64,000 bases of DNA from a virus, in IMG/VR virus record IMGVR_UViG_3300032222_000151, positions 1-64,000 of that record; one strand, 5' to 3'. The notes beneath the pieces are model-generated. The model had not been told where the DNA came from. It searched no databases and saw only the letters and a program-made list of their open reading frames with translations. The number at the start of each line of letters is the position of its first letter. Positions within the stretch are counted from its first letter, which is position 1. A program made the translations under genes and the position numbers. Positions 1-64,000 of the stretch are shown piece by piece.

Positions 1-1
1 A

Positions 2-970
2 TTTCGTGAACCTGCTTGGCATGGATTGGGTACCGTATTTACAGAAGAAAAAACAACAAGCGAAATGCTTGCTGCTGCCAATCTAAATAATTGGAATGTT
101 CGTCTGGAAGATTTGGAAACCCCTACACATCTCACAAGCGACAAGGCGTACCAGTATGTCTTGCGTACTAACCCTACTGATAACTCTCAGACCGACATTC
201 TTGGTGTCGTTGGTGAGCGTTACCATGTAATGCAGAATGAAGATTTATTCTCATTCGGTGATAACATTCTCGATGGCGGAGGTCGTTGGGAAACTGCTGG
301 CTCAATCAAGGGTGGTCGTGTCGTATTCGGTGCGTTAGCACTAGAGCGTGAAACTGTCCTAGACCCTAATGGTGTTGCAGATAAGGTAAAAACTTATTTG
401 CTTATCAACACATCACATGACGGCTCAATCGCTATTCAAGCAAGCATTACACCTGTTCGTGTTGTGTGCGCTAACACTCTTAACCTTGCACTAAACACAA
501 CTAAGAAAAAGAATGGTGTCAAGCAATCTTTCAAGATTCGCCACACTCAGACCGCTTCTGGTAAGGTTGCCGTTGCTCGTGAGACTCTTGGCATGGCTCA
601 TAAGTACATGGATTCATTTGACCTCATGGCTAAGGCTATGATTGAGAAGGAAGTTTCTGCTAAGATGTTTAACGACATCATTCTTGCTGCATACCCAAAG
701 CCTGAAAAGGATTCTAAGGGTGCTTTCAAGAAATGGGAAAACAAGGTTGATGTTATCAATGACATCTACACAGGCGAGTTTAACGGAATGATTGCTGGTA
801 ATGCGTGGGGTGCTTTCAATGCACTAACTGAGCGCCTTGATTGGTATCGTTCTGCTCGTGGTGGTTCTAACGAATCTATCCTTGCTTCTGCAAGTGGTTT
901 TGACCCTGCTATCAATGCAGAAAAAAATCGTTTGCTAAAAATTGTACAGAATACTGTGCAACTGGTATAA
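2..970 (+). CDS. DUF932 / TIGR03299-type phage-plasmid protein, 5' end outside window
   Basis: The reading frame is open from the first bases of the window, so the true start lies upstream. The first visible residues read FREPAWHGLGTVF, the conserved N-terminal signature (PAWHGLG) of the phage/plasmid-like protein family TIGR03299/DUF932. A TTG at 26 is only an internal codon. About 322 codons are visible and the protein ends in NTVQLV. Family members occur next to phage and plasmid replication or recombination genes. Their biochemical role is not established, so none is assigned. Confidence 0.85.
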   Translation, partial: FREPAWHGLGTVFTEEKTTSEMLAAANLNNWNVRLEDLETPTHLTSDKAYQYVLRTNPTDNSQTDILGVVGERYHVMQNEDLFSFGDNILDGGGRWETAGSIKGGRVVFGALALERETVLDPNGVADKVKTYLLINTSHDGSIAIQASITPVRVVCANTLNLALNTTKKKNGVKQSFKIRHTQTASGKVAVARETLGMAHKYMDSFDLMAKAMIEKEVSAKMFNDIILAAYPKPEKDSKGAFKKWENKVDVINDIYTGEFNGMIAGNAWGAFNALTERLDWYRSARGGSNESILASASGFDPAINAEKNRLLKIVQNTVQLV

Positions 971-1008
971 TTAAATAATCCTGAGCATGATGTAAAACTG
1001 CTCCGCAA

Positions 1009-1082
1009 GGTTCCATAGATCAATTGGTTAGATCGCTACCCTGTCACGGTAGAGGCTACGGGTTCAAGTCCCGTTGGAATCG
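1009..1082 (+). tRNA. tRNA-Asp (GTC)
   Basis: A full cloverleaf can be drawn. The acceptor stem GGTTCCA pairs with TGGAATC, the anticodon stem CTACC/GGTAG carries loop CTGTCAC (anticodon GTC), and the T-arm loop is TTCAAGT. The discriminator base is G, typical for tRNA-Asp. CCA is not encoded in full. It sits 38 bp after the DUF932 gene and may be co-transcribed with it. Confidence 0.93.
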
Positions 1083-1136
1083 CAAAAAGTGCACGTGGGA
1101 CAAAAGGTACAAATCGGACATAAAAATGTCATTATA

Positions 1137-1197
1137 AAAAATCTTTACGAAGATTAATAAAAATCCCCAGAAATATCAAACCTAAAAATCTTTACGA
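1137..1197 (+). repeat. Two direct copies of a 14-mer with palindrome, operator-like
   Basis: The 14-mer AAAAATCTTTACGA occurs at 1137-1150 and again at 1184-1197, 47 bp apart. The first copy is part of a 6-bp inverted repeat, AATCTT-tacg-AAGATT (1140-1155). The second copy ends five bases before the -35 box of the consensus promoter at 1203. Placement and symmetry suggest a regulator binding site. This is inference; no cognate regulator is identified. Confidence 0.45.
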
Positions 1198-1202
1198 TAG
1201 AG

Positions 1203-1231
1203 TTGACATTTCCCCAGTCCTAGCCTATAAT
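1203..1231 (+). promoter_or_regulatory. Consensus sigma70-type promoter, leaderless start
   Basis: TTGACA at 1203-1208 and TATAAT at 1226-1231 are separated by exactly 17 bp, a full match to the consensus. Six bases follow before the ATG at 1238, so the predicted transcription start coincides with the start codon. Confidence 0.85.
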
Positions 1232-1237
1232 TAGTAT

Positions 1238-1402
1238 ATGACCCAAACAATGAGAACAATAGACGAACTAGTCAATGAGATGTACATGGACAATGAGGCA
1301 CATCTCGAATACATGGAAAATATGAACGGTGGGGATTGTGATTGTAACATCCACACTACCTTAAATACAATAGTCAAATACTGGTGGGATGAGGAGAACT
1401 AA
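1238..1402 (+). CDS. Small acidic hypothetical protein (54 aa)
   Basis: Not recognised. It is a short Met-rich, acidic, probably helical protein (MTQTMRTIDELV...) with a CDC motif followed by a His (residues about 34-39) and a C-terminal YWWDEEN. The ATG is placed by the perfect promoter six bases upstream. It opens a run of overlapping genes, and its stop overlaps the next start (TAATG). Confidence 0.65.
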   Translation: MTQTMRTIDELVNEMYMDNEAHLEYMENMNGGDCDCNIHTTLNTIVKYWWDEEN

Positions 1403-1560
1403 TGTTAGGCTATGCTACTACTGATTTAGATGAGATGGTTAGTGCTATTCAGTCTGCTCTAACTACCGTGAATTCTGATGACGACCCTTGGCTATATAAT
1501 AATCTTTGGAAGGCTCAGGAGTTTCTCCAGGGCTTATGGGCAGAAGGGTACTTTGACTAA
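1402..1560 (+). CDS. Small hypothetical protein (52 aa)
   Basis: Not recognised. It starts inside the previous stop codon (TAATG) and ends in the same way at the next gene, so it fits a translationally coupled chain. GAGGAG at 1391-1396 serves as ribosome binding site. The protein is acidic with a Trp/Leu-rich C-terminal half (LWKAQEFLQGLWAEGYFD). Confidence 0.65.
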   Translation: MLGYATTDLDEMVSAIQSALTTVNSDDDPWLYNNLWKAQEFLQGLWAEGYFD

Positions 1561-1775
1561 TGTGGACTAAGTATAACTATCTCTGTACTGACTGTGATGC
1601 AATGATTGAGATTACTACTCAGGCTTATCCTGTTATTGATCCCGCTTGTACTTGCCGTGCCTCATCTCACATAATTTTCCTGGGGGTTGAAGATGGATAT
1701 GACCCTGATGAACCTGTGACTAGTATCACATACACAGAAGTTGTAAAAATCAACACGAACCCGTATAATTTATAG
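1560..1775 (+). CDS. Small protein with Cys pairs, possible zinc ribbon (71 aa)
   Basis: The protein has a CTDC pair near residue 9 and a CTC pair near residue 30, a pattern consistent with a metal-binding ribbon. No family is recognised. It is coupled to the gene before it by a TAATG overlap. Its last codons overlap the -10 box of the next transcription unit (TATAAT at 1764-1769). Confidence 0.65.
   Translation: MWTKYNYLCTDCDAMIEITTQAYPVIDPACTCRASSHIIFLGVEDGYDPDEPVTSITYTEVVKINTNPYNL
1741..1769 (+). promoter_or_regulatory. Promoter inside the 3' end of the preceding gene
   Basis: TTGTAA (1741-1746) and TATAAT (1764-1769) are 17 bp apart. The next ATG is seven bases after the -10 box, again predicting a leaderless or nearly leaderless message. 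Confidence 0.6.
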
Positions 1776-1776
1776 T

Positions 1777-1944
1777 ATGGACCTAAATACACTTAAAGAA
1801 TATATAAACATACATAAGATATCCCTTGAACAGGATTTAGCCTATGTAGCACAGCATGAGGATAACTCTGACATCATGTGCTCATATCTTGAAGGCTCTA
1901 TTGATGTCTGTACTGACCTATTGGAGTATATCAATGAGCAGTGA
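1777..1944 (+). CDS. Small hypothetical protein (55 aa)
   Basis: Not recognised. It is an acidic, probably helical protein starting MDLNTLKEYINIHK. It has no ribosome binding site, and its start is defined by the -10 box seven bases upstream. It overlaps the next gene by 11 bases. Confidence 0.6.
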   Translation: MDLNTLKEYINIHKISLEQDLAYVAQHEDNSDIMCSYLEGSIDVCTDLLEYINEQ

Positions 1945-2233
1945 GTATCCTTTTATACCGCCACATTTGGAAAAGGGTCTAGAGGACCTGTCCATACCAC
2001 TAATAGATTTAATACATGGTCATCTTAAGGTAGCCATGCTTGACGCAGAGCAAGCGCTATCAGAGGCTAAAGAAATTGAAGAAGCCAATGACTACTCAGA
2101 CGCTATGGAATCTATGGAGCGCACCTATGCAGAGGGCTACCTAGAGGCCTTGACAGAACTGTACTGCTTGACCTATAATTTATCTATAGACCGCAAACAG
2201 ATTGAGGAGAACCATGCCAAACTGGGTGTATAA
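1934..2233 (+). CDS. Acidic helical hypothetical protein (99 aa)
   Basis: Not recognised. The ATG at 1934 (MSSEYPFIPPHLEKG) overlaps the end of the previous gene and follows TTGGAG. The open frame extends upstream, but that part lies over the neighbouring gene in another frame. The sequence is rich in Glu, Ala and Leu and is predicted to be mostly helical. The C-terminus overlaps the next gene by 20 bases. Confidence 0.65.
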   Translation: MSSEYPFIPPHLEKGLEDLSIPLIDLIHGHLKVAMLDAEQALSEAKEIEEANDYSDAMESMERTYAEGYLEALTELYCLTYNLSIDRKQIEENHAKLGV

Positions 2234-2846
2234 CTCGTTAGCCGTACAAGGCAATGCTGAACAAATCAAGAACCTAAAGACCCAACTTAATCAACCATTT
2301 TCTGTTACACATGACAGTTGGAACATTGAGACTGGTCAAATGGAAAAGAAGCCCACTACATACAACAACCCTGTCTTTGCTTTTTGGAACATCACTAAGC
2401 CTACTGATTTAGATACATACTTTGGGGAGCAACCTAAGTATGACCCTAACAAACCTATCGCTTTTGATTCAGACCACTGGTACGATTGGAATGTCCGTAA
2501 CTGGGGTACTAAGTGGGATGTAGCAAACCAAGACGGAGACTCTCCATACAATGACACATCCTTAGATGATGATGAAGAAACCTCAGTCATTTATAGTTTT
2601 AATACTGCTTGGTCAATGCCTACCCCTGCTATCAAGAATTTATCATCTCAATACCCCGAACTAATCTTTAACCTGTTTTATGAGGAAGAGACTGGCTGGG
2701 GTGGCGAGGTTGAGATAATGAATGGCAGTATTATTAGAGAAGCAGACTATGAGTCTAAGTGCCCTGAGTGTGACTCTATGGACTGCCTATCCTATGATGA
2801 TGAAAAGGGTGTTGAGGTTTGCTCTCAGTGTGACTACGAGAGTTAA
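2214..2846 (+). CDS. Api92/DUF1281-like protein with C-terminal zinc ribbon (210 aa)
   Basis: The N-terminus MPNWVYNSLAVQGN resembles the Api92-like/DUF1281 family, whose members usually begin MPNW and occur in phages and plasmids. The C-terminal 35 residues contain CPECDSMDC and CSQC, a four-cysteine ribbon. The start at 2214 was chosen over the longer frame because GAGGAG (2206-2211 region) precedes it and the family begins at MPNW. Function is unknown. The family call is moderate. Confidence 0.75.
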   Translation: MPNWVYNSLAVQGNAEQIKNLKTQLNQPFSVTHDSWNIETGQMEKKPTTYNNPVFAFWNITKPTDLDTYFGEQPKYDPNKPIAFDSDHWYDWNVRNWGTKWDVANQDGDSPYNDTSLDDDEETSVIYSFNTAWSMPTPAIKNLSSQYPELIFNLFYEEETGWGGEVEIMNGSIIREADYESKCPECDSMDCLSYDDEKGVEVCSQCDYES

Positions 2847-2849
2847 GAC

Positions 2850-2878
2850 TTGACAACCTGCCCCAAAAATGAGATAAT
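2850..2878 (+). promoter_or_regulatory. Promoter upstream of the 2910 operon
   Basis: TTGACA (2850-2855), a 17-bp spacer and GATAAT (2873-2878). The first gene starts at 2910 behind AAGGAG, so this message has a leader of about 25 nt, unlike the leaderless units elsewhere in the window. Confidence 0.7.
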
Positions 2879-2909
2879 TGTAATACAGACCTAGACCCAA
2901 GGAGATAAA

Positions 2910-3236
2910 ATGCAAGGAATAGTAATTGAAGGCTTAGAATTAGTAGGCACATTTGGAGTAGACTCAGGACAGGCTATGGTTGGCGACCCATGCTATCTTG
3001 ACCAATGGAAAACAAATGTAGGCGAGGATTGGAACCTAGAAGGCAAGGTGGGAGAATACTCCTATCAAGGCGCTAGTGCTACCACAATTGATGATGTTGC
3101 TGGCACACTAGGCGGAGGACTTGCCGTAGTGTTTAGCACAGGCTATGGCGATGGTGCCTATCCTGTTTATGCTCAGTTCAATGAGGACGGACGAGTAGCA
3201 AAGATCGTTATCGATTTCATGGGAGATGACGAATAA
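2910..3236 (+). CDS. Conserved phage protein with GDPCYL motif (108 aa)
   Basis: The protein carries VDSGQAMVGDPCYL near residues 17-30 and a Gly-rich FSTGYGDGAYPVYAQF near residues 75-90. I associate this pair of motifs with small phage and actinobacterial proteins of the DUF4241 type. That assignment is tentative and the function is unknown. AAGGAG lies 6 bases before the ATG. It ends in a TAATG overlap with the next gene. Confidence 0.65.
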   Translation: MQGIVIEGLELVGTFGVDSGQAMVGDPCYLDQWKTNVGEDWNLEGKVGEYSYQGASATTIDDVAGTLGGGLAVVFSTGYGDGAYPVYAQFNEDGRVAKIVIDFMGDDE

Positions 3237-3382
3237 TGGCAGAATTTAAAGTAGAGGTCATCTTTGAGCCCACTGGTGACTACATGACATTTAGATATGA
3301 AGCAGAGGCAGAAGATGAAGAAGCGCTGCTCAATGAAGTACTAAGTCAACTATCAATCGTATCTTTTAAGGAGCAAGAATAA
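3236..3382 (+). CDS. Small acidic hypothetical protein (48 aa)
   Basis: Not recognised. MAEFKVEVIFEPTGDYM begins inside the previous stop codon, and the gene ends in a second TAATG overlap. The alternating N-terminal strand followed by an acidic helix suggests a small alpha/beta fold. The coupling on both sides supports it as a real gene. Confidence 0.6.
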   Translation: MAEFKVEVIFEPTGDYMTFRYEAEAEDEEALLNEVLSQLSIVSFKEQE

Positions 3383-3747
3383 TGGGAGCACGGATTAACT
3401 TTGTATTTAAGGATGTTGAAGATGAGGCACATGTAGTCCTCTATAGCCACTGGGGTGAGACCGAATGGCAGCGGGACCTAGCAATGGCCATAAACCATGC
3501 TAAGCCTAGATGGAGCGATGTTGCCTATTTCACCCGCATGGTGATTAGTTATCTTACTCAGGATGATGTCCTTGGTGAGTTAGGGTTTGGTATTTATGCT
3601 ATTACTGGTACCAACTTTGAATTAGGCGAGACCACTGTGGTCATCGATATTGAAAAAGAAACTATCTATGAGGCAGGCAAGGACCTACAGGTCGACTGGC
3701 AGTTATTTATTAATGCATACCTACCAAGTTTAGTTGAGACAGTCTAG
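3382..3747 (+). CDS. Conserved phage hypothetical protein (121 aa)
   Basis: The protein starts MGARINFVFKD and contains VVLYSHWGE (about residues 19-27), a pattern I recognise from actinophage hypothetical proteins without known function. A ribosome binding site AAGGAG (3369-3374) precedes the ATG. It is the last gene before a factor-independent terminator at 3788. Confidence 0.7.
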   Translation: MGARINFVFKDVEDEAHVVLYSHWGETEWQRDLAMAINHAKPRWSDVAYFTRMVISYLTQDDVLGELGFGIYAITGTNFELGETTVVIDIEKETIYEAGKDLQVDWQLFINAYLPSLVETV

Positions 3748-3787
3748 GTATTGGGTCACCTAGATTAATAGGGTGGAAGGGGCAGGC

Positions 3788-3815
3788 GTGGGGCTTGCTC
3801 TTTCCCCCACTTTTT
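3788..3815 (+). terminator. Rho-independent terminator
   Basis: GTGGGG pairs with CCCCAC across a short loop and is followed by TTTTT. It closes the 2910-3747 operon. A weak promoter (TTGCTC 3795-3800, 17 bp, TACAAT 3818-3823) overlaps it and could start the next unit. Confidence 0.7.
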
Positions 3816-3840
3816 GATACAATAGATACAAGGGAGAACT

Positions 3841-4044
3841 ATGCGTATAAGCAAACGAAAAACTGATGAAGAAAGAGTTGCTGACAAACTTGGCAACATG
3901 GTTTCTGACCTCAGAGTTGATTTGGAATTGGTGGGGGAATACTTAGCAAACTCTCAACCTTTTGTCGTGTATAATCGCTTACAAGTAATTGCTGAGTCAG
4001 CCAAAGAAACTAAGGAAGGGACAAACTATGCCAACAAGTTTTGA
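3841..4044 (+). CDS. Basic/helical hypothetical protein (67 aa)
   Basis: Not recognised. It has a charged N-terminus (MRISKRKTDEER) followed by a long predicted amphipathic helix. AAGGGAG eight bases upstream supports the ATG. The -10 box TACAAT at 3818 would give a short leader. It overlaps the next gene by 17 bases. Confidence 0.65.
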   Translation: MRISKRKTDEERVADKLGNMVSDLRVDLELVGEYLANSQPFVVYNRLQVIAESAKETKEGTNYANKF

Positions 4045-4282
4045 TAACAAAGCATTGATCCTGGGACAACTATGGATTAACTATAAAGCCGAAGATGAGT
4101 GGATTGATTTCTTTATCTATAACGATTTAGGTTTGCCGCTTGCCTTTGCATATGCTGAGGGTATTGTAAATCATACTACAACTCTTGAGCAGTATATCAA
4201 TGAGACCTGGGATCTATTCCTTGAAGGTTTGGATGCTGTTGATGAAGGGTTTGAAAGTATTGAGGATCTCCTAGACGACTAG
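4028..4282 (+). CDS. Acidic hypothetical protein (84 aa)
   Basis: The start MPTSFDNKALILG follows AAGGAAGGGAC, which is inside the preceding gene. The longer frame upstream is not needed. The protein ends in a strongly acidic tail (ESIEDLLDD). It resembles small proteins from actinophages that begin PTSFDN and continue through an LWxxY segment; no function is known. Confidence 0.65.
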   Translation: MPTSFDNKALILGQLWINYKAEDEWIDFFIYNDLGLPLAFAYAEGIVNHTTTLEQYINETWDLFLEGLDAVDEGFESIEDLLDD

Positions 4283-4462
4283 CCTGGGCCCGAAAGGGCA
4301 CGTGCCATACTTTTATCAAATTGTCAAACCATAAAATCTTCAAACCAAGACATTACGAACCTCCAAAACCTTCCCCCTCCAGAAGATTACGATCCAAACC
4401 TTATATCCCCAAACCTTATACCATAGATATAAAGGTTTGTCAAACCATGTTATAATGATTAT
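4283..4462. other. Non-coding spacer rich in CAAACC and ATTACGA words
   Basis: No gene is seen. A small GCCC-GAAA-GGGC hairpin lies at 4288-4299. The remainder is built from repeated short words: CAAACC several times, ATTACGAAC at 4352-4360, ATTACGAT at 4386-4393. It ends in the -10 box of the next gene (TATAAT 4451-4456). A 20-base block around 4341-4362 is almost repeated at 5066-5086 beside the DnaA boxes. Confidence 0.5.
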
Positions 4463-4693
4463 ATGCCAAGAGATCACTTTGCTCAACTATCTAGACAAAC
4501 CTCACATAGACATGACCAACCTCATGATATAGTAACCTTTAATAAAGATATAAGTACTATATGTGGTATGTTGTATTCTATAGTTACTCTTAAGGCTTTC
4601 TTTCCTAAGTCCCCCGCCCCAGAAATGACTAACAATCCTGTTAAGGACGCTGCAAGCGGGGACTCAAAGTATACCCAATTACCCCTATGGTAA
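4463..4693 (+). CDS. Hypothetical protein, leaderless start (76 aa)
   Basis: Not recognised. The ATG lies six bases after TATAAT (4451-4456) with no ribosome binding site, matching the leaderless pattern of this genome. The -35 region is poor. The protein has a His/Asp-rich N-terminus and one short hydrophobic stretch near residues 33-46. An opposite-strand frame covers most of it, but it lacks a start signal. Reality is moderately likely. Confidence 0.45.
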   Translation: MPRDHFAQLSRQTSHRHDQPHDIVTFNKDISTICGMLYSIVTLKAFFPKSPAPEMTNNPVKDAASGDSKYTQLPLW

Positions 4694-4769
4694 ATAACAA
4701 ACCATTTATCCTGGTTTTCTAAATATTTCATATAAGTTTATTTAAATAACATTACGATTATCGACAATT

Positions 4770-4795
4770 TCTCCCTGGTTTTGGGAGATTTTTTT
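4770..4795 (+). terminator. Rho-independent terminator
   Basis: TCTCCC and GGGAGA form a 6-bp stem around TGGTTTT, followed by seven T. It closes the 4463 unit and insulates the origin-like region downstream. Confidence 0.75.
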
Positions 4796-4808
4796 GCATG
4801 AAATGGGC

Positions 4809-4837
4809 TTGACAAACCATACAAGATAGGCTATAAT
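4809..4837 (+). promoter_or_regulatory. Perfect promoter with no gene downstream (origin region, P1)
   Basis: TTGACA (4809-4814), 17 bp and TATAAT (4832-4837) form a full consensus promoter. The only ATG near the predicted start (4847) opens a five-codon frame ending at 4864, so the transcript appears non-coding. It points toward the DnaA boxes. Confidence 0.8.
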
Positions 4838-4860
4838 GCCCAAACCATGCATATGAAGGT

Positions 4861-4889
4861 TTGACAGATATGAAGGTTTGTGATACAAT
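4861..4889 (+). promoter_or_regulatory. Second tandem promoter (origin region, P2)
   Basis: TTGACA (4861-4866), 17 bp and TACAAT (4884-4889), 52 bp downstream of P1 and in the same direction. No ATG occurs between its predicted start and the DnaA boxes. Inverted CAAACC/GGTTTG words flank it. Confidence 0.75.
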
Positions 4890-4895
4890 CTGCGC

Positions 4896-5123
4896 TATCT
4901 GAATTTGGGGATATAAAGGTTTGAGGTTTGGTATTACGAACGCCCCTTATAAAAGCGCTCCCTACTCCACTATCCTCCACTTCACTCCACTTCTAAAGTG
5001 TCTAATAATATTATCAGTAAGATTAATCTGTGGATAAACCTGTGGATAACTCTATCAAAACCTCACAAACCAGACATTACGAACCTAACAATATATCTCC
5101 CAAACCTAACAACCTGTGGATAA
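4896..5123 (+). other. Candidate replication origin with three DnaA boxes
   Basis: TGTGGATAA, the complement of the DnaA box TTATCCACA, occurs at 5029-5037, 5041-5049 and 5115-5123, all in the same orientation. They sit in a 430-bp stretch without a convincing gene, next to an AT-rich segment (4700-4770 and around 5000), pyrimidine-rich CCACT repeats (4970-4995) and two promoters reading in. These are standard parts of an origin. Function is inferred. The third box touches the end of the methyltransferase gene on the other strand. Confidence 0.6.
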
Positions 5124-5657
5124 CTAAACCACTCTAGGGTCAATCCACCAATCCTCAAATGGATATAGTGGGGAGTTGCATGTAACATTTTCTCTAACTA
5201 ACTCATATCCCAAACCAGATAATAACTCTTTCTGCCTATTCTTGATATCAAGGTTTGACGCACAGTAGTATAAATCATGTTCAAATGTGATAACAGAAAA
5301 CCTGTATTTTTCCAGGGGTAAAGCAAGTAATGCCTTAAGTGAGTTCTCTGCTGGCTCGATGTCTACTTGAAGGTAATCTATCTGCTTAGGCATATCGAGC
5401 ATATAGAACAAGGTCTCATAGTCAAATGTTGTGGCATCTGCCGTATAGCACTTATTAAACCTATTGGCGTTAAACTCATTGGCCCTATCAGGATCTATCT
5501 CAAATGAGACTCCTGTCCAACCATACTCCTTCTCTAGCATATATGTATTACTTATGTCTTTAGAGTGGTATGCTCCTATTTCTACATATACCCCGCTATT
5601 TTTGCCTTTAAGGGTATCTATTACGAACTGATCTTGACCTGCTTGACTGTATCCCAT
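5124..5657 (-). CDS. FkbM-like SAM-dependent methyltransferase (177 aa)
   Basis: The N-terminus SQAGQDQFVIDTL, then GVYVEIGAYHS (SAM-binding motif I), SNTYMLEKEYGWTGVSFEID and a later YLQVDIEPAENS match the FkbM methyltransferase family, which O-methylates sugars or small molecules. It resembles the gene at 42752-43336 along its whole length, including the shared LPLEKYRFSVITFEHD and EDWW.DP blocks. The start follows TATACT by six bases (leaderless). It is isolated on the - strand between the origin and a divergent small gene. Confidence 0.8.
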   Translation of the reverse strand: MGYSQAGQDQFVIDTLKGKNSGVYVEIGAYHSKDISNTYMLEKEYGWTGVSFEIDPDRANEFNANRFNKCYTADATTFDYETLFYMLDMPKQIDYLQVDIEPAENSLKALLALPLEKYRFSVITFEHDLYYCASNLDIKNRQKELLSGLGYELVRENVTCNSPLYPFEDWWIDPRVV

Positions 5658-5686
5658 ATACTAAGTATACCTGATATACTTAAACC

Positions 5687-5818
5687 ATGGAGCCTTTAGG
5701 ATATACACAATCTATGTTAAATGTACTATGCTTTGACTGTGGCGCTATGTATCAAGTGCCCTATGGGACATCTACCCCTACTATGGTTTGTCCTAAATGT
5801 ATTACGAACCCTTCTTGA
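5687..5818 (+). CDS. Small zinc-ribbon protein, leaderless (43 aa)
   Basis: The ATG lies six bases after TATACT (5675-5680). The product has CFDC and CPKC pairs about 18 residues apart, a minimal four-cysteine ribbon, probably nucleic-acid or protein binding. Its stop codon is part of the TTGACA box of the next promoter. Divergent from the methyltransferase, with only five bases between the two -10 boxes. Confidence 0.6.
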   Translation: MEPLGYTQSMLNVLCFDCGAMYQVPYGTSTPTMVCPKCITNPS

Positions 5819-5843
5819 CATTCCCCGCCAAACCTGAGATAAT
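5815..5843 (+). promoter_or_regulatory. Promoter for HNH gene, overlaps previous stop codon
   Basis: TTGACA (5815-5820), 17 bp, GATAAT (5838-5843), then six bases to ATG 5850. The TGA inside TTGACA ends the upstream gene, so stop codon and -35 box share bases. Confidence 0.75.
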
Positions 5844-5849
5844 GGTTTG

Positions 5850-6296
5850 ATGTATGCTAACTGTGGAACCTATGCTGGCTATCGTAAACATCATAATCAC
5901 AAGACTAAACCATGCCTTGAGTGTTTATCTGCAGCAAGTCTATACAACAGGTTGAGATATCAGAAAAACAATCGTGCTCATATAACAGCCAAGTATCGTG
6001 CTTCAAACCTTGATAAGGTAAGAGAGCGAGAGCGATCCAAGAATAGAAGACGCAGAGCAAACATTACGAACCCTTATAATGAATCCCAGGTCATCGCCTC
6101 TTATGGTGATATATGCTACTTATGTGGATTAGGCATTGATCTTCTGGCTCCCCGAAAATGTGGGATAGATGGTTGGGAGAATGGTTTGCACATAGACCAT
6201 GTTTTGCCTATATCTAAAGGTGGGGCTGATGCTTTAGAAAATGTTAGGCCTACGCATGGTTTGTGCAATCTAAAGAAATACGCAAATGTAGGATAG
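5850..6296 (+). CDS. HNH endonuclease (148 aa)
   Basis: The C-terminal half has CYLCG, then HIDHVLPISKGG (the His-rich beta hairpin of HNH nucleases), an Asn near NVRPTHG and CNLKK, i.e. the full zinc-plus-HNH arrangement. The N-terminus has a separate metal-like pattern (CGTYAGYRKHHNH...CLEC) typical of phage proteins with a GTxxGYxxH motif. Likely a free-standing phage HNH nuclease that nicks or cuts DNA. The start follows the -10 box by six bases; a TTG three bases earlier was rejected. Confidence 0.85.
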   Translation: MYANCGTYAGYRKHHNHKTKPCLECLSAASLYNRLRYQKNNRAHITAKYRASNLDKVRERERSKNRRRRANITNPYNESQVIASYGDICYLCGLGIDLLAPRKCGIDGWENGLHIDHVLPISKGGADALENVRPTHGLCNLKKYANVG

Positions 6297-6397
6297 TAAC
6301 CACTAGTGCCCGCTTAGGGCATAGGAAGGTTTGTTAACTCTATTTTGCGCCGAACTTTAAAACAAAGAACATAACTGATGTATGATACAATAAAATT

Positions 6398-6973
6398 ATG
6401 CCGAACGAATTTGACACCATATACGAAAACAATAGATGGGGTTATAAAAGCGGACCTGGATCAGACCCAGATCAGGCAAAAGTCTGGATAGATATGGTCA
6501 ACTCATTTCTAGAAAAAGAAGATGTTAAAACAGTCATGGATATTGGTTGTGGCGACTGGAGACTAGGACAAAAGTACAAACTAGACAACAAAACCTATAC
6601 TGGAATCGATATTAGTTCTGTTATTCTAGATGAAACAATGGCCTATAGCACAGATAATGTTAAGTTTATACATGGAGACTTTGAGTTTCTTGATGTTGAT
6701 CCAGTGGACTTAATAATCATAAAGGATGTCCTTCAGCATTTACCCAACTCAAAGGTAATCAATATTGTAAATAAGATTAAAAATCATGCAAGATATGCTT
6801 TATTTTGCGATATGTATATAAAGGTTAATGATAGAGAGTTAAACAGCGATATACCTATGGGAAGAGCCAGGCCTATAGATCTTTCAGAAGATCCATTCTT
6901 TTTTGACTTTGAAAAAATAGACAGATACAATGGAAAACAAATATCTTTATACAGGGAGAAAAGTTTTGAGTGA
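6398..6973 (+). CDS. Class I SAM-dependent methyltransferase (191 aa)
   Basis: Motif I is VMDIGCGDWRLG (about residues 46-57), followed by TGIDISS (motif II) and a post-motif DVLQHLP, a pattern of Methyltransf_11/25-type enzymes. Substrate is unknown. The start is leaderless: TACAAT (6386-6391) plus six bases. The gene overlaps a glycosyltransferase gene, so the pair may act on the same glycan or small molecule. The -35 region is weak. Confidence 0.8.
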   Translation: MPNEFDTIYENNRWGYKSGPGSDPDQAKVWIDMVNSFLEKEDVKTVMDIGCGDWRLGQKYKLDNKTYTGIDISSVILDETMAYSTDNVKFIHGDFEFLDVDPVDLIIIKDVLQHLPNSKVINIVNKIKNHARYALFCDMYIKVNDRELNSDIPMGRARPIDLSEDPFFFDFEKIDRYNGKQISLYREKSFE

Positions 6974-7775
6974 AAACACAAAGATTCCTAAAATAATATG
7001 GCAAACACATAATTATGAGCATTCTGATCTTCCAGATCATTTAAAAAAAATATCACAAACATGGAAAAATCTTAATCCTGGTTGGGAATATAGATATGTT
7101 AGCCATACTGAAAGAGAAGACATAATCAAAAAATATCCTATATTGTGGAAGTACTACCCTACTCAGGATGGTGTTTGCCAAGCAGATATCTGGAGATATG
7201 TGGTTACCTATGAGCATGGTGGTGTATATGCTGACATGGACTCTGTATGTACTGAACCCATTAGTTACACATTAAGCAATCTTGAGGACCATGAAATTTT
7301 TGTCTCTACCCCAATTACATCGGATGCACCTATTCAAGAAAAAATAGACATGATGAGATCAAATAATTTTGATGAAGATCATATAAGATTTCGCATAAAA
7401 GTTCAGACAAACAGAAATGGTGTAGAGGTTTATGAATCAGAAAATGGCACAATGATTAGATCCTCAACCACAAAAAGTTCTAACTATGCTGTCAAGAAAA
7501 AATCTAAGATAATGGAGCAGGTTATAAAAGAATCTGAAGATCATTTCATAAAAAGCATCAGCAAAGATATCCCTAGAGTTATGCTATATGTTCCATTTCT
7601 CAATGTAATTCATGGATTGGACAAGGATCCCTTAGTTTCCTTTGAGTTTAATGGATTTTATCATGACGATCTATATAAAACAGGCTTTGATTCAGACTTT
7701 TTGGTTAATGATTACGGAAACATAATAAAATATACTGATTATTTAAAGAAGCACAATCTGCCAATTGCTACATAA
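6966..7775 (+). CDS. Glycosyltransferase with DXD motif (OCH1/Gly_transf_sug family)
   Basis: IPKIIWQTHNYE near the N-terminus, LNPGWEYRYV, then CQADIWRYVVTYEHGGVY and ADMDSV (the DXD metal/nucleotide-sugar site) are the sequence signs of the Gly_transf_sug family (PF04488). The enzyme moves a sugar from a nucleotide donor to an acceptor that cannot be told. I chose the TTG at 6966 (MSENTKIPK) because GGGAG lies 7 bases upstream; an ATG at 6930 in the same frame would overlap the methyltransferase more deeply. Confidence 0.83.
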   Translation: MSENTKIPKIIWQTHNYEHSDLPDHLKKISQTWKNLNPGWEYRYVSHTEREDIIKKYPILWKYYPTQDGVCQADIWRYVVTYEHGGVYADMDSVCTEPISYTLSNLEDHEIFVSTPITSDAPIQEKIDMMRSNNFDEDHIRFRIKVQTNRNGVEVYESENGTMIRSSTTKSSNYAVKKKSKIMEQVIKESEDHFIKSISKDIPRVMLYVPFLNVIHGLDKDPLVSFEFNGFYHDDLYKTGFDSDFLVNDYGNIIKYTDYLKKHNLPIAT

Positions 7776-7803
7776 TAAAGTTGAAATGTGATATAATCTA
7801 TAT

Positions 7804-7929
7804 ATGAATAAATCTAAGTGCTTTTTTTGTGATAAGGATGCAACACATTACGATGTTGTAGTTGACCATGCCGATTATGTGGTTGCCGATGTGTGCTTAG
7901 ATCATTTATCTATGGGTCTCGTCTCTTAG
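7804..7929 (+). CDS. Small zinc-binding protein, leaderless (41 aa)
   Basis: The ATG follows TATAAT (7792-7797) by six bases. The product has CFFC near the N-terminus and CLDH near residue 31, a CxxC/CxxH metal site. The family is unknown. It ends just before the promoter of the next gene. Confidence 0.6.
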   Translation: MNKSKCFFCDKDATHYDVVVDHADYVVADVCLDHLSMGLVS

Positions 7930-7933
7930 AGAC

Positions 7934-7962
7934 TTGACTTTCTGACAGCATCCTGGTATTAT
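7934..7962 (+). promoter_or_regulatory. Promoter of the 7969-12149 gene chain
   Basis: TTGACT (7934-7939), 17 bp, TATTAT (7957-7962), six bases, ATG. Genes downstream overlap almost without a break to 12149, so this may drive much of that chain. Confidence 0.65.
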
Positions 7963-7968
7963 TAATAT

Positions 7969-8175
7969 ATGATCAATATGGAAATACCTGATCCATTCCA
8001 AACCTTTGTAGCCAAGAAGTATGCTAACGCCAAGGGTTATGTTCATGACTTCTTTACTGGTGAATGGTCTTATAAGTGTTTATCTTGTAAGGAAGAATTG
8101 ATTGGTCCATCCCGCAAAATTTTGACTAAGATTAGATTGTTTCATACCCGCAATGAGTGCCTTGGAGGATACTAA
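7969..8175 (+). CDS. Small zinc-finger-like protein (68 aa)
   Basis: The C-terminal half contains CLSC and, 19 residues later, HTRNEC, giving a CxxC...HxxxxC metal site. Probably DNA or protein binding; no family is recognised. Leaderless start. It ends in a TAATG overlap with the next gene, and GGAGG in its last codons is the ribosome binding site for that gene. Confidence 0.65.
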   Translation: MINMEIPDPFQTFVAKKYANAKGYVHDFFTGEWSYKCLSCKEELIGPSRKILTKIRLFHTRNECLGGY

Positions 8176-8390
8176 TGCCTATCCATGTTCCTATCTATGT
8201 CAATGACAAGTTAATTAAAACATATCATATTGGCAGGATATCTGGTGATACCAACCCAGATTCTATTAATGCTTATTTAATTGTAGAAGATGACCAACTT
8301 TGGCATGTAGGTAAAAAGTTTACTCACAGATACGGAGATAGCATTGAGACTTGCATTACCCTGGGTCTTAGTGCTATGATGGATACATGA
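8175..8390 (+). CDS. Hypothetical protein (71 aa)
   Basis: Not recognised. MPIHVPIYVNDKLI starts behind TTGGAGGATACTA; the longer frame starting at 8157 was rejected for this reason. Predicted mostly beta-strand with a DDQLWHVGKKF segment. Overlaps the following ATG by four bases (ATGA). Confidence 0.6.
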   Translation: MPIHVPIYVNDKLIKTYHIGRISGDTNPDSINAYLIVEDDQLWHVGKKFTHRYGDSIETCITLGLSAMMDT

Positions 8391-8581
8391 AAATAGGACC
8401 ATATACACTACGCAAACCTTGGGTCAAGTATGTAGACTTAGAGTTAGACATTGAAGAGCAATTGATGAGAGCAGTAATGAACTCAATTAGATCAGATATG
8501 GTGGCAGATATTATATCTCTTGATCTTTGTGATATAGATTGTGATGTGATTCACTACCTTGAAAAAACGGCACGAGCATGA
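8387..8581 (+). CDS. Hypothetical protein (64 aa)
   Basis: Not recognised. Basic N-terminus (MKIGPYTLRKPWVKY) and an acidic helical rest. Coupled by ATGA overlaps on both sides. No ribosome binding site is clear, so translation probably depends on the upstream gene. Confidence 0.55.
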   Translation: MKIGPYTLRKPWVKYVDLELDIEEQLMRAVMNSIRSDMVADIISLDLCDIDCDVIHYLEKTARA

Positions 8582-8718
8582 GATACTATACAAAGGGCTG
8601 GTTGAAGGCAGGTGTCTGTGATGGTTGGGGCTTTGCCTTTGAGTTCTACCCAAGAGAAAAGTCATTAAGCATTACGTTTATACATTGGTATGTAATTATT
8701 GAAAGGGATTATAAATGA
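8578..8718 (+). CDS. Hypothetical protein (46 aa)
   Basis: Not recognised. An aromatic-rich short protein (MRYYTKGWLKAGVCDGWGFAF) with a C-terminal FIHWYVII strand. Small proteins with this general look are common among phages. ATGA overlaps at both ends are the main support. Confidence 0.5.
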   Translation: MRYYTKGWLKAGVCDGWGFAFEFYPREKSLSITFIHWYVIIERDYK

Positions 8719-8882
8719 GACATGATAAAGATTTAACAAGAGGGATTCTCAAAGGTGTAGCATTGACTGCTTTAGTAATACCCCTTATAGGAACTGAATA
8801 CTTAAAAGTGCTTTTTGTATTCCCGATTTGTTGGTTAATCTTTCAGGGTATTTATAACTTAGAAGGAATAGACAATGAGTAG
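8715..8882 (+). CDS. Small membrane protein (55 aa)
   Basis: After a charged N-terminus (MRHDKDLTRG) the protein is hydrophobic from about residue 13 to 47, enough for two short membrane helices with a turn at PLIGTEYLK. No family is recognised. Four-base overlap with the previous gene and eight with the next, where GAAGGAATAGACA is the ribosome binding site. Confidence 0.55.
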   Translation: MRHDKDLTRGILKGVALTALVIPLIGTEYLKVLFVFPICWLIFQGIYNLEGIDNE

Positions 8883-9063
8883 TTCAGCAACAATTTATGT
8901 ATACCAGCGAATAAATATCTGGGAGGCTGATGTGTGGCGTGGAGATGAGAAAATTGGTGGTTGTACAGCACCTACAATGGCTGGTGTATTTGATATTGCT
9001 TATGACATAATTGCAGAAGATGATCCACAGTGGGCTGACTTTAATGCGAATGAGGACTTATGA
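8875..9063 (+). CDS. Acidic hypothetical protein (62 aa)
   Basis: Not recognised. MSSSATIYVYQRINIWEADVW looks like two beta strands, followed by an acidic helical tail. GAAGGAATAGAC precedes the ATG. Overlaps the next gene by four bases. Confidence 0.6.
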   Translation: MSSSATIYVYQRINIWEADVWRGDEKIGGCTAPTMAGVFDIAYDIIAEDDPQWADFNANEDL

Positions 9064-9314
9064 CACACGATGAATTGGTAGAAGAGTTGGATAGATGGAT
9101 TAGATTTCTTCATGACAACAACAAGGGAAAGTCTTGGGTAAAGGCAATTCGTTCAGTAGTAGAATTACATAAGCCTGTTATGCAATGGAGTGGTGGGTAT
9201 GATGGAGAAGAAAATCCATTATATGCAGAACAGTGCACTGATTGTTCAGCCAATGGTTTTACACAAGAATACCCTTGCCAAACTATTCAGGCTATTGAGA
9301 AGGAACTTAATTAG
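9060..9314 (+). CDS. MTHDEL-family protein, copy 1 (84 aa)
   Basis: Begins MTHDELVEELD and ends CQTIQAIEKELN, with AIRSVVELHKPV in the middle and a CTDC pair before the end. The gene at 9780 has the same start, middle and end, and the genes at 9317 and 9499 share one end each, so a small family has been duplicated and shuffled here. Similar proteins ending PCPTIQAIEKEL are known to me from uncultured phage sequences, without known function. The final codons contain AAGGA, the ribosome binding site for what follows. Confidence 0.7.
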   Translation: MTHDELVEELDRWIRFLHDNNKGKSWVKAIRSVVELHKPVMQWSGGYDGEENPLYAEQCTDCSANGFTQEYPCQTIQAIEKELN

Positions 9315-9316
9315 TT

Positions 9317-9502
9317 GTGGGTCAGCAATGTGGTGACAAGACTGCATACAGAACTAAATATTATGCAGAAAAAGTACTTGGAATTATGTGGAAGAATGCC
9401 GTTAACACTAAAAAAAGAAGTTTACCTTGCAGGACATATAAATGTAACATTTGTAAAAGATGGCACCTTACAAGTAAGGCTATTGAAAAGGAGTTAGGAT
9501 GA
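9317..9502 (+). CDS. Zinc-ribbon protein with grafted AIEKEL end (61 aa)
   Basis: The GTG start (9317) directly follows the previous stop. The body has CGDK, then YRTKYYAEKVL, and a C-terminal YKCNICKRWHLTSK, a ribbon found in short phage proteins (CxxK...C..C..WHLTS). It then ends AIEKELG, the tail of the MTHDEL family, which suggests recombination between neighbours. This frame was chosen over the overlapping one at 9315 because of the recognisable ribbon. Confidence 0.65.
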   Translation: MGQQCGDKTAYRTKYYAEKVLGIMWKNAVNTKKRSLPCRTYKCNICKRWHLTSKAIEKELG

Positions 9503-9780
9503 AAGGCTTTATCAAAGATGAAATACCAAGTAGGTGGGATGAAAATAGGATGACCCACGATGAATTGCCACCACTTTCAACAATAGACCGCAAAGATAAA
9601 TTGATTCTTTGGTTAGCAACATATGTGCTTGAACAGGGCAAATGGAATTATGATGATTTTTATGAATTACTTGAAAGTCACTTTGCGCTTGTATCTACTT
9701 GGCGAAAATTAGAAAACAAACACGCAAAATTACCCGAAGGCTATGAGCCAACAAACACACGCACGATTGAGAGATTCTAA
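9499..9780 (+). CDS. MTHDEL-family related protein (93 aa)
   Basis: ATG 9499 lies behind AAGGAGTTAGG, which is the end of the upstream gene. A second possible ATG at 9550 would give a protein beginning MTHDELPPLS, like its neighbours. The rest differs: a helical domain (LILWLATYVLEQGKW...YELLESHF). It looks like a fusion of the shared MTHDEL start with an unrelated C-terminus. Function unknown. Confidence 0.6.
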   Translation: MKGFIKDEIPSRWDENRMTHDELPPLSTIDRKDKLILWLATYVLEQGKWNYDDFYELLESHFALVSTWRKLENKHAKLPEGYEPTNTRTIERF

Positions 9781-9989
9781 TGACACACGATGAATTACTG
9801 GCAATATGCGATAACTACTCATTCAAAGATTCTGCCGAACCTGTAAAAGCCCTTCGTGCAGTAGTGGAATTGCATAAGCCAATAACCACGCCAAATAATT
9901 TTAGTTATTGTCCAGAATGTCAGTACGGACACGCAAGAGGGGTTTACCCCTGCCCAACCATTCAGGCTATTGAGAAGGAGTTGTCGTGA
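9780..9989 (+). CDS. MTHDEL-family protein, copy 2 (69 aa)
   Basis: Begins MTHDELLAICD, contains ALRAVVELHKPI, a CPEC pair and ends YPCPTIQAIEKELS. It aligns with the 9060 gene over its full length, apart from a shorter middle. Starts in a TAATG overlap. The codons for the conserved EKEL end supply AAGGAG for the next gene. Confidence 0.7.
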   Translation: MTHDELLAICDNYSFKDSAEPVKALRAVVELHKPITTPNNFSYCPECQYGHARGVYPCPTIQAIEKELS

Positions 9990-10213
9990 TACCTCCAATT
10001 GAGTCTATTAGTTTTAATATTGGTAAGCCTAAGCGTAAGAATAGGGGTGAACTTGACTTTACCGTCAAAAAGCAGGGGGAAGAAGTTTGGTTATATTGCA
10101 ATGGATGTAAAGCAAGTTACTCTTATGAAATGTTTAAAAATGATAGAGAACATTTCTTTAAAATACATAGTTTTTATCACAGAAAAGTTGCAGAAGAAAA
10201 AGGTAAAAAATAA
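9986..10213 (+). CDS. Basic zinc-finger-like protein (75 aa)
   Basis: The GTG start overlaps the previous TGA (GTGA) and sits 6 bases after AAGGAG. CNGC near residue 38 and two His (HSFYH) near residue 61 make a C2H2-like metal site. Lys-rich at both ends, so nucleic-acid binding is possible. No family is recognised. Confidence 0.6.
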   Translation: MIPPIESISFNIGKPKRKNRGELDFTVKKQGEEVWLYCNGCKASYSYEMFKNDREHFFKIHSFYHRKVAEEKGKK

Positions 10214-10461
10214 TGCCTGGTATTGCTCCTGGAATCCCATTTGTTCATGTAAGACCTAATGATGAACCAGATGTTGCCTGTCAATTAGTTGTTCCTCAAG
10301 GATCATCATCTGAAGGTTTAGAGTGTGTCGTTCAGCATACCGTCATAACTAATGGTGGAGAACAGTTAATGTTTGGCTTGCTATGGGCTGGTTTTTTTGC
10401 TATACTTATTGGAGTATTTATCTTAAATGATAAAATAACAGAGACAAGGGGTAGAAAATGA
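10213..10461 (+). CDS. Small membrane protein (82 aa)
   Basis: The N-terminal 50 residues are polar and Pro-rich. A single hydrophobic helix follows (about residues 53-72, MFGLLWAGFFAILIGVFIL), then a short charged tail, so an N-out/C-in membrane protein is likely. No family is recognised. TAATG and ATGA overlaps link it to both neighbours. Confidence 0.6.
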   Translation: MPGIAPGIPFVHVRPNDEPDVACQLVVPQGSSSEGLECVVQHTVITNGGEQLMFGLLWAGFFAILIGVFILNDKITETRGRK

Positions 10462-10820
10462 CATACGAATGGTATTCACCACCTATGAGTTATGATGAAA
10501 TGGTTGAAACTCAAGGGGAGATTATTAAAGATTGGACCCTTGGATATTATCAGGGTGATTATGTATACCTGCTAAAAAATGGGGACAAATATGCGTTTAC
10601 TGTTATTGGATATGGATCATGCTCTGGATGTGATGCATTAGAAGGTTGTGGAGACGATGAAGAGTTTAATGAACTAAAAGAAGATATCGTAAACAGTATT
10701 GTTTGGGGAACTAAGCAAGATGTTCTTGACTATGTAACTAATCAGGAAGCAAATCGCTGGTATTTTCATGAAGAAGATTGGGTTGAAATTAGAAAAGAAA
10801 TTAAGGAGATATTAAAGTAA
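10458..10820 (+). CDS. Acidic hypothetical protein (120 aa)
   Basis: Not recognised. Aromatic-rich and acidic, with YGSCSGCDALEGC near residues 52-64; these Cys could bind metal or form a disulfide. The C-terminal 40 residues are predicted helical. GGGGTAG upstream and an ATGA overlap support the start. Confidence 0.65.
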   Translation: MTYEWYSPPMSYDEMVETQGEIIKDWTLGYYQGDYVYLLKNGDKYAFTVIGYGSCSGCDALEGCGDDEEFNELKEDIVNSIVWGTKQDVLDYVTNQEANRWYFHEEDWVEIRKEIKEILK

Positions 10821-11221
10821 TGTCAAAAGTTAATCAGGTAGCAAAAGAAAACAAAGGTAGTCACGATCACTTTAAAGTAAGTGGAGTTAATTCAGGAGTC
10901 TATAATTCTGATGGCAAACTGAATGTATTTGCTGGAGATGTTAATACATGTCCAAAATGTTTAGAGAACTATCCATATGGAAAAAATCACTGGTGCAAAG
11001 ATGGAACTGTAACAGCACCTAATAATATTACTATGGTTCAAGACTGGAGTCCACAAGGACATTCTACTGAGGCTTATTGGCGTAAGCGCATTGCTGAAGA
11101 ACAGAAGATTGATAGGATTCGTGAGTTAGCAACTAAGTTGTTAGATCAGGACTACCGTGGAAATCCACCAACAGAACTTTACATTGCTAAAAAGATTCTT
11201 GATATTTTAGATGGCAACTAA
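10820..11221 (+). CDS. Hypothetical protein with zinc-like motif (133 aa)
   Basis: Not recognised. Contains CPKC at about residue 44 and HWC about 12 residues later, a possible metal site. The C-terminal 50 residues are helical (EAYWRKRIAEEQKIDRI). AAGGAG lies 14 bases before the ATG. Starts with a TAATG overlap. Confidence 0.65.
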   Translation: MSKVNQVAKENKGSHDHFKVSGVNSGVYNSDGKLNVFAGDVNTCPKCLENYPYGKNHWCKDGTVTAPNNITMVQDWSPQGHSTEAYWRKRIAEEQKIDRIRELATKLLDQDYRGNPPTELYIAKKILDILDGN

Positions 11222-11372
11222 TTTATTTAAACACTGTTGGCACTGGTCAACCCTTTCATACAAAATGCCAGAGGCTATGGAAGAATGCTGTAACTGTGAT
11301 AAAGTTATAGAAGAATATAAAAGGTGGGACGGAACTGATAATGGAAAATGTGAGTGGGAGGTTTATGAATGA
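11211..11372 (+). CDS. Small Cys/Trp-rich protein (53 aa)
   Basis: Not recognised. Contains HCWHW near the N-terminus and CCNCD near residue 26, possibly a metal-binding site. It overlaps the preceding gene by 11 bases and the next by four. No clear ribosome binding site; support comes from the coupling and the Cys/His pattern. Confidence 0.5.
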   Translation: MATNLFKHCWHWSTLSYKMPEAMEECCNCDKVIEEYKRWDGTDNGKCEWEVYE

Positions 11373-11746
11373 CACTTGAAGAAGAAATCACGGCACTTAC
11401 TGAAAAATACTACAAGTATGTTAGTTTAGATCATCATAAGGATAGAGATTGTCATTTCTGGATTGAGAAGAAGTGGTCTTATGGCAATCCCCCAACATAT
11501 TCTGCACATCACATTGGGTATGTGGGAAGTGATCTTAATACAAAAGAGTTTGATGAAGAAGAAGATGCAATGATGTGGCTTGCTGATAACCTTAGAAATA
11601 AGATTAAACAGGCTATCAAATATCTTGAAGGTACTGATTACTGGGATAAAGATGATAAGGTTGGATTCCCTAAATATGAACTTATGGGTTTGAATAAAGA
11701 GCAGGCAGATGATATGCTTGAGTTATTGAAATCGGAGGTAAAATGA
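11369..11746 (+). CDS. Acidic hypothetical protein (125 aa)
   Basis: Not recognised. Acidic, with HHKDRDCHFWIEKKW (about residues 21-35) and a helical C-terminus. GTGGGAGG precedes the ATG. Its last codons provide GGAGG for the next gene. Confidence 0.65.
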   Translation: MTLEEEITALTEKYYKYVSLDHHKDRDCHFWIEKKWSYGNPPTYSAHHIGYVGSDLNTKEFDEEEDAMMWLADNLRNKIKQAIKYLEGTDYWDKDDKVGFPKYELMGLNKEQADDMLELLKSEVK

Positions 11747-12033
11747 AAAAGCGTAAAGAAACATATTCAGAGATTACTCCACCAACAGATCTATATCGTG
11801 TTAAGGTAGAAAAAGATTGGCGATATGGTAAGCATGCCATGTTTTGGGAAATTCAAGAATTTAACCAAGAACTATCTAATCGTTATAATGAAGTATATTA
11901 TCAAAGAGCGTGTAAGGGTGGTTTAGTTTATACTAAGTGGGGTTTAAAGTATCAGGTATGGAAAAAGATGCGTAAGATGAGACATGGGGATAGCGTTAAT
12001 TATTTTGACATTAAATTGCAGGGGCTAAAATGA
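11743..12033 (+). CDS. Basic hypothetical protein (96 aa)
   Basis: Not recognised. Strongly basic and aromatic (MKKRKETYSEI...WKKMRKMRHGD). Overlaps at both ends (ATGA) and a good ribosome binding site GGAGGT. Confidence 0.6.
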   Translation: MKKRKETYSEITPPTDLYRVKVEKDWRYGKHAMFWEIQEFNQELSNRYNEVYYQRACKGGLVYTKWGLKYQVWKKMRKMRHGDSVNYFDIKLQGLK

Positions 12034-12149
12034 ACGAAGCGCAATTTGATGAAGAATTTAACCTTGAAGACATTACGAATGCTATAGTTAATCAGGCTAA
12101 GGCTGAAGTTAAATCTAAGTTTGGTAATAAGAAACGACATAGACAGTAG
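12030..12149 (+). CDS. Small charged protein (39 aa)
   Basis: Not recognised. An acidic N-terminal half (MNEAQFDEEFNLED) and basic C-terminal half (KSKFGNKKRHRQ). Starts in an ATGA overlap behind GGGG. It is the last gene of the chain; a new promoter begins three bases after its stop. Confidence 0.55.
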   Translation: MNEAQFDEEFNLEDITNAIVNQAKAEVKSKFGNKKRHRQ

Positions 12150-12151
12150 AC

Positions 12152-12180
12152 TTGACATACCGTGTCAAATATGGGATACT
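12152..12180 (+). promoter_or_regulatory. Promoter of the 12187 unit, leaderless
   Basis: TTGACA (12152-12157), 17 bp, GATACT (12175-12180), six bases, ATG. The spacing is identical to the promoters at 1203, 5815, 7934 and 13230. Confidence 0.75.
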
Positions 12181-12186
12181 TAAGTT

Positions 12187-12480
12187 ATGAATGTTTGGAA
12201 AGTAGTTGCAACAGACTCCAACTCTGTACTTAATGCTGAAGCCATTAAGATTCTTCAAAAGTTGGAAGATCACAAAAATAGACTTGAAATAGAAGAATAC
12301 AACAAACTACTTAAAAAGTTGGCTAAAAAGTTTCCTGACTTTAGGTCTCAGATCTATTCACTTAAGATTAGAAATGATAATGATGGAAACATGGAAAAGG
12401 CTGCAAGCCTTAAGGATCTTATGAAACTTTCGCATGCAGAAAGAAAGCATCAGATAAGGCAGGAGTATCCTCGAAAATGA
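12187..12480 (+). CDS. Helical hypothetical protein (97 aa)
   Basis: Not recognised. Lys/Glu-rich and predicted almost wholly helical, with a possible coiled coil at residues 20-50. Leaderless start. Overlaps the next gene by four bases. Confidence 0.65.
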   Translation: MNVWKVVATDSNSVLNAEAIKILQKLEDHKNRLEIEEYNKLLKKLAKKFPDFRSQIYSLKIRNDNDGNMEKAASLKDLMKLSHAERKHQIRQEYPRK

Positions 12481-12704
12481 TAAAGCAGAATGTCGTTTAT
12501 TGTAAACATTGTGACACTCTAAGAGTCGGAACCCTAAATCTTGAGTGTAGCCTTTGTCATAGCAAAATGAAAGACCTTGGCTATATTGAAACAGTAGAAG
12601 ATGCTATTTGGCTTGGTCAGCAGTATAAAGGTGTTGCGGTTGAGCCAAGTCTTGAGTGGCATAGCCAAAGTTTGCTGAATCCAGATAAAGAGATCACCTG
12701 GTAG
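12477..12704 (+). CDS. Zinc-ribbon protein (75 aa)
   Basis: CKHC at residues 9-12 and CSLC at about 29-32 form a four-cysteine ribbon, followed by an acidic and aromatic tail. No specific family. GGAG upstream within the previous gene, ATGA overlap. Confidence 0.65.
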   Translation: MIKQNVVYCKHCDTLRVGTLNLECSLCHSKMKDLGYIETVEDAIWLGQQYKGVAVEPSLEWHSQSLLNPDKEITW

Positions 12705-12711
12705 TTAAGAT

Positions 12712-13233
12712 ATGACAACAGACAGATCCTTATGGCACAAAATTTCAAACATAGATAGACAGATTAAGCAGAGTCAGGATGGCAACTGTTCTATTTGTGG
12801 TCCAGTTGGAGTTGGATATGATTCCTATAATAATCAGTTTTACTGTAGAGAAAAAGCAAGTAAGGCATTGGCAAAAAGAAAGGCCGATAACCCAGATTTT
12901 AATAAGTACATACAAAAACAAAAACAAAACCATAGATGGATGTATGTCTATAAGTTAGATCAAGATCAGGTTATTTCTATGTTTCAGGATCAAAATGGTC
13001 AGTGTTGTATATGCTTTTCTTCAATATCCTTAGAGACATCTGCACAAAATGCTGCACACATAGACCATGATCATAACTGTTGTAGCAATAATGCCAGCAG
13101 TAGTTCTCCTCTGTGTGGTAACTGCAACAGAGGATTGCTCTGTAGTAGGTGCAACCTTGCTATTGGAAATTTTAATGATGATATAGACTTGATGAAAAGT
13201 GCAATAGTCTATTTAGAAAAATATATTAGTTGA
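12712..13233 (+). CDS. Recombination endonuclease VII-like nuclease (173 aa)
   Basis: The C-terminal domain has CCIC, AHIDHDHNCC, then CGNCNRGLLCSRCNLAIGNF, the order of zinc ligands and His-metal finger residues of the endonuclease VII family (PF02945). T4 endonuclease VII resolves branched DNA before packaging. The N-terminal part has an extra CSICG motif, seen in longer phage relatives. The start at 12712 has only a weak ribosome binding site. Confidence 0.85.
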   Translation: MTTDRSLWHKISNIDRQIKQSQDGNCSICGPVGVGYDSYNNQFYCREKASKALAKRKADNPDFNKYIQKQKQNHRWMYVYKLDQDQVISMFQDQNGQCCICFSSISLETSAQNAAHIDHDHNCCSNNASSSSPLCGNCNRGLLCSRCNLAIGNFNDDIDLMKSAIVYLEKYIS

Positions 13234-13258
13234 CAAACCACAGACTTGCGTGTATAAT
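13230..13258 (+). promoter_or_regulatory. Consensus promoter, leaderless
   Basis: TTGACA (13230-13235), 17 bp and TATAAT (13253-13258), six bases to ATG 13265. The TGA inside TTGACA is the stop codon of the endonuclease VII gene. Confidence 0.82.
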
Positions 13259-13264
13259 AAATAT

Positions 13265-13366
13265 ATGATCTGCAAAACCTGCGGTATGAATAAAGAAAAC
13301 ATTGACTACTGGGATAACCATCAAACTATGAGTGATTACAAGGTGTGGTGTGCCAAGAGAGCCTAA
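13265..13366 (+). CDS. Mini zinc-binding protein (33 aa)
   Basis: A 33-residue product starting MICKTCGMNKE with a later WCAKRA; CxxC plus His and Cys could bind one metal ion. The perfect promoter and exact leaderless spacing are the main support. Related short C-x2-C proteins that start M.CKTCG are frequent in actinophages. Confidence 0.55.
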   Translation: MICKTCGMNKENIDYWDNHQTMSDYKVWCAKRA

Positions 13367-13420
13367 GATTACGAAGATGGACTGGAGAGCCTTGGACCAA
13401 TGCCATGATATACTGAGATT

Positions 13421-14065
13421 ATGTTTACTGATAACCCGAATATAGAGAAAATCCACGAAGGTGTTTACATCTATAGAAACTTTTTAGATAAAAACTTTGT
13501 TGAAAAGATATCTGCAAAGATATTAGAGATAGGTGATGGGGTAGACCTAAAGCATTCTAACAACTGGTATGAGGACAAAGTTTATCAGATGGAAGAAATG
13601 GCAGAATCTTATAAAAAAGCATCTGAACTTCTACTTCCAGAATTGTATATAGTTCCATCTATTATGATACTTATAACAAAACCTGGCGATGAGATGTTTG
13701 TGCATACGGATAGTCCAGAAGAGGATCAGCATGTTGATAGCCCTGATCCATTTGAAACATGTCACATAGTTGACTATGGAATAGTCATATACTATGGTGA
13801 TTGGACTGGCGGAGATGTATTTTATCCAGACCTTGGAATATCCGTATCTCCAAGGCCAGGAGATCTATTAATTCATAAATCACGCAATCCGTATAGTCAT
13901 GGCGTTAGAAAGATAGAGTCTGGAGTTCGTGGGGCACAATCTCTTTTTGCAGTCACAGCAGAAAAAAACCCAGGAACATTTGTTGTTTATGGGTCTAAAG
14001 AGTTTAAGGATATAGAGGAGAGCAATACCCCTCTAGCATGGACAGATGCATTAATAAAAAGATAG
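13421..14065 (+). CDS. Fe(II)/2-oxoglutarate oxygenase, P4H-like (214 aa)
   Basis: The iron ligands H95-T-D97 and H150 and the 2-oxoglutarate-binding R160 can all be placed, with GGDVFYP between them, as in prolyl-4-hydroxylase-type oxygenases. It is one of eight such genes here and most like the one at 16612 (shared AEKNPGTF near the C-terminus versus TEKNPGTF). Substrate unknown. The start lies six bases after TATACT. Confidence 0.88.
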   Translation: MFTDNPNIEKIHEGVYIYRNFLDKNFVEKISAKILEIGDGVDLKHSNNWYEDKVYQMEEMAESYKKASELLLPELYIVPSIMILITKPGDEMFVHTDSPEEDQHVDSPDPFETCHIVDYGIVIYYGDWTGGDVFYPDLGISVSPRPGDLLIHKSRNPYSHGVRKIESGVRGAQSLFAVTAEKNPGTFVVYGSKEFKDIEESNTPLAWTDALIKR

Positions 14066-14108
14066 TTTAGTTGAGTGCACAAAGATGGCAAGAAAGTATG
14101 GGTAAAAG

Positions 14109-14318
14109 ATGATAACAAAACATCAAAAGACTAATATAGTTCCACTTAGAATTATTGGTAACATCTGTGGAGGCTTTGCTGGGAATCATTTATTTAAGGC
14201 TATGTGTCTTGATGAAGATGAAGACTATGGTTGGCGCTATAGGTACCACGAAAAAATGTGGGTAGTCTTAAATAAACCTTATACTCTATGGGGCACATAC
14301 TATATTTTTGAAAAGTAG
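14109..14318 (+). CDS. Hypothetical protein (69 aa)
   Basis: Not recognised. Contains NICGGFAGNHLFK (about residues 18-30) and an aromatic C-terminus (WVVLNKPYTLWGTYYIF). No ribosome binding site or -10 box at the right distance is seen, so both the start and the gene itself are less certain. It lies between an oxygenase and tRNA-Glu. Confidence 0.45.
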   Translation: MITKHQKTNIVPLRIIGNICGGFAGNHLFKAMCLDEDEDYGWRYRYHEKMWVVLNKPYTLWGTYYIFEK

Positions 14319-14323
14319 TGCTT

Positions 14324-14395
14324 GGCTCCATCGTCTATCGGTTAGGACAACGCCCTTTCACGGCGTAAAGACGGGTTCGATTCCCGTTGGGGCTA
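14324..14395 (+). tRNA. tRNA-Glu (TTC)
   Basis: Cloverleaf with acceptor GGCTCCA/TGGGGCT (with G-T pairs), anticodon stem ACGCC/GGCGT, loop CTTTCAC giving anticodon TTC, T-arm ACGGG-TTCGATT-CCCGT and discriminator A. No full CCA encoded. Confidence 0.92.
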
Positions 14396-14467
14396 CATTT
14401 TATGGAACAATGCTTGAATCATTGTTTCTTTTGTAGTATAATAGAAGACTAGAGAAAAGGATTTTAA

Positions 14468-14911
14468 ATGAACGTATATGAATATGTTTTTAGAGATAGT
14501 GAAGGAAGAGATATCCTGCTTGAAGAGTTTAAGGATAAAAATATCCTTATTGTAAATACGGCAAGCAACTGTGGTTTTACAAGACAGTATAATGACCTAC
14601 AGAGATTGACATCAAGAGAAGATCTTCAGATCATTGCCTTTCCTTGCAACCAGTTTGGAGAACAAGAGCCTGGGACAGACGAAGAAATAAAAGATTTTTG
14701 TGTATCAAATTATGGAGTTTCTTTTCCAATTGCCTTAAAGGTTGATGTTAATGGAGAAAAAGAACACCCACTTTATAGACACCTAAAAGATTCTTCTAAG
14801 AATGGTCAAGACATAGGTTGGAACTTTGAAAAGTTTTTGATAAAAACTGATGGAACTGTAATAAACTTTTTATCAGATGTTAAGCCAGACGACATACTAA
14901 ACCATATCTAA
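14468..14911 (+). CDS. Glutathione peroxidase family thiol peroxidase (147 aa)
   Basis: NTASNCGFTRQY carries the peroxidatic Cys (about residue 37, Cys instead of selenocysteine), FPCNQFGEQEPG the Gln of the catalytic tetrad, and WNFEKFL the Trp and Asn. Bacterial Cys-type members reduce hydroperoxides, usually with thioredoxin. Length matches the short bacterial members. AAAAGGA precedes the ATG, with TATAAT at about 14436. It belongs with AhpC, AhpD and thioredoxin genes in this genome; rare in phages. Confidence 0.9.
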   Translation: MNVYEYVFRDSEGRDILLEEFKDKNILIVNTASNCGFTRQYNDLQRLTSREDLQIIAFPCNQFGEQEPGTDEEIKDFCVSNYGVSFPIALKVDVNGEKEHPLYRHLKDSSKNGQDIGWNFEKFLIKTDGTVINFLSDVKPDDILNHI

Positions 14912-14918
14912 GGAATAC

Positions 14919-15365
14919 ATGAAGCCTACTGCCTATATTTTTGATGTTGATGGAACGCTTGCAAATGTTGATGAGTTTTTGCATTTTATGCGTGGTGGTA
15001 AAAAAGACTACGACTCTTTTCACAGCGCATCAATTAACGCAAAACCAAACCTAGAAGTTCTTTCCATGCTTGACAATGCTATATTAAAAGGTCATGCAAT
15101 TTTAATAGTAACGTCAAGAAAAGAAAAATGGCGTGGCTTAACATCGATGTGGCTTGCAAAAAATAATGCAAGATCTCATGCTCTTTTTATGAGAGATAAC
15201 GACGACAATCGTCCAGACTATGAAGTAAAAAAAGATATACTAAATAAGATTCAGGATTTCTGGGTTGTTGTTCATGCCGTGGATGACAATCCAAATGTTA
15301 TAAGACTGTGGGAAGAGAACAAGATTCCTACAACAAAAATAGGAACATGGGATGGAGTTAAATAA
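14919..15365 (+). CDS. HAD-family phosphatase, polynucleotide kinase 3'-phosphatase-like (148 aa)
   Basis: Motif I is FDVDGTLANV, motif II IVTSRKEKW and the acidic motif AVDDNPNVI, the set found in HAD phosphatases. The domain resembles the phosphatase half of T4 polynucleotide kinase, which removes 3' phosphates from RNA or DNA ends; no kinase domain is present. AAGGAATAC precedes the ATG. Ends in a TAATG overlap. Confidence 0.8.
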   Translation: MKPTAYIFDVDGTLANVDEFLHFMRGGKKDYDSFHSASINAKPNLEVLSMLDNAILKGHAILIVTSRKEKWRGLTSMWLAKNNARSHALFMRDNDDNRPDYEVKKDILNKIQDFWVVVHAVDDNPNVIRLWEENKIPTTKIGTWDGVK

Positions 15366-15550
15366 TGGGAAAATGTGTATGTAGATTTTCAAGCGATGCT
15401 GGAGGAAACTGTGACGGAACTCATAAAATAGTTAAGGCAGTCAGAGAGCAAATTGCAAAAGAAATTGAGCAGATAGAAATAGAAGAATCTGTAACAAATG
15501 CTTTGGGCATGCAGATGTTGGCTGCTAAGGTAGCAAGGAATCAAAAGTGA
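15365..15550 (+). CDS. CDGSH-like iron-sulfur protein, degenerate spacing (61 aa)
   Basis: Residues 4-20 read CVCRFSSDAGGNCDGTH, close to the CDGSH pattern that binds a 2Fe-2S cluster through three Cys and one His. The spacing between the Ser and the third Cys is one residue longer than usual and the Pro is missing. A helical tail follows. The gene at 17554 has the standard spacing. Probably a redox or metal-binding role. Confidence 0.65.
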   Translation: MGKCVCRFSSDAGGNCDGTHKIVKAVREQIAKEIEQIEIEESVTNALGMQMLAAKVARNQK

Positions 15551-15717
15551 AAAAGGTTAATGACAAGTCTTCTCAAATTAAGGCAAAGAGGGCCAAGAAG
15601 AAAATAAAAAGATCAAAAGAAAAGATCAAACTATCTAAACATCAAAGGCGTGAGAACAGAATAAGAGAAAAGATTCTTTCAGAATTTCTAGGATCAATTG
15701 ATGTCTCACAAAAGTAG
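15547..15717 (+). CDS. Highly basic small protein (56 aa)
   Basis: GTG start overlapping the previous TGA. Nearly a third of residues are Lys or Arg (MKKVNDKSSQIKAKRAKKK...), suggesting nucleic-acid binding. No family recognised. AAGG upstream and the GTGA overlap support translation. Overlaps the next gene by 17 bases. Confidence 0.55.
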   Translation: MKKVNDKSSQIKAKRAKKKIKRSKEKIKLSKHQRRENRIREKILSEFLGSIDVSQK

Positions 15718-16528
15718 GTTGGTCACAAGGCTTAACATTAATGGTTTTACTATTAACCCAATTGCAGATAAAAAATTTCTTTTTAATATAATAAAAGGTC
15801 TTACGGAGTATGACGATAAACATTTTTGCGACTATGGTAAAAATGTAATTCATAAAAACTATCTTGGAAATTCTGTTTTTCTTCCCGAAGTTTCTTTGAT
15901 TAACGAAAACGAAAGAACTGGCTTTGTTGGGTTCTGCAGTCTGACCAATGGCTACCTTGTTATTAGAATATTTACTGACACATATCCTGCAACAATTGAT
16001 TTTGATTTAGTGTTAGACGACAAACTTGAAGATATAGACCTAATAATAGACCACCTTTGTGCACCAGCAATTCCAAACGATGGTCTTGGAATGTTTGACT
16101 ATACCTACTCTATCAAAACAGAAAAAATGATTGATAACTCCTTATTTAAAGAAAATAGAGGTGATTCTTCTTATGACTTAAATGATCAAATAAAGTTTTT
16201 AGACGAAGGGAAAACTGAGTGGGAAGTTGTTCTTAATCAATTAAAAACTATTGAATGTTACTATTGCAAAGACAGCGGAACAAACTGGATTTTTATTGAT
16301 GATAATAGCAATGCTCATTTAGACTTTAAGAGCGTAGTTGTTTGTAAAGCCCATATGGACAGAGGAAGAATAAGGGAGTTATCATCAACTCTTGGAAATG
16401 ACGAAGGTAAAGATTTTTATAAGTCAGAAACAGACATTTCATTTTTGCCAAAACATGTAGTGGATGAAGATGGTAATATTCTGTATACAAAGAATTTTCC
16501 AGTTGAAAGAGAGGTGAAGAATGATTAG
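15701..16528 (+). CDS. Hypothetical protein with C-terminal CxxC domain (275 aa)
   Basis: Not firmly recognised. The first 150 residues, with GYLVIRIFTDTYPATIDFDL, are faintly like an S-adenosylmethionine-decarboxylase-type fold, but the catalytic residues are not evident, so I do not assign that function. A C-terminal part holds CYYCKDSGTNW and later VCKAHMD, a zinc-like domain. Start at ATG 15701; a TTG just before it was rejected. Confidence 0.7.
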   Translation: MSHKSRLVTRLNINGFTINPIADKKFLFNIIKGLTEYDDKHFCDYGKNVIHKNYLGNSVFLPEVSLINENERTGFVGFCSLTNGYLVIRIFTDTYPATIDFDLVLDDKLEDIDLIIDHLCAPAIPNDGLGMFDYTYSIKTEKMIDNSLFKENRGDSSYDLNDQIKFLDEGKTEWEVVLNQLKTIECYYCKDSGTNWIFIDDNSNAHLDFKSVVVCKAHMDRGRIRELSSTLGNDEGKDFYKSETDISFLPKHVVDEDGNILYTKNFPVEREVKND

Positions 16529-16607
16529 TGCATTTTTTTTAATTCCAGCAGTAGTCCTTGGATATGTTGTATGTTACTTTGTTATGACATACAGGGTTGA
16601 TCAGTAA
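16521..16607 (+). CDS. Single-helix membrane peptide (28 aa)
   Basis: MISAFFLIPAVVLGYVVCYF is a complete membrane helix with a short polar tail. GAGAGGTGAAG gives a good ribosome binding site inside the preceding gene. Too short to classify. Confidence 0.45.
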   Translation: MISAFFLIPAVVLGYVVCYFVMTYRVDQ

Positions 16608-16611
16608 TAGT

Positions 16612-17307
16612 TTAGTAAGGATCAACAGCGTCAGGTAAACCTGAAGTCACTGGATCGTTCCATTTTGGAGAACACCAAACTTTAGTTCTGTCTTCTTGTG
16701 TTTTAGTACATGAATAATACTCGTCTGTTTTATAATTTGGAAAAGTTCCTGGATTTTTCTCTGTTTTTAATGCAAAGTTAGAGTATGTATATCTTGTTCC
16801 AGATGTTACAATATTAACCCCATGCTCATAATCTTGCAATGCTCCATGAATAACAAGATCTCCTGGCTCAACTGCTATTTCAATTTCAAGTTTTGGGTAG
16901 TAAACTTCTCCACCAGTATAGTCTCCAAAATATACGCAAACTCCGTAATCAAGTACGCAGCATGTAGACCATGTGTCTGGCAATGTCAGATCATCATGAT
17001 GCCCTTCTCCTGGGCTATCCCAGTGTGGTTGCATACTTCCACCCTCTTTAAAATGTAGGACCTGTAGTTGTGGATGCATTACATGTGTTGGATATAAAAC
17101 ATCAGACAGTTTTTCCCAGATTGTAAACATTTCTGGAACATGGTTAATAATTCCGTGGTCAGCAACATCAAATGGATGAGCAAGAGACTCGTTTGTTTTA
17201 TCTTCAAGTATCTTATTAAACTTTTCAACCTCTTCCTGAGTAAGGAAGTTTGGCACATACCAAAGTTTTTCTGCTAACTGCTGGATTCCTGGGGTTTCGT
17301 TTATCAT
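16612..17307 (-). CDS. Fe(II)/2-oxoglutarate oxygenase, P4H-like (231 aa)
   Basis: Iron ligands H95-W-D97 and H162 and the 2OG-binding R172 are in place, with TGGEVYYP between. Closest in this window to the gene at 13421. Leaderless: TACAAT (17314-17319 on the other strand) is six bases before the ATG. Substrate unknown. Convergent with the membrane peptide gene that ends five bases away. Confidence 0.88.
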   Translation of the reverse strand: MINETPGIQQLAEKLWYVPNFLTQEEVEKFNKILEDKTNESLAHPFDVADHGIINHVPEMFTIWEKLSDVLYPTHVMHPQLQVLHFKEGGSMQPHWDSPGEGHHDDLTLPDTWSTCCVLDYGVCVYFGDYTGGEVYYPKLEIEIAVEPGDLVIHGALQDYEHGVNIVTSGTRYTYSNFALKTEKNPGTFPNYKTDEYYSCTKTQEDRTKVWCSPKWNDPVTSGLPDAVDPY

Positions 17308-17343
17308 ATAGTTATTGTATCATAGATTTACCTATGATATAAT
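17308..17343. promoter_or_regulatory. Divergent promoter pair
   Basis: The - strand -10 box TACAAT (17314-17319) and the + strand TATAAT (17338-17343) point away from each other with exactly 18 bases between. Each lies where the -35 of the other would be. The same 18-base layout is seen at 21268-21297. Confidence 0.6.
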
Positions 17344-17368
17344 TGTTATACGACAGGATTGGGTGAGT

Positions 17369-17557
17369 ATGAGAGAGTCTTATTTCTTTAAAGAATATGA
17401 AAATGACATCATTTTAACAGTAAGAACATTATCACCTGAAAAATGGTTGCTGGTAGATAGAGAAACTGGCCAAGTGTATGTAGGCAATCCTGGAGGGTAC
17501 TGGGACAAGATGGAAAAAAAGACCAAAACCATAGATAAGGATCTAGATCAAAAATGA
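17369..17557 (+). CDS. Hypothetical protein (62 aa)
   Basis: MRESYFFKEYENDIILTVRTL looks like a small beta-rich protein with a charged tail. The start (17369) follows GGATTGGG and a leader of about 19 nt from the -10 box; the longer frame from 17315 lies before the promoter and was rejected. No family recognised. Overlaps the next gene by four bases. Confidence 0.6.
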   Translation: MRESYFFKEYENDIILTVRTLSPEKWLLVDRETGQVYVGNPGGYWDKMEKKTKTIDKDLDQK

Positions 17558-17682
17558 GACAATGCACATGTGGCAGATCTAAAACATACCCTTATTGCGA
17601 CAATACACATAAGATTAAATCAAATAAAGAAACTGATACTAAAAAAACCAAAGACTCTGAAGAAAATACTAATCCTCAATAA
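17554..17682 (+). CDS. CDGSH-type iron-sulfur protein (42 aa)
   Basis: Residues 4-19 read CTCGRSKTYPYCDNTH, an exact fit to the CDGSH spacing C-x-C-x2-S-x3-P-x-C-D-x-T-H, with Asn in place of Gly. The family binds a redox-active 2Fe-2S cluster. The remainder is a charged tail. It overlaps the convergent oxygenase gene by 14 bases. Second CDGSH-like gene in the redox region. Confidence 0.75.
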   Translation: MRQCTCGRSKTYPYCDNTHKIKSNKETDTKKTKDSEENTNPQ

Positions 17683-18244
17683 GGTATTGCTTGTGTTTAC
17701 CAGAAAATTCTGGACTGAGTAGCCCTATGCTTACTGTATACCTTGGATTTCCTTTAAGCATAGTAAGAGAGTGAGGGATTGACGGAGGAAATATAAAAAT
17801 ATCTCCAGCCTCTGGTTTATAGGTTATTCCTAAATCTTTAAACTTTATTTCTGCACCAGAAAAATCATCATTTATGTGCAAGTTTACCATTATATGATTT
17901 TCATCTGGACTATCAGAGTGATATGACATAAAGTTTCCATCTCTTAGTTTAGAAACAACAAAAGCATCTTGTCTGGTAACTATTCCAAAGTTATTATAGT
18001 GCTGCATATACTCTAGGATGCTATCAAAGACTGTACTATAAAACATATTTTTTAGTTTTATAGAACTGTATGTATCTTCTTTTGTAAACACCATAGGGAC
18101 AAACATTGTTAAGTGTGGTCTTGCTATATCTGAAATGTCTTGGAAATGAAATGAGTCTTCATTTACTTTTTCAATTAGATCGATCCATTCTTGTGAATCA
18201 ATCTTAGTTTTAAACTTAACAATTCTATCGCCTAGTATTTCCAT
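17669..18244 (-). CDS. Fe(II)/2-oxoglutarate oxygenase (191 aa)
   Basis: H109-S-D111, H158 and R168 form the iron and 2OG sites; NDDFSGAEIKF stands where the others have a GG-FYP strand. The IPHSLTML segment around the distal His is typical of the double-stranded beta helix. TATACT lies seven bases before the ATG. Substrate unknown. Confidence 0.87.
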   Translation of the reverse strand: MEILGDRIVKFKTKIDSQEWIDLIEKVNEDSFHFQDISDIARPHLTMFVPMVFTKEDTYSSIKLKNMFYSTVFDSILEYMQHYNNFGIVTRQDAFVVSKLRDGNFMSYHSDSPDENHIMVNLHINDDFSGAEIKFKDLGITYKPEAGDIFIFPPSIPHSLTMLKGNPRYTVSIGLLSPEFSGKHKQYLIED

Positions 18245-18246
18245 AT

Positions 18247-18275
18247 TTGACAGTATATCACATAACCTGTATACT
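18247..18275 (+). promoter_or_regulatory. Promoter of tRNA cluster
   Basis: TTGACA (18247-18252), 17 bp, TATACT (18270-18275). The predicted start is 1-2 bases before tRNA-Met. It overlaps the divergent -10 box of the oxygenase gene (18252-18257). Confidence 0.75.
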
Positions 18276-18283
18276 TATAATAT

Positions 18284-18358
18284 GCACCAGTAGCCAAGTT
18301 GGTTAAGGCACCGAACTCATAATTCGGCTATTCGTAGGTTCAAGTCCTACCTGGTGTA
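18284..18358 (+). tRNA. tRNA with CAT anticodon (Met, or Ile2)
   Basis: Acceptor GCACCAG/CTGGTGT, anticodon stem CCGAA/TTCGG with loop CTCATAA, T-arm TAGG-TTCAAGT-CCTA. The CAT anticodon could be elongator Met, initiator Met or lysidine-modified Ile. The loop does not separate elongator Met from Ile2. Confidence 0.88.
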
Positions 18359-18362
18359 CTAC

Positions 18363-18436
18363 ACATCTGTAACTCAGTTGGTTAGAGTACCCGCCTTATA
18401 TGCGGAGAGCCGAAGGTTCAAGTCCTTCCAGATGTA
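18363..18436 (+). tRNA. tRNA-Ile (TAT)
   Basis: Acceptor ACATCTG/CAGATGT, D-stem ACTC/GAGT, anticodon loop CTTATAT (anticodon TAT, reads AUA), T-arm GAAGG-TTCAAGT-CCTTC. The first anticodon-stem pair is a C-A mismatch. Four bases after the preceding tRNA. Confidence 0.86.
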
Positions 18437-18454
18437 CGATATAATTAAATATAT

Positions 18455-18527
18455 TGGTGTGTAACTCAGATGGTAGAGTGCCGAACTGTTAATTCGGATG
18501 TCGCAGGATCGATACCTGCCACACCAG
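18455..18527 (+). tRNA. tRNA-Asn (GTT)
   Basis: Acceptor TGGTGTG/CACACCA, anticodon stem CCGAA/TTCGG with loop CTGTTAA (GTT), T-arm GCAGG-ATCGATA-CCTGC, discriminator G. Third of a run of three. Confidence 0.9.
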
Positions 18528-18541
18528 CAAGGGGAAATCCC

Positions 18542-18583
18542 TAGGGTAAGATAAGAAAGTTGGTGCAAATCCAACCTACCCTA
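18542..18583 (+). ncRNA. tRNA-like minihelix (acceptor stem plus T-arm only)
   Basis: A perfect 7-bp stem TAGGGTA/TACCCTA encloses a 10-nt linker and a 5-bp stem GTTGG/CCAAC with the 7-nt loop TGCAAAT, close to a T-loop. D-arm and anticodon arm are absent. It follows tRNA-Asn by 14 nt and ends 18 nt before the ahpC start. It could be a decayed tRNA, a processing element or an ahpC leader structure. Confidence 0.45.
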
Positions 18584-18601
18584 CTAACAGAAAGAAGAAA
18601 A

Positions 18602-19138
18602 ATGAAAACAGTTGGAGATAAATTAGGTAATTTTGCTGTTACTGGAGTAAAACCAGGAGCACTAACCTATGAAGATAGTTCTTTTGAAGTATTAAATCAA
18701 GACTCTTTCCCTGGAAAGTGGAAGATTATTGCTTTTTATCCTAAAGACTTTACGTTTGTATGCCCAACAGAAATTGTTGCATATGATGCTTTAGTTAATG
18801 ATTTTAATGATCGTGATGCAGTTTTAATGGTAGGATCAGTTGACAATGAATTCTGTAAAATTGCATGGCGTAATGCTCATGAAGACCTTAAGAAGACTAA
18901 CTCATGGTCATTTGCGGATACAGCCCATCAATTGGCTGGAGACCTTGGTGTTCACCATTCATCTGGAGTAACTTATCGTGCTACATTTATTGTTGATCCT
19001 GACAATATTATTCAGCATGTGACGGTTAATAATCTTGATGTAGGTCGTAATGCAAATGAAGCACTTAGAGTTCTTGATGCCCTGCAAACTGGAGAACTTT
19101 GTGCATGTAACAGACCTTTGGGCGGAGAAACACTTTAA
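18602..19138 (+). CDS. ahpC: Peroxiredoxin AhpC (178 aa)
   Basis: DFTFVCPTEIVAYDAL holds the peroxidatic Cys (about residue 45) with its Thr, and GELCACNRPLG near the C-terminus the resolving Cys pair (CAC), as in actinobacterial AhpC. It reduces peroxides and peroxynitrite. The next gene is AhpD, its known reductant partner in mycobacteria. The start ATG 18602 gives MKTVGDKLG; a longer TTG frame runs into the minihelix and was rejected. Co-transcription with the tRNAs is likely. Confidence 0.93.
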   Translation: MKTVGDKLGNFAVTGVKPGALTYEDSSFEVLNQDSFPGKWKIIAFYPKDFTFVCPTEIVAYDALVNDFNDRDAVLMVGSVDNEFCKIAWRNAHEDLKKTNSWSFADTAHQLAGDLGVHHSSGVTYRATFIVDPDNIIQHVTVNNLDVGRNANEALRVLDALQTGELCACNRPLGGETL

Positions 19139-19650
19139 TGTCATGGGTCGAACAATTAAAAGAAAGTCTTCCTGATTATGCTAAAGATATTAAACTAAAT
19201 CTTGATGCAGTAATCAATAGATCTACCGTTGATTCTGAGCATGCTACATATTTGGCAATTGCAGCAGCATTTGCAACTGGCAATGGCAAACTTCTTGCAT
19301 TCATTACTGCAAATGCAACAGATGAAGTTGAAAAGAACGCAGCACTAACTGCTGGTGCAATTATGGCACAAAACAATGTATGGTATCCATATCTTGAAAT
19401 GGCTGATGATCAAAATTTAAAAGGATTGCCAGCCCAATTAAGAATGAATGCTATAGCAACTCATGGTGGAACAACAAAGGCAAAGTTTGAAGCATACTCT
19501 CTTGCTTCGTCTATTGTTGGTAAGTGTCACTTTTGTGTTAAAGCACACTACGAAACATTGAAAGAAGAAGGCTATACAGTTGAACAGTTGCGTGATATCG
19601 GAAGAATTGCAGCAACAATCAATGCACTGGCAAAGATCCTTTCAGCATGA
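19138..19650 (+). CDS. ahpD: Alkylhydroperoxidase AhpD (170 aa)
   Basis: The catalytic GKCHFCVKAHYETL (CxxC plus His, about residues 126-139) and the N-terminal LKESLPDYAKDIKLNL match AhpD. In mycobacteria AhpD recycles AhpC with reducing power from a lipoylated protein. It begins in a TAATG overlap with ahpC, a tight two-gene unit. The pair was probably taken from an actinobacterial host. Confidence 0.93.
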   Translation: MSWVEQLKESLPDYAKDIKLNLDAVINRSTVDSEHATYLAIAAAFATGNGKLLAFITANATDEVEKNAALTAGAIMAQNNVWYPYLEMADDQNLKGLPAQLRMNAIATHGGTTKAKFEAYSLASSIVGKCHFCVKAHYETLKEEGYTVEQLRDIGRIAATINALAKILSA

Positions 19651-19687
19651 CCAACAGTCCTGGGTACGACCTAAAACTACCCAATAT

Positions 19688-19760
19688 ACCTCTGTAGTTC
19701 AGTGGACAGAACGTTGGACTTCTAAGCCAAGCGTCGCAGGTTCGATTCCTGCCAGGGGTA
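19688..19760 (+). tRNA. tRNA-Arg (TCT)
   Basis: Acceptor ACCTCTG/CAGGGGT, anticodon loop CTTCTAA (TCT), T-arm GCAGG-TTCGATT-CCTGC, discriminator A. The anticodon stem TTGGA/GCCAA has one A-G mismatch next to the loop. Reads AGA, a codon favoured by AT-rich phages. Confidence 0.88.
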
Positions 19761-19802
19761 CTTCTAGGTGGTATAATATATATGAGTGTTCGAGAGGAAA
19801 TT

Positions 19803-20693
19803 ATGATAAAAATAACACCAATAGATTATCCAGGGTTTGACAATGTTTTTGATAACATAGACTTTTATAAAGAAAAGTTTATAAAAGATTCTGTTATTGT
19901 GTTTAGAGGAGCAAACCTTTCTCTTGAAGATCAAAAACTATTTCATTATAAACTCGGAGATTTCTTTAAATGGCAGACAACAAAAACTGAAGACAATTAC
20001 TATAGAGAGACTCACTCTCATAACAACATGGTTAGTATTGCCAAAGAAGATGAAATCATGCTTGGCTGGCATGTAGAGCACTGTTATTACGACAACCCCA
20101 TAGTTGCTGGCACATGGAATATGTATCACCTACAGGCCCCTCCAGGGGCTGGTAAAACCTATTTTGTAGATACGTCTGCTGTATACAATCTGCTAGATAA
20201 TAAATCAAAAGATTTTTTAAAAAAATGCAGCCTCAATGCAAAAAATTTTGGCCTAGAAGAAGTGTTCCCTCCATATAAAACAGTAGTTGATCATTGGATA
20301 ACTGGAGTCCCAGTAATCAGAATGCCAATAGAGGAGCACTGGTCAGAGTTTGGACCAAATGATGAAAACTATATAAATAGCAACCATGAAAGTTATGAAG
20401 TAAATATTTTGCATTCGGTTAATGACAAGTTGCCTACAAAAGAAGAATACAAAATTTTTTCAGAGATTGCAAAAATGATAGGCAACATAGTAAAAAATAA
20501 CGAGTCTATTAGGATTGTTCATCAATGGGAGCAAGGCGATTTAGTTTTTATGGATGCATTTAAATTAGCACATGCGGTTACTGGTGGGTTTAAACCAGAA
20601 GACCGTGAGTTCTCTGGAATTTGGGGACAAAGAGATCCGCTTACAAACGATAGAGTCTTAGAGAATAAGTATACACATCAAAGCAATAGTTAA
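19803..20693 (+). CDS. TauD/TfdA-family 2-oxoglutarate oxygenase (296 aa)
   Basis: GWHVEHCYYDNP (about residues 88-99) supplies the first iron ligands as H-x-E rather than H-x-D, a variant also known from clavaminate synthase. FKLAHAVTGG near residue 250 gives the distal His, and an Arg follows in DREFSGIWGQR. It is longer and of a different subfamily from the seven P4H-like enzymes here. Start at ATG 19803 behind GAGAGGA; TATAAT at 19772-19777 gives a leader of about 19 nt. Confidence 0.82.
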   Translation: MIKITPIDYPGFDNVFDNIDFYKEKFIKDSVIVFRGANLSLEDQKLFHYKLGDFFKWQTTKTEDNYYRETHSHNNMVSIAKEDEIMLGWHVEHCYYDNPIVAGTWNMYHLQAPPGAGKTYFVDTSAVYNLLDNKSKDFLKKCSLNAKNFGLEEVFPPYKTVVDHWITGVPVIRMPIEEHWSEFGPNDENYINSNHESYEVNILHSVNDKLPTKEEYKIFSEIAKMIGNIVKNNESIRIVHQWEQGDLVFMDAFKLAHAVTGGFKPEDREFSGIWGQRDPLTNDRVLENKYTHQSNS

Positions 20694-20824
20694 TCTGTTT
20701 TCTTTGGATGCTTTGGTTCATATGGAGCAATCTTAGACTTGACTCTTCCATCTTTATATAGTCTAACAATCCATCCATCTTTAATCTGAATAGGATTAAA
20801 TGCTGCTGCTTTTTTCTTTGGCAT
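20690..20824 (-). CDS. Small basic protein (44 aa)
   Basis: MPKKKAAAFNPIQIKDGWIV is followed by a basic tail; nothing is recognised. It starts in a TAATG overlap with the upstream gene at 20824 and ends against the convergent oxygenase gene, sharing four bases with it. Coupling is the main support. Confidence 0.55.
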   Translation of the reverse strand: MPKKKAAAFNPIQIKDGWIVRLYKDGRVKSKIAPYEPKHPKKTD

Positions 20825-21261
20825 TACTTTGCCAACTTAAATGGAGAGTCAATCCAACTATCTGACTTAGCAACTGGAACGCAGTTTGGAACCATCTTGC
20901 CATCTTGTTCTTTCATACCTCTTTGAACATATCCATCCCAGCAAGGAGAAACCTTGCCAATTGATGCATCATACATGGCCATCGCAACTTCTGAATCTTC
21001 AGGCTCAACCATTAATGGTGGTATCTGAACATACATAGACATTGCACATGCAGTGTATAGTCTTGTTGCTTCCCAGAATCCGCTTTCTTCTTGTTCAAAC
21101 AACTGAATCATTACCGCAGGATTTTCTGCACTTGCTTCCATATAATATTCTGTTTCTGGATTACCAAGAGCACCTTCATACATGACATGAACTACTTGTC
21201 CTATATGGGTATCTCCTTCTCCACCGTGGGAGGTCATTGCAAAATCGCCTTCTTTTAGCAT
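20824..21261 (-). CDS. Conserved phage protein with CWDGY...VPNCVP motif (145 aa)
   Basis: The C-terminal part contains CWDGYVQRGMKEQDG and MVPNCVPV, a motif pair that recurs in phage proteins of several sizes (CxxGYxQxGMKxKxGxxVPNC) without known role. The N-terminus looks like a small beta domain (MLKEGDFAMTSHGGEGDTHI). The leaderless start at 21261 lies six bases after TATAAT; the upstream TTG was rejected. Confidence 0.75.
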   Translation of the reverse strand: MLKEGDFAMTSHGGEGDTHIGQVVHVMYEGALGNPETEYYMEASAENPAVMIQLFEQEESGFWEATRLYTACAMSMYVQIPPLMVEPEDSEVAMAMYDASIGKVSPCWDGYVQRGMKEQDGKMVPNCVPVAKSDSWIDSPFKLAK

Positions 21262-21303
21262 ACTATTATTATAGCACAACATGTTCTAGTGTATAATGAG
21301 TAT
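21262..21303. promoter_or_regulatory. Divergent leaderless promoter pair
   Basis: The - strand TATAAT (21268-21273) and + strand TATAAT (21292-21297) are back to back with 18 bases between, each six bases from its own ATG (21261 and 21304). Neither has a good -35; each -10 occupies the other's -35 position, as at 17314-17343. Confidence 0.7.
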
Positions 21304-21879
21304 ATGAACATAATTAGGCCATATAACAATGAAATAGTGGTAGTAGAAGACTTTATAAGCGAAGAAGAGGTAGGCATTATCAATGACCTCTCATCAAAAG
21401 ACCCTGGCCTATGGGAAGGATCAAATGATGGATCTGGCCTTAAGGAGTGGTACGGAAACCAACTAAGAATAGAGCCAGATAACCTAAAAAGTTCTTATTG
21501 GTACTATAGGGATTTGCTTGATTCTATACAGAAAAGATCTGAATCAATTTTTACTGAATACTATGGCATATCAGACTTTGAGTACCTTCCTATTAACTCT
21601 TTATCACGCAGAATTGGCCCTGGGCTTGGTGTTCATACCGACGAAATAGATCCAGAGCACCCTCAGTATAATCCAAATGAAAAGATAATTACTCATGGTT
21701 TTGTTGTTTACATAAATGATGATTACGATGGTGGAGAAATATTTTATCCTAATAAAAATATATCTATTAAGCCCATTGCAAGGTCTCTAGTAATGCACCC
21801 TGGGAATAAAGAATATGAACATGGTGTTAATGAAGTCAGGGGATCTACTAGGTACAGCCTTTCTTGGTGGACAAGATAA
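21304..21879 (+). CDS. Fe(II)/2-oxoglutarate oxygenase, P4H-like (191 aa)
   Basis: H111-T-D113, H173 and R183 form the active site, with DDYDGGEIFYP between. It shares its N-terminal PYNNEIVVVEDF and the core with the next gene (PFNNEIIVINNF), so the two are a tandem duplication. Leaderless start; upstream in-frame residues were rejected. Confidence 0.88.
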   Translation: MNIIRPYNNEIVVVEDFISEEEVGIINDLSSKDPGLWEGSNDGSGLKEWYGNQLRIEPDNLKSSYWYYRDLLDSIQKRSESIFTEYYGISDFEYLPINSLSRRIGPGLGVHTDEIDPEHPQYNPNEKIITHGFVVYINDDYDGGEIFYPNKNISIKPIARSLVMHPGNKEYEHGVNEVRGSTRYSLSWWTR

Positions 21880-21881
21880 AA

Positions 21882-22481
21882 ATGGAAATAAATAAACCAT
21901 TTAATAACGAGATAATAGTTATAAATAATTTTTTATCTAAAGATGAAATTCAGTCAATATTTAATTATATTGAAAAAGAAAAGCAAATGCATAAACCTGA
22001 AGGAATATCTTCTGAATATTTTAATAATAGACTTATACAACTACCAACTGAACAGAATATTGAAACAATTTCTGAAAAAGAAGGCACAAAAGATATTGCA
22101 AAGATTTATCTATTAAATAAAAACAATATAGTCAATAAAATTAACAATATTTTAAAAGCAATATCTGAAGAAAATCTTTATTTAACTGGAATTGAAAATT
22201 TAATTTATTCTGCTGATAAGGGAATGCCAACACACTTTGATAATAGCCCAGAAAATTTAGAAACAAATACTCACTATGGATTAGTTCTTTATTTAAACGA
22301 TGATTATGATGGTGGAGAACTTTACTATCCAAAATTAGAAATTGAGTATAAACCTAAATGTGGAGACCTTGTAATTCACCCAGGAACAGAAGAATATACT
22401 CATGGTGTTAGAGATATTTACAATGGAACAAGGTACGCTATTACTATTTTTGCTTTTACAAAAAATGAGAGCAGTTTATAG
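21882..22481 (+). CDS. Fe(II)/2-oxoglutarate oxygenase, tandem paralog (199 aa)
   Basis: H118-F-D120, H174 and R184 with DDYDGGELYYP between. Start MEINKPFNNEIIV two bases after the previous stop; no strong ribosome binding site, so coupling to the upstream paralog is likely. Notably Asn/Ile/Lys-rich, more AT-rich than its partner. Confidence 0.86.
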   Translation: MEINKPFNNEIIVINNFLSKDEIQSIFNYIEKEKQMHKPEGISSEYFNNRLIQLPTEQNIETISEKEGTKDIAKIYLLNKNNIVNKINNILKAISEENLYLTGIENLIYSADKGMPTHFDNSPENLETNTHYGLVLYLNDDYDGGELYYPKLEIEYKPKCGDLVIHPGTEEYTHGVRDIYNGTRYAITIFAFTKNESSL

Positions 22482-22590
22482 ACGACTGCTCAGGTCTATC
22501 AGCCACGGGTTTCAGCCTGCTGACTCTCTTTTCATCGAGTATCCGTTGTAAAACCTTTTAAAGTCTCATAGCGGAATGTTTTATATTATA
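22482..22590. other. Convergent intergenic region
   Basis: The + strand arm of the window ends here and the long - strand arm begins. TCAGC (near 22500) can pair with GCTGA about 15 bases later, but no U-tract follows, so I do not call a terminator. Nothing else is seen. Confidence 0.4.
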
Positions 22591-22995
22591 CTACTGAATT
22601 TCAATAGTCTTTGGAAGTTTGTCTTCTGGGATCTGCTTTTCAAGTCTTACATCTAAGATACCGTCCTTGAATTCAGCCCCAATAACTTCAACAAACTCAG
22701 GAAGGGTGAAGATATCTGTGAACTTACGGGCTGCGATGCCCTTATGTAGATACTCTGCTCCCTCTGGCAACTCAGTGTCCTGCTTCTCGCCCTTGATTGT
22801 AAGTTTGCGATTGTCTAGCGATACTGAGACATCATCCTTAGAAAAACCAGCCAAAGCAAATGACAGAATATACTCTGTATCATTTAGTTTGATCTGGTTA
22901 TAAGGTGGATAGTTTGTTGTTGTTGTTACCTTCTGAAAATTTGAGAAGGTGTTGAAGAATGGATCATTAAAAAGATCCAGTGCTGTTTTTACCAT
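22591..22995 (-). CDS. Small heat-shock protein Hsp20/IbpA-like (134 aa)
   Basis: YPPYNQIKLNDTEYILSFAL opens an alpha-crystallin domain, with NRKLTIKGEK, ARKFTDIFTLPEFVEV and FKDGILDVRLEK (the A/F-x-x-x-G-x-L signature) following. These ATP-independent chaperones hold unfolding proteins; they are common in cyanophages, where they are linked with virion assembly. AAAGGGGAATAAT is the ribosome binding site, about 50 nt after the promoter. Confidence 0.9.
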   Translation of the reverse strand: MVKTALDLFNDPFFNTFSNFQKVTTTTNYPPYNQIKLNDTEYILSFALAGFSKDDVSVSLDNRKLTIKGEKQDTELPEGAEYLHKGIAARKFTDIFTLPEFVEVIGAEFKDGILDVRLEKQIPEDKLPKTIEIQ

Positions 22996-23052
22996 ATTAT
23001 TCCCCTTTCAAGCGAATAAGTTAATTTACCCCCCATTTGGGCAGGTATAAAT

Positions 23053-23081
23053 ATTATAGCATAGAAAAACAGGCTAGTCAA
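23053..23081 (-). promoter_or_regulatory. Promoter for hsp20
   Basis: On the - strand TTGACT (23081-23076), 17 bp and TATAAT (23058-23053). The -35 box lies inside the loop of the terminator of the preceding gene, so termination and re-initiation share the same bases. Confidence 0.75.
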
Positions 23082-23094
23082 CTACCCTAGCCTG
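23065..23094 (-). terminator. Rho-independent terminator overlapping the hsp20 promoter
   Basis: On the - strand CAGGCTAG and CTAGCCTG form a perfect 8-bp stem around GGTAGTTGA, followed by a T-tract. It closes the gene ending at 23107. Confidence 0.85.
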
Positions 23095-23106
23095 CTAATC
23101 TAGTTA

Positions 23107-23376
23107 TTACTTCTTTGCTGCTGGCTTCTTCTTTGCAGGAGCCTTCTTTACTACCTTTGCAGACTTAACTGCTGCGTCAACCTCTTCAACTGAAGGCATC
23201 TTTCCAAACGCCTTATCATTAGGGTTGGCTGCTCTCAATGCTACGGGGATTAGTGCTCCAAGTAGTGAGTATGCTAGTGTCTGTGGGTCAGTCACTCCAG
23301 AGGCATACATTGCTGTTGCTGCTCCAAGAACTGATCTTCCGTATGACGCTAGTGCGTTTTTGATTTGTTGATTCAT
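23107..23376 (-). CDS. Membrane protein with Lys/Ala-rich tail (89 aa)
   Basis: The N-terminal two thirds have two hydrophobic stretches (about residues 10-26 and 33-48), followed by an acidic linker and a tail KKAPAKKKPAAKK. Size and layout would suit a holin or another small envelope protein, but holin-like genes also occur at 36342 and 36631. Strong ribosome binding site AGGAGG. Confidence 0.65.
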   Translation of the reverse strand: MNQQIKNALASYGRSVLGAATAMYASGVTDPQTLAYSLLGALIPVALRAANPNDKAFGKMPSVEEVDAAVKSAKVVKKAPAKKKPAAKK

Positions 23377-23386
23377 TTTATTCCTC

Positions 23387-23536
23387 CTAGGATTTTATTG
23401 CTTGACTATAATGTAAATCACACAGGTCAACAATTCTGCTTTCAGAACTTGCCCATACCTGAGTACTTTCATCCTGACACGACTCCTCTTCACATATAAA
23501 TAGGTTTAGATTCTTCGTGTTTTTAAGGACGATCAT
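23387..23536 (-). CDS. Small Cys-containing protein (49 aa)
   Basis: MIVLKNTKNLNLFICEEESC has a Cys pair (C-x4-C) and a later CDLH, a possible metal site. Similar short proteins occur in phages of Actinobacteria. It starts in a TAATG overlap with the upstream gene and ends 11 bases before the next start. Confidence 0.6.
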   Translation of the reverse strand: MIVLKNTKNLNLFICEEESCQDESTQVWASSESRIVDLCDLHYSQAIKS

Positions 23537-23940
23537 TACTCTATTCTATCATAGTCTTCTGGTAGCATTTTTTTTAGTTCTTTGTATGCCCCAGAAATTT
23601 TCTTCATCGAGTTATAGTTTGGCTCTGCAGACATAAGGTCTCCATATGTGTCAAAGTACAGTATCTCAGGCTCAATATCAGTAATAAATTTATTTAATGA
23701 TGCCTGAACCTCATCTATGTATTGATATGCCCAGTCTCTAGAATCTGAAACAAATTTTAAAAAGTCCTCGTTTGACTGCTCTTTATCTGTTTTATTCTTT
23801 TCTTGCTCTGCCTCTTGCAATATTAAAAATTGTAAAGTGTTGGCAAGAATTTCCACATTTTTCTTTTTTTGAATTGAAAAAAGAAATGCAAGTGTTGTTG
23901 TTGATACAGAAAGAATAACAAGAAGTATTGACTGAATCAT
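23536..23940 (-). CDS. Membrane-anchored coiled-coil protein (134 aa)
   Basis: One N-terminal membrane helix (about residues 3-22, ILLVILSVSTTTLAFLF) is followed by a charged, helical region likely to form a coiled coil and a domain with SDSRDWAYQYIDEVQ. Function unknown; related one-helix proteins are found beside similar small genes in phages. Overlaps both neighbours. Confidence 0.65.
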   Translation of the reverse strand: MIQSILLVILSVSTTTLAFLFSIQKKKNVEILANTLQFLILQEAEQEKNKTDKEQSNEDFLKFVSDSRDWAYQYIDEVQASLNKFITDIEPEILYFDTYGDLMSAEPNYNSMKKISGAYKELKKMLPEDYDRIE

Positions 23941-24176
23941 AGTTCTTTGCCTCCTTCTCTTACCAATAATACAATTGCACCATTATCCTCTAATGCTTTC
24001 TTGACACGAATCATATATTCTATTGCTTGTCTTTTAAGTTCTACTGTTTCTAACGACATAAAGTCTTTTTCTTTTGCTTTTACTGTTATAAAATGTTCAT
24101 TGTCTATGATCTGTAAAGAAAAATTCTTAGGACATTCAAGAGATCTAAAGGCTCTTTTCATTGAATCTGTATACAT
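23937..24176 (-). CDS. Hypothetical protein (79 aa)
   Basis: Not recognised. A small alpha/beta protein (SLQIIDNEHFITVKA, then a helix and VIVLLVREG-like final strand). GGAG precedes the start by four bases. Sits directly after the WhiB-like gene. Confidence 0.6.
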   Translation of the reverse strand: MYTDSMKRAFRSLECPKNFSLQIIDNEHFITVKAKEKDFMSLETVELKRQAIEYMIRVKKALEDNGAIVLLVREGGKEL

Positions 24177-24177
24177 A

Positions 24178-24459
24178 TTACTCCATTGTTAATGATTGCC
24201 ATGTCATTCCCCAGTCATCCTTACTCTTGTGGCTTGAAAACTCTTTAGATATTTCTCCATTTTCTAAGTATACTCCGCCCCAAACTCCCCACTCTTTTCC
24301 TGATATGCCAACAGAAAAACAGTCTTTTCTAACTGAGCATCCAGAACAAAGTGCATCTATTGCTGGCCTGAGAAGTTCATCTTCTTCGTACTTGTCAAAG
24401 AATAAGTTTGTGTCATAGTCTAAGCAGACTGCATCGTCTTTCCATTTATGCTTATTCAC
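24178..24459 (-). CDS. WhiB-like iron-sulfur transcription factor (93 aa)
   Basis: Four Cys in the WhiB pattern are visible: one in AVCLDYD and three in LCSGCSVRKDCF (C-x2-C-x5-C), followed by the turn EWGVWGGVYL. The family binds a 4Fe-4S cluster and works with the primary sigma factor; it is confined to Actinobacteria and their phages. Phage WhiB proteins can alter host gene expression. The usual basic C-terminus is weak here. Confidence 0.92.
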   Translation of the reverse strand: MNKHKWKDDAVCLDYDTNLFFDKYEEDELLRPAIDALCSGCSVRKDCFSVGISGKEWGVWGGVYLENGEISKEFSSHKSKDDWGMTWQSLTME

Positions 24460-24672
24460 TTAGATCACATACTTATCTGGAATTTCCCATCCTTGACTAG
24501 AAGGAATAAACTCTTTCTTCATCTGCCACTTATTATTTTTATAAACTCCAAACTTAGAGTAGTAGGCTTTCTCTGATGGAAAAGTCTCAACTACAGTCCA
24601 TCCATTCCAGGATAGTTGTCTATGGTTCTTTACTATAGATTCCATAGTCTCTAAAGAATTAACTATTTTCAT
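24460..24672 (-). CDS. Hypothetical protein (70 aa)
   Basis: Not recognised. MKIVNSLETMESIVKNHRQL leads into a Trp/Lys-rich beta region (NGWTVVETF...FGVYKNNKWQMK). ATG 24672 follows CGGAAC. An alternative GTG at 24702 stands six bases after TATATC and would be leaderless, adding ten residues; I cannot decide with certainty. Confidence 0.6.
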   Translation of the reverse strand: MKIVNSLETMESIVKNHRQLSWNGWTVVETFPSEKAYYSKFGVYKNNKWQMKKEFIPSSQGWEIPDKYVI

Positions 24673-24722
24673 TATGTTCCGTTCTGTTTGTGTGCTTTGC
24701 ACAGTTTAGATATACATAAAAA

Positions 24723-25073
24723 TTAAAATGTATATACGTTTGTATTTATATTATTTAGTTTTGATGAGTGAACAACCTTTGATACTGGCTCTTTTGGGTT
24801 AGACAAAAACGCCAAATGATCTAGTTCTGCAACATTTTCTTCTAGCCACTGAGGAGTAACCTTAAATAGTTTTATAGATTTTCCTCTTGACTTCATTCCT
24901 CTTTCAGAAAGATTAGAAAATTCCATTGCCATCATATTAATATTGTTTGGCCCAGCAGAGTATATCAAAAACTCTTTATCGTCTTCTCTTAACTCAGAAA
25001 GGGCAACAGCCATTGATCTAAGGAATATGTTGTAGTTATCAAAACCACTAGTTCCCTGAACCCCTACTATCAT
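24723..25073 (-). CDS. SLOG/DUF2493-like Rossmann protein (116 aa)
   Basis: VGVQGTSGFDNYNIFLRSM, FLIYSAGPNNINMMA and EFSNLSERGMKSRG resemble small phage and actinobacterial proteins with a nucleotide-binding Rossmann-like fold of the YspA/SLOG type. The exact ligand is unknown. Call based on pattern memory; moderate confidence. Confidence 0.65.
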   Translation of the reverse strand: MIVGVQGTSGFDNYNIFLRSMAVALSELREDDKEFLIYSAGPNNINMMAMEFSNLSERGMKSRGKSIKLFKVTPQWLEENVAELDHLAFLSNPKEPVSKVVHSSKLNNINTNVYTF

Positions 25074-25461
25074 CGTTAATCCCTTCTCGTAGTTTATCCA
25101 TTATAAAAAGCATCTTATCTAATTGTACCCTATCCATGTGTATGGTGTCAACTTGCTCTGCAGAGTCTTTATCAATAATTTCATTAACAATTGGTGCCCT
25201 GTAAAAGATATTATCCTTAATCCAGTATGCCTGGCTATCAAAAATGATAACCTTTATGTTGGTTTTATCATAATGCACCTTAGACTGAGTTCTTGTATTT
25301 AATTTTCTTGAGTTTTTCTTCCTCGTGCTATACCTATATTGCAGCATAGACTGGCTGATGATTTGAGTTGGCTCATTACTTTTTTTATTTATTCTTAAGT
25401 AAATAATTAAAAGGACAAAGAGGGATGCTGTTGCAGTTGCTGCACCGTAAACACTATTCAT
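25048..25461 (-). CDS. Single-pass membrane protein (137 aa)
   Basis: An N-terminal helix (about residues 5-24) followed by a basic segment rich in Arg/Lys and Ser, then an alpha/beta region with IIFDSQAYWIKDNIFYRAP. Not recognised. GGTGGGGGTGCAG lies before the ATG, and TACAAT about 25 bases upstream. Overlaps the next gene by 26 bases. Confidence 0.6.
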   Translation of the reverse strand: MNSVYGAATATASLFVLLIIYLRINKKSNEPTQIISQSMLQYRYSTRKKNSRKLNTRTQSKVHYDKTNIKVIIFDSQAYWIKDNIFYRAPIVNEIIDKDSAEQVDTIHMDRVQLDKMLFIMDKLREGINDDSRGSGN

Positions 25462-25485
25462 TCTGCACCCCCACCCATAATTGTA

Positions 25486-25815
25486 TCACTTTTTACCAGA
25501 TAAAACTCTGACAATCTCTTCCATAATTACTCTTTCGTCTTTCTCTAAACCTTTTATTTCTTTAGCATCAAAAGATTTTGGCCCTAACTTAACCATTGGA
25601 TCGGCATCTGTCACATCCATGTCTATAAACCCCTTTTCCCATAACTTTAAAGTTGTAGATGAAAAATAGTTTTGTATCTCAGTGCTTAGTTTTGGATCAA
25701 TATCTTTTAATGAATCTGTAGGTCTGTATAGAGCCTCTCCAGTTTCACGATCTACACCAGCAAACTCAAGACCGCCATTTAATATAAGGTTGTCTACTGC
25801 ATCAAATTCATTCAT
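25486..25815 (-). CDS. Conserved phage protein, ETGEALYRPT type (109 aa)
   Basis: MNEFDAVDNLILNGGLEFAG begins a short domain with VDRETGEALYR, shared with the gene at 27912 (MILDGSVEFAAVDIESGDILYR), so the two are paralogs. The rest is helical and acidic. Function unknown. Start in a TAATG overlap; residues upstream of it in the same frame were rejected. Confidence 0.65.
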   Translation of the reverse strand: MNEFDAVDNLILNGGLEFAGVDRETGEALYRPTDSLKDIDPKLSTEIQNYFSSTTLKLWEKGFIDMDVTDADPMVKLGPKSFDAKEIKGLEKDERVIMEEIVRVLSGKK

Positions 25816-26018
25816 TACTTTCTGCCCCACTGAATATTGTTCCAGCCTCGCTCATGTGCATAGTAGATAAATACTTTAACTACCGTTTCCCAAAATGCAA
25901 TTGCACCTGATAAAGTTGCATCTCCTGTCAAGACATAAGCAACAACAAATGACGACAATGTACCCCATATGCGATAACTCAGTGCCTTAACAAACGACCT
26001 AGCCTTTGTTACTGTCAT
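25815..26018 (-). CDS. DUF2061 membrane protein, copy 1 (67 aa)
   Basis: KALSYRIWGTLSSFVVAYVL, TGDATLSGAIAF and YYAHERGWNNIQWG match DUF2061 (PF09834): two membrane helices ending in a HERxWN-W motif. No biochemical role is established. Adjacent to copy 2; two more copies lie at 30674 and 30874. Confidence 0.88.
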   Translation of the reverse strand: MTVTKARSFVKALSYRIWGTLSSFVVAYVLTGDATLSGAIAFWETVVKVFIYYAHERGWNNIQWGRK

Positions 26019-26218
26019 TCTTTACCCCAGGAGACAGAATTCCAAACTCTTTCATGGTAGTAATAAGCAACAAAGTTAACACCATTAGTTATAACTGTTG
26101 CAAGCGTTGCCATGTTAATATCTTTACTTAGTGCGTACAATGTTATGAACGTTGTCAACAAAGCAACAACTCTCCATGTCAAAGACTTGACAAGAGATCT
26201 ACTTTTCTTTACGCTCAT
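26015..26218 (-). CDS. DUF2061 membrane protein, copy 2 (67 aa)
   Basis: KSLTWRVVALLTTFITLYAL and YYYHERVWNSVSWG show the same two-helix DUF2061 design. Start MSVKKSRS behind GGAGATAAAG. Ends in a four-base overlap with copy 1. Confidence 0.88.
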   Translation of the reverse strand: MSVKKSRSLVKSLTWRVVALLTTFITLYALSKDINMATLATVITNGVNFVAYYYHERVWNSVSWGKE

Positions 26219-26327
26219 CTTTATCTCCAAACATTAGTCGCTCTTCTGCTTCGTTCATTAGGCGACCAGACTCTTCTAAGTAATTAAATACCCATTTGCT
26301 TGCGTTTTTCAGTAGCCGAAATAGCAT
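26199..26327 (-). CDS. Small amphipathic helical protein (42 aa)
   Basis: MLFRLLKNASKWVFNYLEES is followed by a charged helix ending GDKDERKEK. It overlaps the kinase gene by 44 bases and the DUF2061 gene by 20, and fills the only gap in this packed stretch. No clear ribosome binding site, so confidence is limited. The amphipathic N-terminus may sit on the membrane. Confidence 0.45.
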   Translation of the reverse strand: MLFRLLKNASKWVFNYLEESGRLMNEAEERLMFGDKDERKEK

Positions 26328-27045
26328 GAATGTCTGCCCCCAAGTCTACTTGCTCAATCTTGTATCCAACATCACGACCATAAACAATGTTAGTAATGTT
26401 AGGAAGTCTAAGTACTAATGCACCATCCATGAAGTCATCCTTGGCGATATAACCTTTTACCTGATCAAAAGTAAGTGGGTCCTTCTCGCTTGTATTATAG
26501 GTATTACGGACTCCAAGTAGGACTTGCTCTGTTCTCTTCCCCGCTTCTTTATACAGAGCGTGGTGGCCTTCATGCCAGGGCTGGTACCTACCTAGCATAA
26601 GAGTTGTAGGTGCAGACCAATCATGAAGACTAAACTTATCAATGATGTGAGATGCCTTTGCTTCTGCATCTAAGTTATGACTAATAAATGATACATCTGC
26701 ATTATCTGGTCGTTCAAACATCTTGTTTGTATCTTCAAATCTACCCTCAGCAATTGTATCCATAAATACCAATATGTCTGGCTTGCCAAATGCTGCACGA
26801 GTAATATCTGTTGGACATACAAAGTCAACAATTACTGGAGCAACACCCTGCTTAGAAATAAGTCTTGCCATCTCTCCCATGCGTCGTGCTTGCTCAATTC
26901 TATCTTCAGGTGTAAACCCCAAGTCTGAATTCACTGTTGCACGAACTTCGTCAGCGTTTAGATGAATAGCATTAATACGTTCTTTTAGAGCCTTTGCTAA
27001 CTCTGTTTTTCCTGATCCTGGAAGACCAATAATTTGAATAATCAT
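26284..27045 (-). CDS. APS-kinase-like / nucleotidyltransferase fusion (253 aa)
   Basis: The N-terminal domain has a Walker A loop GLPGSGKTELA and the APS-kinase signature HLNADEVRATVNSDLGF...RIEQARRMGEMA. The C-terminal domain begins MLGRYQPWHEGHHALY, the HxGH motif of cytidylyl/NMN adenylyltransferases. Such fusions are known but their substrates are not settled; it could act in PAPS, NAD or sugar-nucleotide metabolism. The start is ATG 27045; the long upstream frame overlaps the next gene and was rejected. Confidence 0.8.
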   Translation of the reverse strand: MIIQIIGLPGSGKTELAKALKERINAIHLNADEVRATVNSDLGFTPEDRIEQARRMGEMARLISKQGVAPVIVDFVCPTDITRAAFGKPDILVFMDTIAEGRFEDTNKMFERPDNADVSFISHNLDAEAKASHIIDKFSLHDWSAPTTLMLGRYQPWHEGHHALYKEAGKRTEQVLLGVRNTYNTSEKDPLTFDQVKGYIAKDDFMDGALVLRLPNITNIVYGRDVGYKIEQVDLGADIHAISATEKRKQMGI

Positions 27046-27260
27046 ACTTCTTCTCTTCTCCAATGTATAAATGATTTTATATAAACTGCTGCATATGCAA
27101 TTGCTGAAAATATAAAACCGTACTGATCTGTAATAATAGCATACGCTATCCACAAGCATTCATTAACACACAAAACAAGCCATCCCCATATAGTCTTACG
27201 ACCAACGAAGTATATGCCTGCAACTCCTATTACTGCTAAAACCCATGACCACATAAGCAT
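27042..27260 (-). CDS. Small membrane protein, PnuC-like segment (72 aa)
   Basis: Three hydrophobic stretches (WSWVLAVIGVAGIYFVG, TIWGWLVLCVNECLWIAYA, FIFSAIAYAAVYI) give a small three-helix protein that resembles part of a PnuC-type nicotinamide riboside transporter. It overlaps the kinase/nucleotidyltransferase gene by four bases, so the two are expressed together. Start ATG 27260 is 2 bases after the predicted transcription start; ATG 27254 is an alternative. Confidence 0.7.
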   Translation of the reverse strand: MLMWSWVLAVIGVAGIYFVGRKTIWGWLVLCVNECLWIAYAIITDQYGFIFSAIAYAAVYIKSFIHWRREEV

Positions 27261-27295
27261 TCCTAACTATTATATATATAAGTATACCAGGAACA

Positions 27296-27919
27296 CTACT
27301 GGTTTGCAACTAGGTTTTGATAATGAACTCTATTTTCCCAAAATCCTGGAGTCATATATTTTTCTCCACTAAGTACTGGCATGGACTCATGAAAGTATGG
27401 TGATCTTGATGGGAACACTGCAATACTTCCTGCAGAAGGCTTGATCTTAATATTCTGATTCTGAAAGTTTAATTCTCCGCCAGTATAGTCATCATTTAAA
27501 TACAGAACAACAGATATTGTTTTACCCTTGTCATCATCGTGGCAGTCAACATGAGGGCCCATCATGCTTCCAACAAAGTATTTACTTATTGACATTGGGC
27601 ATAGCATTCCAATATCAAGACCTGGGTGCATAGACTCATAGTCTTTTGATACAGAGTAGATTGCATTATAAAGAACTTTATATACCTTTTCAGACTCAAC
27701 GTCAATGCTGTTAGTAAGATCAAACAGTTCTTCCCTGATCATCTTTTGTTTACCAAAGGCATAATCTGACTGATAGGCAGTCCAGTCTGCCCACTTAGAC
27801 AGACCACTTTTTTCTGTTAAATGCTCATCAAGATCTTCTATTTTTTTAATTAAAGATTTTGTGTCTTCTATTACATTTTCATAATAGTAAATGTTTTCTT
27901 CAAGTATGTTTCTATTCAT
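27296..27919 (-). CDS. Fe(II)/2-oxoglutarate oxygenase with P4H-type Lys (207 aa)
   Basis: H123-V-D125 and H177 are the iron ligands; at the 2OG-binding position, ten residues after the distal His, it has K187 instead of Arg, as in true prolyl 4-hydroxylases. NDDYTGGELNF precedes the distal His. Start MNRNILEEN behind GAGGATAAG. Substrate unknown. Confidence 0.87.
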   Translation of the reverse strand: MNRNILEENIYYYENVIEDTKSLIKKIEDLDEHLTEKSGLSKWADWTAYQSDYAFGKQKMIREELFDLTNSIDVESEKVYKVLYNAIYSVSKDYESMHPGLDIGMLCPMSISKYFVGSMMGPHVDCHDDDKGKTISVVLYLNDDYTGGELNFQNQNIKIKPSAGSIAVFPSRSPYFHESMPVLSGEKYMTPGFWENRVHYQNLVANQ

Positions 27920-28103
27920 TCTTATCCTCGGATTCAGTAATCTTATTTCCAAAAAATTCTTTTAGTTGATCATAAAAAAAATAATCTTCTTTGCTGGTTT
28001 CTGTATTTTCAGAAAGCCTATAAAGAATATCTCCAGACTCAATGTCAACTGCTGCAAACTCAACAGAGCCGTCAAGTATCATGTCTGGTATATCTTTATT
28101 CAT
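27912..28103 (-). CDS. Small protein, paralog of the 25486 gene (63 aa)
   Basis: MNKDIPDMILDGSVEFAAVD followed by ESGDILYR aligns with the start of the gene at 25486; the helical C-terminus is shorter. Function unknown. Overlaps the thioredoxin gene by 8 and the oxygenase gene by 8 bases. Confidence 0.6.
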   Translation of the reverse strand: MNKDIPDMILDGSVEFAAVDIESGDILYRLSENTETSKEDYFFYDQLKEFFGNKITESEDKNE

Positions 28104-28344
28104 GAATAAACCTGTAAAGTTGATCTCTTGTTTGTGCGCCAATAATTCTTTTTATTTCTTTGTTTTCTGAAAGCAAAACAAAAGTTGGAACGCTTTGTAT
28201 TGAAAAACTTTTTGCAAGTTCTATTTCTGAATCAGAGTCTATGATCTGTATTGATTCACCTTCTGATATCAATTCTTCAACTATTGGCCTTACCCTTTTA
28301 CATGGGCCACACCAGTCTGCGGTAAAATAAAGAACATGTTTCAC
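28096..28344 (-). CDS. Thioredoxin-like protein (82 aa)
   Basis: YFTADWCGPCKRVRP has the thioredoxin active site WCGPCK (about residues 11-16), and SIQSVPTFVLL the cis-Pro. It is shorter than typical thioredoxin (about 105 aa), a phage-type mini version. Likely a dithiol reductant; it could serve the peroxidases encoded in this genome. Confidence 0.9.
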   Translation of the reverse strand: MKHVLYFTADWCGPCKRVRPIVEELISEGESIQIIDSDSEIELAKSFSIQSVPTFVLLSENKEIKRIIGAQTRDQLYRFIHE

Positions 28345-28748
28345 TTGCCAGACTTCTTTCTAGCCTTTGCTAGTGCATCAAAGTCCTTTACCTTTGTATC
28401 ACCTAGGTATCCCCAAGCATATCCATCATTGATCATCATATCGTTAAGGGATACTGTGTTGCCATCTACGTATACCCAGCCTAAAATGCGACCATACTTT
28501 TCAGATGAGTCCATCTTCTCAGTCTTAATCACAACAGACTTAGCATCCTTAAGAGACTTCTTTAGATACTCCTTGGCTTCTAGACCTAGAGCCTTTTCAG
28601 CAAGGTCTTTAGTGCGAGACTCAGGGGTATCAATACCAGCCAATCTAACACGAGATGCAAACAGGATATCAAAACCCAAGTCAATAAGAACGTCAATGGT
28701 ATCTCCATCTACAACATTCTCTACTTTTCTTACATAGTATTCATACAT
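28341..28748 (-). CDS. Staphylococcal-nuclease-like thermonuclease (135 aa)
   Basis: VVDGDTIDVLIDLGF, RVRLAGIDTPES, KYGRILGWVYVDG and NDMMINDGYAW are the SNase core, with the catalytic Asp, Arg and Glu region intact. No signal peptide, so it would act inside the cell, perhaps on host DNA or RNA. Overlaps its neighbours by four and eight bases. Confidence 0.9.
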   Translation of the reverse strand: MYEYYVRKVENVVDGDTIDVLIDLGFDILFASRVRLAGIDTPESRTKDLAEKALGLEAKEYLKKSLKDAKSVVIKTEKMDSSEKYGRILGWVYVDGNTVSLNDMMINDGYAWGYLGDTKVKDFDALAKARKKSGK

Positions 28749-29583
28749 TATTTTCTCCTTTTGTTATTTCTTGTATTAGTCCATTAACTAGTATATCATT
28801 TTTTTTACTAAGTTCATGAGGCTGACCCAAAAACTCCCACCTATGAGTATTTATTAGAACATCTGTAATTCCTTCTGACTCTAGTTCTAGTAACTGCTTT
28901 TTAACATCATCTCTAGTACCGACTATGGACATTTCTAAAAATCTTTGCCCCTGCGTTGGTAGAAATTCTACATATTCTTTTACATCTTTTTGTGTTTCTA
29001 GGATAATTGGAGAAACTGAAACCATCCTATTTGTAATTCCTTCAAACCTGACCTTATTATTTCTGTAGTCGTCTATCATTGACAAAGATGTACCACCAAA
29101 CATTTTTGTTGTTTCCAGTGTATACTCAGAGTATCCACTAAAAACCATTTCTGGTCTTTTACTTACAAAATCCATAGAGTTATAATCTTGAATAAACTTT
29201 CGTAAAAATGTTGTTTTTTTTATTATACTATCTAAAGTATCGGTATTGCCATAAACATCCACTTGTGGCTTTTCTTCTGGCCTGTTATGTGAATCTCCAG
29301 CAATCCAGTTAAAAATTAACCTGTTTGGGTCAATCTGATTAAATCCTTCAGTGATCATGGCACAATACTGTGGGCTCATGTGGTATGGACGCAAAGCAAT
29401 CATATACTTTAGTTTGTTTCCTGGTACTAAAGCAGCAGCAGACTTTATTAAATAGTCTGGGCTTTCTGAATGAAAGGTAAGCAGCAAAGATTCATATCCG
29501 ACACCTTCTAAATAATTAGAAATAACTGTTAACTCTGTTGCACTTAGAGGGTGCCCCCTCCACATATGGTGAAACCTTAACAT
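28741..29583 (-). CDS. Luciferase-like (LLM class) flavin monooxygenase (280 aa)
   Basis: LKYMIALRPYHMSPQYCAM and the following RLIFNWIAGDSH match the SsuD/bacterial luciferase-like family, TIM-barrel enzymes that use FMNH2 and oxygen; SFHSESPDY near residue 40 fits its flavin/substrate loop. Relatives desulfonate alkanesulfonates or oxidise other small molecules. No flavin reductase is seen in the window. Very unusual in a phage. Confidence 0.85.
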   Translation of the reverse strand: MLRFHHMWRGHPLSATELTVISNYLEGVGYESLLLTFHSESPDYLIKSAAALVPGNKLKYMIALRPYHMSPQYCAMITEGFNQIDPNRLIFNWIAGDSHNRPEEKPQVDVYGNTDTLDSIIKKTTFLRKFIQDYNSMDFVSKRPEMVFSGYSEYTLETTKMFGGTSLSMIDDYRNNKVRFEGITNRMVSVSPIILETQKDVKEYVEFLPTQGQRFLEMSIVGTRDDVKKQLLELESEGITDVLINTHRWEFLGQPHELSKKNDILVNGLIQEITKGENNV

Positions 29584-29799
29584 TTAAATTAACTTTGATC
29601 GTTCGTCAGTAATAGTTATAGCAAACTTCATCATTTTTTCATATCCTACTACATTTTCCATGATCTTGTTATAGTGATGACCGCAGAACAACAAGTCTCC
29701 GTTTATCCCAGTTACTTGAACTAATGCTTCTGCTGTGCACCTATCACATCTATCCTTTGGTGTAAGAGTCCATTCAATCTTCTCTTCTACTTTAGTCAT
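29584..29799 (-). CDS. DUF7455-like zinc protein (71 aa)
   Basis: TPKDRCDRCTAEALVQV and LLFCGHHYNKI, a CxxC plus CxHH metal site, match a small protein widespread in Actinobacteria (DUF7455). This supports an actinobacterial host. Start uncertain: ATG 29799 lies 9 bases after TATAAT (29809-29814), ATG 29808 directly behind it. Confidence 0.8.
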   Translation of the reverse strand: MTKVEEKIEWTLTPKDRCDRCTAEALVQVTGINGDLLFCGHHYNKIMENVVGYEKMMKFAITITDERSKLI

Positions 29800-29809
29800 T
29801 GTAATCATA

Positions 29810-29995
29810 TTATACCCTTCGATTGTCGGTGGAATAAAATCCAGAGCCATTGAAAACAGCCCCTACATTAGAGTATACACGAGTTAGGTCTGTATTGCAA
29901 GTCTCACATTTATATCCTGGATCTTCTGCAGTTATAGACCTTTGCTTAATAAAATTTTCACTGCACTTAGCGCAGTTGTATTCATATATTGCCAT
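29810..29995 (-). CDS. FmdB-family zinc ribbon protein (61 aa)
   Basis: MAIYEYNCAKCSENF, then YKCETCNTDLTRVYS and FNGSGFYSTD, are the FmdB/CxxC_CxxC_SSSS-type ribbon (PF09723). Putative regulatory or metal-binding protein, common in Actinobacteria and their phages. The upstream frame extension was rejected because the family starts at MAIYEY or similar. Confidence 0.88.
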   Translation of the reverse strand: MAIYEYNCAKCSENFIKQRSITAEDPGYKCETCNTDLTRVYSNVGAVFNGSGFYSTDNRRV

Positions 29996-30102
29996 TACTT
30001 CTTTTTCTTTTCTTTTACAGTCCAGTATGGCAAGTTTAGTTTGTCTCCGCCCCACTCATATCCAAGCAACTTTACTACTGCTTTAATTATTTTGATTCTC
30101 AT
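29995..30102 (-). CDS. Small basic protein (35 aa)
   Basis: MRIKIIKAVVKLLGYEWGGD with a poly-Lys end. Good ribosome binding site GGAGATAA, TAATG overlap with the FmdB-like gene and ATGA-type overlap upstream. Not recognised. Confidence 0.55.
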   Translation of the reverse strand: MRIKIIKAVVKLLGYEWGGDKLNLPYWTVKEKKKK

Positions 30103-30674
30103 TTATCTCTCCTTTCATTTAAAAAGCATATAATGTTTACTCTATTTCCTGAAATAACTTCTTGAACCTCATGCTCAAGATCTTCATTTCCTATAAATGT
30201 CAACATTGTTCCAGGCTCTGGCCTTAAACTAGTTTCTAGTTTTGGAAAGTGAATCAGACCACCTTCGTAAGAGTCTGAAAGATACAGTATTGCAGAGTAG
30301 TCCTGTGAGTAATCTTCTGAATAGTTATCAACATGCAAGGAATTTTTACCACCCTCTGTCATATGACTATAAAAGTATGACCTAAGAACTAGATCTTTTT
30401 TAAAAACAGAAGATACAGTTTTTTCTATATTTGTACATATAGATGTAAAAAGATCTATAGAAATGTTTTCTGAGGTGTCTTCAGTTTTACCTGATATCTT
30501 GTGAAGGCCAGAGGTTTTCCATGCATCTCTCTTTTCATCTCCACCAGGCCCACCAGCAATTCCTGGCTTACCAATATTTTTTAAGTTTTTAGAAAATCCA
30601 TCTATTAGGAATTGACATGTTTCTGGAAAGATAAACTCTTCCAAAATAAATAACTTATTGCCTATGTCTTTCAT
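30099..30674 (-). CDS. Fe(II)/2-oxoglutarate oxygenase, P4H-like (191 aa)
   Basis: H114-V-D116, H168 and R178, with SDSYEGGLIHFP between, define the active site. Gly-rich GKPGIAGGPGGDEK near residue 40 is unlike the other copies. Last of the eight oxygenase genes. Substrate unknown. Confidence 0.88.
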   Translation of the reverse strand: MKDIGNKLFILEEFIFPETCQFLIDGFSKNLKNIGKPGIAGGPGGDEKRDAWKTSGLHKISGKTEDTSENISIDLFTSICTNIEKTVSSVFKKDLVLRSYFYSHMTEGGKNSLHVDNYSEDYSQDYSAILYLSDSYEGGLIHFPKLETSLRPEPGTMLTFIGNEDLEHEVQEVISGNRVNIICFLNERRDK

Positions 30675-30874
30675 TAGTTAAAGTCCTTTCCAAAAGTAGC
30701 CCAGCCTCTTTCATATATATAGTATACAACAGTTTCTAGTAAAGTTTGCAGCAATGACATAGTTATTGCAATTACTATGCTACCAGTAAGAAGGTATGCT
30801 ATAAAAGCAACCATAAGTATGTTTATAGCATACCAACCAACTGACTTAACTATACTTCTTTTTATAGACTCCAT
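30674..30874 (-). CDS. DUF2061 membrane protein, copy 3 (66 aa)
   Basis: KRSIVKSVGWYAINILMVAF and YYIYERGWATFG follow the DUF2061 layout, with Tyr replacing the His of HER. Start MESIKRSIV overlaps the stop of copy 4 (TAATG). Confidence 0.8.
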   Translation of the reverse strand: MESIKRSIVKSVGWYAINILMVAFIAYLLTGSIVIAITMSLLQTLLETVVYYIYERGWATFGKDFN

Positions 30875-31074
30875 TAGGAAATCTTTGTACCAAACCTTGC
30901 CCAAACTCTTTCATGTAAAAAGTAGCCAAGTGCTTCCCATCCAATGTATAGTAGTGCACCAAGAGATGCGTACTCCCACTCACCAGTGAAAAGATAGATT
31001 ACTCCAGCAACACCAACAAGGTGAAATGTTTCCCAACTTGCTGTCTTTAGCAATGTTCTTTTTGTTGAGTCCAT
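30874..31074 (-). CDS. DUF2061 membrane protein, copy 4 (66 aa)
   Basis: KRTLLKTASWETFHLVGVAG and FLHERVWARFG show the same two-helix design. It follows directly on the endolysin gene, with no gap, so this pair is co-expressed with lysis. Confidence 0.83.
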   Translation of the reverse strand: MDSTKRTLLKTASWETFHLVGVAGVIYLFTGEWEYASLGALLYIGWEALGYFLHERVWARFGTKIS

Positions 31075-31695
31075 TTACTTTGCCTTCTTTACAACAGGCT
31101 TAGCAGCCTTTGGAGCGTCCTTCTTTGGTGCAGGGGTTGATGTTGTTGCTGATGCTACTACCTTGTTTAGTAGTGGAGCATTCTCTTCTCCAGCATACAC
31201 TGGACGACCCCAACCAACAACTGCATTAACTAACTTCTTCTTATTATTCTTTACATATGCACGAGTCTTTTCTACGCACATTCCTCCGTTGCGCTGGTCT
31301 CCCTTTGCAGTTCCTGAAGTATTTCCTTCAATAACTTGGATTGTTCCATCGCCATTGTTCTTAATGCAAAGACCAACATGTGAAATACGATTTACACCAT
31401 CATCTGGGAAATCAAAATAAATCCAGTCTCCTGCCTGTGGATCATCATTACGAGCATCAGACCAACGCTCAGCCTTCTTAAACCAATCTGCTGCTGCAAC
31501 TGTTGATGCAGACTTAGGGAATGACTTTACTCCCGCAGTAAATGCACACCAAGAAACGAATGATTGGCACCATGGTTGGAAGTTTACCTTGATCCATGCA
31601 CCATACTTTGTTTCGTTATCCTTTGGGCCTTCAATTGTGCCCACTTCTTTCTTTGCAACCTCAATGATTGCCTCTAAACTACCTTTTGCTGCCAT
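31075..31695 (-). CDS. Endolysin, CHAP-domain peptidoglycan hydrolase (206 aa)
   Basis: QPWCQSFVSWCAF holds the catalytic Cys, RISHVGLC the His, and VIEGNTS the third residue of a CHAP amidase/endopeptidase. After about residue 165 comes a Pro/Ala/Lys-rich tail (APKKDAPKAAKPVVKKAK) instead of a recognisable wall-binding domain. No signal peptide, so release would need a holin. Strong ribosome binding site AAGGAGG and a promoter of its own. Confidence 0.88.
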   Translation of the reverse strand: MAAKGSLEAIIEVAKKEVGTIEGPKDNETKYGAWIKVNFQPWCQSFVSWCAFTAGVKSFPKSASTVAAADWFKKAERWSDARNDDPQAGDWIYFDFPDDGVNRISHVGLCIKNNGDGTIQVIEGNTSGTAKGDQRNGGMCVEKTRAYVKNNKKKLVNAVVGWGRPVYAGEENAPLLNKVVASATTSTPAPKKDAPKAAKPVVKKAK

Positions 31696-31720
31696 GTCTG
31701 GCCTCCTTTGTCTCTTATAT

Positions 31721-31749
31721 ATTATAGCACCTTACCTGAATATTGTAAA
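31721..31749 (-). promoter_or_regulatory. Promoter for the endolysin
   Basis: On the - strand TTTACA (31749-31744), 17 bp, TATAAT (31726-31721), with about 20 nt to the ribosome binding site and start. It lies partly inside the end of the carbamoyltransferase gene and may give late lysis expression of its own. Confidence 0.7.
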
Positions 31750-33165
31750 GTTATATTCTTTTTCCCACTTAATAATGTCAGTCTCATCATTAAGAAGTGG
31801 CTGACCTTTTATATTAAGGCTAGTGTTGAGCAATACTGGAACACCAGTCTCAAGATAAAACCTATTTATAACTCTGTATAAACCACGATGTTGATTTCTA
31901 TTTACTGTTTGAACCCTTGATGTTCCGTCAGCATGAACAACTGATGGTATCTTGTCTGGCTGAAGGCACTTAACTGTATACTGCATATAAGGGCTTGCAA
32001 AGTCCATGTCAAACCATTTAGAGGCGCACTCTTCAAGAACTACTGGAGCAAAAGGTCTAAACAACTCTCTTTGTTTAATTAAATTAACTTTGTCTTTTAT
32101 TAATGGATCTCTTGGGTCAGCCAGTATACTTCTATTTCCAAGGGCTCTTGGACCATACTCTGCTCTGCCTGATGCCACTGCTACTATTCCATTTTTTAAT
32201 ATACCGTCCACAATTTGCTGAACAGGATACTCTCCTCCAAGATCATAACCAAGATATGGAGTCTTCCAGTCAAGATGCTTTCCGTATAGGGCTGCTGCAG
32301 CACCCAAAGAACTACCAGCATCTCCAGGGTTAGGCATGATCCATATCATATCAAATATATTCCATAGCAATGTGTTTGCTGATGAGTTAAGTGCACAACC
32401 ACCCATAAATACTAAATTCTTTTTACCAGTAATAGAATAGGCCATATGCATAAAATCATTTAGTCTTTGCTGATATACAACTTGAACTGCTGCAGCAATA
32501 TCAAACCTATCTTGCTCAGTTATAGGAATACCCCAGTCATTAATTCCTTTATGAAAGTTATATTTTTGTTTTGAATGGGATGGGAAATACTCATCAACCT
32601 CTTTGTAATATCTTTTCCAGTCTCCATAAGCAGCCATACCCATCATAATATACTCTTCTTGGTTCGGCATTAGTCCAATCAGTTGGGTAAAAGCAGAATA
32701 GAATAAGCCAAAACTAACTGGATAGTTTTGCTTATACTTAAGCCTAATTTTTTCACCCTCTCCAACCCAAATTGTTGAGGTATTAAATTCACCAATTGCA
32801 TCTAATACTACAATACATGCATCATTAAATGCGCTAGTATAGTAACCAGCAGATGCATGCGAGTAGTGGTGCCCAAAGTTTTTTCTTGGCAAGTCTCCAA
32901 GTTCTGTAGACTCAAACCATGGTCTATCTCCTCCAAATCCACCACGAGTTTTTACTCTAAGTTTCTTAAGTAAAGGTTTTTCGTAGTAAGCAATCTGATC
33001 TGGATATCCATATTGCAGGGCATCTTTAATCAGTCCTTTGTTTGTGAACCAGTCATTTTTTTGCTTACTATATCTTTCTGCATGCCCAGCAAAAAGTATC
33101 TCTCCATCTTTAATTAAAGATACTGATGCGTCATGTGTGGTTTCATTAACTCCAAGGATTAACAA
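31732..33165 (-). CDS. Carbamoyltransferase, NodU/CmcH (TobZ) family (477 aa)
   Basis: N-terminal LGVNETTHDASVSLI, the metal/nucleotide-site FGHHYSHASAGYY and the C-terminal SGRAEYGPRALGNRSILADP are family signatures. It transfers a carbamoyl group from carbamoyl phosphate via ATP to a sugar or antibiotic hydroxyl. Phage copies are known, mostly in cyanophages. Slightly shorter than TobZ. Its neighbour is an SGNH hydrolase, so glycan or cell-surface modification is the likely theme. Confidence 0.9.
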   Translation of the reverse strand: MLILGVNETTHDASVSLIKDGEILFAGHAERYSKQKNDWFTNKGLIKDALQYGYPDQIAYYEKPLLKKLRVKTRGGFGGDRPWFESTELGDLPRKNFGHHYSHASAGYYTSAFNDACIVVLDAIGEFNTSTIWVGEGEKIRLKYKQNYPVSFGLFYSAFTQLIGLMPNQEEYIMMGMAAYGDWKRYYKEVDEYFPSHSKQKYNFHKGINDWGIPITEQDRFDIAAAVQVVYQQRLNDFMHMAYSITGKKNLVFMGGCALNSSANTLLWNIFDMIWIMPNPGDAGSSLGAAAALYGKHLDWKTPYLGYDLGGEYPVQQIVDGILKNGIVAVASGRAEYGPRALGNRSILADPRDPLIKDKVNLIKQRELFRPFAPVVLEECASKWFDMDFASPYMQYTVKCLQPDKIPSVVHADGTSRVQTVNRNQHRGLYRVINRFYLETGVPVLLNTSLNIKGQPLLNDETDIIKWEKEYNFTIFR

Positions 33166-33992
33166 TTTTCTTCCAATTCTGAAACATTTATACCTGCATA
33201 ATTATCAAGATATGTTTTATATGCATGGCAAGACCAGTAGTCGTGGTAGGCTGATCCAAGATGTTTTCCATCTCTTGCAATAAGAGATTCTGACTTATTA
33301 TTTTTTTGATCGTTAACAAAATCTGAAACATTATTTATTTTGGTGTTGCTAAAAGTTTTAAAATTTTCTAAGATATGCACATCGTGACCTAAATACCAAG
33401 TAAAAGATATCAGCAATATATTATTAGAAAGACAGTACTGCTCTAGCATATAGTAGTACTGGTATGCAAGCAACTCTAAAACTTTATTGTCTGAAATGTT
33501 TGATCGATAAAAATTTTTATCTTCTTTGCTATAAGCATAAAACCTTGTAATGTCTTGAACATTAAAAAATATCACATCTGGATTTCCAAAAGTTTTAAAG
33601 TATTTGAATGCATTAGTTATTGATGAATATATAGAGTCCCCTGGAACTGCAAGATTAAAAAATCCAGAAACATCTCTGACTTCTTTTATTTTGTTATATG
33701 TTTTTTTTGACCAAACTTCATCAAGAAATAGCCCAGTGCCCCATGTATAAGAACATCCCAAAAACAAAACATGCAGCCCGTCATGATCTTTTTTAAATTC
33801 TTCAGACCTAAAGCCATATCTATTAATTTCTGTCTTAAGTGTTTGAGCATGATTTTTTTTAAATGTGTCTGACCAAATTTCTGGATTAGGAGATACACTT
33901 GATATTGGCATTTCAAAAAATATACTTTTTTCTAATAAAGCGCTCTGCCCAACACTGTCTGGCTTTATATAAAAGTTTTTTAGTTTATGCAT
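33159..33992 (-). CDS. SGNH/GDSL-type hydrolase (277 aa)
   Basis: NRYGFRSEEF followed by VLFLGCSYTWGTGL is the block I pattern of SGNH esterases with Ser in GCSYT; a C-terminal DGKHLGSAYH supplies the Asp-x-x-His pair. Members deacetylate sugars or hydrolyse esters. Overlaps the carbamoyltransferase by seven bases. ATG 33992 chosen over a TTG just before. Confidence 0.75.
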   Translation of the reverse strand: MHKLKNFYIKPDSVGQSALLEKSIFFEMPISSVSPNPEIWSDTFKKNHAQTLKTEINRYGFRSEEFKKDHDGLHVLFLGCSYTWGTGLFLDEVWSKKTYNKIKEVRDVSGFFNLAVPGDSIYSSITNAFKYFKTFGNPDVIFFNVQDITRFYAYSKEDKNFYRSNISDNKVLELLAYQYYYMLEQYCLSNNILLISFTWYLGHDVHILENFKTFSNTKINNVSDFVNDQKNNKSESLIARDGKHLGSAYHDYWSCHAYKTYLDNYAGINVSELEENC

Positions 33993-34087
33993 CAATATAT
34001 AAACTTCTTCTTCTTAATAATTTTTTTTATTTTTCTTATTATAAAATAATTTTTTATTGATGTATAAATCTTTTTAAATATTCTCAT
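33992..34087 (-). CDS. Very basic membrane-active-looking peptide (31 aa)
   Basis: MRIFKKIYTSIKNYFIIRKI plus a poly-Lys stretch: amphipathic, about 40% Lys/Arg, alternating with Ile/Phe. AGCAGGGT precedes the ATG and its TGA overlaps the next start, so it is coupled to the SGNH gene. Could act on the membrane. No homolog recognised. Confidence 0.5.
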   Translation of the reverse strand: MRIFKKIYTSIKNYFIIRKIKKIIKKKKFIY

Positions 34088-34093
34088 ACCCTG

Positions 34094-35539
34094 CTACCTT
34101 CCATTTATAGCATTGATAATATGATCAGCAAAGTCTTCATAAAACTTTGAACTATTTATGGACAAAAACTTGTTCAGTGATTGATCAAAATTTCCAGAAA
34201 CTGAGTAGTCAATAATAAACTTATCAACCTTTTCTGCATCATGATTTAAGAATAAAGACTCTACAGCCATCATACCCAAAGAATATCCAGCCTGATTTTT
34301 AAAACAAAAGTCTTCATCCTTTTCTATTCTTTTTAATGTATCTACCCACTGTGTTTTTGATAGGTCTCTGTACCCTGGAACAAACTTTGTTAACTGAAGC
34401 ATTTGGCCATTTCGATATGTTAGCATGTTAGAGTATCTGGATGCCATAGCAAATCCAATAAGGTTTGCTTGCCCTTCAACTATCCAGCAATTTGGGTAGC
34501 CATTTTTAAATGTCAAAACTTGATACATGTGAACGGCCTCATGCTCTGCAATCATGTCGTGTTCTTGTGTCCACTGTGATTTTGAGCCAACCATTGTGTA
34601 AAAAATTGGATTCTTTGTGTTAGAGTTTCCATATGAGCATAGAGAAGTAGAAGATATAAAGCACTTTCCACTATCCCACCAAGATGTCCAGTCGTAATCG
34701 TCAATCTCTAAAGACTTTTTGACATACCAAGGCTTTTCATTCTCATTCATAAATACCCATCTGATCTTTTTGCCTGAATCAAAAGAGTAAGAGTTGATTG
34801 CTTTTTCATACTTATTAATAATATATTCAACCTTAGATGAATCCACATCTGGACTCTTAATAACTGTTATAGAAAAATTATTTTTATGGTTATAGTGGTT
34901 TGTTATTTTGCTATAAATTTTTTCTAATGTAGTTGGCTCTTGAACCTTTGTGGTTACTGGAGCAGGAATTGTTGCAATGGTGGTAGGTGTTGGGCTTGGC
35001 TTTCTAAAACTTAAATTAAAGTTTTGATGCCAAACTAAAACGTTGTCCTTATACATGCACAATAATTCGCCCTGAGAGTTTTCTATTCTATCCAAATAAG
35101 AAGGGCATGGCTGCATACTTCTTGGATCTAAGGCTATTCTAAGTTCAGTTGCCTCTTCTAAAGTCATAGGCTTTTTATTTGATGACTCGTCAGGTGTAGG
35201 TGTTGGTGTTGGCACAACTGGCGCAGGTGATGGTGTTGGTGTTGGCGTAGGAACCACTGGCGCAGGTGTAGGTGTAGGTGTTTCTACAGCAGTTGTTTCT
35301 TTTGTTGGAATAGGGCAGCACAAAGGACACTGACAAGACCCAAGAGTTCCTTTTGGCTTAACTGAGTTATCTTTTGTCCAAACAAGTTTACCATTTTTCT
35401 TGTGGCACACATACTGTACACCACTCACCTTTTTTGTTTTGCTATGTGTAAAGCACTTTGATCCCTCAACCTTTGTAGCCCCATAGGATGACGCTGGGAA
35501 AAGCAAAGAAACAAAAACAATAAAAACAACCTTCTTCAT
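34094..35539 (-). CDS. Secreted HExxH metalloprotease-like protein (481 aa)
   Basis: A signal peptide (MKKVVFIVFVSLLFPASSYG) is followed by a Cys domain (CFTHSKTKK...YVCHKKNGKLVW), a CQCPLCCP cluster, Pro-Thr repeats, a second C..C..LVWHQ domain, and from about residue 215 a catalytic-looking domain with AEHEAVHMYQ (HExxH zinc site) and WIVEGQAN (third ligand Glu). So a zinc peptidase exported by the host Sec system is likely. The C...KLVW module is of the actinobacterial type. Confidence 0.75.
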   Translation of the reverse strand: MKKVVFIVFVSLLFPASSYGATKVEGSKCFTHSKTKKVSGVQYVCHKKNGKLVWTKDNSVKPKGTLGSCQCPLCCPIPTKETTAVETPTPTPAPVVPTPTPTPSPAPVVPTPTPTPDESSNKKPMTLEEATELRIALDPRSMQPCPSYLDRIENSQGELLCMYKDNVLVWHQNFNLSFRKPSPTPTTIATIPAPVTTKVQEPTTLEKIYSKITNHYNHKNNFSITVIKSPDVDSSKVEYIINKYEKAINSYSFDSGKKIRWVFMNENEKPWYVKKSLEIDDYDWTSWWDSGKCFISSTSLCSYGNSNTKNPIFYTMVGSKSQWTQEHDMIAEHEAVHMYQVLTFKNGYPNCWIVEGQANLIGFAMASRYSNMLTYRNGQMLQLTKFVPGYRDLSKTQWVDTLKRIEKDEDFCFKNQAGYSLGMMAVESLFLNHDAEKVDKFIIDYSVSGNFDQSLNKFLSINSSKFYEDFADHIINAINGR

Positions 35540-35724
35540 TAGAACTCCTTTATTTTAAATACTACCTGGCAAGGATCTCCGCCAGACTCCCACTCTTCTT
35601 GCTCTTCATCGCTCATGTATGGATCTCCATCATGTGTATTACAGAATGGCTCTGTAATCCATCCACGATCAATACCATTATTTATCCATATCTCAAACTC
35701 TAAAGAATCATCGTCGCTTATCAT
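35539..35724 (-). CDS. Small acidic conserved protein (61 aa)
   Basis: GWITEPFCNTHDGDPYMSDE with a later GGDPC is a motif I associate with small actinobacterial and actinophage proteins. One or two metal-binding sites are possible (Cys, His, Asp). Function unknown. Perfect leaderless promoter. Overlaps the protease start by one base. Confidence 0.75.
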   Translation of the reverse strand: MISDDDSLEFEIWINNGIDRGWITEPFCNTHDGDPYMSDEEQEEWESGGDPCQVVFKIKEF

Positions 35725-35730
35725 ATAATA

Positions 35731-35759
35731 ATTATACCTTTAAGCACTGATGATGTCAA
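35731..35759 (-). promoter_or_regulatory. Perfect promoter on the - strand, leaderless
   Basis: TTGACA (35759-35754), 17 bp, TATAAT (35736-35731), six bases, ATG 35724. Both boxes match consensus. The -35 lies in the end of the Ntn-hydrolase gene. It should drive the small acidic gene, the protease and those that follow. Confidence 0.85.
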
Positions 35760-36264
35760 CTGGACCCATGCAGGATGGGTTAAATTTTATTGCAGCATTT
35801 ACTGCTTGGTTAACTCTGTTTCTTGCATTTTTTTGTTTATCTGTTGCATATAGCACACCATAGGCATACTCTGCTCCAGAACCTATTGCAAGATACGGAA
35901 GCATATATTTTGATAGTGACATGTCACCAGTTGAATGTTCGTAGATCTCACCACGAACAGCAATAATTAGCCCTAAGTCTCCATCTTTAGATGTATCAAC
36001 CCAGAACTCATTATAAAATTCTTTAAGTTCTTTAATAAACCTTGTCTGCATAAACTTATCTGTATCTTTAATATTAGGTGGTGTTGGTTTAAAGTTATAA
36101 CGGATTCTTTCTCCGTCCATTGATCCAGCATACCCAATTAAGTATGGGCCAATCTTCCAAACCTTTGGAGCAGTAAGTGCTAGAATAGTCCCATCATCTG
36201 ATGCTCCACGATCTCCAGCCATATAAATCTTATCTTCATGGCGTAAAGCAACAATACAGGTCAT
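35740..36264 (-). CDS. Proteasome beta/HslV-like Ntn hydrolase (174 aa)
   Basis: MTCIVALRHEDKIYMAGDRG presents Thr2 as the N-terminal nucleophile after Met removal, followed by the Asp of GDR and the Lys of APKVWKIG, in the order and spacing of HslV and proteasome beta subunits; YAIG..SGAEYAYGVLYA near residue 130 matches the conserved SGxxxA helix. Phage relatives exist but their substrates are unknown. It might process virion or host proteins. No partner ATPase is seen. Confidence 0.8.
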   Translation of the reverse strand: MTCIVALRHEDKIYMAGDRGASDDGTILALTAPKVWKIGPYLIGYAGSMDGERIRYNFKPTPPNIKDTDKFMQTRFIKELKEFYNEFWVDTSKDGDLGLIIAVRGEIYEHSTGDMSLSKYMLPYLAIGSGAEYAYGVLYATDKQKNARNRVNQAVNAAIKFNPSCMGPVDIISA

Positions 36265-36269
36265 GACAA

Positions 36270-36325
36270 AGCCCTCTCCAGATAGGTGATACTCAAGTAT
36301 ACCATTACCCAGAGAGGGCTGTCAA
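36270..36325 (-). promoter_or_regulatory. Promoter spanned by a 9-bp inverted repeat
   Basis: AGCCCTCTC (36270-36278) and GAGAGGGCT (36312-36320) are perfect inverted copies 33 bases apart. On the - strand TTGACA (36325-36320) and TATACT (36301-36296), 18 bp apart, lie around one arm, and the other arm holds the GGAGAGG ribosome binding site of the Ntn-hydrolase gene. It may be an operator, or in read-through mRNA a stem that hides the site. Confidence 0.55.
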
Positions 36326-36341
36326 CTACCGTCAATAATGA

Positions 36342-36629
36342 CTAATTAGCCTTTTTGTCTACCGTCTTAAACGCATCATTGATCTCTGCCAATGTGAGTT
36401 TTCCATCGTCCAAAAAAGCCCTTGCCAGTCTTTCAATGACTGTTGCTACTCCTAATAGTCCTGCTAAGAATACTGCCTGTATTGTGTCAATTCCAACCAC
36501 TGCTCCAGCACCAAGTACTGATAGACCAGATGCTGCGAAGACTGCTACGATTCTCATCAAGATATTTGTTATTGCTTTCTGTGGGTGCTCTTTCTTTGGA
36601 GCCTCTACTACCTTTTTTCTAGTCGCCAT
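36342..36629 (-). CDS. Holin-like membrane protein (95 aa)
   Basis: A basic N-terminus (MATRKKVVEAPKKEHPQ) is followed by two hydrophobic stretches (about residues 25-48 and 50-68) and a charged C-terminus. Size and design suit a class II holin. It lies in tandem with a second such gene. The family is not recognised. Confidence 0.6.
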   Translation of the reverse strand: MATRKKVVEAPKKEHPQKAITNILMRIVAVFAASGLSVLGAGAVVGIDTIQAVFLAGLLGVATVIERLARAFLDDGKLTLAEINDAFKTVDKKAN

Positions 36630-36630
36630 T

Positions 36631-36837
36631 TTAGTCCTCCTTTCTTAGTGGGATTGTAATTAGCCAGACTACTGTGGTTGCAAGTACTGCAATACCAACA
36701 ATGTCTCTTGCTGATCCCGTCAAAGTTAGCCATGCGATGAAGAAGCCAAGGAGAGTAAAGGCTTGTGCAATCACTTCCACCCCTGCATCTTTAAGCCATG
36801 TGAAGAATCCCTTCACAACCTTTTTGATTATTTTCAT
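36631..36837 (-). CDS. Holin-like membrane protein (68 aa)
   Basis: MKIIKKVVKGFFTWLKDAG, then two membrane helices (about residues 20-40 and 44-62) and a charged end. One base from the neighbouring gene of similar design; the pair could be holin and antiholin. Ribosome binding site GAGGTAAAA. Confidence 0.6.
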   Translation of the reverse strand: MKIIKKVVKGFFTWLKDAGVEVIAQAFTLLGFFIAWLTLTGSARDIVGIAVLATTVVWLITIPLRKED

Positions 36838-36839
36838 TT

Positions 36840-38927
36840 TTACCTCCTCATCCCAATCATTACATTTGCAATCTGTGAAACAATGATTACTGGGATAATG
36901 ACTTCTTGGGCTTTTTCTCTCTGATCGTCTGTCATGTCCATACCCAACTCAGAAAAATTGGATAGGAGTTCTGTAACATCTACACTGAATACTGCACCCA
37001 GTGGATCTGCTAAGAATGCTTCTGTTTGTACTTCTGTTACTGCATCTGCTAATGTAAATGGCATTGGAGTTTCTCCTGCATCCCCTGCTCTATCTGCGAA
37101 TTCAACAAACGCTTCTGCAAGTGCAGGGTTGTCCTTCATCTGCTCAGCAATCTGTGCAACTTCTGATGCTTTAATACCAAGGTCTCCAGCAATTTCTGCC
37201 TTTGCTTCTTGTGTCAAAGACTTTAGGGTTTGGCTAACTGCTGCTATTTGCTCTGGAGAAAGTGTAACTAACTTATTATCCTTGCTTGTAAGGTTAGCAA
37301 TAACTCCAGATAGATCTTCTGCTGTTCCTGTACCCTTTTCAGGAATGAGTGCAGAAAGTTCTTCATCCTTTATTTCAGGATTCTTCGTTGGCTCTGGTAT
37401 TGGTTCTGGCAATGGTTCTGGAGAAGGCTCAACTGTAGGCTCTGTTTCAGGAGCAGGGGTTGGTTGTGGTTCTGGTGTAGGTTCTGGATCCACTGTTGGC
37501 TCTGGCTTAGACTCTTCTGTAGGTGGTGCTTCTGGAGTAGGTTCTGGGCTTGGAGCAGGGGTAGGTGGTGTCTCTGCTGTAGGCTCAGGTGAAGGTGCTG
37601 GACTTGGTGCTACTGAAGGCTCTGGAGTAGGCTGTGGCTGTGGCATATTTGCAAGGGCAGTAGCAATAGCAGCATTAATTCTTTGCTTCTCTTCAAAATC
37701 CCATTGAGAAATATACTCTTCTTCTGCAGCAGTAATAGCATCATTCATATCCTCAATTGCGTTGTTGTAGTTTTCAATAGCACTATCTTTTGCTGCTAAT
37801 GTTAAAGCAGTGTTCAGTTGTGCAATTTCATATGTCGTTTCTGCTTGATCTTTTTCGTCTTGTGCTAATTCTAAATCATCTTGTAACTCATTTAGTGTTG
37901 CAACCTCTTGGTTATAAACAGATAACTTATCGTTATAAACTGCCAGAGCAGATGTTCTTGCTGCAAGTGCTTCGTTGTAATCATCTATTTGTGACTGAGT
38001 TGCACCTGGTCCTGATGAAAATGTTCCAAGATTACAACTAAACCCTACTCCCCATCCACCAGTGTAGTCGCATCCTGCTCCAGTCCAACCTCCAGGTATT
38101 GCCCATCCAAGATGATATGATCCTGGGCCTCCACCGTTGTACCACCAAATTTCTACATCCAATGTTTTATCTTGGCTTACATCATATACTGGTGAATAGT
38201 TGCTCCATCTTACCCCTTGTTCTACCCAGTTGTTGATTGCAAGTTGTCCGTCAATGAACATTCTAAAACCATCATCTGTGTACCCTGCAAAATAGGTTGA
38301 TGTCCAGTGGTCTGGGACTGTTATCTTTCCAGTAAACTTAACAATAATGTTTTCATATCTACCACATACTGGAAGGTTCATAGAGTTTGAGTTCCAAGTA
38401 CCAGTACATATAACAGAGCCAGGCACTGCCTGACTGCCATTTCTTAAAAGATTGTACACAGTATATTCTAATCCTGGACCTCCAGCAGCCTGCATATTAG
38501 ACTGTGTTGTTTGAAGATTAAGGTTGGCTATGGATAAGACTTCTTGGGCATCATCTTTGTTTGTTAAGGATAAAGCAACTGTGGCTGTTTGTCCATCTAC
38601 TGAGGACTGGGCTAAGGAAAGGTTTGATATTTTTGTGTTGAGGGTTGATAGGGATTCTGCTTCTGTCTCTACTGCTTCATCATATGACTCTTCTGCTGAG
38701 ATTTTGTTATCCCTGGCAGTTACGGCATCATCATACTTCCCCTGTGCCACATCAATAAGGGACACCAACTCAGCACTATCATTAAGGTCTGAGACCTTTT
38801 CATTAAGGGCTTCTATCCTCTGGGCACCTACTGTTATAGGGTCGTCAGAATGAGCCTCTGTAGGGGCTATTAGGAGCCATCCAAAGGCTAATACTGTGGC
38901 TGTTACTATTCTTAATAATTGCTTTAT
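36840..38927 (-). CDS. Secreted PA14-domain coiled-coil protein, probable ATA start (695 aa)
   Basis: The frame continues upstream of all ATG/GTG/TTG codons to an ATA at 38927, placed four bases behind GGGGGAAGG; from there it reads (M)KQLLRIVTATVLAFGWLLIA-PTEAHS, a clean signal peptide. Next come coiled coil, a PA14 domain (TGKITVPDHWTSTYFAGYTD, FIDGQLAINNWV), more coiled coil, Pro-Glu-Thr repeats and a helical C-terminus ending in a hydrophobic stretch. PA14 binds carbohydrates, so surface attachment is likely. Without the ATA start the signal peptide would be lost. Confidence 0.7.
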   Translation of the reverse strand: MKQLLRIVTATVLAFGWLLIAPTEAHSDDPITVGAQRIEALNEKVSDLNDSAELVSLIDVAQGKYDDAVTARDNKISAEESYDEAVETEAESLSTLNTKISNLSLAQSSVDGQTATVALSLTNKDDAQEVLSIANLNLQTTQSNMQAAGGPGLEYTVYNLLRNGSQAVPGSVICTGTWNSNSMNLPVCGRYENIIVKFTGKITVPDHWTSTYFAGYTDDGFRMFIDGQLAINNWVEQGVRWSNYSPVYDVSQDKTLDVEIWWYNGGGPGSYHLGWAIPGGWTGAGCDYTGGWGVGFSCNLGTFSSGPGATQSQIDDYNEALAARTSALAVYNDKLSVYNQEVATLNELQDDLELAQDEKDQAETTYEIAQLNTALTLAAKDSAIENYNNAIEDMNDAITAAEEEYISQWDFEEKQRINAAIATALANMPQPQPTPEPSVAPSPAPSPEPTAETPPTPAPSPEPTPEAPPTEESKPEPTVDPEPTPEPQPTPAPETEPTVEPSPEPLPEPIPEPTKNPEIKDEELSALIPEKGTGTAEDLSGVIANLTSKDNKLVTLSPEQIAAVSQTLKSLTQEAKAEIAGDLGIKASEVAQIAEQMKDNPALAEAFVEFADRAGDAGETPMPFTLADAVTEVQTEAFLADPLGAVFSVDVTELLSNFSELGMDMTDDQREKAQEVIIPVIIVSQIANVMIGMRR

Positions 38928-38985
38928 TTGCCTTCCCCCTCGCAGACCTGATGTCTGATAGGATGATTATACCATTTTATTGCAC

Positions 38986-39016
38986 AAAAAAGGGGCTACC
39001 ACAATTGGCAACCCCT
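38986..39016 (-). terminator. Rho-independent terminator
   Basis: On the - strand AGGGGTTGCC and GGTAGCCCCT pair (two G-T pairs) around AATTGT, followed by six T. It ends the gene at 39032; a TATAAT (38971-38966) for the PA14 gene lies just beyond it. Confidence 0.85.
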
Positions 39017-39031
39017 TTAGTGTTGGATTAA

Positions 39032-40159
39032 TTACTTAAGCAAAGAAACCTTTGCCTTTGGATTCTTCTTGTTCCACTGAAGAGCCAACTTATTGAATGC
39101 AGCCTTCATTGACTTAAGTGCTGCAGCATTGTCTGCAGCCAACTTAGCAATCTGTGCATCCTTAACAGCAAGTGCTGCATCTGAAGCAACCTTTGCATCT
39201 GCTAGTGCCTTTGCTGAAGCAGCCTTTTCTGCTGCAAGTGCAGCATCTGAAACAACCTTAGCAGCAGCAGCATCCGCTGCAGCCTTAACTACTGCAGCAT
39301 CTGCAACAGCCTTAGCAGCAAGTGCTGCATCCTTTGCAGCCTTTTCAGCAGCAAGTTCTGATACTAGATCACGAACTGCAATCTCTGCAAATGGTGCTAG
39401 TGTTGGAGCAGTCAAACCTACTACTGCACCTGCAACTGCATCTGATGATGTTGTTGGAGCAAATGTAATAAGTGATCGTGTTCCTGTTGTTGGAAGAGTT
39501 GCCTTAAAGGTTGCTGTTCCAAAGTCTGAAAGTGTAGCACCAGTTGTTACTGTTGCTGTGTCTAGTACTGCTGTTGCAGCAAATACTGTTGCTGTAATTG
39601 ACTTACCAGATACCTTGTTACCAAATGCATCTGTTGCAGTTACAACGATGTCCTGCTTAGTTCCTGCTGCACCTGCTGAAGGTGCTGAAACTGTTAGGTT
39701 GTTGATCTTACCAGCAGTACCCTGTACATAGTATGTAAGAGTTGTTCCGCCATTGTTGATTACAACGGTACCAATTGCTGTTGTCTTTGTGTATACAAAG
39801 AATGTTGCAGTTGTTCCAGTGCCTGTTGCAATTGTCAAAGATGATGATCCTGACGATGCTCCGACTGGTGCTGCTGATGTGTGTAGTGCAGATACGATTG
39901 TTGCATTAGTTGCTACTGCAGAAACTGATGTTCCTGCTGCTACTGTTGCTACAAAACGCAATGCATCTCCTGCATCAATTGTGTTGTCTGCTGGGACTGG
40001 TAGTGTAGCAGGAGTAGCAATTACACCATTAGTTGTATTTGCTGTTCCATCTAGTGTTACTGCTACCGTCATTACTGTAGCATTTGCAGGTGCTACTGCG
40101 ACCATGCCCAAAGTCATGGCTGCAACCATGGCTAGTGCGATTTTCTTAAATGAGTTCAT
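39032..40159 (-). CDS. Secreted Ala/Thr-rich protein with Ig-like and coiled-coil parts (375 aa)
   Basis: Signal peptide MNSFKKIALAMVAAMTLGMV with cleavage after APANA. Beta-rich domains follow, including VTATDAFGNKVSGKSITATV, an invasin-type Ig-like motif, then a roughly 100-residue Ala-rich coiled coil (AADAA, KAAKDAALAAK) and a basic end (KKNPKAKVSLLK). This looks like a surface or cell-wall protein taken from the host. AAAGGAAT precedes the ATG. Role for the phage unknown. Confidence 0.75.
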   Translation of the reverse strand: MNSFKKIALAMVAAMTLGMVAVAPANATVMTVAVTLDGTANTTNGVIATPATLPVPADNTIDAGDALRFVATVAAGTSVSAVATNATIVSALHTSAAPVGASSGSSSLTIATGTGTTATFFVYTKTTAIGTVVINNGGTTLTYYVQGTAGKINNLTVSAPSAGAAGTKQDIVVTATDAFGNKVSGKSITATVFAATAVLDTATVTTGATLSDFGTATFKATLPTTGTRSLITFAPTTSSDAVAGAVVGLTAPTLAPFAEIAVRDLVSELAAEKAAKDAALAAKAVADAAVVKAAADAAAAKVVSDAALAAEKAASAKALADAKVASDAALAVKDAQIAKLAADNAAALKSMKAAFNKLALQWNKKNPKAKVSLLK

Positions 40160-40179
40160 TTAATGTATTCCTTTTCTGT

Positions 40180-41967
40180 TTATAGTGTTTTTAGTCCGTC
40201 CAAATAGTCTTTTATGTCTTCTATTTGGCTAGGTTTATATTGTATCACATTGCGACTTTCCAAGTCAAATTGCTCTTCTGGAGTCTTTGGTCTGTCCTTA
40301 AAAGTGTGAACCTCTACTTCAGTGTCTACATTTTTTGGAGTATGTGATATTGCTCCAAATATTGCCCCACACACCGCATCTGCTAAGTCCTTAGATTTTT
40401 TGCGGGGGTGGTCAACTCTATCATTTTTCATAATCTTTAATTGTGTTAGTTCATCAAATAATAAATCAATTGCAGGCATAGCAAGTCTTTCCTCATACAC
40501 GAGCATAGCCATATCCTCGTAGTGCTTTTTAGCAACAGAAACAGTATCAGTTTTCATTCCTACCTGCTTCAACTCATTTTGAATATCAAATGACTGCCAA
40601 CGGTCAAAAGAAACCATGCCAATATCAAACCCAAGTCTTCTAAGGTTCTGGATCCACTGCTTTACTTCAGATAGATTAACTGGACCTTCAATCTTTGGTT
40701 CCCACCATGCTACTGCATCCACTACAACTATAGGTGCTACCTGTTCGTAATTGTTAATTACTTGAATATTTACCCATTTTTCTACATGTGCAATTGCTAC
40801 CGCACACTTATCGTGCTTCTGTGCAAGGTCAGCATGAACATAATATTTTTTAGTTGGGTCTGGCTTAAATGCTTCATCAAACCTTTTAAAATTATCTACT
40901 GGGTTTCTTAGTGTCATGCATGCTCTTACTTTTTCTGCTTGTTTAAAGAATGCATCTGATGCAAATGTTGGGACACAAGCAAAACGCATCATAGCATCTC
41001 CAAGGTCTGTTAAAAATGCAATCATAAAATCATCAATCTTGCGTGTTGGGTTTACTTCCCATGTAGGTCTTTTTAGTGCAAACACTCCTGGATATTTGTA
41101 TGATGTGATTTGATCTTCATCCCAGGAAATTTCAAAGGTGTTGTCTGGGCTATTTTCTGGAAGTAGTGGATTGATAATAAACTTGTGTGTTCTTTCTATG
41201 ATCTCTTTTTCAGCAATAACATCTTCGTATCTTTCTGAAATAAAGTCACCTGGGTATCGTGGAAATGAAAGCAAAACAACCTTACCAAGGTCTGGAAAAC
41301 GAGAGTCTACTGATCCACGGAAAGCCTTGTATATGTTGTCAGCAGTCTTACCCTGCTCGTTACCTGTTCCAACCTCAGATGCAAAACCAGAAATCTCGTC
41401 AAGAACTGCAAGCAAAAGGTTTAAACCCTCATGTGATTCACGCTCTGAGTGACCAGAGTACACTGTAATAGATTTATCAAACTCAACTGAGTCTGCTTTA
41501 GCATTGTACTTTCCTGCAAACCAAGGGGATCTTTCAATCTTAGACTTAAAGCCTTTAAAGAAAACATTCTTAGCCTGTTGAGCGTTAATAGCCACATTGA
41601 TAAGGTCGATAGCATCTCCAGATGGCTTGCCGAAATACTTTGCTGGATCTTTAAGGCATAAAAGTTTGTATACGATATATGAGCAGGCTACGGTTGATGT
41701 AAAGTCTTTTCCAGATCCCTTGCCAAGTTGCAAAATGATTTCATTCTTTGTGTACTTATTGTAGTACTTAGATCCTTCTTCTTCCCCCATAATGTTTATC
41801 AGGTCTTCTTTACGATAGATCTGACTCATGGCTTCTACAATGTCGTATTGAATGTCAGAAAGTGGTGGCTGTCCAAGGTATGCTTCACCTTCGACAAATG
41901 TTCTTGCATCTACGGGAGTCTCTTCAAAGTGATCGTCTTGAAGTGCTTCAAGAAACTCATTGAACAT
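40180..41967 (-). CDS. terL: Terminase large subunit (595 aa)
   Basis: The ATPase half has LGKGSGKDFTS (Walker A) and LLLAVLDEISG (Walker B plus catalytic Glu). The nuclease half has YYVHADLAQKHDKCAVAI, VSFDRWQS and a final DLADAVCGAIFGAI, the Asp residues of the RNase-H-like fold. It cuts and pumps DNA into the prohead. Start ATG 41967 chosen over the upstream TTG. Overlaps the small subunit gene by 11 bases. Confidence 0.92.
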   Translation of the reverse strand: MFNEFLEALQDDHFEETPVDARTFVEGEAYLGQPPLSDIQYDIVEAMSQIYRKEDLINIMGEEEGSKYYNKYTKNEIILQLGKGSGKDFTSTVACSYIVYKLLCLKDPAKYFGKPSGDAIDLINVAINAQQAKNVFFKGFKSKIERSPWFAGKYNAKADSVEFDKSITVYSGHSERESHEGLNLLLAVLDEISGFASEVGTGNEQGKTADNIYKAFRGSVDSRFPDLGKVVLLSFPRYPGDFISERYEDVIAEKEIIERTHKFIINPLLPENSPDNTFEISWDEDQITSYKYPGVFALKRPTWEVNPTRKIDDFMIAFLTDLGDAMMRFACVPTFASDAFFKQAEKVRACMTLRNPVDNFKRFDEAFKPDPTKKYYVHADLAQKHDKCAVAIAHVEKWVNIQVINNYEQVAPIVVVDAVAWWEPKIEGPVNLSEVKQWIQNLRRLGFDIGMVSFDRWQSFDIQNELKQVGMKTDTVSVAKKHYEDMAMLVYEERLAMPAIDLLFDELTQLKIMKNDRVDHPRKKSKDLADAVCGAIFGAISHTPKNVDTEVEVHTFKDRPKTPEEQFDLESRNVIQYKPSQIEDIKDYLDGLKTL

Positions 41968-42493
41968 CGTGGACAACTGTAATCACCTCGTTGTCTTTTG
42001 CAAATGAAGAAAGTCTACGCATAATTTCATCACGAACCTGTGGGTACTCTGAGGCAATATCTTTTAGAATAAGAACAAGAATTTCTTGACGCTTTTCAAT
42101 TTCCATCATCTCTTCTGCAAGTTCCTTGTTTTCAAGAAGGCCAGCCTTTTGCAGCATATCAATACGCTTAGACTCGATATCCATTACAAGTTTAATGGCT
42201 GCAGTCTTTGCGCTAAGATTGTTAGTCATAGATGCTTCATCAATAACTTCGTATGTACGAGACACTAACTTGCTGTAGTGTGTGTCTGCTGCTGCTAATG
42301 CTTCTTTGGCACGAGCACGGATTGCATCATTAGCAGATGCCATAACCTTCCACTCATTAATAAGTGTTACAACCTTTTGTCTTGGTATGGCGAGTTGCTT
42401 TGAAATTACTGTTGGATCATTGCCCTTTAAGTATTCTTCTACAACTTGATTAACCTGATCAAGGTGTTTGACTAAATCATCTTCAGTCGACAT
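41957..42493 (-). CDS. terS: Putative terminase small subunit (178 aa)
   Basis: The N-terminal DPTVISKQLAIPRQKVVTLI segment is a helix-turn-helix, followed by a long helical region (about residues 60-165), the usual small terminase design. Its position directly before and overlapping terL supports the call. No sequence signature is specific, so this is partly inferred from context. Confidence 0.75.
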   Translation of the reverse strand: MSTEDDLVKHLDQVNQVVEEYLKGNDPTVISKQLAIPRQKVVTLINEWKVMASANDAIRARAKEALAAADTHYSKLVSRTYEVIDEASMTNNLSAKTAAIKLVMDIESKRIDMLQKAGLLENKELAEEMMEIEKRQEILVLILKDIASEYPQVRDEIMRRLSSFAKDNEVITVVHDVQ

Positions 42494-42755
42494 GATTTAA
42501 CTCCCTTGCAATCTTTAAAAGGATTAAGTATCCTATTAGATCATCAATATCGTTATCACCAATAAAGGATCCTCCACGAGTGATGCGAGACAACTTGTCA
42601 TCTATTCTTACATGAAGTTGTTCTACACTATCAGATGTAGAAAAAATTCTAACTGGATTCAAAGCAGAATCTCCGTATGATTTATTTTTTGCAATAAGCA
42701 TTGCCTTTATCTCATCACAAACTTGACCTATGGTAAATTGTGTTTCAGTGCTCAT
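42483..42755 (-). CDS. DUF1599 / nucleotide modification associated domain 1 protein (90 aa)
   Basis: KNKSYGDSALNPVRIFS and HVRIDDKLSRI are the conserved blocks of DUF1599, named for its association with phage nucleotide-modification genes. The exact reaction is unknown. It overlaps terS by 11 bases and the FkbM-like gene by four. Confidence 0.82.
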   Translation of the reverse strand: MSTETQFTIGQVCDEIKAMLIAKNKSYGDSALNPVRIFSTSDSVEQLHVRIDDKLSRITRGGSFIGDNDIDDLIGYLILLKIARELNHVD

Positions 42756-43336
42756 GCTGCCACCATATTAAAATAATTCTTATATTTTTGATAAGGAATA
42801 ACATTTGGATCAACCCACCAGTCTTCGTGTGGAAGTCTAACAACTAAAGAATATCCCAAAGCATTTAAGATTTCTCTTTGTGCATCTCTCATCGCTTCAT
42901 TCTTATATTCAATTAGCGTATCATGCTCGAAAGATATTACAGAGAATCTGTAAGTGTTAAGTGGAATTGCTAAAAGCCCAAGAAGCGACAAGGAAGGATT
43001 TCCAACTGCACGGCCTAGGTTATCGTATCCAGCATCTATGTCTACCTGAAGAAAATCTATTTGATTTGGAAAATTGTTTTCTTCAAAGTACTTTATATAA
43101 TTAAACTTTGTTGCATCTCCAAGCATACATGGGTTCTTTCTGTTTGCAGTGATCTCTTTGTGAAATTCATCTATGATCTCAAAGGAAACGCCTTTCCAGT
43201 CAAACTCTGTTTCAAATTTGTATGTAGTGCTTCCCTGTGTTGAGTGAAAGGCACCAAGTTCTACATAGTGTCCTTCTCTCTTGTTGTCTAAAACCTCTAG
43301 AACAAAATCTTCAACCTTATCAATATGATTCATCAT
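42752..43336 (-). CDS. FkbM-like SAM-dependent methyltransferase, second copy (194 aa)
   Basis: GHYVELGAFHSTQGSTTYKF, EFDWKGVSFEI, DFLQVDIDAGYDN and TYRFSVISFEHD align with the 5124-5657 protein, including a final EDWWVDP. The N-terminal SQxGQD block is replaced by KVEDFVLEVL. A duplication placed 37 kb from its partner. Substrate unknown. AGAGGAAA precedes two adjacent ATG codons. Confidence 0.8.
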   Translation of the reverse strand: MMNHIDKVEDFVLEVLDNKREGHYVELGAFHSTQGSTTYKFETEFDWKGVSFEIIDEFHKEITANRKNPCMLGDATKFNYIKYFEENNFPNQIDFLQVDIDAGYDNLGRAVGNPSLSLLGLLAIPLNTYRFSVISFEHDTLIEYKNEAMRDAQREILNALGYSLVVRLPHEDWWVDPNVIPYQKYKNYFNMVAA

Positions 43337-43460
43337 TTTCCTCTTCTTCTAGATCCCATGAAAGCGTGTCTGGAATATTTTTTAACATTACAATAAAGTA
43401 TGTAATTCCTGCTGCAGACATTAGTGTAAACAAAAACATTAGTCTCTTTAGTTTCTTCAT
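43320..43460 (-). CDS. Small single-pass membrane protein (46 aa)
   Basis: MKKLKRLMFLFTLMSAAGIT begins a membrane helix, ending with a strongly acidic tail (WDLEEEENDESY). Overlaps the methyltransferase start by 17 bases and the HTH gene by four. Not recognised. Confidence 0.55.
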   Translation of the reverse strand: MKKLKRLMFLFTLMSAAGITYFIVMLKNIPDTLSWDLEEEENDESY

Positions 43461-43612
43461 CGCTTAGACTTCCTTAATCCAAATTTAGCAAGGTAGACAT
43501 AGATGGTTTCTAGACTCACTCCACACTCCTTTGCGATTTCCTCTGGTGACCTTTTATCCATAAGGTATCTCTTACGCATATAGACTTCACTTGTATATAG
43601 TTTAGCAGCCAT
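43457..43612 (-). CDS. Small helix-turn-helix protein (51 aa)
   Basis: RSPEEIAKECGVSLETIYVY is a standard helix-turn-helix (homeodomain-like, as in recombinase and sigma-factor-type HTH), followed by LAKFGLRKSKR. Likely DNA-binding, perhaps a regulator. It lies between the RuvC-like gene and the packaging genes. Confidence 0.7.
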   Translation of the reverse strand: MAAKLYTSEVYMRKRYLMDKRSPEEIAKECGVSLETIYVYLAKFGLRKSKR

Positions 43613-43616
43613 GATA

Positions 43617-44207
43617 CTAGTTGTCAACTCCAATTGCCTTACCCCAATTCTTTAGTGCCCAGTGACCAATACCGCAGGCATCGGCAACATCGTTGTCTGT
43701 AATAGTTCTATCATAGATTGTATTAATAAACTTTATTGTTCTTTCCTTGCGTAAATTTCTTTCATAAGACTTATACCAAGATACTGACTTGCCTGGATTT
43801 TGTGATCGTATATAAAGTTGCTCGTCTTTTGATATTTTTTTATTCCCAATATAGTTTTGCCATGTTATTGGAGAAACCTTGCCTATAATCTTGGTTCCAG
43901 TCTGTCCTGCTGATCCAAGTATTGCTCCTTGAACTAGTGCAAGGTCTGCTGCTGTCTTTGGGCTATTCATGAATACTGTGTGTTCAATAACAATTGCCTC
44001 AAAGCCACCATATATATCAAAGAATGCTTTTACTTTTTTGCCAGCATCCATGACCTTTTCATAAACATCATTTCCTTCAAAGTTTATCTTACCAATAGAC
44101 TCTAGACTATCTCCATCAAATAGGGCAAATGCAAGACTGTTGGTACTTGCGTCAATAGAGCAAATTCTGTTAGGCTTAACCTCTAGGCCCCACTTATTTT
44201 TTACCAT
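43617..44207 (-). CDS. RuvC-like Holliday junction resolvase (196 aa)
   Basis: ICSIDASTNSLAFALFD carries the first catalytic Asp, VIEHTVFM the Glu, and DNDVADACGIGHWA the C-terminal Asp pair of RuvC-type RNase-H-fold resolvases. It probably trims branched DNA before packaging, alongside the endonuclease VII-like enzyme. Overlaps the zinc-ribbon gene upstream by 14 bases. Confidence 0.88.
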   Translation of the reverse strand: MVKNKWGLEVKPNRICSIDASTNSLAFALFDGDSLESIGKINFEGNDVYEKVMDAGKKVKAFFDIYGGFEAIVIEHTVFMNSPKTAADLALVQGAILGSAGQTGTKIIGKVSPITWQNYIGNKKISKDEQLYIRSQNPGKSVSWYKSYERNLRKERTIKFINTIYDRTITDNDVADACGIGHWALKNWGKAIGVDN

Positions 44208-44478
44208 TTATTCGTCCCTTTATTTCTTTTATAGCCTTACTTACTGCGTCTGGATTAACACTGCAGGATGAGCAAACTGGATCATCGTTATAGATAGACA
44301 GAGGAAGGGAACAAGACTTGCAAAGCCTTGTCTTGCCCTTTCTCTTTTGCCTTTTTGATTGCAAATATCTAGTTGCAATTTTTTCTTTTGTTGCTATATC
44401 CCTACAACTTGGAGAGCAATATATCTGATATGATACAGATGGCTCAAACTGATTGTCGCAGCATTTACAATTGTTCAC
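44194..44478 (-). CDS. Double zinc-ribbon protein (94 aa)
   Basis: CKCCDNQF with CSPSCRD forms one ribbon, and CKSCSLPL with CSSCSV a second; a Lys/Arg-rich linker (KSKRQKRKGKTR-like) lies between. Likely nucleic-acid binding and functionally tied to the flanking nucleases. No specific family. Confidence 0.72.
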   Translation of the reverse strand: MNNCKCCDNQFEPSVSYQIYCSPSCRDIATKEKIATRYLQSKRQKRKGKTRLCKSCSLPLSIYNDDPVCSSCSVNPDAVSKAIKEIKGRINGKK

Positions 44479-45280
44479 CGAGAATCTCCAGAGGCGCTAT
44501 TTTTAATACGCCTGTACCTGCAGACTCACATGCTTTTTTAATTGGGCATGACTTGCATATCTTGGAGTTTGATCGATAGTTTTTGGTTGGCAGGGTTTTA
44601 TCTTCCCATGCCTTGCGAACTGATCTCATCCAATCAAATGCCTGGTCTACCCACCGACGGTAATGATCGTTTACATCTACTGGGATCAAAAGGAGTTCGT
44701 GATTATTTTTATTTTCATAAATCATTACACCCTTCGGTCTCTTTAGAATCTTCATGTATATAAGTAATTGCATTAGGTGGCCATTCTTTGCCTTTCCTGA
44801 TGCCTTTCTGTACTCAAAGCCCTCATTCATCATTGTCTTAATTTCACCAATGAGTTCTTCTCCTTGCCAATCAAGCATAACGTCGCCGTATCCAAAGATA
44901 GGAGGATCATCATGTTTAATCTTAAACTCTGTAGTTGCCTCATTATCTTCATCACGATATATCTTTGCCACACCAGAGTTCATCATTGCTGCTTGAATTC
45001 TTGCATGGGATAAAGTTCCAGCAGTCATGTTTGCTGCTGAATATGCATCTGCATTGTCTTCAAAAATCTGACCATCAAATGCAAGGTACCAATATCTTGC
45101 ACACTCTCCATGACCATAAGCAATGGTAGATGGCGCAAAAGTCTTTTTTGTTGTATGCTTGTCTACACGATTAATCGTATATCCTTCTTTAATCTTTGCC
45201 TCAAGTGCTGCTATATCCATGGAGTGGACTGGCTTTTCTTCTGGCTTTATCATCACTGTATGTAGTAAGTTTTTCGTCAT
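44465..45280 (-). CDS. Cas4/RecB-like PD-(D/E)XK exonuclease with Cys cluster (271 aa)
   Basis: GYGDVMLDWQGEELIGEIKT is the GxD...E-x-K nuclease core; a Gln-rich helix (HLMQLLIYMKIL) follows as in RecB nucleases. One Cys (ECARYW) before the core and three near the end (ICKSCPIKKAC) make the iron-sulfur cluster seen in Cas4 and AddB-type nucleases. Not CRISPR-linked here; it sits in the recombination region. Confidence 0.88.
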   Translation of the reverse strand: MTKNLLHTVMIKPEEKPVHSMDIAALEAKIKEGYTINRVDKHTTKKTFAPSTIAYGHGECARYWYLAFDGQIFEDNADAYSAANMTAGTLSHARIQAAMMNSGVAKIYRDEDNEATTEFKIKHDDPPIFGYGDVMLDWQGEELIGEIKTMMNEGFEYRKASGKAKNGHLMQLLIYMKILKRPKGVMIYENKNNHELLLIPVDVNDHYRRWVDQAFDWMRSVRKAWEDKTLPTKNYRSNSKICKSCPIKKACESAGTGVLKIAPLEILGEQL

Positions 45281-45315
45281 CGTTTCTCGTTTCTATTAGT
45301 TATAATTATAGCAGA

Positions 45316-45621
45316 TTAGCGGGTGATGTACTTGAGTGCAGAGACAAGATTGTTGATTGATTCTGCTGCTGTGTAATAAAGATTTTTCTTTCCACGATCT
45401 GACTTATCTACATTGGCCATCCATGTAGCCTTAAAAGCCATCTTTGCTGCAATTGCCTGTAGTCTTACAATCTCTACAGTCGCCACATTTAGAGGAATGT
45501 CTGGCTTAATAATTATCTTGGCAATAAAAGTAAGTGCTGTTGTTAGTTCTTCGTCCTGCATGTAGTCAGCAATCTCTGCCAAACCATTTACCATATCTAT
45601 CGTTGTTTGTTGTTGTTCCAT
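45316..45621 (-). CDS. Helical conserved phage protein (101 aa)
   Basis: Predicted all-helical, with ELTTALTFIAKIIIKPDIPL and KKNLYYTAAESINNLVSALK. I know similar proteins in actinophage replication regions but no role. GGAGGAATA precedes the ATG. Confidence 0.7.
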   Translation of the reverse strand: MEQQQTTIDMVNGLAEIADYMQDEELTTALTFIAKIIIKPDIPLNVATVEIVRLQAIAAKMAFKATWMANVDKSDRGKKNLYYTAAESINNLVSALKYITR

Positions 45622-45902
45622 TATTCCTCCACTAGATCTTCTAATATACTCATCTCAATTATAGCAAGTCTGACCTTTGCGTTACCCTCGCCCATAACCA
45701 CAACTATGGCTGGATCCTTGCCATTCTTCATAGCATCTGTAGTAGCCTTAGCCCAAACCTCTTTATTTAATGTAAAAGATTTTCCAACCTCTTTAAAGTC
45801 TACGACAAAGTTTTTCCAGGAAGCATCACCCTTTTGTGTGTTGCGTCCAGAGTTCTTGTGTTGTTTAGCACCAATTCTCTTTGACTCACTCTTCTCCGTC
45901 AT
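45621..45902 (-). CDS. Putative PD-(D/E)XK endonuclease (93 aa)
   Basis: SKRIGAKQHKNSGRNTQKGD, then FVVDFKEVGKSFTLN and NGKDPAIVVVMG fit the common phage PDDEXK endonuclease pattern (SG...KGD...D/E-x-K...KSF...GK-PA). D-F-K is the metal site. Start MTEKSESKR; the longer frame was rejected. Possibly a resolvase or packaging-related nuclease. Confidence 0.7.
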   Translation of the reverse strand: MTEKSESKRIGAKQHKNSGRNTQKGDASWKNFVVDFKEVGKSFTLNKEVWAKATTDAMKNGKDPAIVVVMGEGNAKVRLAIIEMSILEDLVEE

Positions 45903-46062
45903 TGCCCTTCCATTTCTGCTTACCAAACTTAACGGTACTTAAATGCTTTTCTTTGCACATCCAAGTTGCTGTTTTTGTTTCTGCATAAAGTCTAAGAGTT
46001 CTAACTTCTGTTTTACATGTATGACAAACAAATTTTCCATTATAAACAGTAAAGTTACCCAT
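45886..46062 (-). CDS. Small zinc-binding protein (58 aa)
   Basis: FVCHTCKTEV and a later MCKEKH provide CxxC and C-x3-H ligands. A basic end (KFGKQKWKG) follows. Overlaps the RecA-like and PD-(D/E)XK genes on either side, filling the gap between them. Confidence 0.65.
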   Translation of the reverse strand: MGNFTVYNGKFVCHTCKTEVRTLRLYAETKTATWMCKEKHLSTVKFGKQKWKGNDGEE

Positions 46063-47065
46063 TTAGTTTTGCCTTGATTGATTCTTGCAAGTCAAGATCC
46101 TCTCTTACACGATTGACGAATGCTTCCTTACCTTGAACCTTTGAACCATCAGGAAGTATGTACCATGCTCCTGTTCGCTCCACAATACCATTTAATTCAG
46201 CAGTAGTAACAAGATCACCGATGGTGTCAAGACCAATATCGTCACCTCTAAAATAAAAATCATACTCGCCAGATTGAAACCCTGGGGAGGTTTTTGAGAA
46301 CTGTAGTTCCCACTTAATAGTTCTGCCAATTTTTTCTTCAATTAATTTATCTCCTACCTTGATCTTGCCCTTAATCGCTTGATTGTCTGACTCTGAAGAA
46401 AAGAGTTTAATAATACATGAGGAATAAAACTTAGTAGCCTGACCACCAGAAGGCTGCTGGCTAGTATACATAGCATTGATATTGTTACGAGACTGAGAAA
46501 TAAGAACAAGCAGAGTTGGCTTAACTTTATTGTTTGCATAGTTAAGCATTTTCCATGCGTTACTAAAGTCACGAGATTCGGCTCCAATCTGTTTAGTGTT
46601 TTCTAATGCCTTCATTTCATCTGTATCTTTTTCAAAATAGATTGCAGGAAGCATTGATGTAATAGAGTCTACCACAATTAGATCAACTCCCGCATTCATT
46701 AATCCGACACCTACATCTACCATGTCACTAATAGTTCTTGCTTGTGAGTAGATTAGTTTTTCTGGATCTACACCTAAAGTTCTGGCCCAGTCTTCTGAGT
46801 ATGACATCTCTGAGTCAATCCACGCACACAACTTGCCCTCTGCCTGAGCAAGAGCAATCATCTGAAGGCACATAGAAGACTTTGCAGAGGACTTTGATCC
46901 CCAAATAAGAACCTGTCTGCCGTAAGGAAGACCACCACCAAGAGCACGGTTCAATCCAAAACTAGGAGTAGGTTGATACTCATAATTGACTCCTACGCCA
47001 CTGCCCAATCTCTTTCTTAACTTGGGATCTAACTGTGCTAACGCTTCTTCGATACTAACTGACAT
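46055..47065 (-). CDS. RecA-family recombinase (336 aa)
   Basis: The ATP-binding loop is IWGSKSSAKSSMCLQMIALA (a variant P-loop with Ala for Gly), followed by LIVVDSITSMLP (Walker B) and VLISQSRNNINAMYTSQQ with GGQATKFY (DNA-binding loop region). It pairs homologous DNA strands. The ATG at 47065 lies 6 bases after GGAGG; the one at 47071 directly on top of it was rejected. Confidence 0.9.
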   Translation of the reverse strand: MSVSIEEALAQLDPKLRKRLGSGVGVNYEYQPTPSFGLNRALGGGLPYGRQVLIWGSKSSAKSSMCLQMIALAQAEGKLCAWIDSEMSYSEDWARTLGVDPEKLIYSQARTISDMVDVGVGLMNAGVDLIVVDSITSMLPAIYFEKDTDEMKALENTKQIGAESRDFSNAWKMLNYANNKVKPTLLVLISQSRNNINAMYTSQQPSGGQATKFYSSCIIKLFSSESDNQAIKGKIKVGDKLIEEKIGRTIKWELQFSKTSPGFQSGEYDFYFRGDDIGLDTIGDLVTTAELNGIVERTGAWYILPDGSKVQGKEAFVNRVREDLDLQESIKAKLNG

Positions 47066-50000
47066 GTACATCCTCCAATGTTACGGTTCCGTCTTTAGTC
47101 TTGCCAAAATCAAACTTGTACGATTTTCCTTCTTCAATATGCATGTATGCTTTTGCAAACGCCGTAGGAAAAACTGTAATAGAATGTAGGTCTCTGCTTG
47201 TATCTGCAAGCGTAAGAGATGCCATTTTCTTTCCAGTCTTTGTAATTCTTGGTTTAAAAGAAACTACAAACATTTCATCATCCTTGTATGGAAGTTGCTT
47301 ATAACTTAAGAACTTCACAAGAGCATGAGATGATTCTTTTATCTCATCTGAAGGTATGAAAGATACAATCCTGTTATCATTACAAAGAACCAGATAAGAG
47401 CGACCCGTTTCAATAGTTGTATTTTCATCATCAAATATACCGACACTGCCAGTCTTGTCCAAAATTTCAACTCGTGACCATCCTGTTCCTCGCTTAATTG
47501 ATTTTACCATACCCATAAAAATGTATGAACCCTTTTCTTCAAAATCTACAATGTCCTGAATAAAGGCATAGTAGTGTGAAGGTATTGTGATGTTAAACTC
47601 TGGAAGGTTTAAGTATTCATATAGGTTTTCTTTTATTTGCTGATCATCTCTAGGATTATCATTGAAAGTCGCTGCACCAATTGCATTTAGTGCTTGAAGT
47701 GCACGACTGTTTACTCCATTTCCTTTTGTAAATGTGAATTCTTCAAGTTCTTTAAACGAACGGAATGGTCGTGCTGAAATGTATCGTTCACCAATCTTGT
47801 CAGATATGTACTTGATAGCACTGAGTCCAAACCGAATGCCTTTACCCTCAATTTTAAAATCGATATCCGAATCATTAATATGAGGCAGTTTAATGCTAAT
47901 GCCCATTCTCTTTGCTTCAATAAGGTATTCAGTTCTTGCATCCTTGTCCTTTTCATTCTTTAGCACTGAGTACATAAACTCAAGTGGGTAATAATACTTT
48001 AGCCATGCTGTCCAGTAAGATAGCGTTGAGTATGCTACTGCGTGAGACTTGTTAAACGAGTACCCTGCGTGAGCCTCAAAGTCATGCCACAAATCAAGGG
48101 CAAGGTTTGGAGAGATAAACTTTGATGCACCCTCTACGAACTTTTCCTTAAACTGATCAAATTCTTTAGCATCTTTTTTCTTTCCAATGATCTTTCTAAC
48201 TTTATCTGCTTCCGACATGGACATGCCGCCAAGGTGTACGCATGCTTGCATAACTTGTTCCTGGTAAAGAATACAGCCATAGGTGTCCTCCGTAAATTGT
48301 TTTAGTACTTGGTGGGTGTATGAAATACCCTGCCTACCATGCTTTCTATCAACATAGTCTTTTCCAATAGTGTTCATCGCTCCTGGACGAACAAGAGCGT
48401 TTGATGCTGCAAGTTCGTTTAGGTTCTTAACACCCATCTTAACAAGAAGGTTGGTGTATGGTGCTGCTTCACACTGAAACACACCCTTAGTATATCCATC
48501 AGACAGCATTTGATAAACATTTGCATCATCCATCTTGATTTTAAGAAGATCAATCTTCTTTCCATCTCGCTCTTTAATTATATCAATAGTGTTCTTGAGA
48601 ACTGATAGTGTCTTAAGACCAAGTGCATCAATCTTAATCAAACCAATTCTTTCAGCCTCTTCCATGTCAACACCAACAACAGGAATTCTTTCATCTGACC
48701 CTGTAGAAGATCTTGTTTCTAGTGGTGCGTATCTAAAGATTGGTTCTTTTGCAGTCACAACACCAGCAGCATGGATTCCTGTTCCACGAATGCGACCACG
48801 AAGTTGTTCTCCATAAATCTCTACTTCTGGATACTTTTCACGAAACTCGTATGTTGATTTTGATGTGCAGAAGTCATCCCATGAGTCTACAGTCTTTAGA
48901 ACCTTGTTTACATCTGATAGTGGGATGTTCAATACTCGTGCAACATCTCTAACAATTCCTTTACCAGTAAACTCAAGGAAAGTGGCAATAGATGCAACAT
49001 GTCGATACTGTCTAACTAGATAGTCTTTAACTTCTTCACGACGAGTATCTTGAATATCTGTATCGATATCTGGAAAGTCATTACGCTCTGGATTAATAAA
49101 ACGGAAGAACAAAAGATTATGCTCAATAGGATCAATGTCTGTAATCTTTAATGCATAACAAACAAGAGAGCCAGCAGAGGAACCACGACCTGGCCCAACC
49201 ATAATCTCTTCCTTCTTTGCCCAGTTGATCATGTTACTTACAACAAGGAAGTATGGAGCAAACTTCTTATCCTTAATAATTTGTAGTTCTTCTTCAAGTC
49301 TGTCAAGGTACTCTTGGTTTTCTGACAGACCACGCTCTGCCAAACCTTCTAGCGCAACCTTAGCAAGTTCCTTGTCTGGACTCTTGTACTGTACTGGTAG
49401 AAGGTTTAGTCCTTCTTGAATGCCATAGTCTCCTACTGTCTCTGCTAATAGGAGTGTGTTTGAGTAGATGTCTGGTCGATCAATACCCTGCGATTCCATC
49501 GCTGCCTTAATCTCTTCATAAGAAAGCAGATGAATATCAAACTTATTGAATGTAATCTGACGGTCTTCGCCATAAAGATAATCAAGGCGCTCCATCATGC
49601 TGCCTTTTTTCTTTGACTTCTCATATGTTGCATCTTTTACAAACTTGCCGTGTGTGTTCATAAGTAACTTAAACTCTTGAACTTCTTTTTGTGATGGATC
49701 AACATGGTGGCAGTCTGGTGTAACAATAACCTTAATACCAAACTCGTCTGCAAGTTCTATCAAATACTTATTAATGTGTGCTTCGTTGTGAGGCATAACC
49801 TCAATGTAGTAGTCATCAGCAAAGCGTTCTTTAAACCAAGAGATGTATTTCTTGGCAAGAGCAAACTCTTCTTCCTCAAGCGCTTTAACTAAAACGCTAC
49901 TTGGACAAGCAGAAGAAACAATAATTCCTTCTTTATATTTTTCCAATATAGTAAAATCAAATCTTGGCTTTTTAAAGTATCCATCTGTCCAAGATAGTTC

Positions 50001-50330
50001 ACTAATCTTGTTTAGGTTTTCTAAACCAATTTGATTCTTGGCTAGAAGGATAATGTGGTTATAGACAAGATCTTGCTGACCTTCTCTTTCAGACTTATCT
50101 CTTTTATCAGATATGTCTGCACACATGTATCCTTCTAGACCTAGAATTGGCTTAATGCCCTTTGCTTTTGCAATACGGTGCAGTTCCCTATGCCCAGATA
50201 AAGTACCGTGGTCAGTGATGGCTATTGCAGGCATCCCTAACTCAACTGCACGGTTCACGTATTCTTCTGGAGTAGCAATCCCATCAAATAAACTAAAATG
50301 GGTGTGGACATGTAAGCCGACGTAGTTCAT
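47055..50330 (-). CDS. dnaE: DNA polymerase III alpha subunit, DnaE-like (1091 aa)
   Basis: The N-terminal PHP domain starts GLHVHTHFSLFDG with ITDHGTLSG and VTPDCHHVD. The polymerase core has GPGRGSSAGSLVCYAL, FPDIDTDIQDTRRE (two catalytic Asp) and LIKIDALGLKTL (third Asp), then a CILYQEQVM finger/thumb region, and a C-terminal OB-fold (YIFMGMVKSIKRGTGWSRVE). This is a C-family replicase of nearly full cellular length, so the phage probably replicates with its own core polymerase. Confidence 0.93.
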   Translation of the reverse strand: MNYVGLHVHTHFSLFDGIATPEEYVNRAVELGMPAIAITDHGTLSGHRELHRIAKAKGIKPILGLEGYMCADISDKRDKSEREGQQDLVYNHIILLAKNQIGLENLNKISELSWTDGYFKKPRFDFTILEKYKEGIIVSSACPSSVLVKALEEEEFALAKKYISWFKERFADDYYIEVMPHNEAHINKYLIELADEFGIKVIVTPDCHHVDPSQKEVQEFKLLMNTHGKFVKDATYEKSKKKGSMMERLDYLYGEDRQITFNKFDIHLLSYEEIKAAMESQGIDRPDIYSNTLLLAETVGDYGIQEGLNLLPVQYKSPDKELAKVALEGLAERGLSENQEYLDRLEEELQIIKDKKFAPYFLVVSNMINWAKKEEIMVGPGRGSSAGSLVCYALKITDIDPIEHNLLFFRFINPERNDFPDIDTDIQDTRREEVKDYLVRQYRHVASIATFLEFTGKGIVRDVARVLNIPLSDVNKVLKTVDSWDDFCTSKSTYEFREKYPEVEIYGEQLRGRIRGTGIHAAGVVTAKEPIFRYAPLETRSSTGSDERIPVVGVDMEEAERIGLIKIDALGLKTLSVLKNTIDIIKERDGKKIDLLKIKMDDANVYQMLSDGYTKGVFQCEAAPYTNLLVKMGVKNLNELAASNALVRPGAMNTIGKDYVDRKHGRQGISYTHQVLKQFTEDTYGCILYQEQVMQACVHLGGMSMSEADKVRKIIGKKKDAKEFDQFKEKFVEGASKFISPNLALDLWHDFEAHAGYSFNKSHAVAYSTLSYWTAWLKYYYPLEFMYSVLKNEKDKDARTEYLIEAKRMGISIKLPHINDSDIDFKIEGKGIRFGLSAIKYISDKIGERYISARPFRSFKELEEFTFTKGNGVNSRALQALNAIGAATFNDNPRDDQQIKENLYEYLNLPEFNITIPSHYYAFIQDIVDFEEKGSYIFMGMVKSIKRGTGWSRVEILDKTGSVGIFDDENTTIETGRSYLVLCNDNRIVSFIPSDEIKESSHALVKFLSYKQLPYKDDEMFVVSFKPRITKTGKKMASLTLADTSRDLHSITVFPTAFAKAYMHIEEGKSYKFDFGKTKDGTVTLEDVHVS

Positions 50331-50331
50331 A

Positions 50332-50988
50332 TTACCAATCTGCGTTGGTAGATGAAGTTACAGATGGGCCATCAAAGCCCAAATAGTATGCTTCTTGCTC
50401 GGCATAAGGAATCTTCTTAAGTGCTGACTCAAGAGGATAAGGCTCAATGTCCTTCCAATCAAATGGTTCCTTGTCTGGTGCTGATGGAATAAGTGTGTAA
50501 TTAGTTTCAGTTCCCTGACCATTACGCTTTAACTTCCATAGTACGTTTGAGATGCTACCTGTTTCTAGTGCATACTCACGAATTGTATTGAATGATGACT
50601 GCTTGCTGATACCCATTGACCAGATTGCAACATATGGTGCTTCAATTCCATCGTCAACTAATACGTTGCAATAGAAGCGAAGACGGCCACGCCATCCAGC
50701 CTTTGGATCCTTGCGGTGCATTTCTTCTGCCCAGTCACGGCCTTCTGATTCCATTGTATCTACAGCCTTGCGCTTATAGTCCTTTGGATTTACGTGCTCC
50801 TTAACAACAAGTGCTAGTCCACGCTTTTCGTTATAGTTTGCAGAATCTTCATCGAGTTCTTCAATGAATCGAATCTTTACAGACTGACCATCTGCAAGTT
50901 TTAGCCACTTTACCTTTGGCCCGTCGTTTTCATACTTTGGCTTGTCGAGCAGGGCATTAATGTTCTTGAGTCCCTTTACTACGCTCAT
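50332..50988 (-). CDS. ssDNA-binding protein, gp32-like (218 aa)
   Basis: KWLKLADGQSVKIRFIEELD opens an OB-like domain; RLRFYCNVLVDDG, YVAIWSMGISKQSSFNTIRE and LWKLKRNGQGTETNYTLIP are the pattern of phage ssDNA-binding proteins. The C-terminus is less acidic than in T4 gp32. Adjacent to polymerase and primase genes. GGAG ribosome binding site. Confidence 0.78.
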   Translation of the reverse strand: MSVVKGLKNINALLDKPKYENDGPKVKWLKLADGQSVKIRFIEELDEDSANYNEKRGLALVVKEHVNPKDYKRKAVDTMESEGRDWAEEMHRKDPKAGWRGRLRFYCNVLVDDGIEAPYVAIWSMGISKQSSFNTIREYALETGSISNVLWKLKRNGQGTETNYTLIPSAPDKEPFDWKDIEPYPLESALKKIPYAEQEAYYLGFDGPSVTSSTNADW

Positions 50989-51011
50989 ATTATTCTCCTT
51001 TGTTTGTTATA

Positions 51012-51956
51012 TTAGTTTAGCATAACTGATATGGATTTGTCAAACTGAAACTCCAAACCTGCAAGTTCATCATCTGGCATATCTCCAATATCTTTATACT
51101 GATTGTTTAGTTTAATAACAGAAACACGGCTAGAAAGTTTTTCAACTATCCTATCCTTCATGTTTCCTCCCGCCTCATCGTTATCAGCAATAACAATTAT
51201 GTTATTGAAATACTTCTGAAGCAATTCTATTTGTGTGCTTGAAACATTAGCGCCAAGAGTTGCTACTGCTGGCAAACCAACCTGATCAAGCCTGATGGCA
51301 TCAAATGAAGACTCCACTACATATACTCTATCAGATTTCTTAACACGATGCAAGTTAAAAAGTGTTTTACTTTTTGGAAGTCCTGGAGTATTTTTAAAAT
51401 CTTTTCCTTCAATAGATCTTCCAACAAACCCTAGTGGTATTCCGTCTGGGCTATGAACTGGAACGGTAACCATGTCTTGTTTTTCTGAATACCCTAATGC
51501 AAACTTAATACATGAAGACTTTTCAATTTTTCTATATGTAAAATAATTTTTTGCTCTTTCAGAAGCAACTAGATTATTATGCAATCTTTTAATGATTAAC
51601 TCATCAAATGTTTTGTACTGCTCTTCTTTTACAAGAACCTTATCAATTTCTGTAGTAATATTGGTTAACTTTTCTTTGCTTTTGATAAATCTTGCAGACT
51701 CAAAGTATGTTCTTCCAGATGTGTGCATGACTAATTCTATAAGGTCTGCAGATTTTTGACAAGAAAAACAGAAAAACATTCCGCTATCTTTTTGTACTTC
51801 TCCTGCTGGTGTTCTGTGATTATTATGAAATGGACAAAAGATCATGTAGTCTGCATCAAGTTCAGACTCTACTGTTATACCCGATCCTGTAAGGACTCTT
51901 TTGACTTGCTCTGCTGTGTATAGATTGGCTTGATTCCGTCTACCCCTGCTATCCAT
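51012..51956 (-). CDS. dnaG: DNA primase, DnaG-like (314 aa)
   Basis: An N-terminal zinc motif (FCPFHNNHRTP with MFFCFSCQKSADLIELV) and a TOPRIM region (VYVVESSFDAI, VIADNDEAGG) are both in order, but the protein is about half the length of cellular DnaG and lacks the C-terminal helicase-binding domain. It makes RNA primers for the phage replisome. Overlaps the next gene by 82 bases, so the true start may be a little downstream. Confidence 0.9.
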   Translation of the reverse strand: MDSRGRRNQANLYTAEQVKRVLTGSGITVESELDADYMIFCPFHNNHRTPAGEVQKDSGMFFCFSCQKSADLIELVMHTSGRTYFESARFIKSKEKLTNITTEIDKVLVKEEQYKTFDELIIKRLHNNLVASERAKNYFTYRKIEKSSCIKFALGYSEKQDMVTVPVHSPDGIPLGFVGRSIEGKDFKNTPGLPKSKTLFNLHRVKKSDRVYVVESSFDAIRLDQVGLPAVATLGANVSSTQIELLQKYFNNIIVIADNDEAGGNMKDRIVEKLSSRVSVIKLNNQYKDIGDMPDDELAGLEFQFDKSISVMLN

Positions 51957-52228
51957 TCACTATTCCTTTTCCCTGCGTAAACTGCATGTATTGATAATTC
52001 AAACTCAAAAACTTTCTTCTTATCATTATATCCTATTGTGAAGTCTGGGTCAAGGTCAAGCCTTGGAACATATCCACTTAGCCTCATTTCTGATACTAAT
52101 AGTCTTATGTATTCTAATTTTAGTCTGCCAATTGCTGCTTCATCGTGAATAACCCCATCAAGATAGAACTTCTTGATAGCCTTATGGTGATAGAAGGTTG
52201 GAGAGTTAATCTCTTTGCTTTTGGACAT
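51875..52228 (-). CDS. Hypothetical protein in replication operon (117 aa)
   Basis: Not recognised. A basic, helical N-terminus (MSKSKEINSPTFYHHKAIKK) and a beta-rich middle (GYVPRLDLDPDFTIGYNDKK). Located between helicase and primase, so a role in replication is plausible. The start lies five bases after TATAAT, close to leaderless. Confidence 0.65.
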   Translation of the reverse strand: MSKSKEINSPTFYHHKAIKKFYLDGVIHDEAAIGRLKLEYIRLLVSEMRLSGYVPRLDLDPDFTIGYNDKKKVFEFELSIHAVYAGKRNSEWIAGVDGIKPIYTQQSKSKESLQDRV

Positions 52229-52240
52229 ACCATATTATAA

Positions 52241-53461
52241 CTACTTATCTTCAAAATCTTTGTACCTATAGTATCCCTTGTCGAAGTCACACTGGACCAA
52301 AAAGTCTCCCATAAATCCGTTACGGTTCTTCCTAAATGCACATTCGATAATGTCGCTGTTTGCTCCACGGCCTAGGGCAAGAACCCAGTCAGCATCATAG
52401 GCAATCTGTCTAGACCATGCCGTTTGACCCAGTGTAGGGACTGTGGAGAGGTCGTTAACATCATCTGGTGTTGCAGATGAGATAGCAATAATTGGAACTT
52501 CTTCACCAATAGCCATTAATTTAAGTTCTCTTGAAAGGTTCTTCATTCGTACCGTTTCATTATCTGACTTCTGATTAGGAGCCATCAACTGAAGGTAGTC
52601 AACGATTACAAAGTCTGGCTTGTACTGATCAATCTTTCCACGAAGAACAGAAGGGTTGATTTCTCCACCACTATCATTTGAGATAATGTGAAACTCTGGC
52701 TTGCCAGCAAGGTTATTTGCATGCCAATCTTTTAACATGTCAATCTCAATCTCGCCGTTACTAATCTTTCTGTGTGACCACCTGCCTTCGCCCATAATTG
52801 TAAACACACGATTACGAACTTCTGTCTCAGACATTTCAAGAGAGATTACCATTGGAGACTTGCCCTGCTTCCATGCTTGAACAGCAAAGTAAAGTGCAAG
52901 CCATGACTTTCCAATACCTGGGTATGCAAGGAACACACCAAGTTGTCCTGGCATAATTCCAGAGGGTAGGTAGTTATCAAAACCTGGAAGACCTGTCTTA
53001 ATTCCAGAAAGTCCTAGTGCTTGCTGCTTCTTAACATTTTCAAAGTAAGCAATTGCAGACTCAAGATCTGTTACATCGATATCACGAATTGCAGCAGTAT
53101 TCTTTTTTAGTTCTGATGTCTTTGTGATTAGTTCGTTAAGCGCACCAGTTCCATTATTGTTCTGAATCTCTGATGCTGCTGATCTAATAATATCTTTAAG
53201 GCTGTCTGTCAGGTACTCTCCCTGAAGTTCTTCAAGGTGATGCTTTGTCGCACCTACACCTGCTACTGGCTCAAAGTCTCTAAACTTCTCTGTAACAAGT
53301 TCTGCTGGTGGAAGCACTGAGTTGTTCTCAAAATATAGTCTTACAAAGTTCCAAATGTCTCCGTGAGTTCTTAGAAGATTGTCAACATTTGCCTGAAGAA
53401 GAACATGGATCTGTTTGTCTTTCAGAACAGCCGTAAGTAGTTTTGCCTCTGTGTTATTCAC
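52241..53461 (-). CDS. dnaB: DnaB-like replicative helicase (406 aa)
   Basis: FLAYPGIGKSWLALYF is the Walker A loop, VISLEMSETEVRNRV the H1a/catalytic Glu segment, FVIVDYLQLMAP Walker B, and AYDADWVLALGRG and RKNRNGFMGDF the C-terminal motifs of DnaB. The N-terminal part is reduced. Hexameric 5'-3' helicase; works with the primase next door. Confidence 0.92.
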   Translation of the reverse strand: MNNTEAKLLTAVLKDKQIHVLLQANVDNLLRTHGDIWNFVRLYFENNSVLPPAELVTEKFRDFEPVAGVGATKHHLEELQGEYLTDSLKDIIRSAASEIQNNNGTGALNELITKTSELKKNTAAIRDIDVTDLESAIAYFENVKKQQALGLSGIKTGLPGFDNYLPSGIMPGQLGVFLAYPGIGKSWLALYFAVQAWKQGKSPMVISLEMSETEVRNRVFTIMGEGRWSHRKISNGEIEIDMLKDWHANNLAGKPEFHIISNDSGGEINPSVLRGKIDQYKPDFVIVDYLQLMAPNQKSDNETVRMKNLSRELKLMAIGEEVPIIAISSATPDDVNDLSTVPTLGQTAWSRQIAYDADWVLALGRGANSDIIECAFRKNRNGFMGDFLVQCDFDKGYYRYKDFEDK

Positions 53462-53762
53462 TTAACCACTCCTTTGCCATTCGTCTGCGTTCTGCTCTTT
53501 CTTCACTGTCTTTAACTTTGTCTTTTTGTGCCTGCAATATTTTTTCTGCATTATATGCAAAGTAATTCCACGATGGATTCTCTGCAACTGAAAAGTAATA
53601 CTCAAGTATATCGTAGCATCCTGGTAATGTATATGACTCAACAAGGGCATCTGATGCCCATTGCTCTACATTAAGGTTTAGGGATGGCTTTGATTCGTAC
53701 CTTGCGGTATGATACTTGCTGTATCTTGAAAGCAAAGCCATGCGGTCTTTGCGTTCTGCCAT
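53454..53762 (-). CDS. Helical protein before the helicase, possible loader (102 aa)
   Basis: Predicted all-helical and charged (DSEERAERRRMAKEWLSE at the end), with an aromatic middle (YDILEYYFSVAENPSWNYFAY). Overlaps the helicase start by eight bases. Position and size would suit a helicase loader or accessory protein; this is inference only. Confidence 0.65.
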   Translation of the reverse strand: MAERKDRMALLSRYSKYHTARYESKPSLNLNVEQWASDALVESYTLPGCYDILEYYFSVAENPSWNYFAYNAEKILQAQKDKVKDSEERAERRRMAKEWLSE

Positions 53763-53971
53763 TATCCTTCAGCAGCCTCCGATTGGGCTTCAAGAATCTT
53801 TGCAGTTAGTTTATCTTCAACAAACTTGTAGACTCGCTCAAAAGCCTGATCAGTGTTTTCTCCATCACGCTTTGAATCTACAACTCCAAGATCTAGTCTT
53901 AGTGATTGAAAGTTTCCTAGGTTAAGTGTGTACCCAAGTGTTACAGATACCTTTGTTGATTCGTTTTCCAT
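53762..53971 (-). CDS. Conserved small phage protein (69 aa)
   Basis: MENESTKVSVTLGYTLNLGN, then SLRLDLGVVDSKRDGENTDQ and a C-terminal helix (ERVYKFVEDKL). I recognise the pattern from actinophage replication regions; role unknown. Start behind GAAGGG. The longer upstream frame overlaps the MerR-like gene and was rejected. Confidence 0.7.
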   Translation of the reverse strand: MENESTKVSVTLGYTLNLGNFQSLRLDLGVVDSKRDGENTDQAFERVYKFVEDKLTAKILEAQSEAAEG

Positions 53972-53984
53972 TTTATACCCTTCG

Positions 53985-54527
53985 TTAAATAGATTCGTTC
54001 CAAATTGGAATAAACCGTCCATCTTCTGTTCTCGTATATGTAAGTATACCATCGCCCATTCTGCGTGTCAACTCTTGTTTGCTAGGCGTAATATCATTTG
54101 TAATTAACTTATCTTTTCTTGGTCTGCCCATATGATAAGAAGCAAGTATATCACGAATCTCTCTTACTTGGGATTCTGAGTAATACGACCTTACCTGAAA
54201 TCCTCTTGCACCACCCTTTTGAGAACCCGTTGGGAAAGGAATAACTCCTCGCTTCATTAAATCTGGTAGATATTTTTTATGACGATTAACTAAATCAGCA
54301 GTCTGACCTACTGTATATGCTCGTTCTCTTTTATTTTTAAACTCATTAATTAGACAACTCTCAATCTGATCTTTGGTAATATTATAAACAGACATAATTC
54401 CATTAGACTTATTGAGATGATGTATTCTAACAAGGTCTCCGTTAAGAAACCAAACCTTTTTGTTACCTGGTATTACAGGTGACTCATTGTATTTTTCGCT
54501 CTCAATTGTTCCCTTTTTAGTAACCAT
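53985..54527 (-). CDS. MerR-like helix-turn-helix protein (180 aa)
   Basis: RAYTVGQTADLVNRHKKYLP, followed by LMKRGVIPFPTG and YYSESQVREIRDILA, is a winged MerR-type DNA-binding domain in the middle of the protein. The N-terminus may be a small beta domain (VWFLNGDLVRIHHL), the C-terminus resembles a second binding region (GRPRKDKLI). Probably a regulator of early or replication genes. Confidence 0.78.
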   Translation of the reverse strand: MVTKKGTIESEKYNESPVIPGNKKVWFLNGDLVRIHHLNKSNGIMSVYNITKDQIESCLINEFKNKRERAYTVGQTADLVNRHKKYLPDLMKRGVIPFPTGSQKGGARGFQVRSYYSESQVREIRDILASYHMGRPRKDKLITNDITPSKQELTRRMGDGILTYTRTEDGRFIPIWNESI

Positions 54528-54664
54528 TGTCCCTCCAATGTGTGGCTAGGTGGGTGGAAGAAAAATCTCATTCCGCAAAGCATACAATAAATCTCTATAT
54601 GATTAATCTCTGTATACTGCCTATCTACAAACATTCTTCCTTTGCATTTTTTACATGAAATCAT
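54473..54664 (-). CDS. Small zinc-ribbon protein (63 aa)
   Basis: MISCKKCKGRMFVDR with a later YCMLCGMRFFF gives a classic CxxC...CxxC ribbon. Overlaps the MerR-like gene by 55 bases and touches the tail gene upstream. The ribbon supports it as real despite the overlap. Confidence 0.65.
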   Translation of the reverse strand: MISCKKCKGRMFVDRQYTEINHIEIYCMLCGMRFFFHPPSHTLEGQWLLKREQLRAKNTMSHL

Positions 54665-55107
54665 TAATTAGGTATTCCAACTACTATTAGGTTAATTCCA
54701 ATACTAGTATCTCCACCAGTATTAAACTTAACAGTTCCTTCTACCTTAGATGTTGATACGCTTTTTAGCGTTACCGTGACATCTTTACCAGCATCTGTAT
54801 TTCCTATATTAATTGGTGTTGCAGTTACCACAGGTGCGAATTTAAAGTCCGTTGGGAAGTCATAGGAGAATGACTGAGAGGATCCAGCGGTCTGGGTTGT
54901 ACTTGTAGTTACCTGAACGTATCCACCGATTATACGGGCCTCTGAAGCCTTTACACTCTGCTTTCCAGAAGTAGGGGTGTCAACAGTTACATACTTATAT
55001 GTTGAAGGTGATACCTGAACAGACAGATCATTAATAGCCTTAACAATCTGGTAGATGTATGTAACATCTAAGGGCTGTCCTCTTTCTGGTACGGGTAGAA
55101 TTGCCAT
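54664..55107 (-). CDS. Putative tail-associated/receptor-binding protein (147 aa)
   Basis: After a short helix (DVTYIYQIVKAINDLSVQVS) the protein is beta-rich with many Thr/Ser, ending VGIPN, like the head domain of a tail fibre or a small virion protein. It is the last of the tail genes. Start six bases after TATAAT (55119-55114), so it may have its own promoter. Function inferred from position. Confidence 0.65.
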   Translation of the reverse strand: MAILPVPERGQPLDVTYIYQIVKAINDLSVQVSPSTYKYVTVDTPTSGKQSVKASEARIIGGYVQVTTSTTQTAGSSQSFSYDFPTDFKFAPVVTATPINIGNTDAGKDVTVTLKSVSTSKVEGTVKFNTGGDTSIGINLIVVGIPN

Positions 55108-55114
55108 ATTATAA

Positions 55115-55546
55115 TTATACCAGAGACCTTACTCCAGAATCATAAACCTTAATTGATGAGTTTATTTCTGGCTTAATCGAAGATATCTGTACAACAACTC
55201 TTACTGAGGCTGTACCATTTTTTAAAAATGAATAACTTGAGGTGTTCGATGTTCCAACATACGATGGGGCTGCACCATCAAATCCAGCAAAAACATCATA
55301 CTGAACTTGGATTGCGACATCTGAACCATTTGACCAGTTTACAAGAATTGTATTTCCAATAACATTTAAATCTCCTGGCAAGACCAATACGGGCTGAGAT
55401 CCAACTAAAAATATTTGAGACCACGCAGACTTTCTGTTTTTATCTTCTGCAACAAGTCTAAATCTTGCCACTCTACCATTTTCAGATGTTACTTTTCCTA
55501 AGAACTCTTTCTTTACGATAACATTCTTTATTCCTGGATCAGCCAT
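55115..55546 (-). CDS. Tail protein with fibronectin-III-like fold (143 aa)
   Basis: KSAWSQIFLVGSQPVLVLPG and NTILVNWSNGSDVAIQVQYD look like an FN3-type beta sandwich (W...Y..Y pattern), as often found in phage tail-tip proteins. Coupled by overlap with the tail gene upstream. Function inferred. Confidence 0.65.
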   Translation of the reverse strand: MADPGIKNVIVKKEFLGKVTSENGRVARFRLVAEDKNRKSAWSQIFLVGSQPVLVLPGDLNVIGNTILVNWSNGSDVAIQVQYDVFAGFDGAAPSYVGTSNTSSYSFLKNGTASVRVVVQISSIKPEINSSIKVYDSGVRSLV

Positions 55547-56895
55547 TATAGAACATCCAAAGAGAATCTAAACTCTATATAGTTTGTTGTGTTTGCTGAC
55601 TTAATGATTGTTTTTGCATCTGCATTTTTAATTACAGAGTATCCAGTTAATCCGTAGACAGAGTTTGTTGATGTAACATTTTCTAGTCTAACCGCATCTA
55701 AACATACATAGAAATCTGATGTAGGCTCTTCGTCCTTAATTACGCATGCATATATTCTTACAGTATTGATTTCTGACCAAGAGAAGTCTGTGCTCTTGTA
55801 CAAATCCTGAAGTTCTTTTGATACAACAAAATATCTATTTTCAGAAAAATCATTGTCTTCTCCAGAAACAACTGCCTCAAACCTAGCCCATTTTCCAGTT
55901 CCAAATGTTCCAGTTGATGAAAACTCTATCATGATTCGAACCTCATCTGGAATTGTTACTGCTTCTCCATTTTTATTTATAACAGAAAAAGCAAGCCGTA
56001 GTTCATCTGTTGGAGAGTTTTTGCTAAAGTCAATTGTTGTGTCGCTGAGTTGAATAAAGTTTGATCCAGTCTCTGCTATCAAATGATTTTCAGAGTTTAT
56101 GGTTATGTCAGAATTGTTTCCTGATATTGCAAAAATATTATTTAAAAATCTACATCTTTCATATCGTGCAACTCTATCAGAGTTAGTAAAAACTTTATTG
56201 TCTGCATTGGTTTGAAAAACTGGATATATTTGATTTATTATGTTTGTTTCAACATCATTAATTAAATAGCCAGCAGACACAAAAGTACCAGTAACTGATG
56301 ACGGGGCAGTTGATATAGTAAACGTAGTTGGCGTTGGCACTGTTGCAATGTTTTTGTTTGATAAATTAAATACAACTGGAGATATCTCAGATATTGAAAT
56401 CTCAGTTCCTACAGATAGTCCGTGTGCTGCGTCAGTTGTGTATGTTATTGTTGTTCCAGATGCTACGGCATTTATTATTCTTACAACTCTATCATCTAGT
56501 GGCTCATAAATAGAAGGAATTTCTGTTCCCTGTGATGAGTATTTCCATCCTTCTGAATCAGAAAATGAATAAACATTCTTGCTATCAAACGATCCAGCAG
56601 CAGGATTTGAGGCTGCAGAAAATATTCCTACCTCTGTTATCTCATATCTTTCCTGAGTTGGTAACTCTGCTGTAAGAACAACCTTTGATACCCCGCCCTC
56701 ATTGACGAATCCACGAGATATGATTGGCACACGAAACATTTCAAAGTCAAGTGATTTCTTGTCTGAGTAATCTCCTAGTGTTCCGTCTAGCGGTATAGGA
56801 GATGGTCCACAGCCGACTGCAATATGGGAGGCATAAGATGGTGTTTGACCTACAAGGTACTTTGCTAGGATATTCTTACCTGTATTAGTTATCAT
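55546..56895 (-). CDS. Minor tail / baseplate protein (449 aa)
   Basis: MITNTGKNILAKYLVGQTPS starts like tail proteins that begin with an assembly helix, followed by a jelly-roll or beta-rich part. A repeat-like segment TYTTDAAHGLSVGTEISISE is typical of phage tail fibres (AHGL-VGxxVxI). The last 200 residues resemble a carbohydrate-binding module. Host recognition is a likely role. Confidence 0.68.
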   Translation of the reverse strand: MITNTGKNILAKYLVGQTPSYASHIAVGCGPSPIPLDGTLGDYSDKKSLDFEMFRVPIISRGFVNEGGVSKVVLTAELPTQERYEITEVGIFSAASNPAAGSFDSKNVYSFSDSEGWKYSSQGTEIPSIYEPLDDRVVRIINAVASGTTITYTTDAAHGLSVGTEISISEISPVVFNLSNKNIATVPTPTTFTISTAPSSVTGTFVSAGYLINDVETNIINQIYPVFQTNADNKVFTNSDRVARYERCRFLNNIFAISGNNSDITINSENHLIAETGSNFIQLSDTTIDFSKNSPTDELRLAFSVINKNGEAVTIPDEVRIMIEFSSTGTFGTGKWARFEAVVSGEDNDFSENRYFVVSKELQDLYKSTDFSWSEINTVRIYACVIKDEEPTSDFYVCLDAVRLENVTSTNSVYGLTGYSVIKNADAKTIIKSANTTNYIEFRFSLDVL

Positions 56896-57411
56896 TTAAT
56901 TTCCTCCACTATATATTGTACCATCATAGACATCTCCACTTGTCAACACCTGAACCTCTGCCTGCTCGCCATCTTTTATATTTATAAGGTTAATTATTAA
57001 GTCTCCACTTATTGGATCTATATATACAGACTTGCAATTTGGAACCTTCACACCGTCGACCAAATCATAACCATTTCCACATTCTGGCAAGTGATCTAAT
57101 ATAGAAAGAGATAAAGACTTAAAGAATGAGTCTGAAGACTGAAGCCTCAGAACATTGTTAGGATTATATTGCAAGTATAAATCTGTTAAGTTTTTGATTG
57201 GTGTGTATATAATCTTTTGACCATTAACCAAGTCGTGTCTAGAGATTGTTGCTAGTTCGTGTCCACCAATATCTTCAAATATTAGGTCTGTCATTATATC
57301 GATAGACATAACATCTTGATCTTGAAGAATTAAATCAGGAGTAGCAATTTTTACTGAATCATCATCTTCTGATGCTTTTGGATCTGGAAGATCTGCTGTT
57401 GCATTAACCAT
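56896..57411 (-). CDS. Tail-associated protein (171 aa)
   Basis: Acidic protein with IMTDLIFEDIGGHELATISR and DLYLQYNPNNVLRLQSSDSF; it ends in a beta region (IDPISGDLIINLINIKDGEQ). Similar IGGxEL segments occur in phage tail-tip operons. No defined family. Three-base gap to the large minor tail gene. Confidence 0.6.
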   Translation of the reverse strand: MVNATADLPDPKASEDDDSVKIATPDLILQDQDVMSIDIMTDLIFEDIGGHELATISRHDLVNGQKIIYTPIKNLTDLYLQYNPNNVLRLQSSDSFFKSLSLSILDHLPECGNGYDLVDGVKVPNCKSVYIDPISGDLIINLINIKDGEQAEVQVLTSGDVYDGTIYSGGN

Positions 57412-57413
57412 TA

Positions 57414-60400
57414 CTATACCACCTCACTTAAGAACAATGTCATGTCTGGCCCATCTGGACCTTTTGTATAATCTATATTATATACTACAAACCTACTTGA
57501 TGGTGATGACACCATGCTTACACCCTTTTCTTCATAGTCAAGTGTAACGATATCTCCAAGTTGTATTGTTGGTATTGCAAAAATCTTAACTCCTACAGAC
57601 CTTCTAGGCTTGGTTATTTTTTCAACAAGCCACTTCATCAAGGTGTTTGCTTCATCATAAGACTGAATATATGGTGTGTCTAAAGCAAAATCCATTTTAC
57701 CGTATGTCATTCTGCTTAACTTTATGTCCTGATAGTCTTGTTTAAATTTATATGGATTAGATATTAATTTTTCTGCAGCAAACTCAGGATTTGACAACAT
57801 ACTATTTCTATTAAAATATTCATCAAGAGTTATCTTGTTTTCAGACTCCTGAGTAAATGTAACGCCCTGAACTCTAAGATAGTTTCCAGTTGTCTCATCT
57901 AGACTTATGGCTGTGTCTGTTGCATTAAATATTATGAACTCTGCGCCGTATGAGCCAGCCCTGAATCCTGATACAACATACCCCTTTATTTTATTAAAGG
58001 TTGGAGATATTTTTGCTGTTAAGGCTGGGAAGGCTTTGTCATACTTAAAGTTAAATGTTGCTGCTTCTCTCATTATGCTTCCAAACTCTTCAAAATATAT
58101 TTTATACTTTGGTGCTTCGGAAGTTCCAATTCCAGATAGATATGTGTTTTGAATTAGTCCGCTAAGAGCATACTTTCTGAAAGATTCATTGACATCAATA
58201 TCTGAGTCTCCAAAAACTGAGTTGACTGGCGCACCAAGAGAGAATGTGGTGTTCTGTGAATAGTTGTTGCACAGAGCATAGACATTTTCAAACATAGCCC
58301 TTGATGATCCTCGTGAGAACAAAGCAATGTTTGAGTATACTGGCAGTGGCTCAAGGTCATCTACAGTCTTAATTAGTCTGCCATTCATGTATAGGTAGAA
58401 TCTTCTTGTTCTCCCTATGTCTTCATATTCTACTGCTAAATCGTATACCGTTGGATTTTCCTCAGCAACAATTCTTGACTGTCCTGTAAATCTTCCATCG
58501 TCAACAGTGATCTGACCAAGACCATCCCACAACTTTACTGGGATTGCCTTTCCGTTTTCTGATTTAATCTTATAAAAGAAAACATTGCTTACAGTTTCTC
58601 TTTCTTCTTCAGAAAGATTTCCAACTCCTAGAGCAGCAATTTCAAAGTAGTATCCTACGTTTGTTGTTGGATTTAGCATGAAAGCAAGACCACCAGAACC
58701 TCCAGATATATTAATGTTTTTATCTGGTGTGCTACCCTTTACAACATAATATGTAGAAGATCCATTTGATGTTTGTCCTCTGTCAGCATTGTTTTCTATC
58801 TTGCCAACTAGTCTCATTCTTGTTCCAAAATGCTTGTATTTGTTTTCCTCTAACGATCTATGAACGTAAGAGATAAAGTCTCTTGGCTTTTCTTTAGTGG
58901 TAAAGTTTGGTCCAGTAAGAGAGAGCGCTGAAGACTGAAGTGTTCCACTTTGAACCTGGGTAGAAGTGTTAACCTCTTCTATAAAAGATGTTGACATAAA
59001 GTTTTTAATAATTCCGCTTCTAGAAGAAGTTCGTGCTAGAGCATCTGAAGAAACTCCAGCCCCAGTTGTTTTACCTGCTGCAGAAATTGTTGTTGTTGGA
59101 ATTGTCAAATCTTTTTCAAATAGATATTCTGATGCCATAGAGCATCCCTTAACGTTATCGTCTGACTTCCAGTAATCTGCTATTCCAGCAGAGTGTGCAA
59201 CAATCTGAGTTCCAAACTGACCACGACCATGCTTTTGAACATCTCCATTTTGTAAGGCGATGACTCCATCCTTCTCAAAATACTTTGGCTCAGAATATAT
59301 TCTTACTAGGCCAGTTGGATATATCTTTCCATTAAATGGCAACTTTGCAAAATAGTTTTGATAATCTTCTGTAGATGTTATCCACACATTGCCAAACCCA
59401 GAAACATTATATTGCACTGCATCATACTTTATAATTTCTCCTTGAGAGTAAAAGTATCCATTGTATCGTGTAATCCAGTAGGCTGCTTCTCCAAGACTAA
59501 GAGTATTGTTTATAACAATATTGTTTTTAACAACTGGAACATCTGCTGAAAGATCTGAGTTTAAAGGAATTGCACTTAGAACATATGCTGATTGAGTTCC
59601 TACTTCATTATTGATAGACTTTGTATTTTGACTTCCAGAAACTTCCCATAGCAGTGATGGCTTATATGTGTAGTATCTTTCATTATCTACAAGGCTTGCT
59701 TGTCTTAAAGATCCAATAGATCTTTGAATATGTCTTACCTTATAATTTATTACTCCGTCATTATATACAGAGTTGGCTTGTGTTGATACAGAAATTATGT
59801 TAGCCAACTTTGTCTTTGTTGTTTTGTTTTTAAGTTCTCGATCTTCTATAAAATCTTGTGTTCCCTGGAGTGCAAAGGTGGCTGGTCTTTGTGCTGCAGT
59901 TGGCATAATGTAGTCTTTACTCATCATTACAAAGTTGTTGTATTCGTCAAAAAACATTGCTGTCTGAGTTGATATAGCCAAATCCTGAAGAACCTGTGCA
60001 ACACTTTTATCTGGAGCAACAAAAAAATATGGAATAATTATTTCTTTTTCGTTCGCCACTCTTTTAAATGTATAGTTTGAAAATCCTATATGGTCTAAAA
60101 GCAAAGATACTGCAGAACTTACTGACACTTCTGTCATTAAAATTTCTGGAGCAGTTAATGACTCAAGGTACCAATACATATCTCTAAGAGACATTGACAC
60201 ACGCTTTGACATTAGATCTTGCTTTGGAAATGAGTCTGAGTATAGCGTCTTTATTGGAACATAATAATCCCAACCATCCACATCAACAATTACCTCATAA
60301 AACTTAAACTGAGCATGCCTGTTAATATACTTTGAAATAATGCTAGTTGTATTATTAGAGTTAAAGGCTTGATCATAATCAAATAAAGTTATCTGTCCAT

Positions 60401-61703
60401 TTGAAGCAATCAACTGTCCTACTGGCAAACCAGATAGTCCAAGGTCTGATGCACTTTTGTTTATTGAGTAGTCAAGTGTTTTGTCAGAAACATTTAGAAC
60501 AAGTCTAGGGGAGATCTCAATAAGATCAAAAGTGGAGTCCTTTACGTTCATAGTATCTACAACAATTCTTACGCCACTGATATATTCAAACTCTCTATAC
60601 TGTGGCTTTGAATCTATCATTCTAATAAACATATTTGGAGATGTTGCATCTGTTACAAAGTTAGTTAATCTATCTACAGTCTCATCTTGTATATACCATC
60701 CATACTTTGGCACCTTCACTACATACTCTGTACCGTCCCAAATATGGTACTCACCGATATCATTTTCATTTTCTTTAATCAAATAAGCATATCCAACTAC
60801 TGACTGCTCTGGAAGAAGTGCTGCGCTTGTGTAGGTTTCTGCTATAACAAAGTTAAGTCTCCAGTCTTCTGGGACAACTAGGCCATATGCAATTTCTACA
60901 TACCCATCGCTTTTTATTATTGAAGAACCATCTCTTCTTCTTATCGCTGGATCAAAAGATATAACAGTCTCCCAATTTCCGTCTTTAAGAAATTGAATTT
61001 TCCATTTACTAGGAGTTTTTTGATTTAATTCGCCAAAGAATGGATCTGCATAAGCGCCTGACGGTGATGAGAACGGACCAAGGTTTTCTGTACCAGTATG
61101 CGTCTGCATTTTAACCACAACTCTGTTTGTTGGTATTTTTTCTTTATACACAACAAAAGGACAGGCATCCTCAATTGAGTACTGGGATCCACGAACCTTT
61201 GATGCAATGCCATACTCCTGACCTGACTCTGTTCTGTATGAGGTCCAATATTTAAACTTGTCATTTCTGTCTGGCATATAGTATCTTGGTCTGTCTGCCA
61301 TTACAAGATTTGGATGATGAACTTTTCCATTTTCAAAAAATACTGCCTTGTTGATTCCAGATCTTGGTCTAAACTGGCCAAAGCAATCCTCTAAAGAATA
61401 TAGACTTTTTAATTTTTCTTTCTTTGTTAGAAGAGTTGTTGGAATTCCTTCGTCATCAATCGTTCCATCAACAAGCACATCTGCATCTGTTGCTCCTGTA
61501 TAAAAGTTTCCAGCATCATTAATATCAAAACTTGTAGGTAGTGATGAGTATATTGAACCAGACTGCGTTGGCCTATATCTATAATTTCCTATCTGCTTAA
61601 TGTTTGTTGGAATGTTCATGTTCCACTCAGCAGTTATGATTGACTTATTTCTTATTACCGATGAAGTTTCTAAGAAGTTTTGTAAATCTTTATCTTCAAA
61701 CAT
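57414..61703 (-). CDS. Large minor tail protein (1429 aa)
   Basis: The second gene after the tape measure, where the tail-tip or central baseplate protein is expected. About residues 400-800 carry a gp27-like/hub-type region (MSLRDMYWYLESLTAPEIL, VAQVLQDLAISTQTAMFFDE). Around residues 1000-1180 there is a concanavalin-like jelly roll (GGLAFMLNPTTNVGYYFEIA, RRFYLYMNGRLIK). The end (IQLGDIVTLDYEEKGVSMV) resembles the C-terminal oligonucleotide-fold of tail proteins. Probably host-contacting. Confidence 0.75.
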   Translation of the reverse strand: MFEDKDLQNFLETSSVIRNKSIITAEWNMNIPTNIKQIGNYRYRPTQSGSIYSSLPTSFDINDAGNFYTGATDADVLVDGTIDDEGIPTTLLTKKEKLKSLYSLEDCFGQFRPRSGINKAVFFENGKVHHPNLVMADRPRYYMPDRNDKFKYWTSYRTESGQEYGIASKVRGSQYSIEDACPFVVYKEKIPTNRVVVKMQTHTGTENLGPFSSPSGAYADPFFGELNQKTPSKWKIQFLKDGNWETVISFDPAIRRRDGSSIIKSDGYVEIAYGLVVPEDWRLNFVIAETYTSAALLPEQSVVGYAYLIKENENDIGEYHIWDGTEYVVKVPKYGWYIQDETVDRLTNFVTDATSPNMFIRMIDSKPQYREFEYISGVRIVVDTMNVKDSTFDLIEISPRLVLNVSDKTLDYSINKSASDLGLSGLPVGQLIASNGQITLFDYDQAFNSNNTTSIISKYINRHAQFKFYEVIVDVDGWDYYVPIKTLYSDSFPKQDLMSKRVSMSLRDMYWYLESLTAPEILMTEVSVSSAVSLLLDHIGFSNYTFKRVANEKEIIIPYFFVAPDKSVAQVLQDLAISTQTAMFFDEYNNFVMMSKDYIMPTAAQRPATFALQGTQDFIEDRELKNKTTKTKLANIISVSTQANSVYNDGVINYKVRHIQRSIGSLRQASLVDNERYYTYKPSLLWEVSGSQNTKSINNEVGTQSAYVLSAIPLNSDLSADVPVVKNNIVINNTLSLGEAAYWITRYNGYFYSQGEIIKYDAVQYNVSGFGNVWITSTEDYQNYFAKLPFNGKIYPTGLVRIYSEPKYFEKDGVIALQNGDVQKHGRGQFGTQIVAHSAGIADYWKSDDNVKGCSMASEYLFEKDLTIPTTTISAAGKTTGAGVSSDALARTSSRSGIIKNFMSTSFIEEVNTSTQVQSGTLQSSALSLTGPNFTTKEKPRDFISYVHRSLEENKYKHFGTRMRLVGKIENNADRGQTSNGSSTYYVVKGSTPDKNINISGGSGGLAFMLNPTTNVGYYFEIAALGVGNLSEEERETVSNVFFYKIKSENGKAIPVKLWDGLGQITVDDGRFTGQSRIVAEENPTVYDLAVEYEDIGRTRRFYLYMNGRLIKTVDDLEPLPVYSNIALFSRGSSRAMFENVYALCNNYSQNTTFSLGAPVNSVFGDSDIDVNESFRKYALSGLIQNTYLSGIGTSEAPKYKIYFEEFGSIMREAATFNFKYDKAFPALTAKISPTFNKIKGYVVSGFRAGSYGAEFIIFNATDTAISLDETTGNYLRVQGVTFTQESENKITLDEYFNRNSMLSNPEFAAEKLISNPYKFKQDYQDIKLSRMTYGKMDFALDTPYIQSYDEANTLMKWLVEKITKPRRSVGVKIFAIPTIQLGDIVTLDYEEKGVSMVSSPSSRFVVYNIDYTKGPDGPDMTLFLSEVV

Positions 61704-62341
61704 TATACTTCTTCCAAGGTAACTGAGACATTCCAGTAATCAAACTTGGTGCCTCTCTTTTCAACAGAGTATGAAAACTCTGATATAAACATCTCTACTA
61801 GTTGATTGTATTGTGAAAGGTGGTCGTACGGTGCTTCTGTGCCCTTAAAAATACCCTTCCTGTCATATGCAAGGAATACCCAGAAAGAACCTTTGTGACC
61901 GTCGTACCATTCAAGCATGTCTGCTCCGCCTGCGCCTCCATCAGTTGTGTAGGCTTTGTATGGGGAAAGTCCAGTCTCCTGATTAAAACTAGGGATGTTT
62001 GCATGTGACCTTGATGGAATCATATCCCAACTAGTACTGATCTTCATCTTGTCTGCAATATGATAAGATCTCATACGACCATTTATCATTCTCTCCCGCT
62101 TTTCAATACGCTCATCTGAAAACTCAAGAGGAGATCTATTGTCGTCTGTAAGCATTAAGAATTGCTCTATTAGCGCTGGATCTGTTATATCTACAGGATC
62201 TGCGCCTACCTCAAGACCGTAAGGTATATATAAACCATTAATCAGGGTGCCAGAGTTTTCAGACCAAAGCATTCCGCTTGGTCTATGATATTTCTTACGA
62301 CTTTGCATGTATGTATACCTTGGATCAACTTCATCTGCCAT
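61703..62341 (-). CDS. Distal tail-like protein (212 aa)
   Basis: Lies between tape measure and the large minor tail gene, the usual place of the distal tail protein. Contains RYTYMQSRKKYHRPSG, DMIPSRSHANIPSF and a beta-rich C-terminus (FDYWNVSVTLEEV). No direct signature, so the call rests on position. Overlaps both neighbours. Confidence 0.65.
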   Translation of the reverse strand: MADEVDPRYTYMQSRKKYHRPSGMLWSENSGTLINGLYIPYGLEVGADPVDITDPALIEQFLMLTDDNRSPLEFSDERIEKRERMINGRMRSYHIADKMKISTSWDMIPSRSHANIPSFNQETGLSPYKAYTTDGGAGGADMLEWYDGHKGSFWVFLAYDRKGIFKGTEAPYDHLSQYNQLVEMFISEFSYSVEKRGTKFDYWNVSVTLEEV

Positions 62342-64000
62342 TTATGTTTACCCCCCTAATTCTTCTATCATCTACCTGCTTGATTGTTGACATTACTGCC
62401 TGTGCAATTTCATTTGGATTAGCATTTGTCTTGGCATTAACAGTTAATGTATATGTATTATTATACACTGAACCGCCAATGGAATCGCCCTTATTAATCT
62501 TTCTCATGGTGTCTACTCCATAAGAGTCTACTGCGTACTTGCTCATTATGAATTCTCCAGGAGTTAACATTGCTGGAACTGTATCAGTCCCCTTGGCAAA
62601 ACCACCGAATGAGAAGTACTTAGGAATTAGTCCTCCAGTTGACCAGTTTCCAAATGCATTTGCTGCTGCTGCATTACCGCCAAACTTCTTTAATATTTCT
62701 TCTTGCTTTCTCTTTGCATCCTTTGCTGCTGCTGCTGCACGAGCAGAATCTGCTGAAGCATTTTCTTTTGCTTTTTTGGCTGCTGCTGCATCTCTTGCTG
62801 CTGCATCTCTTACTGCTTTTTCTTGTGCAAGCATTCCAGGAGTTGGCTTCATAGCATTTTGTATTGCTGCAGCATTTTGTTGATCATACAAACTCTTCAA
62901 GTGAAGTCCTGGAGTTGTTCCAGCATTTTTCATTACGTCTGCAACATTCATATTTTGTTCAAATAGCATTAAGTTCTTTTTTGCATCCAGTGCCATTCTG
63001 TCTAGATCTTCTCTATGCAAAAGTGAACTGTTGTAGAATGGATCAGATGTGTTATTGTTCTTTGCTGGAGTTGTACCACTATTATTTTTTGAGCCCCCAG
63101 TAGATCCATCTGGTGTGCTTCCAGCATTTCCTCTAAACTCTGGATTAGTTCCTGTAGAACCATTACTGCCTGGGTTTATTTTAGGATCATCATCTCCGCC
63201 TGTATCGGTTCCTGTAGCAGTTCCTGTACCAGTTACAGTAGGAGTTCCTGTAGTAGTTCCTGTAGGGTTTATTGGATCAGTATTAACCTTTTGATTTTCA
63301 TATGCTGTTATTAGTTTTGGATATATATCTAATGCATCCTGCATTGCTTTAACAAACTGAGCGCTCTTAATTCTTGCAAGATCTACAAGGTTTTTAATTC
63401 CTTCCCATTCTGCTCTTGTCTTTCCAAGAACAGTTATGCCATCAATCTCTTTCTTTAACTGAATCTCTCTTAGTCTTATTAATTCTTGTGCTGGCTCTAA
63501 CTTTTTTTCTTCTATGTCAAAGATCTCATCTTGAAGTTTTTTAATTTCTGCTTCAAGTTGCTTTCTTGTTTTTCCATCTTTTGTCTTAACTCCTGAGAGT
63601 TCAAACTCTCTTGACTTCTCTAAAGCGTCCTTTTGCTTTGTGGCAGCATCTGCAGCCTCTTTAGCCCTCATGTCTTGAGCAGCCCTTGCTGCTGCTGCGA
63701 TATCTCCAGAGGTCAGGGCTTCCGCTAGTGTTAACTGACCCTTTTGCTGTTCAGAAATTGCTGCATTTGCTTTTTCTACCTGATCTAGGGCAGCAATTCT
63801 TTCATCATATTTTTCATTAATCTTCTTTTCTTGCTCTTCTATCTGCTTTAGGCCTGCCTCTTTGTCATCTATGTCAAACTGTTTTTTTGCAATTTCATTT
63901 TGAGCGGCTTCAATGTCTTTGTTTGCCTGTTTTGTATCAATATCAAACTTTAGTTGGTATTTTTTTTCTTCAACATCAAAAGCCTCTGTTGCCTTATTGA
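62331..64000 (-). CDS. Tail tape measure protein, 3' part (5' end outside window)
   Basis: The frame is open to the window edge without a stop, so the start lies beyond 64000. The visible part is coiled coil (KKYQLKFDIDTKQANKDIEA, later KELEPAQEL-type helices), then a Gly/Thr/Asn-rich linker and Ala-rich helices. The C-terminus has GGLIPKYFSFGGFAKGTDTV followed by PAMLTPGEFIMSKYAV, the well-known VPAMLTPGEF motif of tape measure proteins. It sets tail length and is ejected first. Confidence 0.88.
   Translation of the reverse strand, partial: NKATEAFDVEEKKYQLKFDIDTKQANKDIEAAQNEIAKKQFDIDDKEAGLKQIEEQEKKINEKYDERIAALDQVEKANAAISEQQKGQLTLAEALTSGDIAAAARAAQDMRAKEAADAATKQKDALEKSREFELSGVKTKDGKTRKQLEAEIKKLQDEIFDIEEKKLEPAQELIRLREIQLKKEIDGITVLGKTRAEWEGIKNLVDLARIKSAQFVKAMQDALDIYPKLITAYENQKVNTDPINPTGTTTGTPTVTGTGTATGTDTGGDDDPKINPGSNGSTGTNPEFRGNAGSTPDGSTGGSKNNSGTTPAKNNNTSDPFYNSSLLHREDLDRMALDAKKNLMLFEQNMNVADVMKNAGTTPGLHLKSLYDQQNAAAIQNAMKPTPGMLAQEKAVRDAAARDAAAAKKAKENASADSARAAAAAKDAKRKQEEILKKFGGNAAAANAFGNWSTGGLIPKYFSFGGFAKGTDTVPAMLTPGEFIMSKYAVDSYGVDTMRKINKGDSIGGSVYNNTYTLTVNAKTNANPNEIAQAVMSTIKQVDDRRIRGVNINGR

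Follow-up and report, generated by a model that had tools for sequence, protein, structure and literature searches.

Predicted leaderless start codons with actinobacterial spacing and two promoter classes in a freshwater-type phage genome

The phage described here very probably uses the leaderless geometry known from Actinobacteria, with -10 hexamers much nearer to consensus than those of the Nanopelagicales genomes examined and with one further core element added, either TTGACA at 17 bp among early promoters or TGn among virion genes. With the -10 hexamer stopping six bases short of an ATG, transcription would begin on that ATG, and the leaderless mRNA would be translated by the host ribosome. 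Many promoters of early genes carry the added TTGACA, and nearly all of those before virion genes carry the extended -10 (TGn). About two dozen phage genes start where their mRNA is itself expected to start. A wider picture, in which a large clade of freshwater actinophages combines one leaderless geometry with -35/-10 promoters for many early and replication genes and extended -10 promoters without -35 for virion genes, and a phage WhiB protein switches the host sigma-A between them, is doubtful.

The phage and its candidate hosts

The window covers the opening 64 kb of the 118,809-bp virus record IMGVR_UViG_3300032222_000151 (the whole phage, G000). The final 123 bases of the record are a copy of the initial 123, so the assembly closes. 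This is a tailed phage; its genes include those for tail proteins, a DnaB-like helicase, a DnaE-like polymerase, and the large terminase, and at least 600 stretches were matched in a terminase scan of IMG/VR. The nearest isolates for both polymerase and terminase are the Streptomyces BE phages (Stanwilliamsviridae), with approximately 54% identity each. A WhiB-like gene at 24178..24459 (-; PF02467, 40.6 bits), an actinophage marker and a candidate binder of sigma-A region 4, points to an actinobacterial host; PF02467 is above the cut-off in the phage and in three of four relatives, and in an alignment of the phage protein with WhiB1 the four cysteines and the GVWGG turn are conserved. The phage is a freshwater or lake-type relative of the Streptomyces BE phages, predicted to infect Actinobacteria.

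Host assignment below the phylum is weak. The sole cellular terminase match (63% identity) is on a Nanopelagicales MAG contig (L108, SHUQ01000020.1, 16968-22109), where host genes of ErpA-like and DUF59-like type (Fe-S) come directly after the terminase near the contig end. Because phage genes abut the Fe-S genes there, the junction may have arisen in assembly, and the contig, either a chimera or a real insertion, was downgraded as host proof.

The published signature of actinobacterial leaderless genes is TANNNT with its first T approximately 12 bp upstream of the start (Zheng 2011, PMC3160421). The host-order genomes are higher in GC and exact TATAAT-N6-ATG is too rare in them, so TANNNT at candidate starts was used. 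Three Nanopelagicales genomes, the terminase MAG and two others, have a sharp TANNNT peak at six bases (21, 24, and 28 sites; 0-10 at most other distances), covering 13-27% of genes. TGn is rare at their leaderless starts, each genome having between 0 and 5 cases, and a -35 was found in none of the three. The phage therefore uses the actinobacterial rule with stronger core elements, and the layout is not special to the phage, the candidate hosts using the same geometry.

Six-base spacing and the leaderless reading

The distance d, i.e., the number of bases between the end of the -10 hexamer and the start codon, was scanned without gene calling over the whole 118.8-kb phage for TATAAT and ATG, with ORFs of at least 30 codons. 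The first-pass annotation had proposed a scan against shuffled controls and related phages, and the peak stands out against the shuffles and recurs in the relatives. TATAAT lies at d = 6 in 15 cases, compared with a mean of 0.55 in 40 Markov shuffles, at d = 7 in 3, and at d = 25 in 6, which forms a second bump. TATACT likewise peaks at d = 6 (5 sites), while GTG and TTG starts in the same phage scan have at most a trace of the peak. Long stretches of four relatives are alike, with pooled TATA[ACT]T peaking at d = 6 (24, 18, 6, and 13 sites). A TANNNT -10 approximately 6 bp before the start codon occurs above chance.

At position -1, 54 of the 61 leaderless starts have T or C. Among SD-led starts this holds for only 62 of 179, and A is the prevailing base. 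Pyrimidines at -1 and purines at +1 are preferred at mapped start sites of M. tuberculosis (PMC3898074); the T or C at -1 fits transcription starting on the A of the ATG. The genes had been described as having no ribosome binding site, and nearly all of the listed starts that were gene-called indeed show no SD match; 5657 and 35724 have matches of only 4-5 bases, located within the promoter, and for 1238 the gene call was placed at a later ATG. Leaderless mRNA appears to be the best reading of the d = 6 starts, and its predicted start on the ATG has good support from the d = 6 peak, the -1 base, and the orthologues. The spacing, earlier called striking, is less so than claimed; it is normal actinobacterial geometry.

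It is highly improbable that the promoters are real and the proteins start downstream at an SD-led codon. Several ORFs on the list are small and have only weak coding character (4463 +, 76 aa; 5687 +, 43 aa; 13265 +, 33 aa), as such a reading would have it, but more than one phage, and the orthologues too, show spacing tuned to the ATG, 4463 and 13265 themselves have d = 6 orthologues, and the bases at -1 and +1 match transcription beginning on the ATG. That AT-rich hexamers came to lie near ATG by chance, in a genome of 38% GC, has next to no probability, for although TATAAT is frequent in AT-rich DNA, the shuffles never exceeded 4 at any distance.

The spacing had also been put forward as the rule for first genes, which is too strong. 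The phage has 77 candidate first genes, of which 14 start leaderless and 34 follow an SD of at least 5 bases; with the second bump at 25-26 bases, which represents a short-leader promoter class, this makes leaderless starts one of two classes and not a rule. Many phage promoters serve SD genes via short leaders. One example is at 31696..31760 (-), with a one-mismatch -35 at 17 bp, TGnTATAAT, and a 25-nt gap with AAAGGAGG, preceding the ATG of the CHAP endolysin at 31075-31695 (-). At 31732-33165 (-) lies a Nol-like carbamoyltransferase gene (PHROG 1601, 345 bits).

Promoters of the window

The hexamers of the 16 listed d = 6 sites and two d = 7 sites (1777, +; 18244, -) were confirmed by direct reading of the sequence, as was TTGACA or TTGACT exactly 17 bp from the -10 at 1238, 5850, 7969, 12187, 13265, and 35724 (-). 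One such promoter is at 1203..1240 (+), where TTGACA (1203-1208), N17, TATAAT (1226-1231), and N6 precede ATG 1238. The same arrangement is found at 5815..5852 (+), before an HNH endonuclease gene (TTGACA 5815-5820, N17, GATAAT, N6, ATG 5850); at 7934..7971 (+; TTGACT, N17, TATTAT, N6, ATG 7969); at 12152..12189 (+; TTGACA, N17, GATACT, N6, ATG 12187); at 13230..13267 (+), before a 33-aa ORF (TTGACA, N17, TATAAT, N6, ATG 13265); and at 35722..35759 (-; TTGACA 35754-35759, N17, TATAAT, N6, ATG 35724). Directly upstream of this last gene, 35740-36264 (-) has a weak PF00227 (proteasome-subunit) match over its first 48 residues.

TTGACA had been noted to sit on the preceding stop codon. This holds at 5815-5820, where the TGA inside it is the stop of the upstream ORF, and at 13230, where the TGA ends the 12712-13233 gene; as a general design, it was rejected, with only 2 of 52 sites. 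TTGACA at 17 bp is likewise a minority feature and does not belong to a single module. Promoters with a -35 and promoters with an extended -10 form separate classes, divided by gene module, and the most frequent upstream element is TGn (57 of 113 sites). In the window, TGn accompanies the starts at 4451..4465 (+; TATAAT, N6, ATG 4463; without -35), 7792..7806 (+; TGnTATAAT, N6, ATG 7804), 13409..13423 (+; TGnTATACT, N6, ATG 13421), 18244..18257 (-; TGnTATACT, N7, ATG 18244), and, at the end of the virion block, 55105..55119 (-; TGnTATAAT, N6, ATG 55107; without -35). Further starts are at 1764..1779 (+; TATAAT 1764-1769, N7, ATG 1777), 6386..6400 (+; methyltransferase; TACAAT, N6, ATG 6398), and 17307..17319 (-; TACAAT, N6, ATG 17307).

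Two leaderless pairs are divergent. At 5657..5689, TATACT-N6-ATG 5657 (-) and TATACT-N6-ATG 5687 (+) have -10 boxes separated by 5 bp. At 21259..21306, ATG 21261 (-) and ATG 21304 (+) are 42 bp apart, and the -10 of each promoter falls within the -35 region of the other. Divergent leaderless pairs are also present at loci of the candidate-host genomes G031, G036, and G011, with starts mostly 30-61 bp apart; at this distance the promoters of a pair overlap, in the hosts as in the phage. A TauD-like dioxygenase gene and two 2OG-Fe(II) oxygenase genes are clustered at 19782-22481, one of them behind a divergent leaderless promoter.

Conservation among orthologues

Orthologous starts retain the -10/N6/ATG arrangement while their flanks diverge, at 35-93% protein identity (e.g., 7804, 35724, 99535, 106920, and 107656). 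For 7804, d = 6 is kept in three of three orthologues (83-93% identity), and for 35724 the -35, -10, and N6 are all kept in the relatives L034, L049, and L077. The hexamer and six bases are kept in both orthologues of 99535, of 106920 (one at 35% protein identity), and of 107656. The start at 1238 retains d = 6 in L093 and L102 (49% protein identity), 4463 has a d = 6 orthologue in L102 (64% identity), and 13265 has one in L093 that also carries TTGACA. The orthologue of 1777 in L093 has d = 6, while the phage itself has N7. At 55107, the L100 orthologue retains the -10 but carries AGGAGGAATT, an SD leader, ahead of its ATG, and the apparent change between leaderless and SD-led start may have come about by a small insertion or deletion. 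The L096 orthologue of 72487 also has an unchanged -10 with an SD leader ahead of the ATG, another apparent change of this kind.

Promoter classes of early and virion genes

In five phages, all intergenic TATAAT and TATACT hexamers with a gene after them were counted, allowing at most one mismatch in the -35; promoters of the virion block were taken as late and those outside as early, lateness being inferred from gene function. A -35 accompanies 31 of the 106 early promoters and 4 of the 77 from the virion block (p = 2e-5), and TGn, after removal of near-duplicates, in 41 of 46 virion leaderless promoters and in 13 of 34 others (p = 2e-6), although these p-values overstate independence because the five phages are related. 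For G000 alone, the -35 is found in 7 of 23 versus 1 of 21 (p = 0.048), and the difference in TGn, with leadered promoters included, is not significant (p = 0.14). Across 80 loci around the portal-like gene, TGn is present in 27 of 27 non-redundant leaderless promoters. The information content of the virion set consists of TnTGn and the -10, with no motif near -35. Late promoters that lack a -35 and have an extended -10, the trait associated with appropriation of sigma region 4, are found in these phages. At 72455-72493 of G000 (approximately 8455-8493 of L004, -), a strong terminator hairpin runs directly into an extended -10 leaderless promoter.

The split may have no regulatory meaning: virion genes are packed, with promoters set against terminators or the ends of coding sequences, a -35 would be hard to retain there, and TGn would compensate for strength. 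This reading is given slightly less than an even chance. It is favoured by the 72493 promoter, which stands immediately after a hairpin of -18.5 kcal/mol, and by M. tuberculosis, where extended -10 promoters are the strongest (PMC3898074); however, stable hairpins precede only 11 of the 46 late leaderless promoters, and the tight-gap early promoters of 13265 and 12187 retain TTGACA.

The other reading is a promoter switch, in which a phage factor, most likely WhiB, would occupy sigma-A region 4 and disfavour -35 promoters, so that virion genes with TGnTATAAT and without a -35 win late. The -35 and TGn counts above, including those at the portal-like gene, are as such a switch would have them, no other motif substitutes for the -35 in the late set, and WhiB is present, with no sigma-70 region 2 gene found. 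Extended -10 promoters are established to be less dependent on sigma region 4 (cited in PMC12288462). Thermus phage P23-45 gp39 displaces region 4 while its extended -10 middle and late promoters are spared (PMC7403470), and Wbl proteins bind sigma-A region 4 (PMC10245118). With the conserved residues of the phage WhiB, these region-4 precedents make a WhiB-driven change to -35-independent late transcription plausible. Its probability is nevertheless put low, as known Wbl proteins are able to activate as well as repress, the counts come from related phages and are not fully independent, and the split was not seen in Streptomyces phage Gilson. Promoter strength with tight packing behind terminators is at least as likely as the WhiB switch.

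Three other proposals were rejected: a phage sigma factor setting promoter type, as there is no Sigma70_r2 match in the five genomes; a MotA-like box in place of the -35 of late promoters, as no informative motif is found there; and a late extended -10 class shared by the whole family, as it was not seen in Gilson.

Comparison with known systems

The -10/N6/ATG rule has practical use in fixing start codons and marking transcription units in abundant uncultured phages and Nanopelagicales, and the class split makes a concrete prediction on late gene control and on the role of phage WhiB proteins. Leaderless genes of Actinobacteria (Zheng 2011, PMC3160421; Cortes 2013, PMC3898074) share with the phage the TANNNT spacing, the lack of SD, and the pyrimidine at -1 and purine at +1, and they are a minority in both, with approximately a quarter of genes in M. 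tuberculosis. The phage differs in its near-consensus TATAAT, almost exclusive use of ATG, and a -35 in the early subset; TGn is present at about half of its sites compared with 7% in M. tuberculosis (PMC3898074).

The middle and late promoters of Thermus phage P23-45 are extended -10 and -35-independent, like the late-side promoters of the phage, but there gp39 is the factor (PMC7403470), whereas WhiB is only a candidate here. The Stanwilliamsviridae (BE phages, e.g., Gilson) share polymerase and terminase at approximately 54% identity as well as WhiB, with a weaker peak at d = 6-7; Gilson has few leaderless starts and, unlike the phage, no extended -10 late class was seen in it. A leaderless start was predicted earlier for Adephagia gene 90 (PMC11373665). 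The Cluster O mycobacteriophages (Corndog; PMC4351075) have predicted leaderless SigA promoters, PL1, PR2, and PL2, with +1 on the start codon and, as in the phage, a divergent leaderless pair. Leaderless starts in actinophages have therefore been predicted already, and what is new here is their scale, conservation, and class split: Cluster O has approximately three such promoters, while the phage has approximately two dozen, conserved in relatives and divided into -35 and extended -10 classes.

Follow-up and report, generated by a model that had tools for sequence, protein, structure and literature searches.

Little is known of what decides where and when replication starts in large lytic phages that encode a replisome, and the question is raised here by a noncoding stretch of phage DNA in which DnaA boxes of the host type lie in the path of strong promoters. 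The window, meaning the whole stretch of DNA that was analysed, comprises bases 1 to 64,000 of a virus record of 118,809 bases (118.8 kb). The ends of the record overlap exactly by 123 bp, so the record is probably complete: either the molecule is circular or its terminal repeat has been collapsed. Rightward frames predominate from about 109.5 kb across the join to about 21 kb, and leftward frames between about 23 kb and about 109 kb.

In tblastn searches against named phages, the best named relatives of the terminase (55 % identity) and of an early protein (53 % identity) were Streptomyces phages of the Stanwilliamsviridae. The early protein, which we take to be of the DUF932 type, matches PHROG 1221, a family without assigned function. 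Kinship with the Stanwilliamsviridae was assigned from terminase and early-gene homology together with a comparable genome size, and is a kinship by homology, not by formal taxonomic thresholds. The phage is a large, lytic one, probably of an actinobacterial host, the host assignment being drawn from the named relatives only. A scan of genome contigs gave a single match, a contig (L243) labelled as a Chitinophagaceae MAG that carries the DUF932-type gene and the box pair of the window's phage, and here phage DNA has probably been mis-binned.

The phage encodes a DNA polymerase (the PHROGs designation; presumably of the DnaE type), a DnaB-like helicase, a primase, a UvsX-like recombinase, a single-strand binding protein and a resolvase. 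The initial annotation had recognised no phage initiator beside this replisome, and the searches agree: the DnaA C-terminal domain (PF08299) was absent from all 11 phage records, the control being positive in 10 of 14 genomes, and no initiator, Rep-type proteins included, was recognised among 20 phage proteins scanned against PHROGs. As the scan covered 20 proteins, it may have overlooked an initiator of unusual type. The open-access literature yielded no description of a DnaA-box origin in Stanwilliamsviridae-type phages; Ori-Finder predictions with DnaA boxes are already published for another phage, as described in PMC11512268.

DnaA boxes and the conserved noncoding block

The three co-oriented boxes within 95 bp that had first drawn attention to the locus are present (Table 1), each a perfect match to TTATCCACA that reads TGTGGATAA on the + strand, where perfect means identity to TTATCCACA and the consensus of the true host may differ. 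The cluster is far beyond chance. The window holds four copies, the fourth at 59378, against 0.86 expected from shuffles, and 300 Markov-1 sequences of 64 kb never contained more than one box per 95-bp stretch; a same-strand TTATCCACA pair 10 to 13 bp apart occurs in 72 of the 81 loci described below, and 100 permuted 9-mers gave none in any locus. The record as a whole carries nine perfect boxes, seven within about 10.5 kb around the join, and a second tandem pair (118491/118503) lies beyond the window, upstream of the next conserved gene. Box 3 adjoins the 3' end of a minus-strand frame (5124-5657) whose product, presumably FkbM-methyltransferase-like, had no PHROGs match. The surroundings had been described as free of genes, which is safe for about 4694-5123 but not further left, because 4463-4693 carries a doubtful 76-aa frame.

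Table 1 Features of the candidate origin region (positions in the window)
Feature	Position	Strand	Basis
Conserved noncoding block, candidate phage replication origin	4657..5057	+	Alignment of 51 distinct sequences, conservation profile
AT-rich, helically unstable segment 1, possible unwinding element	4720..4749	.	Stability ranking
Intrinsic-terminator-like hairpin followed by T-run	4770..4795	+	Read from sequence; partly conserved
Promoter 1, TTGACA-N17-TATAAT, perfect	4809..4837	+	Sequence, relatives
Five-codon frame after promoter 1, probably not functional	4847..4864	+	Sequence; ATG not conserved in consensus
Promoter 2, TTGACA-N17-TACAAT	4861..4889	+	Sequence
ATTACGAAC motif, about 96 bp before box pair	4933..4941	+	ATTACG invariant in relatives
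Three CTCCAC(T) repeats, 10-bp phase	4966..4990	+	Sequence, relatives
AT-rich segment 2 with invariant TCAGTAA (5014-5020)	5000..5028	.	Eight consecutive N-A-N DnaA-trio-like triplets from box
DnaA box 1, TTATCCACA	5029..5037	-	Sequence match, kept in relatives
DnaA box 2, TTATCCACA, tandem to box 1 (12 bp)	5041..5049	-	Sequence match, relatives
DnaA box 3, TTATCCACA, variable flank	5115..5123	-	Sequence match

The other elements named in the initial annotation are likewise in place. The two strong promoters have the positions claimed, and the five-codon frame, the AT-rich stretch and the terminator upstream of the boxes can be read directly. When the 30-bp windows of the 64 kb are ranked by stability, only 0.01 % fall below that at 4720 and 0.59 % below that at 5000. 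Six of the eight copies of ATTACGAAC in the record fall at 4352-6063. The sequence GGTTTG/CAAACC is strongly clustered, with about 23 sites in 2 kb at 4325-6328 of the window and further sites at 110.8-111.2 kb of the record; the cluster overlaps the promoters of the block, and its sites are possibly the operator of some regulator.

Relatives, from freshwater, were obtained by scanning IMG/VR with the DUF932-type protein, and the best 80 of 403 matches plus the window gave 81 loci, of which 14 end before or inside the range of the element and 67 are informative. Failure of the boxes to recur at similar spacing in relatives had been named as grounds for abandoning an origin here, and the comparison was run. 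The tandem TGTGGATAA pair is kept in 61 of the 67 informative loci, 3-7 kb downstream of the DUF932-type gene, and its spacing is either 11 bp (39 loci) or 12 bp (22 loci). A third box follows within 300 bp in 53 of the 61 loci, most commonly 32-34 bp after box 2. Boxes do not, however, occur in every relative that keeps the element: two loci have altered boxes (L040, with a spacing of 21, and L079, with a degenerate second box), and four (L081, L084, L085 and L088) have no box there and retain the promoter, ATTACG, TCAGTAA and the AT-rich core. On the DUF932 tree these four represent at least three separate changes.

Conservation extends over a block of about 400 bp in 51 distinct sequences and stops abruptly beyond the pair. 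The order within the block is an AT-rich stretch, the terminator, the promoter, ATTACG, pyrimidine-rich repeats, the AT-rich TCAGTAA segment and the pair. ATTACG and TCAGTAA are invariant in all 50 rows of alignment A1, which omits one of the 51 sequences (L042), and the CTCCAC repeat array is missing in five of 51 (L044, L047, L068, L075 and L077). Unstable AT-rich DNA adjoins the boxes throughout: the box-proximal segment is in the least stable 1 % of its own locus in 46 of 51 relatives and in the least stable 5 % in all 51, and AT-rich segment 1 is in the least stable 1 % in 42 of 51.

To the right of the pair, downstream of 5057 in the window, the relatives differ completely and carry frames in either orientation. 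This region appears from the sequences compared to be a gene-exchange hot spot, with a sharp left border near TCAGTAAGATT.

Predicted transcription through the block and the DNA beside the boxes

A promoter of the sigma-70 type aimed at the boxes, with at most one mismatch to TTGACA-N17-TATAAT, was found in 51 of 51 distinct relatives, and a second site of this quality, counted by eye, in 19 of 51 rows. The first downstream frame lies on the minus strand in 30 of 49 loci, so the promoter is not mainly for the next gene. A strong and conserved promoter that mostly faces an opposing frame and crosses unstable AT-rich DNA would, by analogy, be the expected look of a transcriptionally activated origin. 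Replication of phage lambda uses its own O and P proteins, whereas the present locus has boxes for the host initiator and no initiator of the lambda kind was recognised among the 20 scanned proteins. The likeness lies in the promoter, which at the lambda origin transcribes past the origin in what PMC5043065 describes as transcriptional activation, and which here reads through the repeats and the AT-rich region.

The initial annotation had also proposed that the promoters might give a primer RNA. In a structured, ColE1-like form this proposal was dropped: the RNA from promoter 1 towards the pair showed no stable structure (fold z-scores of +1.26 and +1.11), and Rfam gave no family other than tRNAs.

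Tandem, co-oriented TTATCCACA boxes adjoining AT-rich DNA recall bacterial origins with a basal unwinding system (BUS), such as that of Bacillus subtilis, and the polarity of boxes and AT-rich DNA equals that of Escherichia coli R1 and its AT-rich 13-mers. In the BUS, as PMC8287927 and PMC10721633 describe it, tandem boxes hand DnaA on to triplets whose middle base is adenine. The general search pattern given in PMC8287927 (a box, a spacer of 0-16 bp and, on the appropriate strand, three or more N-A-N triplets) occurs beside the pair. Runs of at least five N-A-N triplets were found in 43 of 45 distinct flanks, in constant phase (starting 2 or 5 nt away from the box), against five of 234 other boxes of these loci and none of 61 on the opposite side of the pair, where the longest run was four. 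Over 39 distinct 40-base flanks, T on the box strand occupies the central position in 86 % of cases on average and the third position in 16 %, the third position being the most variable of the triplet.

The triplets depart from the stricter trio consensus of the 3'-GAT-5' type, which PMC7561715 gives as 3'-[G/A]A[T/A]-5', repeated more than three times in succession after a GC cluster; reading of the window revealed no run of three such trios. The locus further differs from a bacterial oriC in lying on a phage and in that some relatives have no boxes yet retain the AT-rich core. Since the four box-less relatives keep the AT-rich segment, DnaA trios alone do not account for its conservation.

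Box clusters in named Stanwilliamsviridae

Ten Stanwilliamsviridae records, chosen from the hit lists to span both subfamilies out of 127 Streptomyces records with a terminase match, were compared, with Rhodococcus phage Grayson as outgroup. Eight of the ten (Samisti12, Karimac, Gilson, Kenrey, BillNye, Beuffert, TunaTartare and Karp) resemble the window in having a cluster of two to four perfect TTATCCACA boxes that spans about 300 bp or less. It lies close to the right end, in a large noncoding stretch (at about 122.9 kb in Samisti12 and 121.0 kb in Gilson), and the whole record has no second such cluster. Bmoc has one perfect and one one-mismatch box in its noncoding stretch near the right end, and no box cluster was found in the whole records of Tomas and Grayson. 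Same-direction TTTACGA repeats, comparable to ATTACGAAC of the window, are present in the stretches read for Bmoc, Samisti12 and Gilson. These clusters differ from that of the window in box order and spacing, the third box being 252-255 bp away in five of six Loccivirinae, in a GC content of 50-55 % and in the lack of trio-like DNA, the named Streptomyces phages having no trios and runs of only one to three. The form TTGTCCACA, which we take to be the Streptomyces form of the DnaA box, shows no clustering in the large noncoding stretch in any of the 11 named records.

The terminal repeats were compared with the positions of the boxes. In Samisti12, Karimac and Bmoc the terminal repeats measure 10.7-12.6 kb, and the boxes lie outside them, at most about 115 bp away. 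The six Loccivirinae (Gilson, Kenrey, BillNye, Beuffert, TunaTartare and Karp) have repeats of 0.7-2.3 kb and hold the cluster 5-7 kb from the right one; the cluster is therefore a family trait that is not tied to the end of the repeat.

A separate observation concerns the DNA between boxes 2 and 3 in Loccivirinae (Gilson 121.0-121.3 kb, Kenrey 122.4-122.7 kb and their kin; L217, L242 and L239), where about 240 bp look conserved and of constant length; the distance from the second to the third box is 255 bp in four of the six. This is possibly another kind of conserved noncoding element.

A candidate origin and the alternatives to it

We consider it probable, at about 0.6, that the block at 4657-5057 is the replication origin of a lytic phage related to the Stanwilliamsviridae, activated by transcription and recruiting host DnaA. 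The initial annotation had gone further and suggested DnaA-dependent initiation. Conservation of the boxes, the promoter and the absence of a phage DnaA domain speak for this, but four relatives keep the core without boxes, which is the strongest result against strict DnaA dependence, and "DnaA-recruiting" is therefore the safer term.

We infer the origin itself, and each step of binding and melting that follows, from sequence anatomy and conservation. Host RNA polymerase would start at the promoter or promoters at 4809 and 4861 and transcribe rightwards, with the terminator insulating the left side, and its passage would alter supercoiling and help to melt 5000-5028, and perhaps 4720-4749, in the manner of the lambda origin. 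Host DnaA would bind the tandem boxes at 5029 and 5041, and the box at 5115, and load onto the adjoining AT-rich strand, and a further phage or host factor would read the invariant core motifs (ATTACG, TCAGTAA and usually the CTCCACT repeats). DnaA and the core-motif factor may then help to place the phage DnaB-like helicase, and from there the primase and polymerase of the phage would take over.

A GC-skew turning point near 5 kb had been suggested as a check. The cumulative raw skew has its turns elsewhere, near 23 kb and at 92-110 kb, tracking gene direction. Third-position GC skew of + frames steps from a mean of -0.060 upstream to +0.072 downstream of the pair in 35 of 36 loci, a count that includes near-identical loci and perhaps the window. 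Genes differ on either side of the pair, so this step may reflect gene content, and minus-strand genes gave no clean two-fork pattern. GC skew was accordingly set aside as proof of an origin, the strand-corrected third-position step being only suggestive.

An origin read by a phage-coded initiator alone, with DnaA boxes as optional helpers as in some iteron plasmids, overlaps with the favoured explanation and is less probable. It would account for the core that is conserved without boxes in four of 67 loci and for the invariance of ATTACG and TCAGTAA, and it has precedents: PMC4980987 describes iteron-plasmid origins at which DnaA can act merely as a helper, and origins, those of RK2 and R1, at which it is dispensable. 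The origins of P1, RK2 (oriV) and pSC101 share with the block short phased repeats, an AT-rich segment and adjoining DnaA boxes. The repeats of the block are, however, 7-bp words at a 10-bp phase that five of 51 relatives lack, against iterons of 17-22 bp, a strong promoter reads through it, and the scan of 20 proteins revealed neither a Rep nor any other initiator; moreover, 61 of 67 loci do retain the box pair. The boxes could instead serve gene control, with host DnaA repressing or activating early phage promoters and no replication starting at the block. Further early intergenic modules of these phages (terminator, palindrome, DnaA box, promoter) do contain DnaA boxes, of 199 boxes outside the pair 141 are intergenic, a location shared by 29 % of random sites, and the third box directly follows TTGACA, within a promoter spacer, in eight of 53 loci. 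We regard this reading as unlikely for the pair at 5029/5041, which lies about 185 bp downstream of the expected start of promoter 1 and thus outside the promoter; the first downstream gene is on the opposite strand in the 30 of 49 loci already noted, and the other boxes show no preference for TTGACA/TATAAT-like sites, 5 % lying within 60 bp of one against 15 % at random.

Box counts by themselves do not decide the matter. Tandem box pairs were found in at least 120 stretches of IMG/VR at large, and among the 80 loci listed there are 88 pairs, of which three share the core of the window by CTCCAC count. Because tandem pairs are common in viral contigs generally, boxes alone weigh less as evidence for an origin, and with the boxes of the other early modules added, a box by itself is not the mark of one. 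The same sites multiplied by phage copies might act as a sponge that starves host oriC of DnaA and stops host initiation, in the manner of datA, a DnaA-titrating site. The nine boxes of the record with their concentration around the join, and the concentration of the relatives' boxes outside the pair at -8 to -3 kb and -0.2 kb of the DUF932-type gene, would agree with titration, but four to 13 boxes per record are few, and titration would require neither an invariant promoter and AT-rich segments nor ATTACG and TCAGTAA at a fixed distance, so that we judge it very unlikely. Less credible still is an injection-stop or terminus signal like that of phage T5, which in the cited text of PMC13250531 is said to hold repeats, palindromes and DnaA boxes. 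It was raised by the Samistivirus-type boxes that flank the long repeat in Samisti12, Karimac and Bmoc, and was weakened by the six Loccivirinae, in which the clusters do not follow the end of the short repeats; judged on these six, the site is not at the inner end of a long terminal repeat as it is in the T5 type.

If the favoured reading of the block as a DnaA-recruiting origin is right, it concerns a short, specific element with a counterpart in cultivated Streptomyces relatives, and the dependence of a virulent phage on the master initiator of its host becomes directly testable, the box-less relatives serving as natural mutants for DnaA dependence. A wider generalisation is offered as conjecture: large lytic actinobacterial phages with their own polymerase, helicase and primase might, as a family-wide habit, leave origin firing to host DnaA at a transcription-switched, oriC-like element made of tandem boxes and trio-like unwinding DNA. 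Copying of the phage genome would then be tied to the DnaA state of the host, and DnaA would also be drawn from the host chromosome.

Further features of the early region were noted. A repeated regulatory module occurs at 9290-9540, 10190-10440 and 14440-14620 of locus L011, in the order terminator, palindrome, DnaA box or boxes, TTTAAG-TGTG-like stretch, TTACGG motif and TTGTCA..TATACT-like promoter. The early region (112 kb across the join to 4.3 kb) contains all seven CACGTG copies of the record, several of them right after terminators, at 1092 and 4299 of the window and at 8212, 9307, 10217, 11682 and 14480 of L011 (record 112212-118480), and many other GC-rich palindromic hexamers are absent from the entire record. 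Some relatives carry other palindromes in the same region: among 38 loci, GACGTC is present in 7-12 copies in four and in 0-1 copies in the rest, CCTAGG in 8-10 copies in two, and GCCGGC in 5-6 copies in three.
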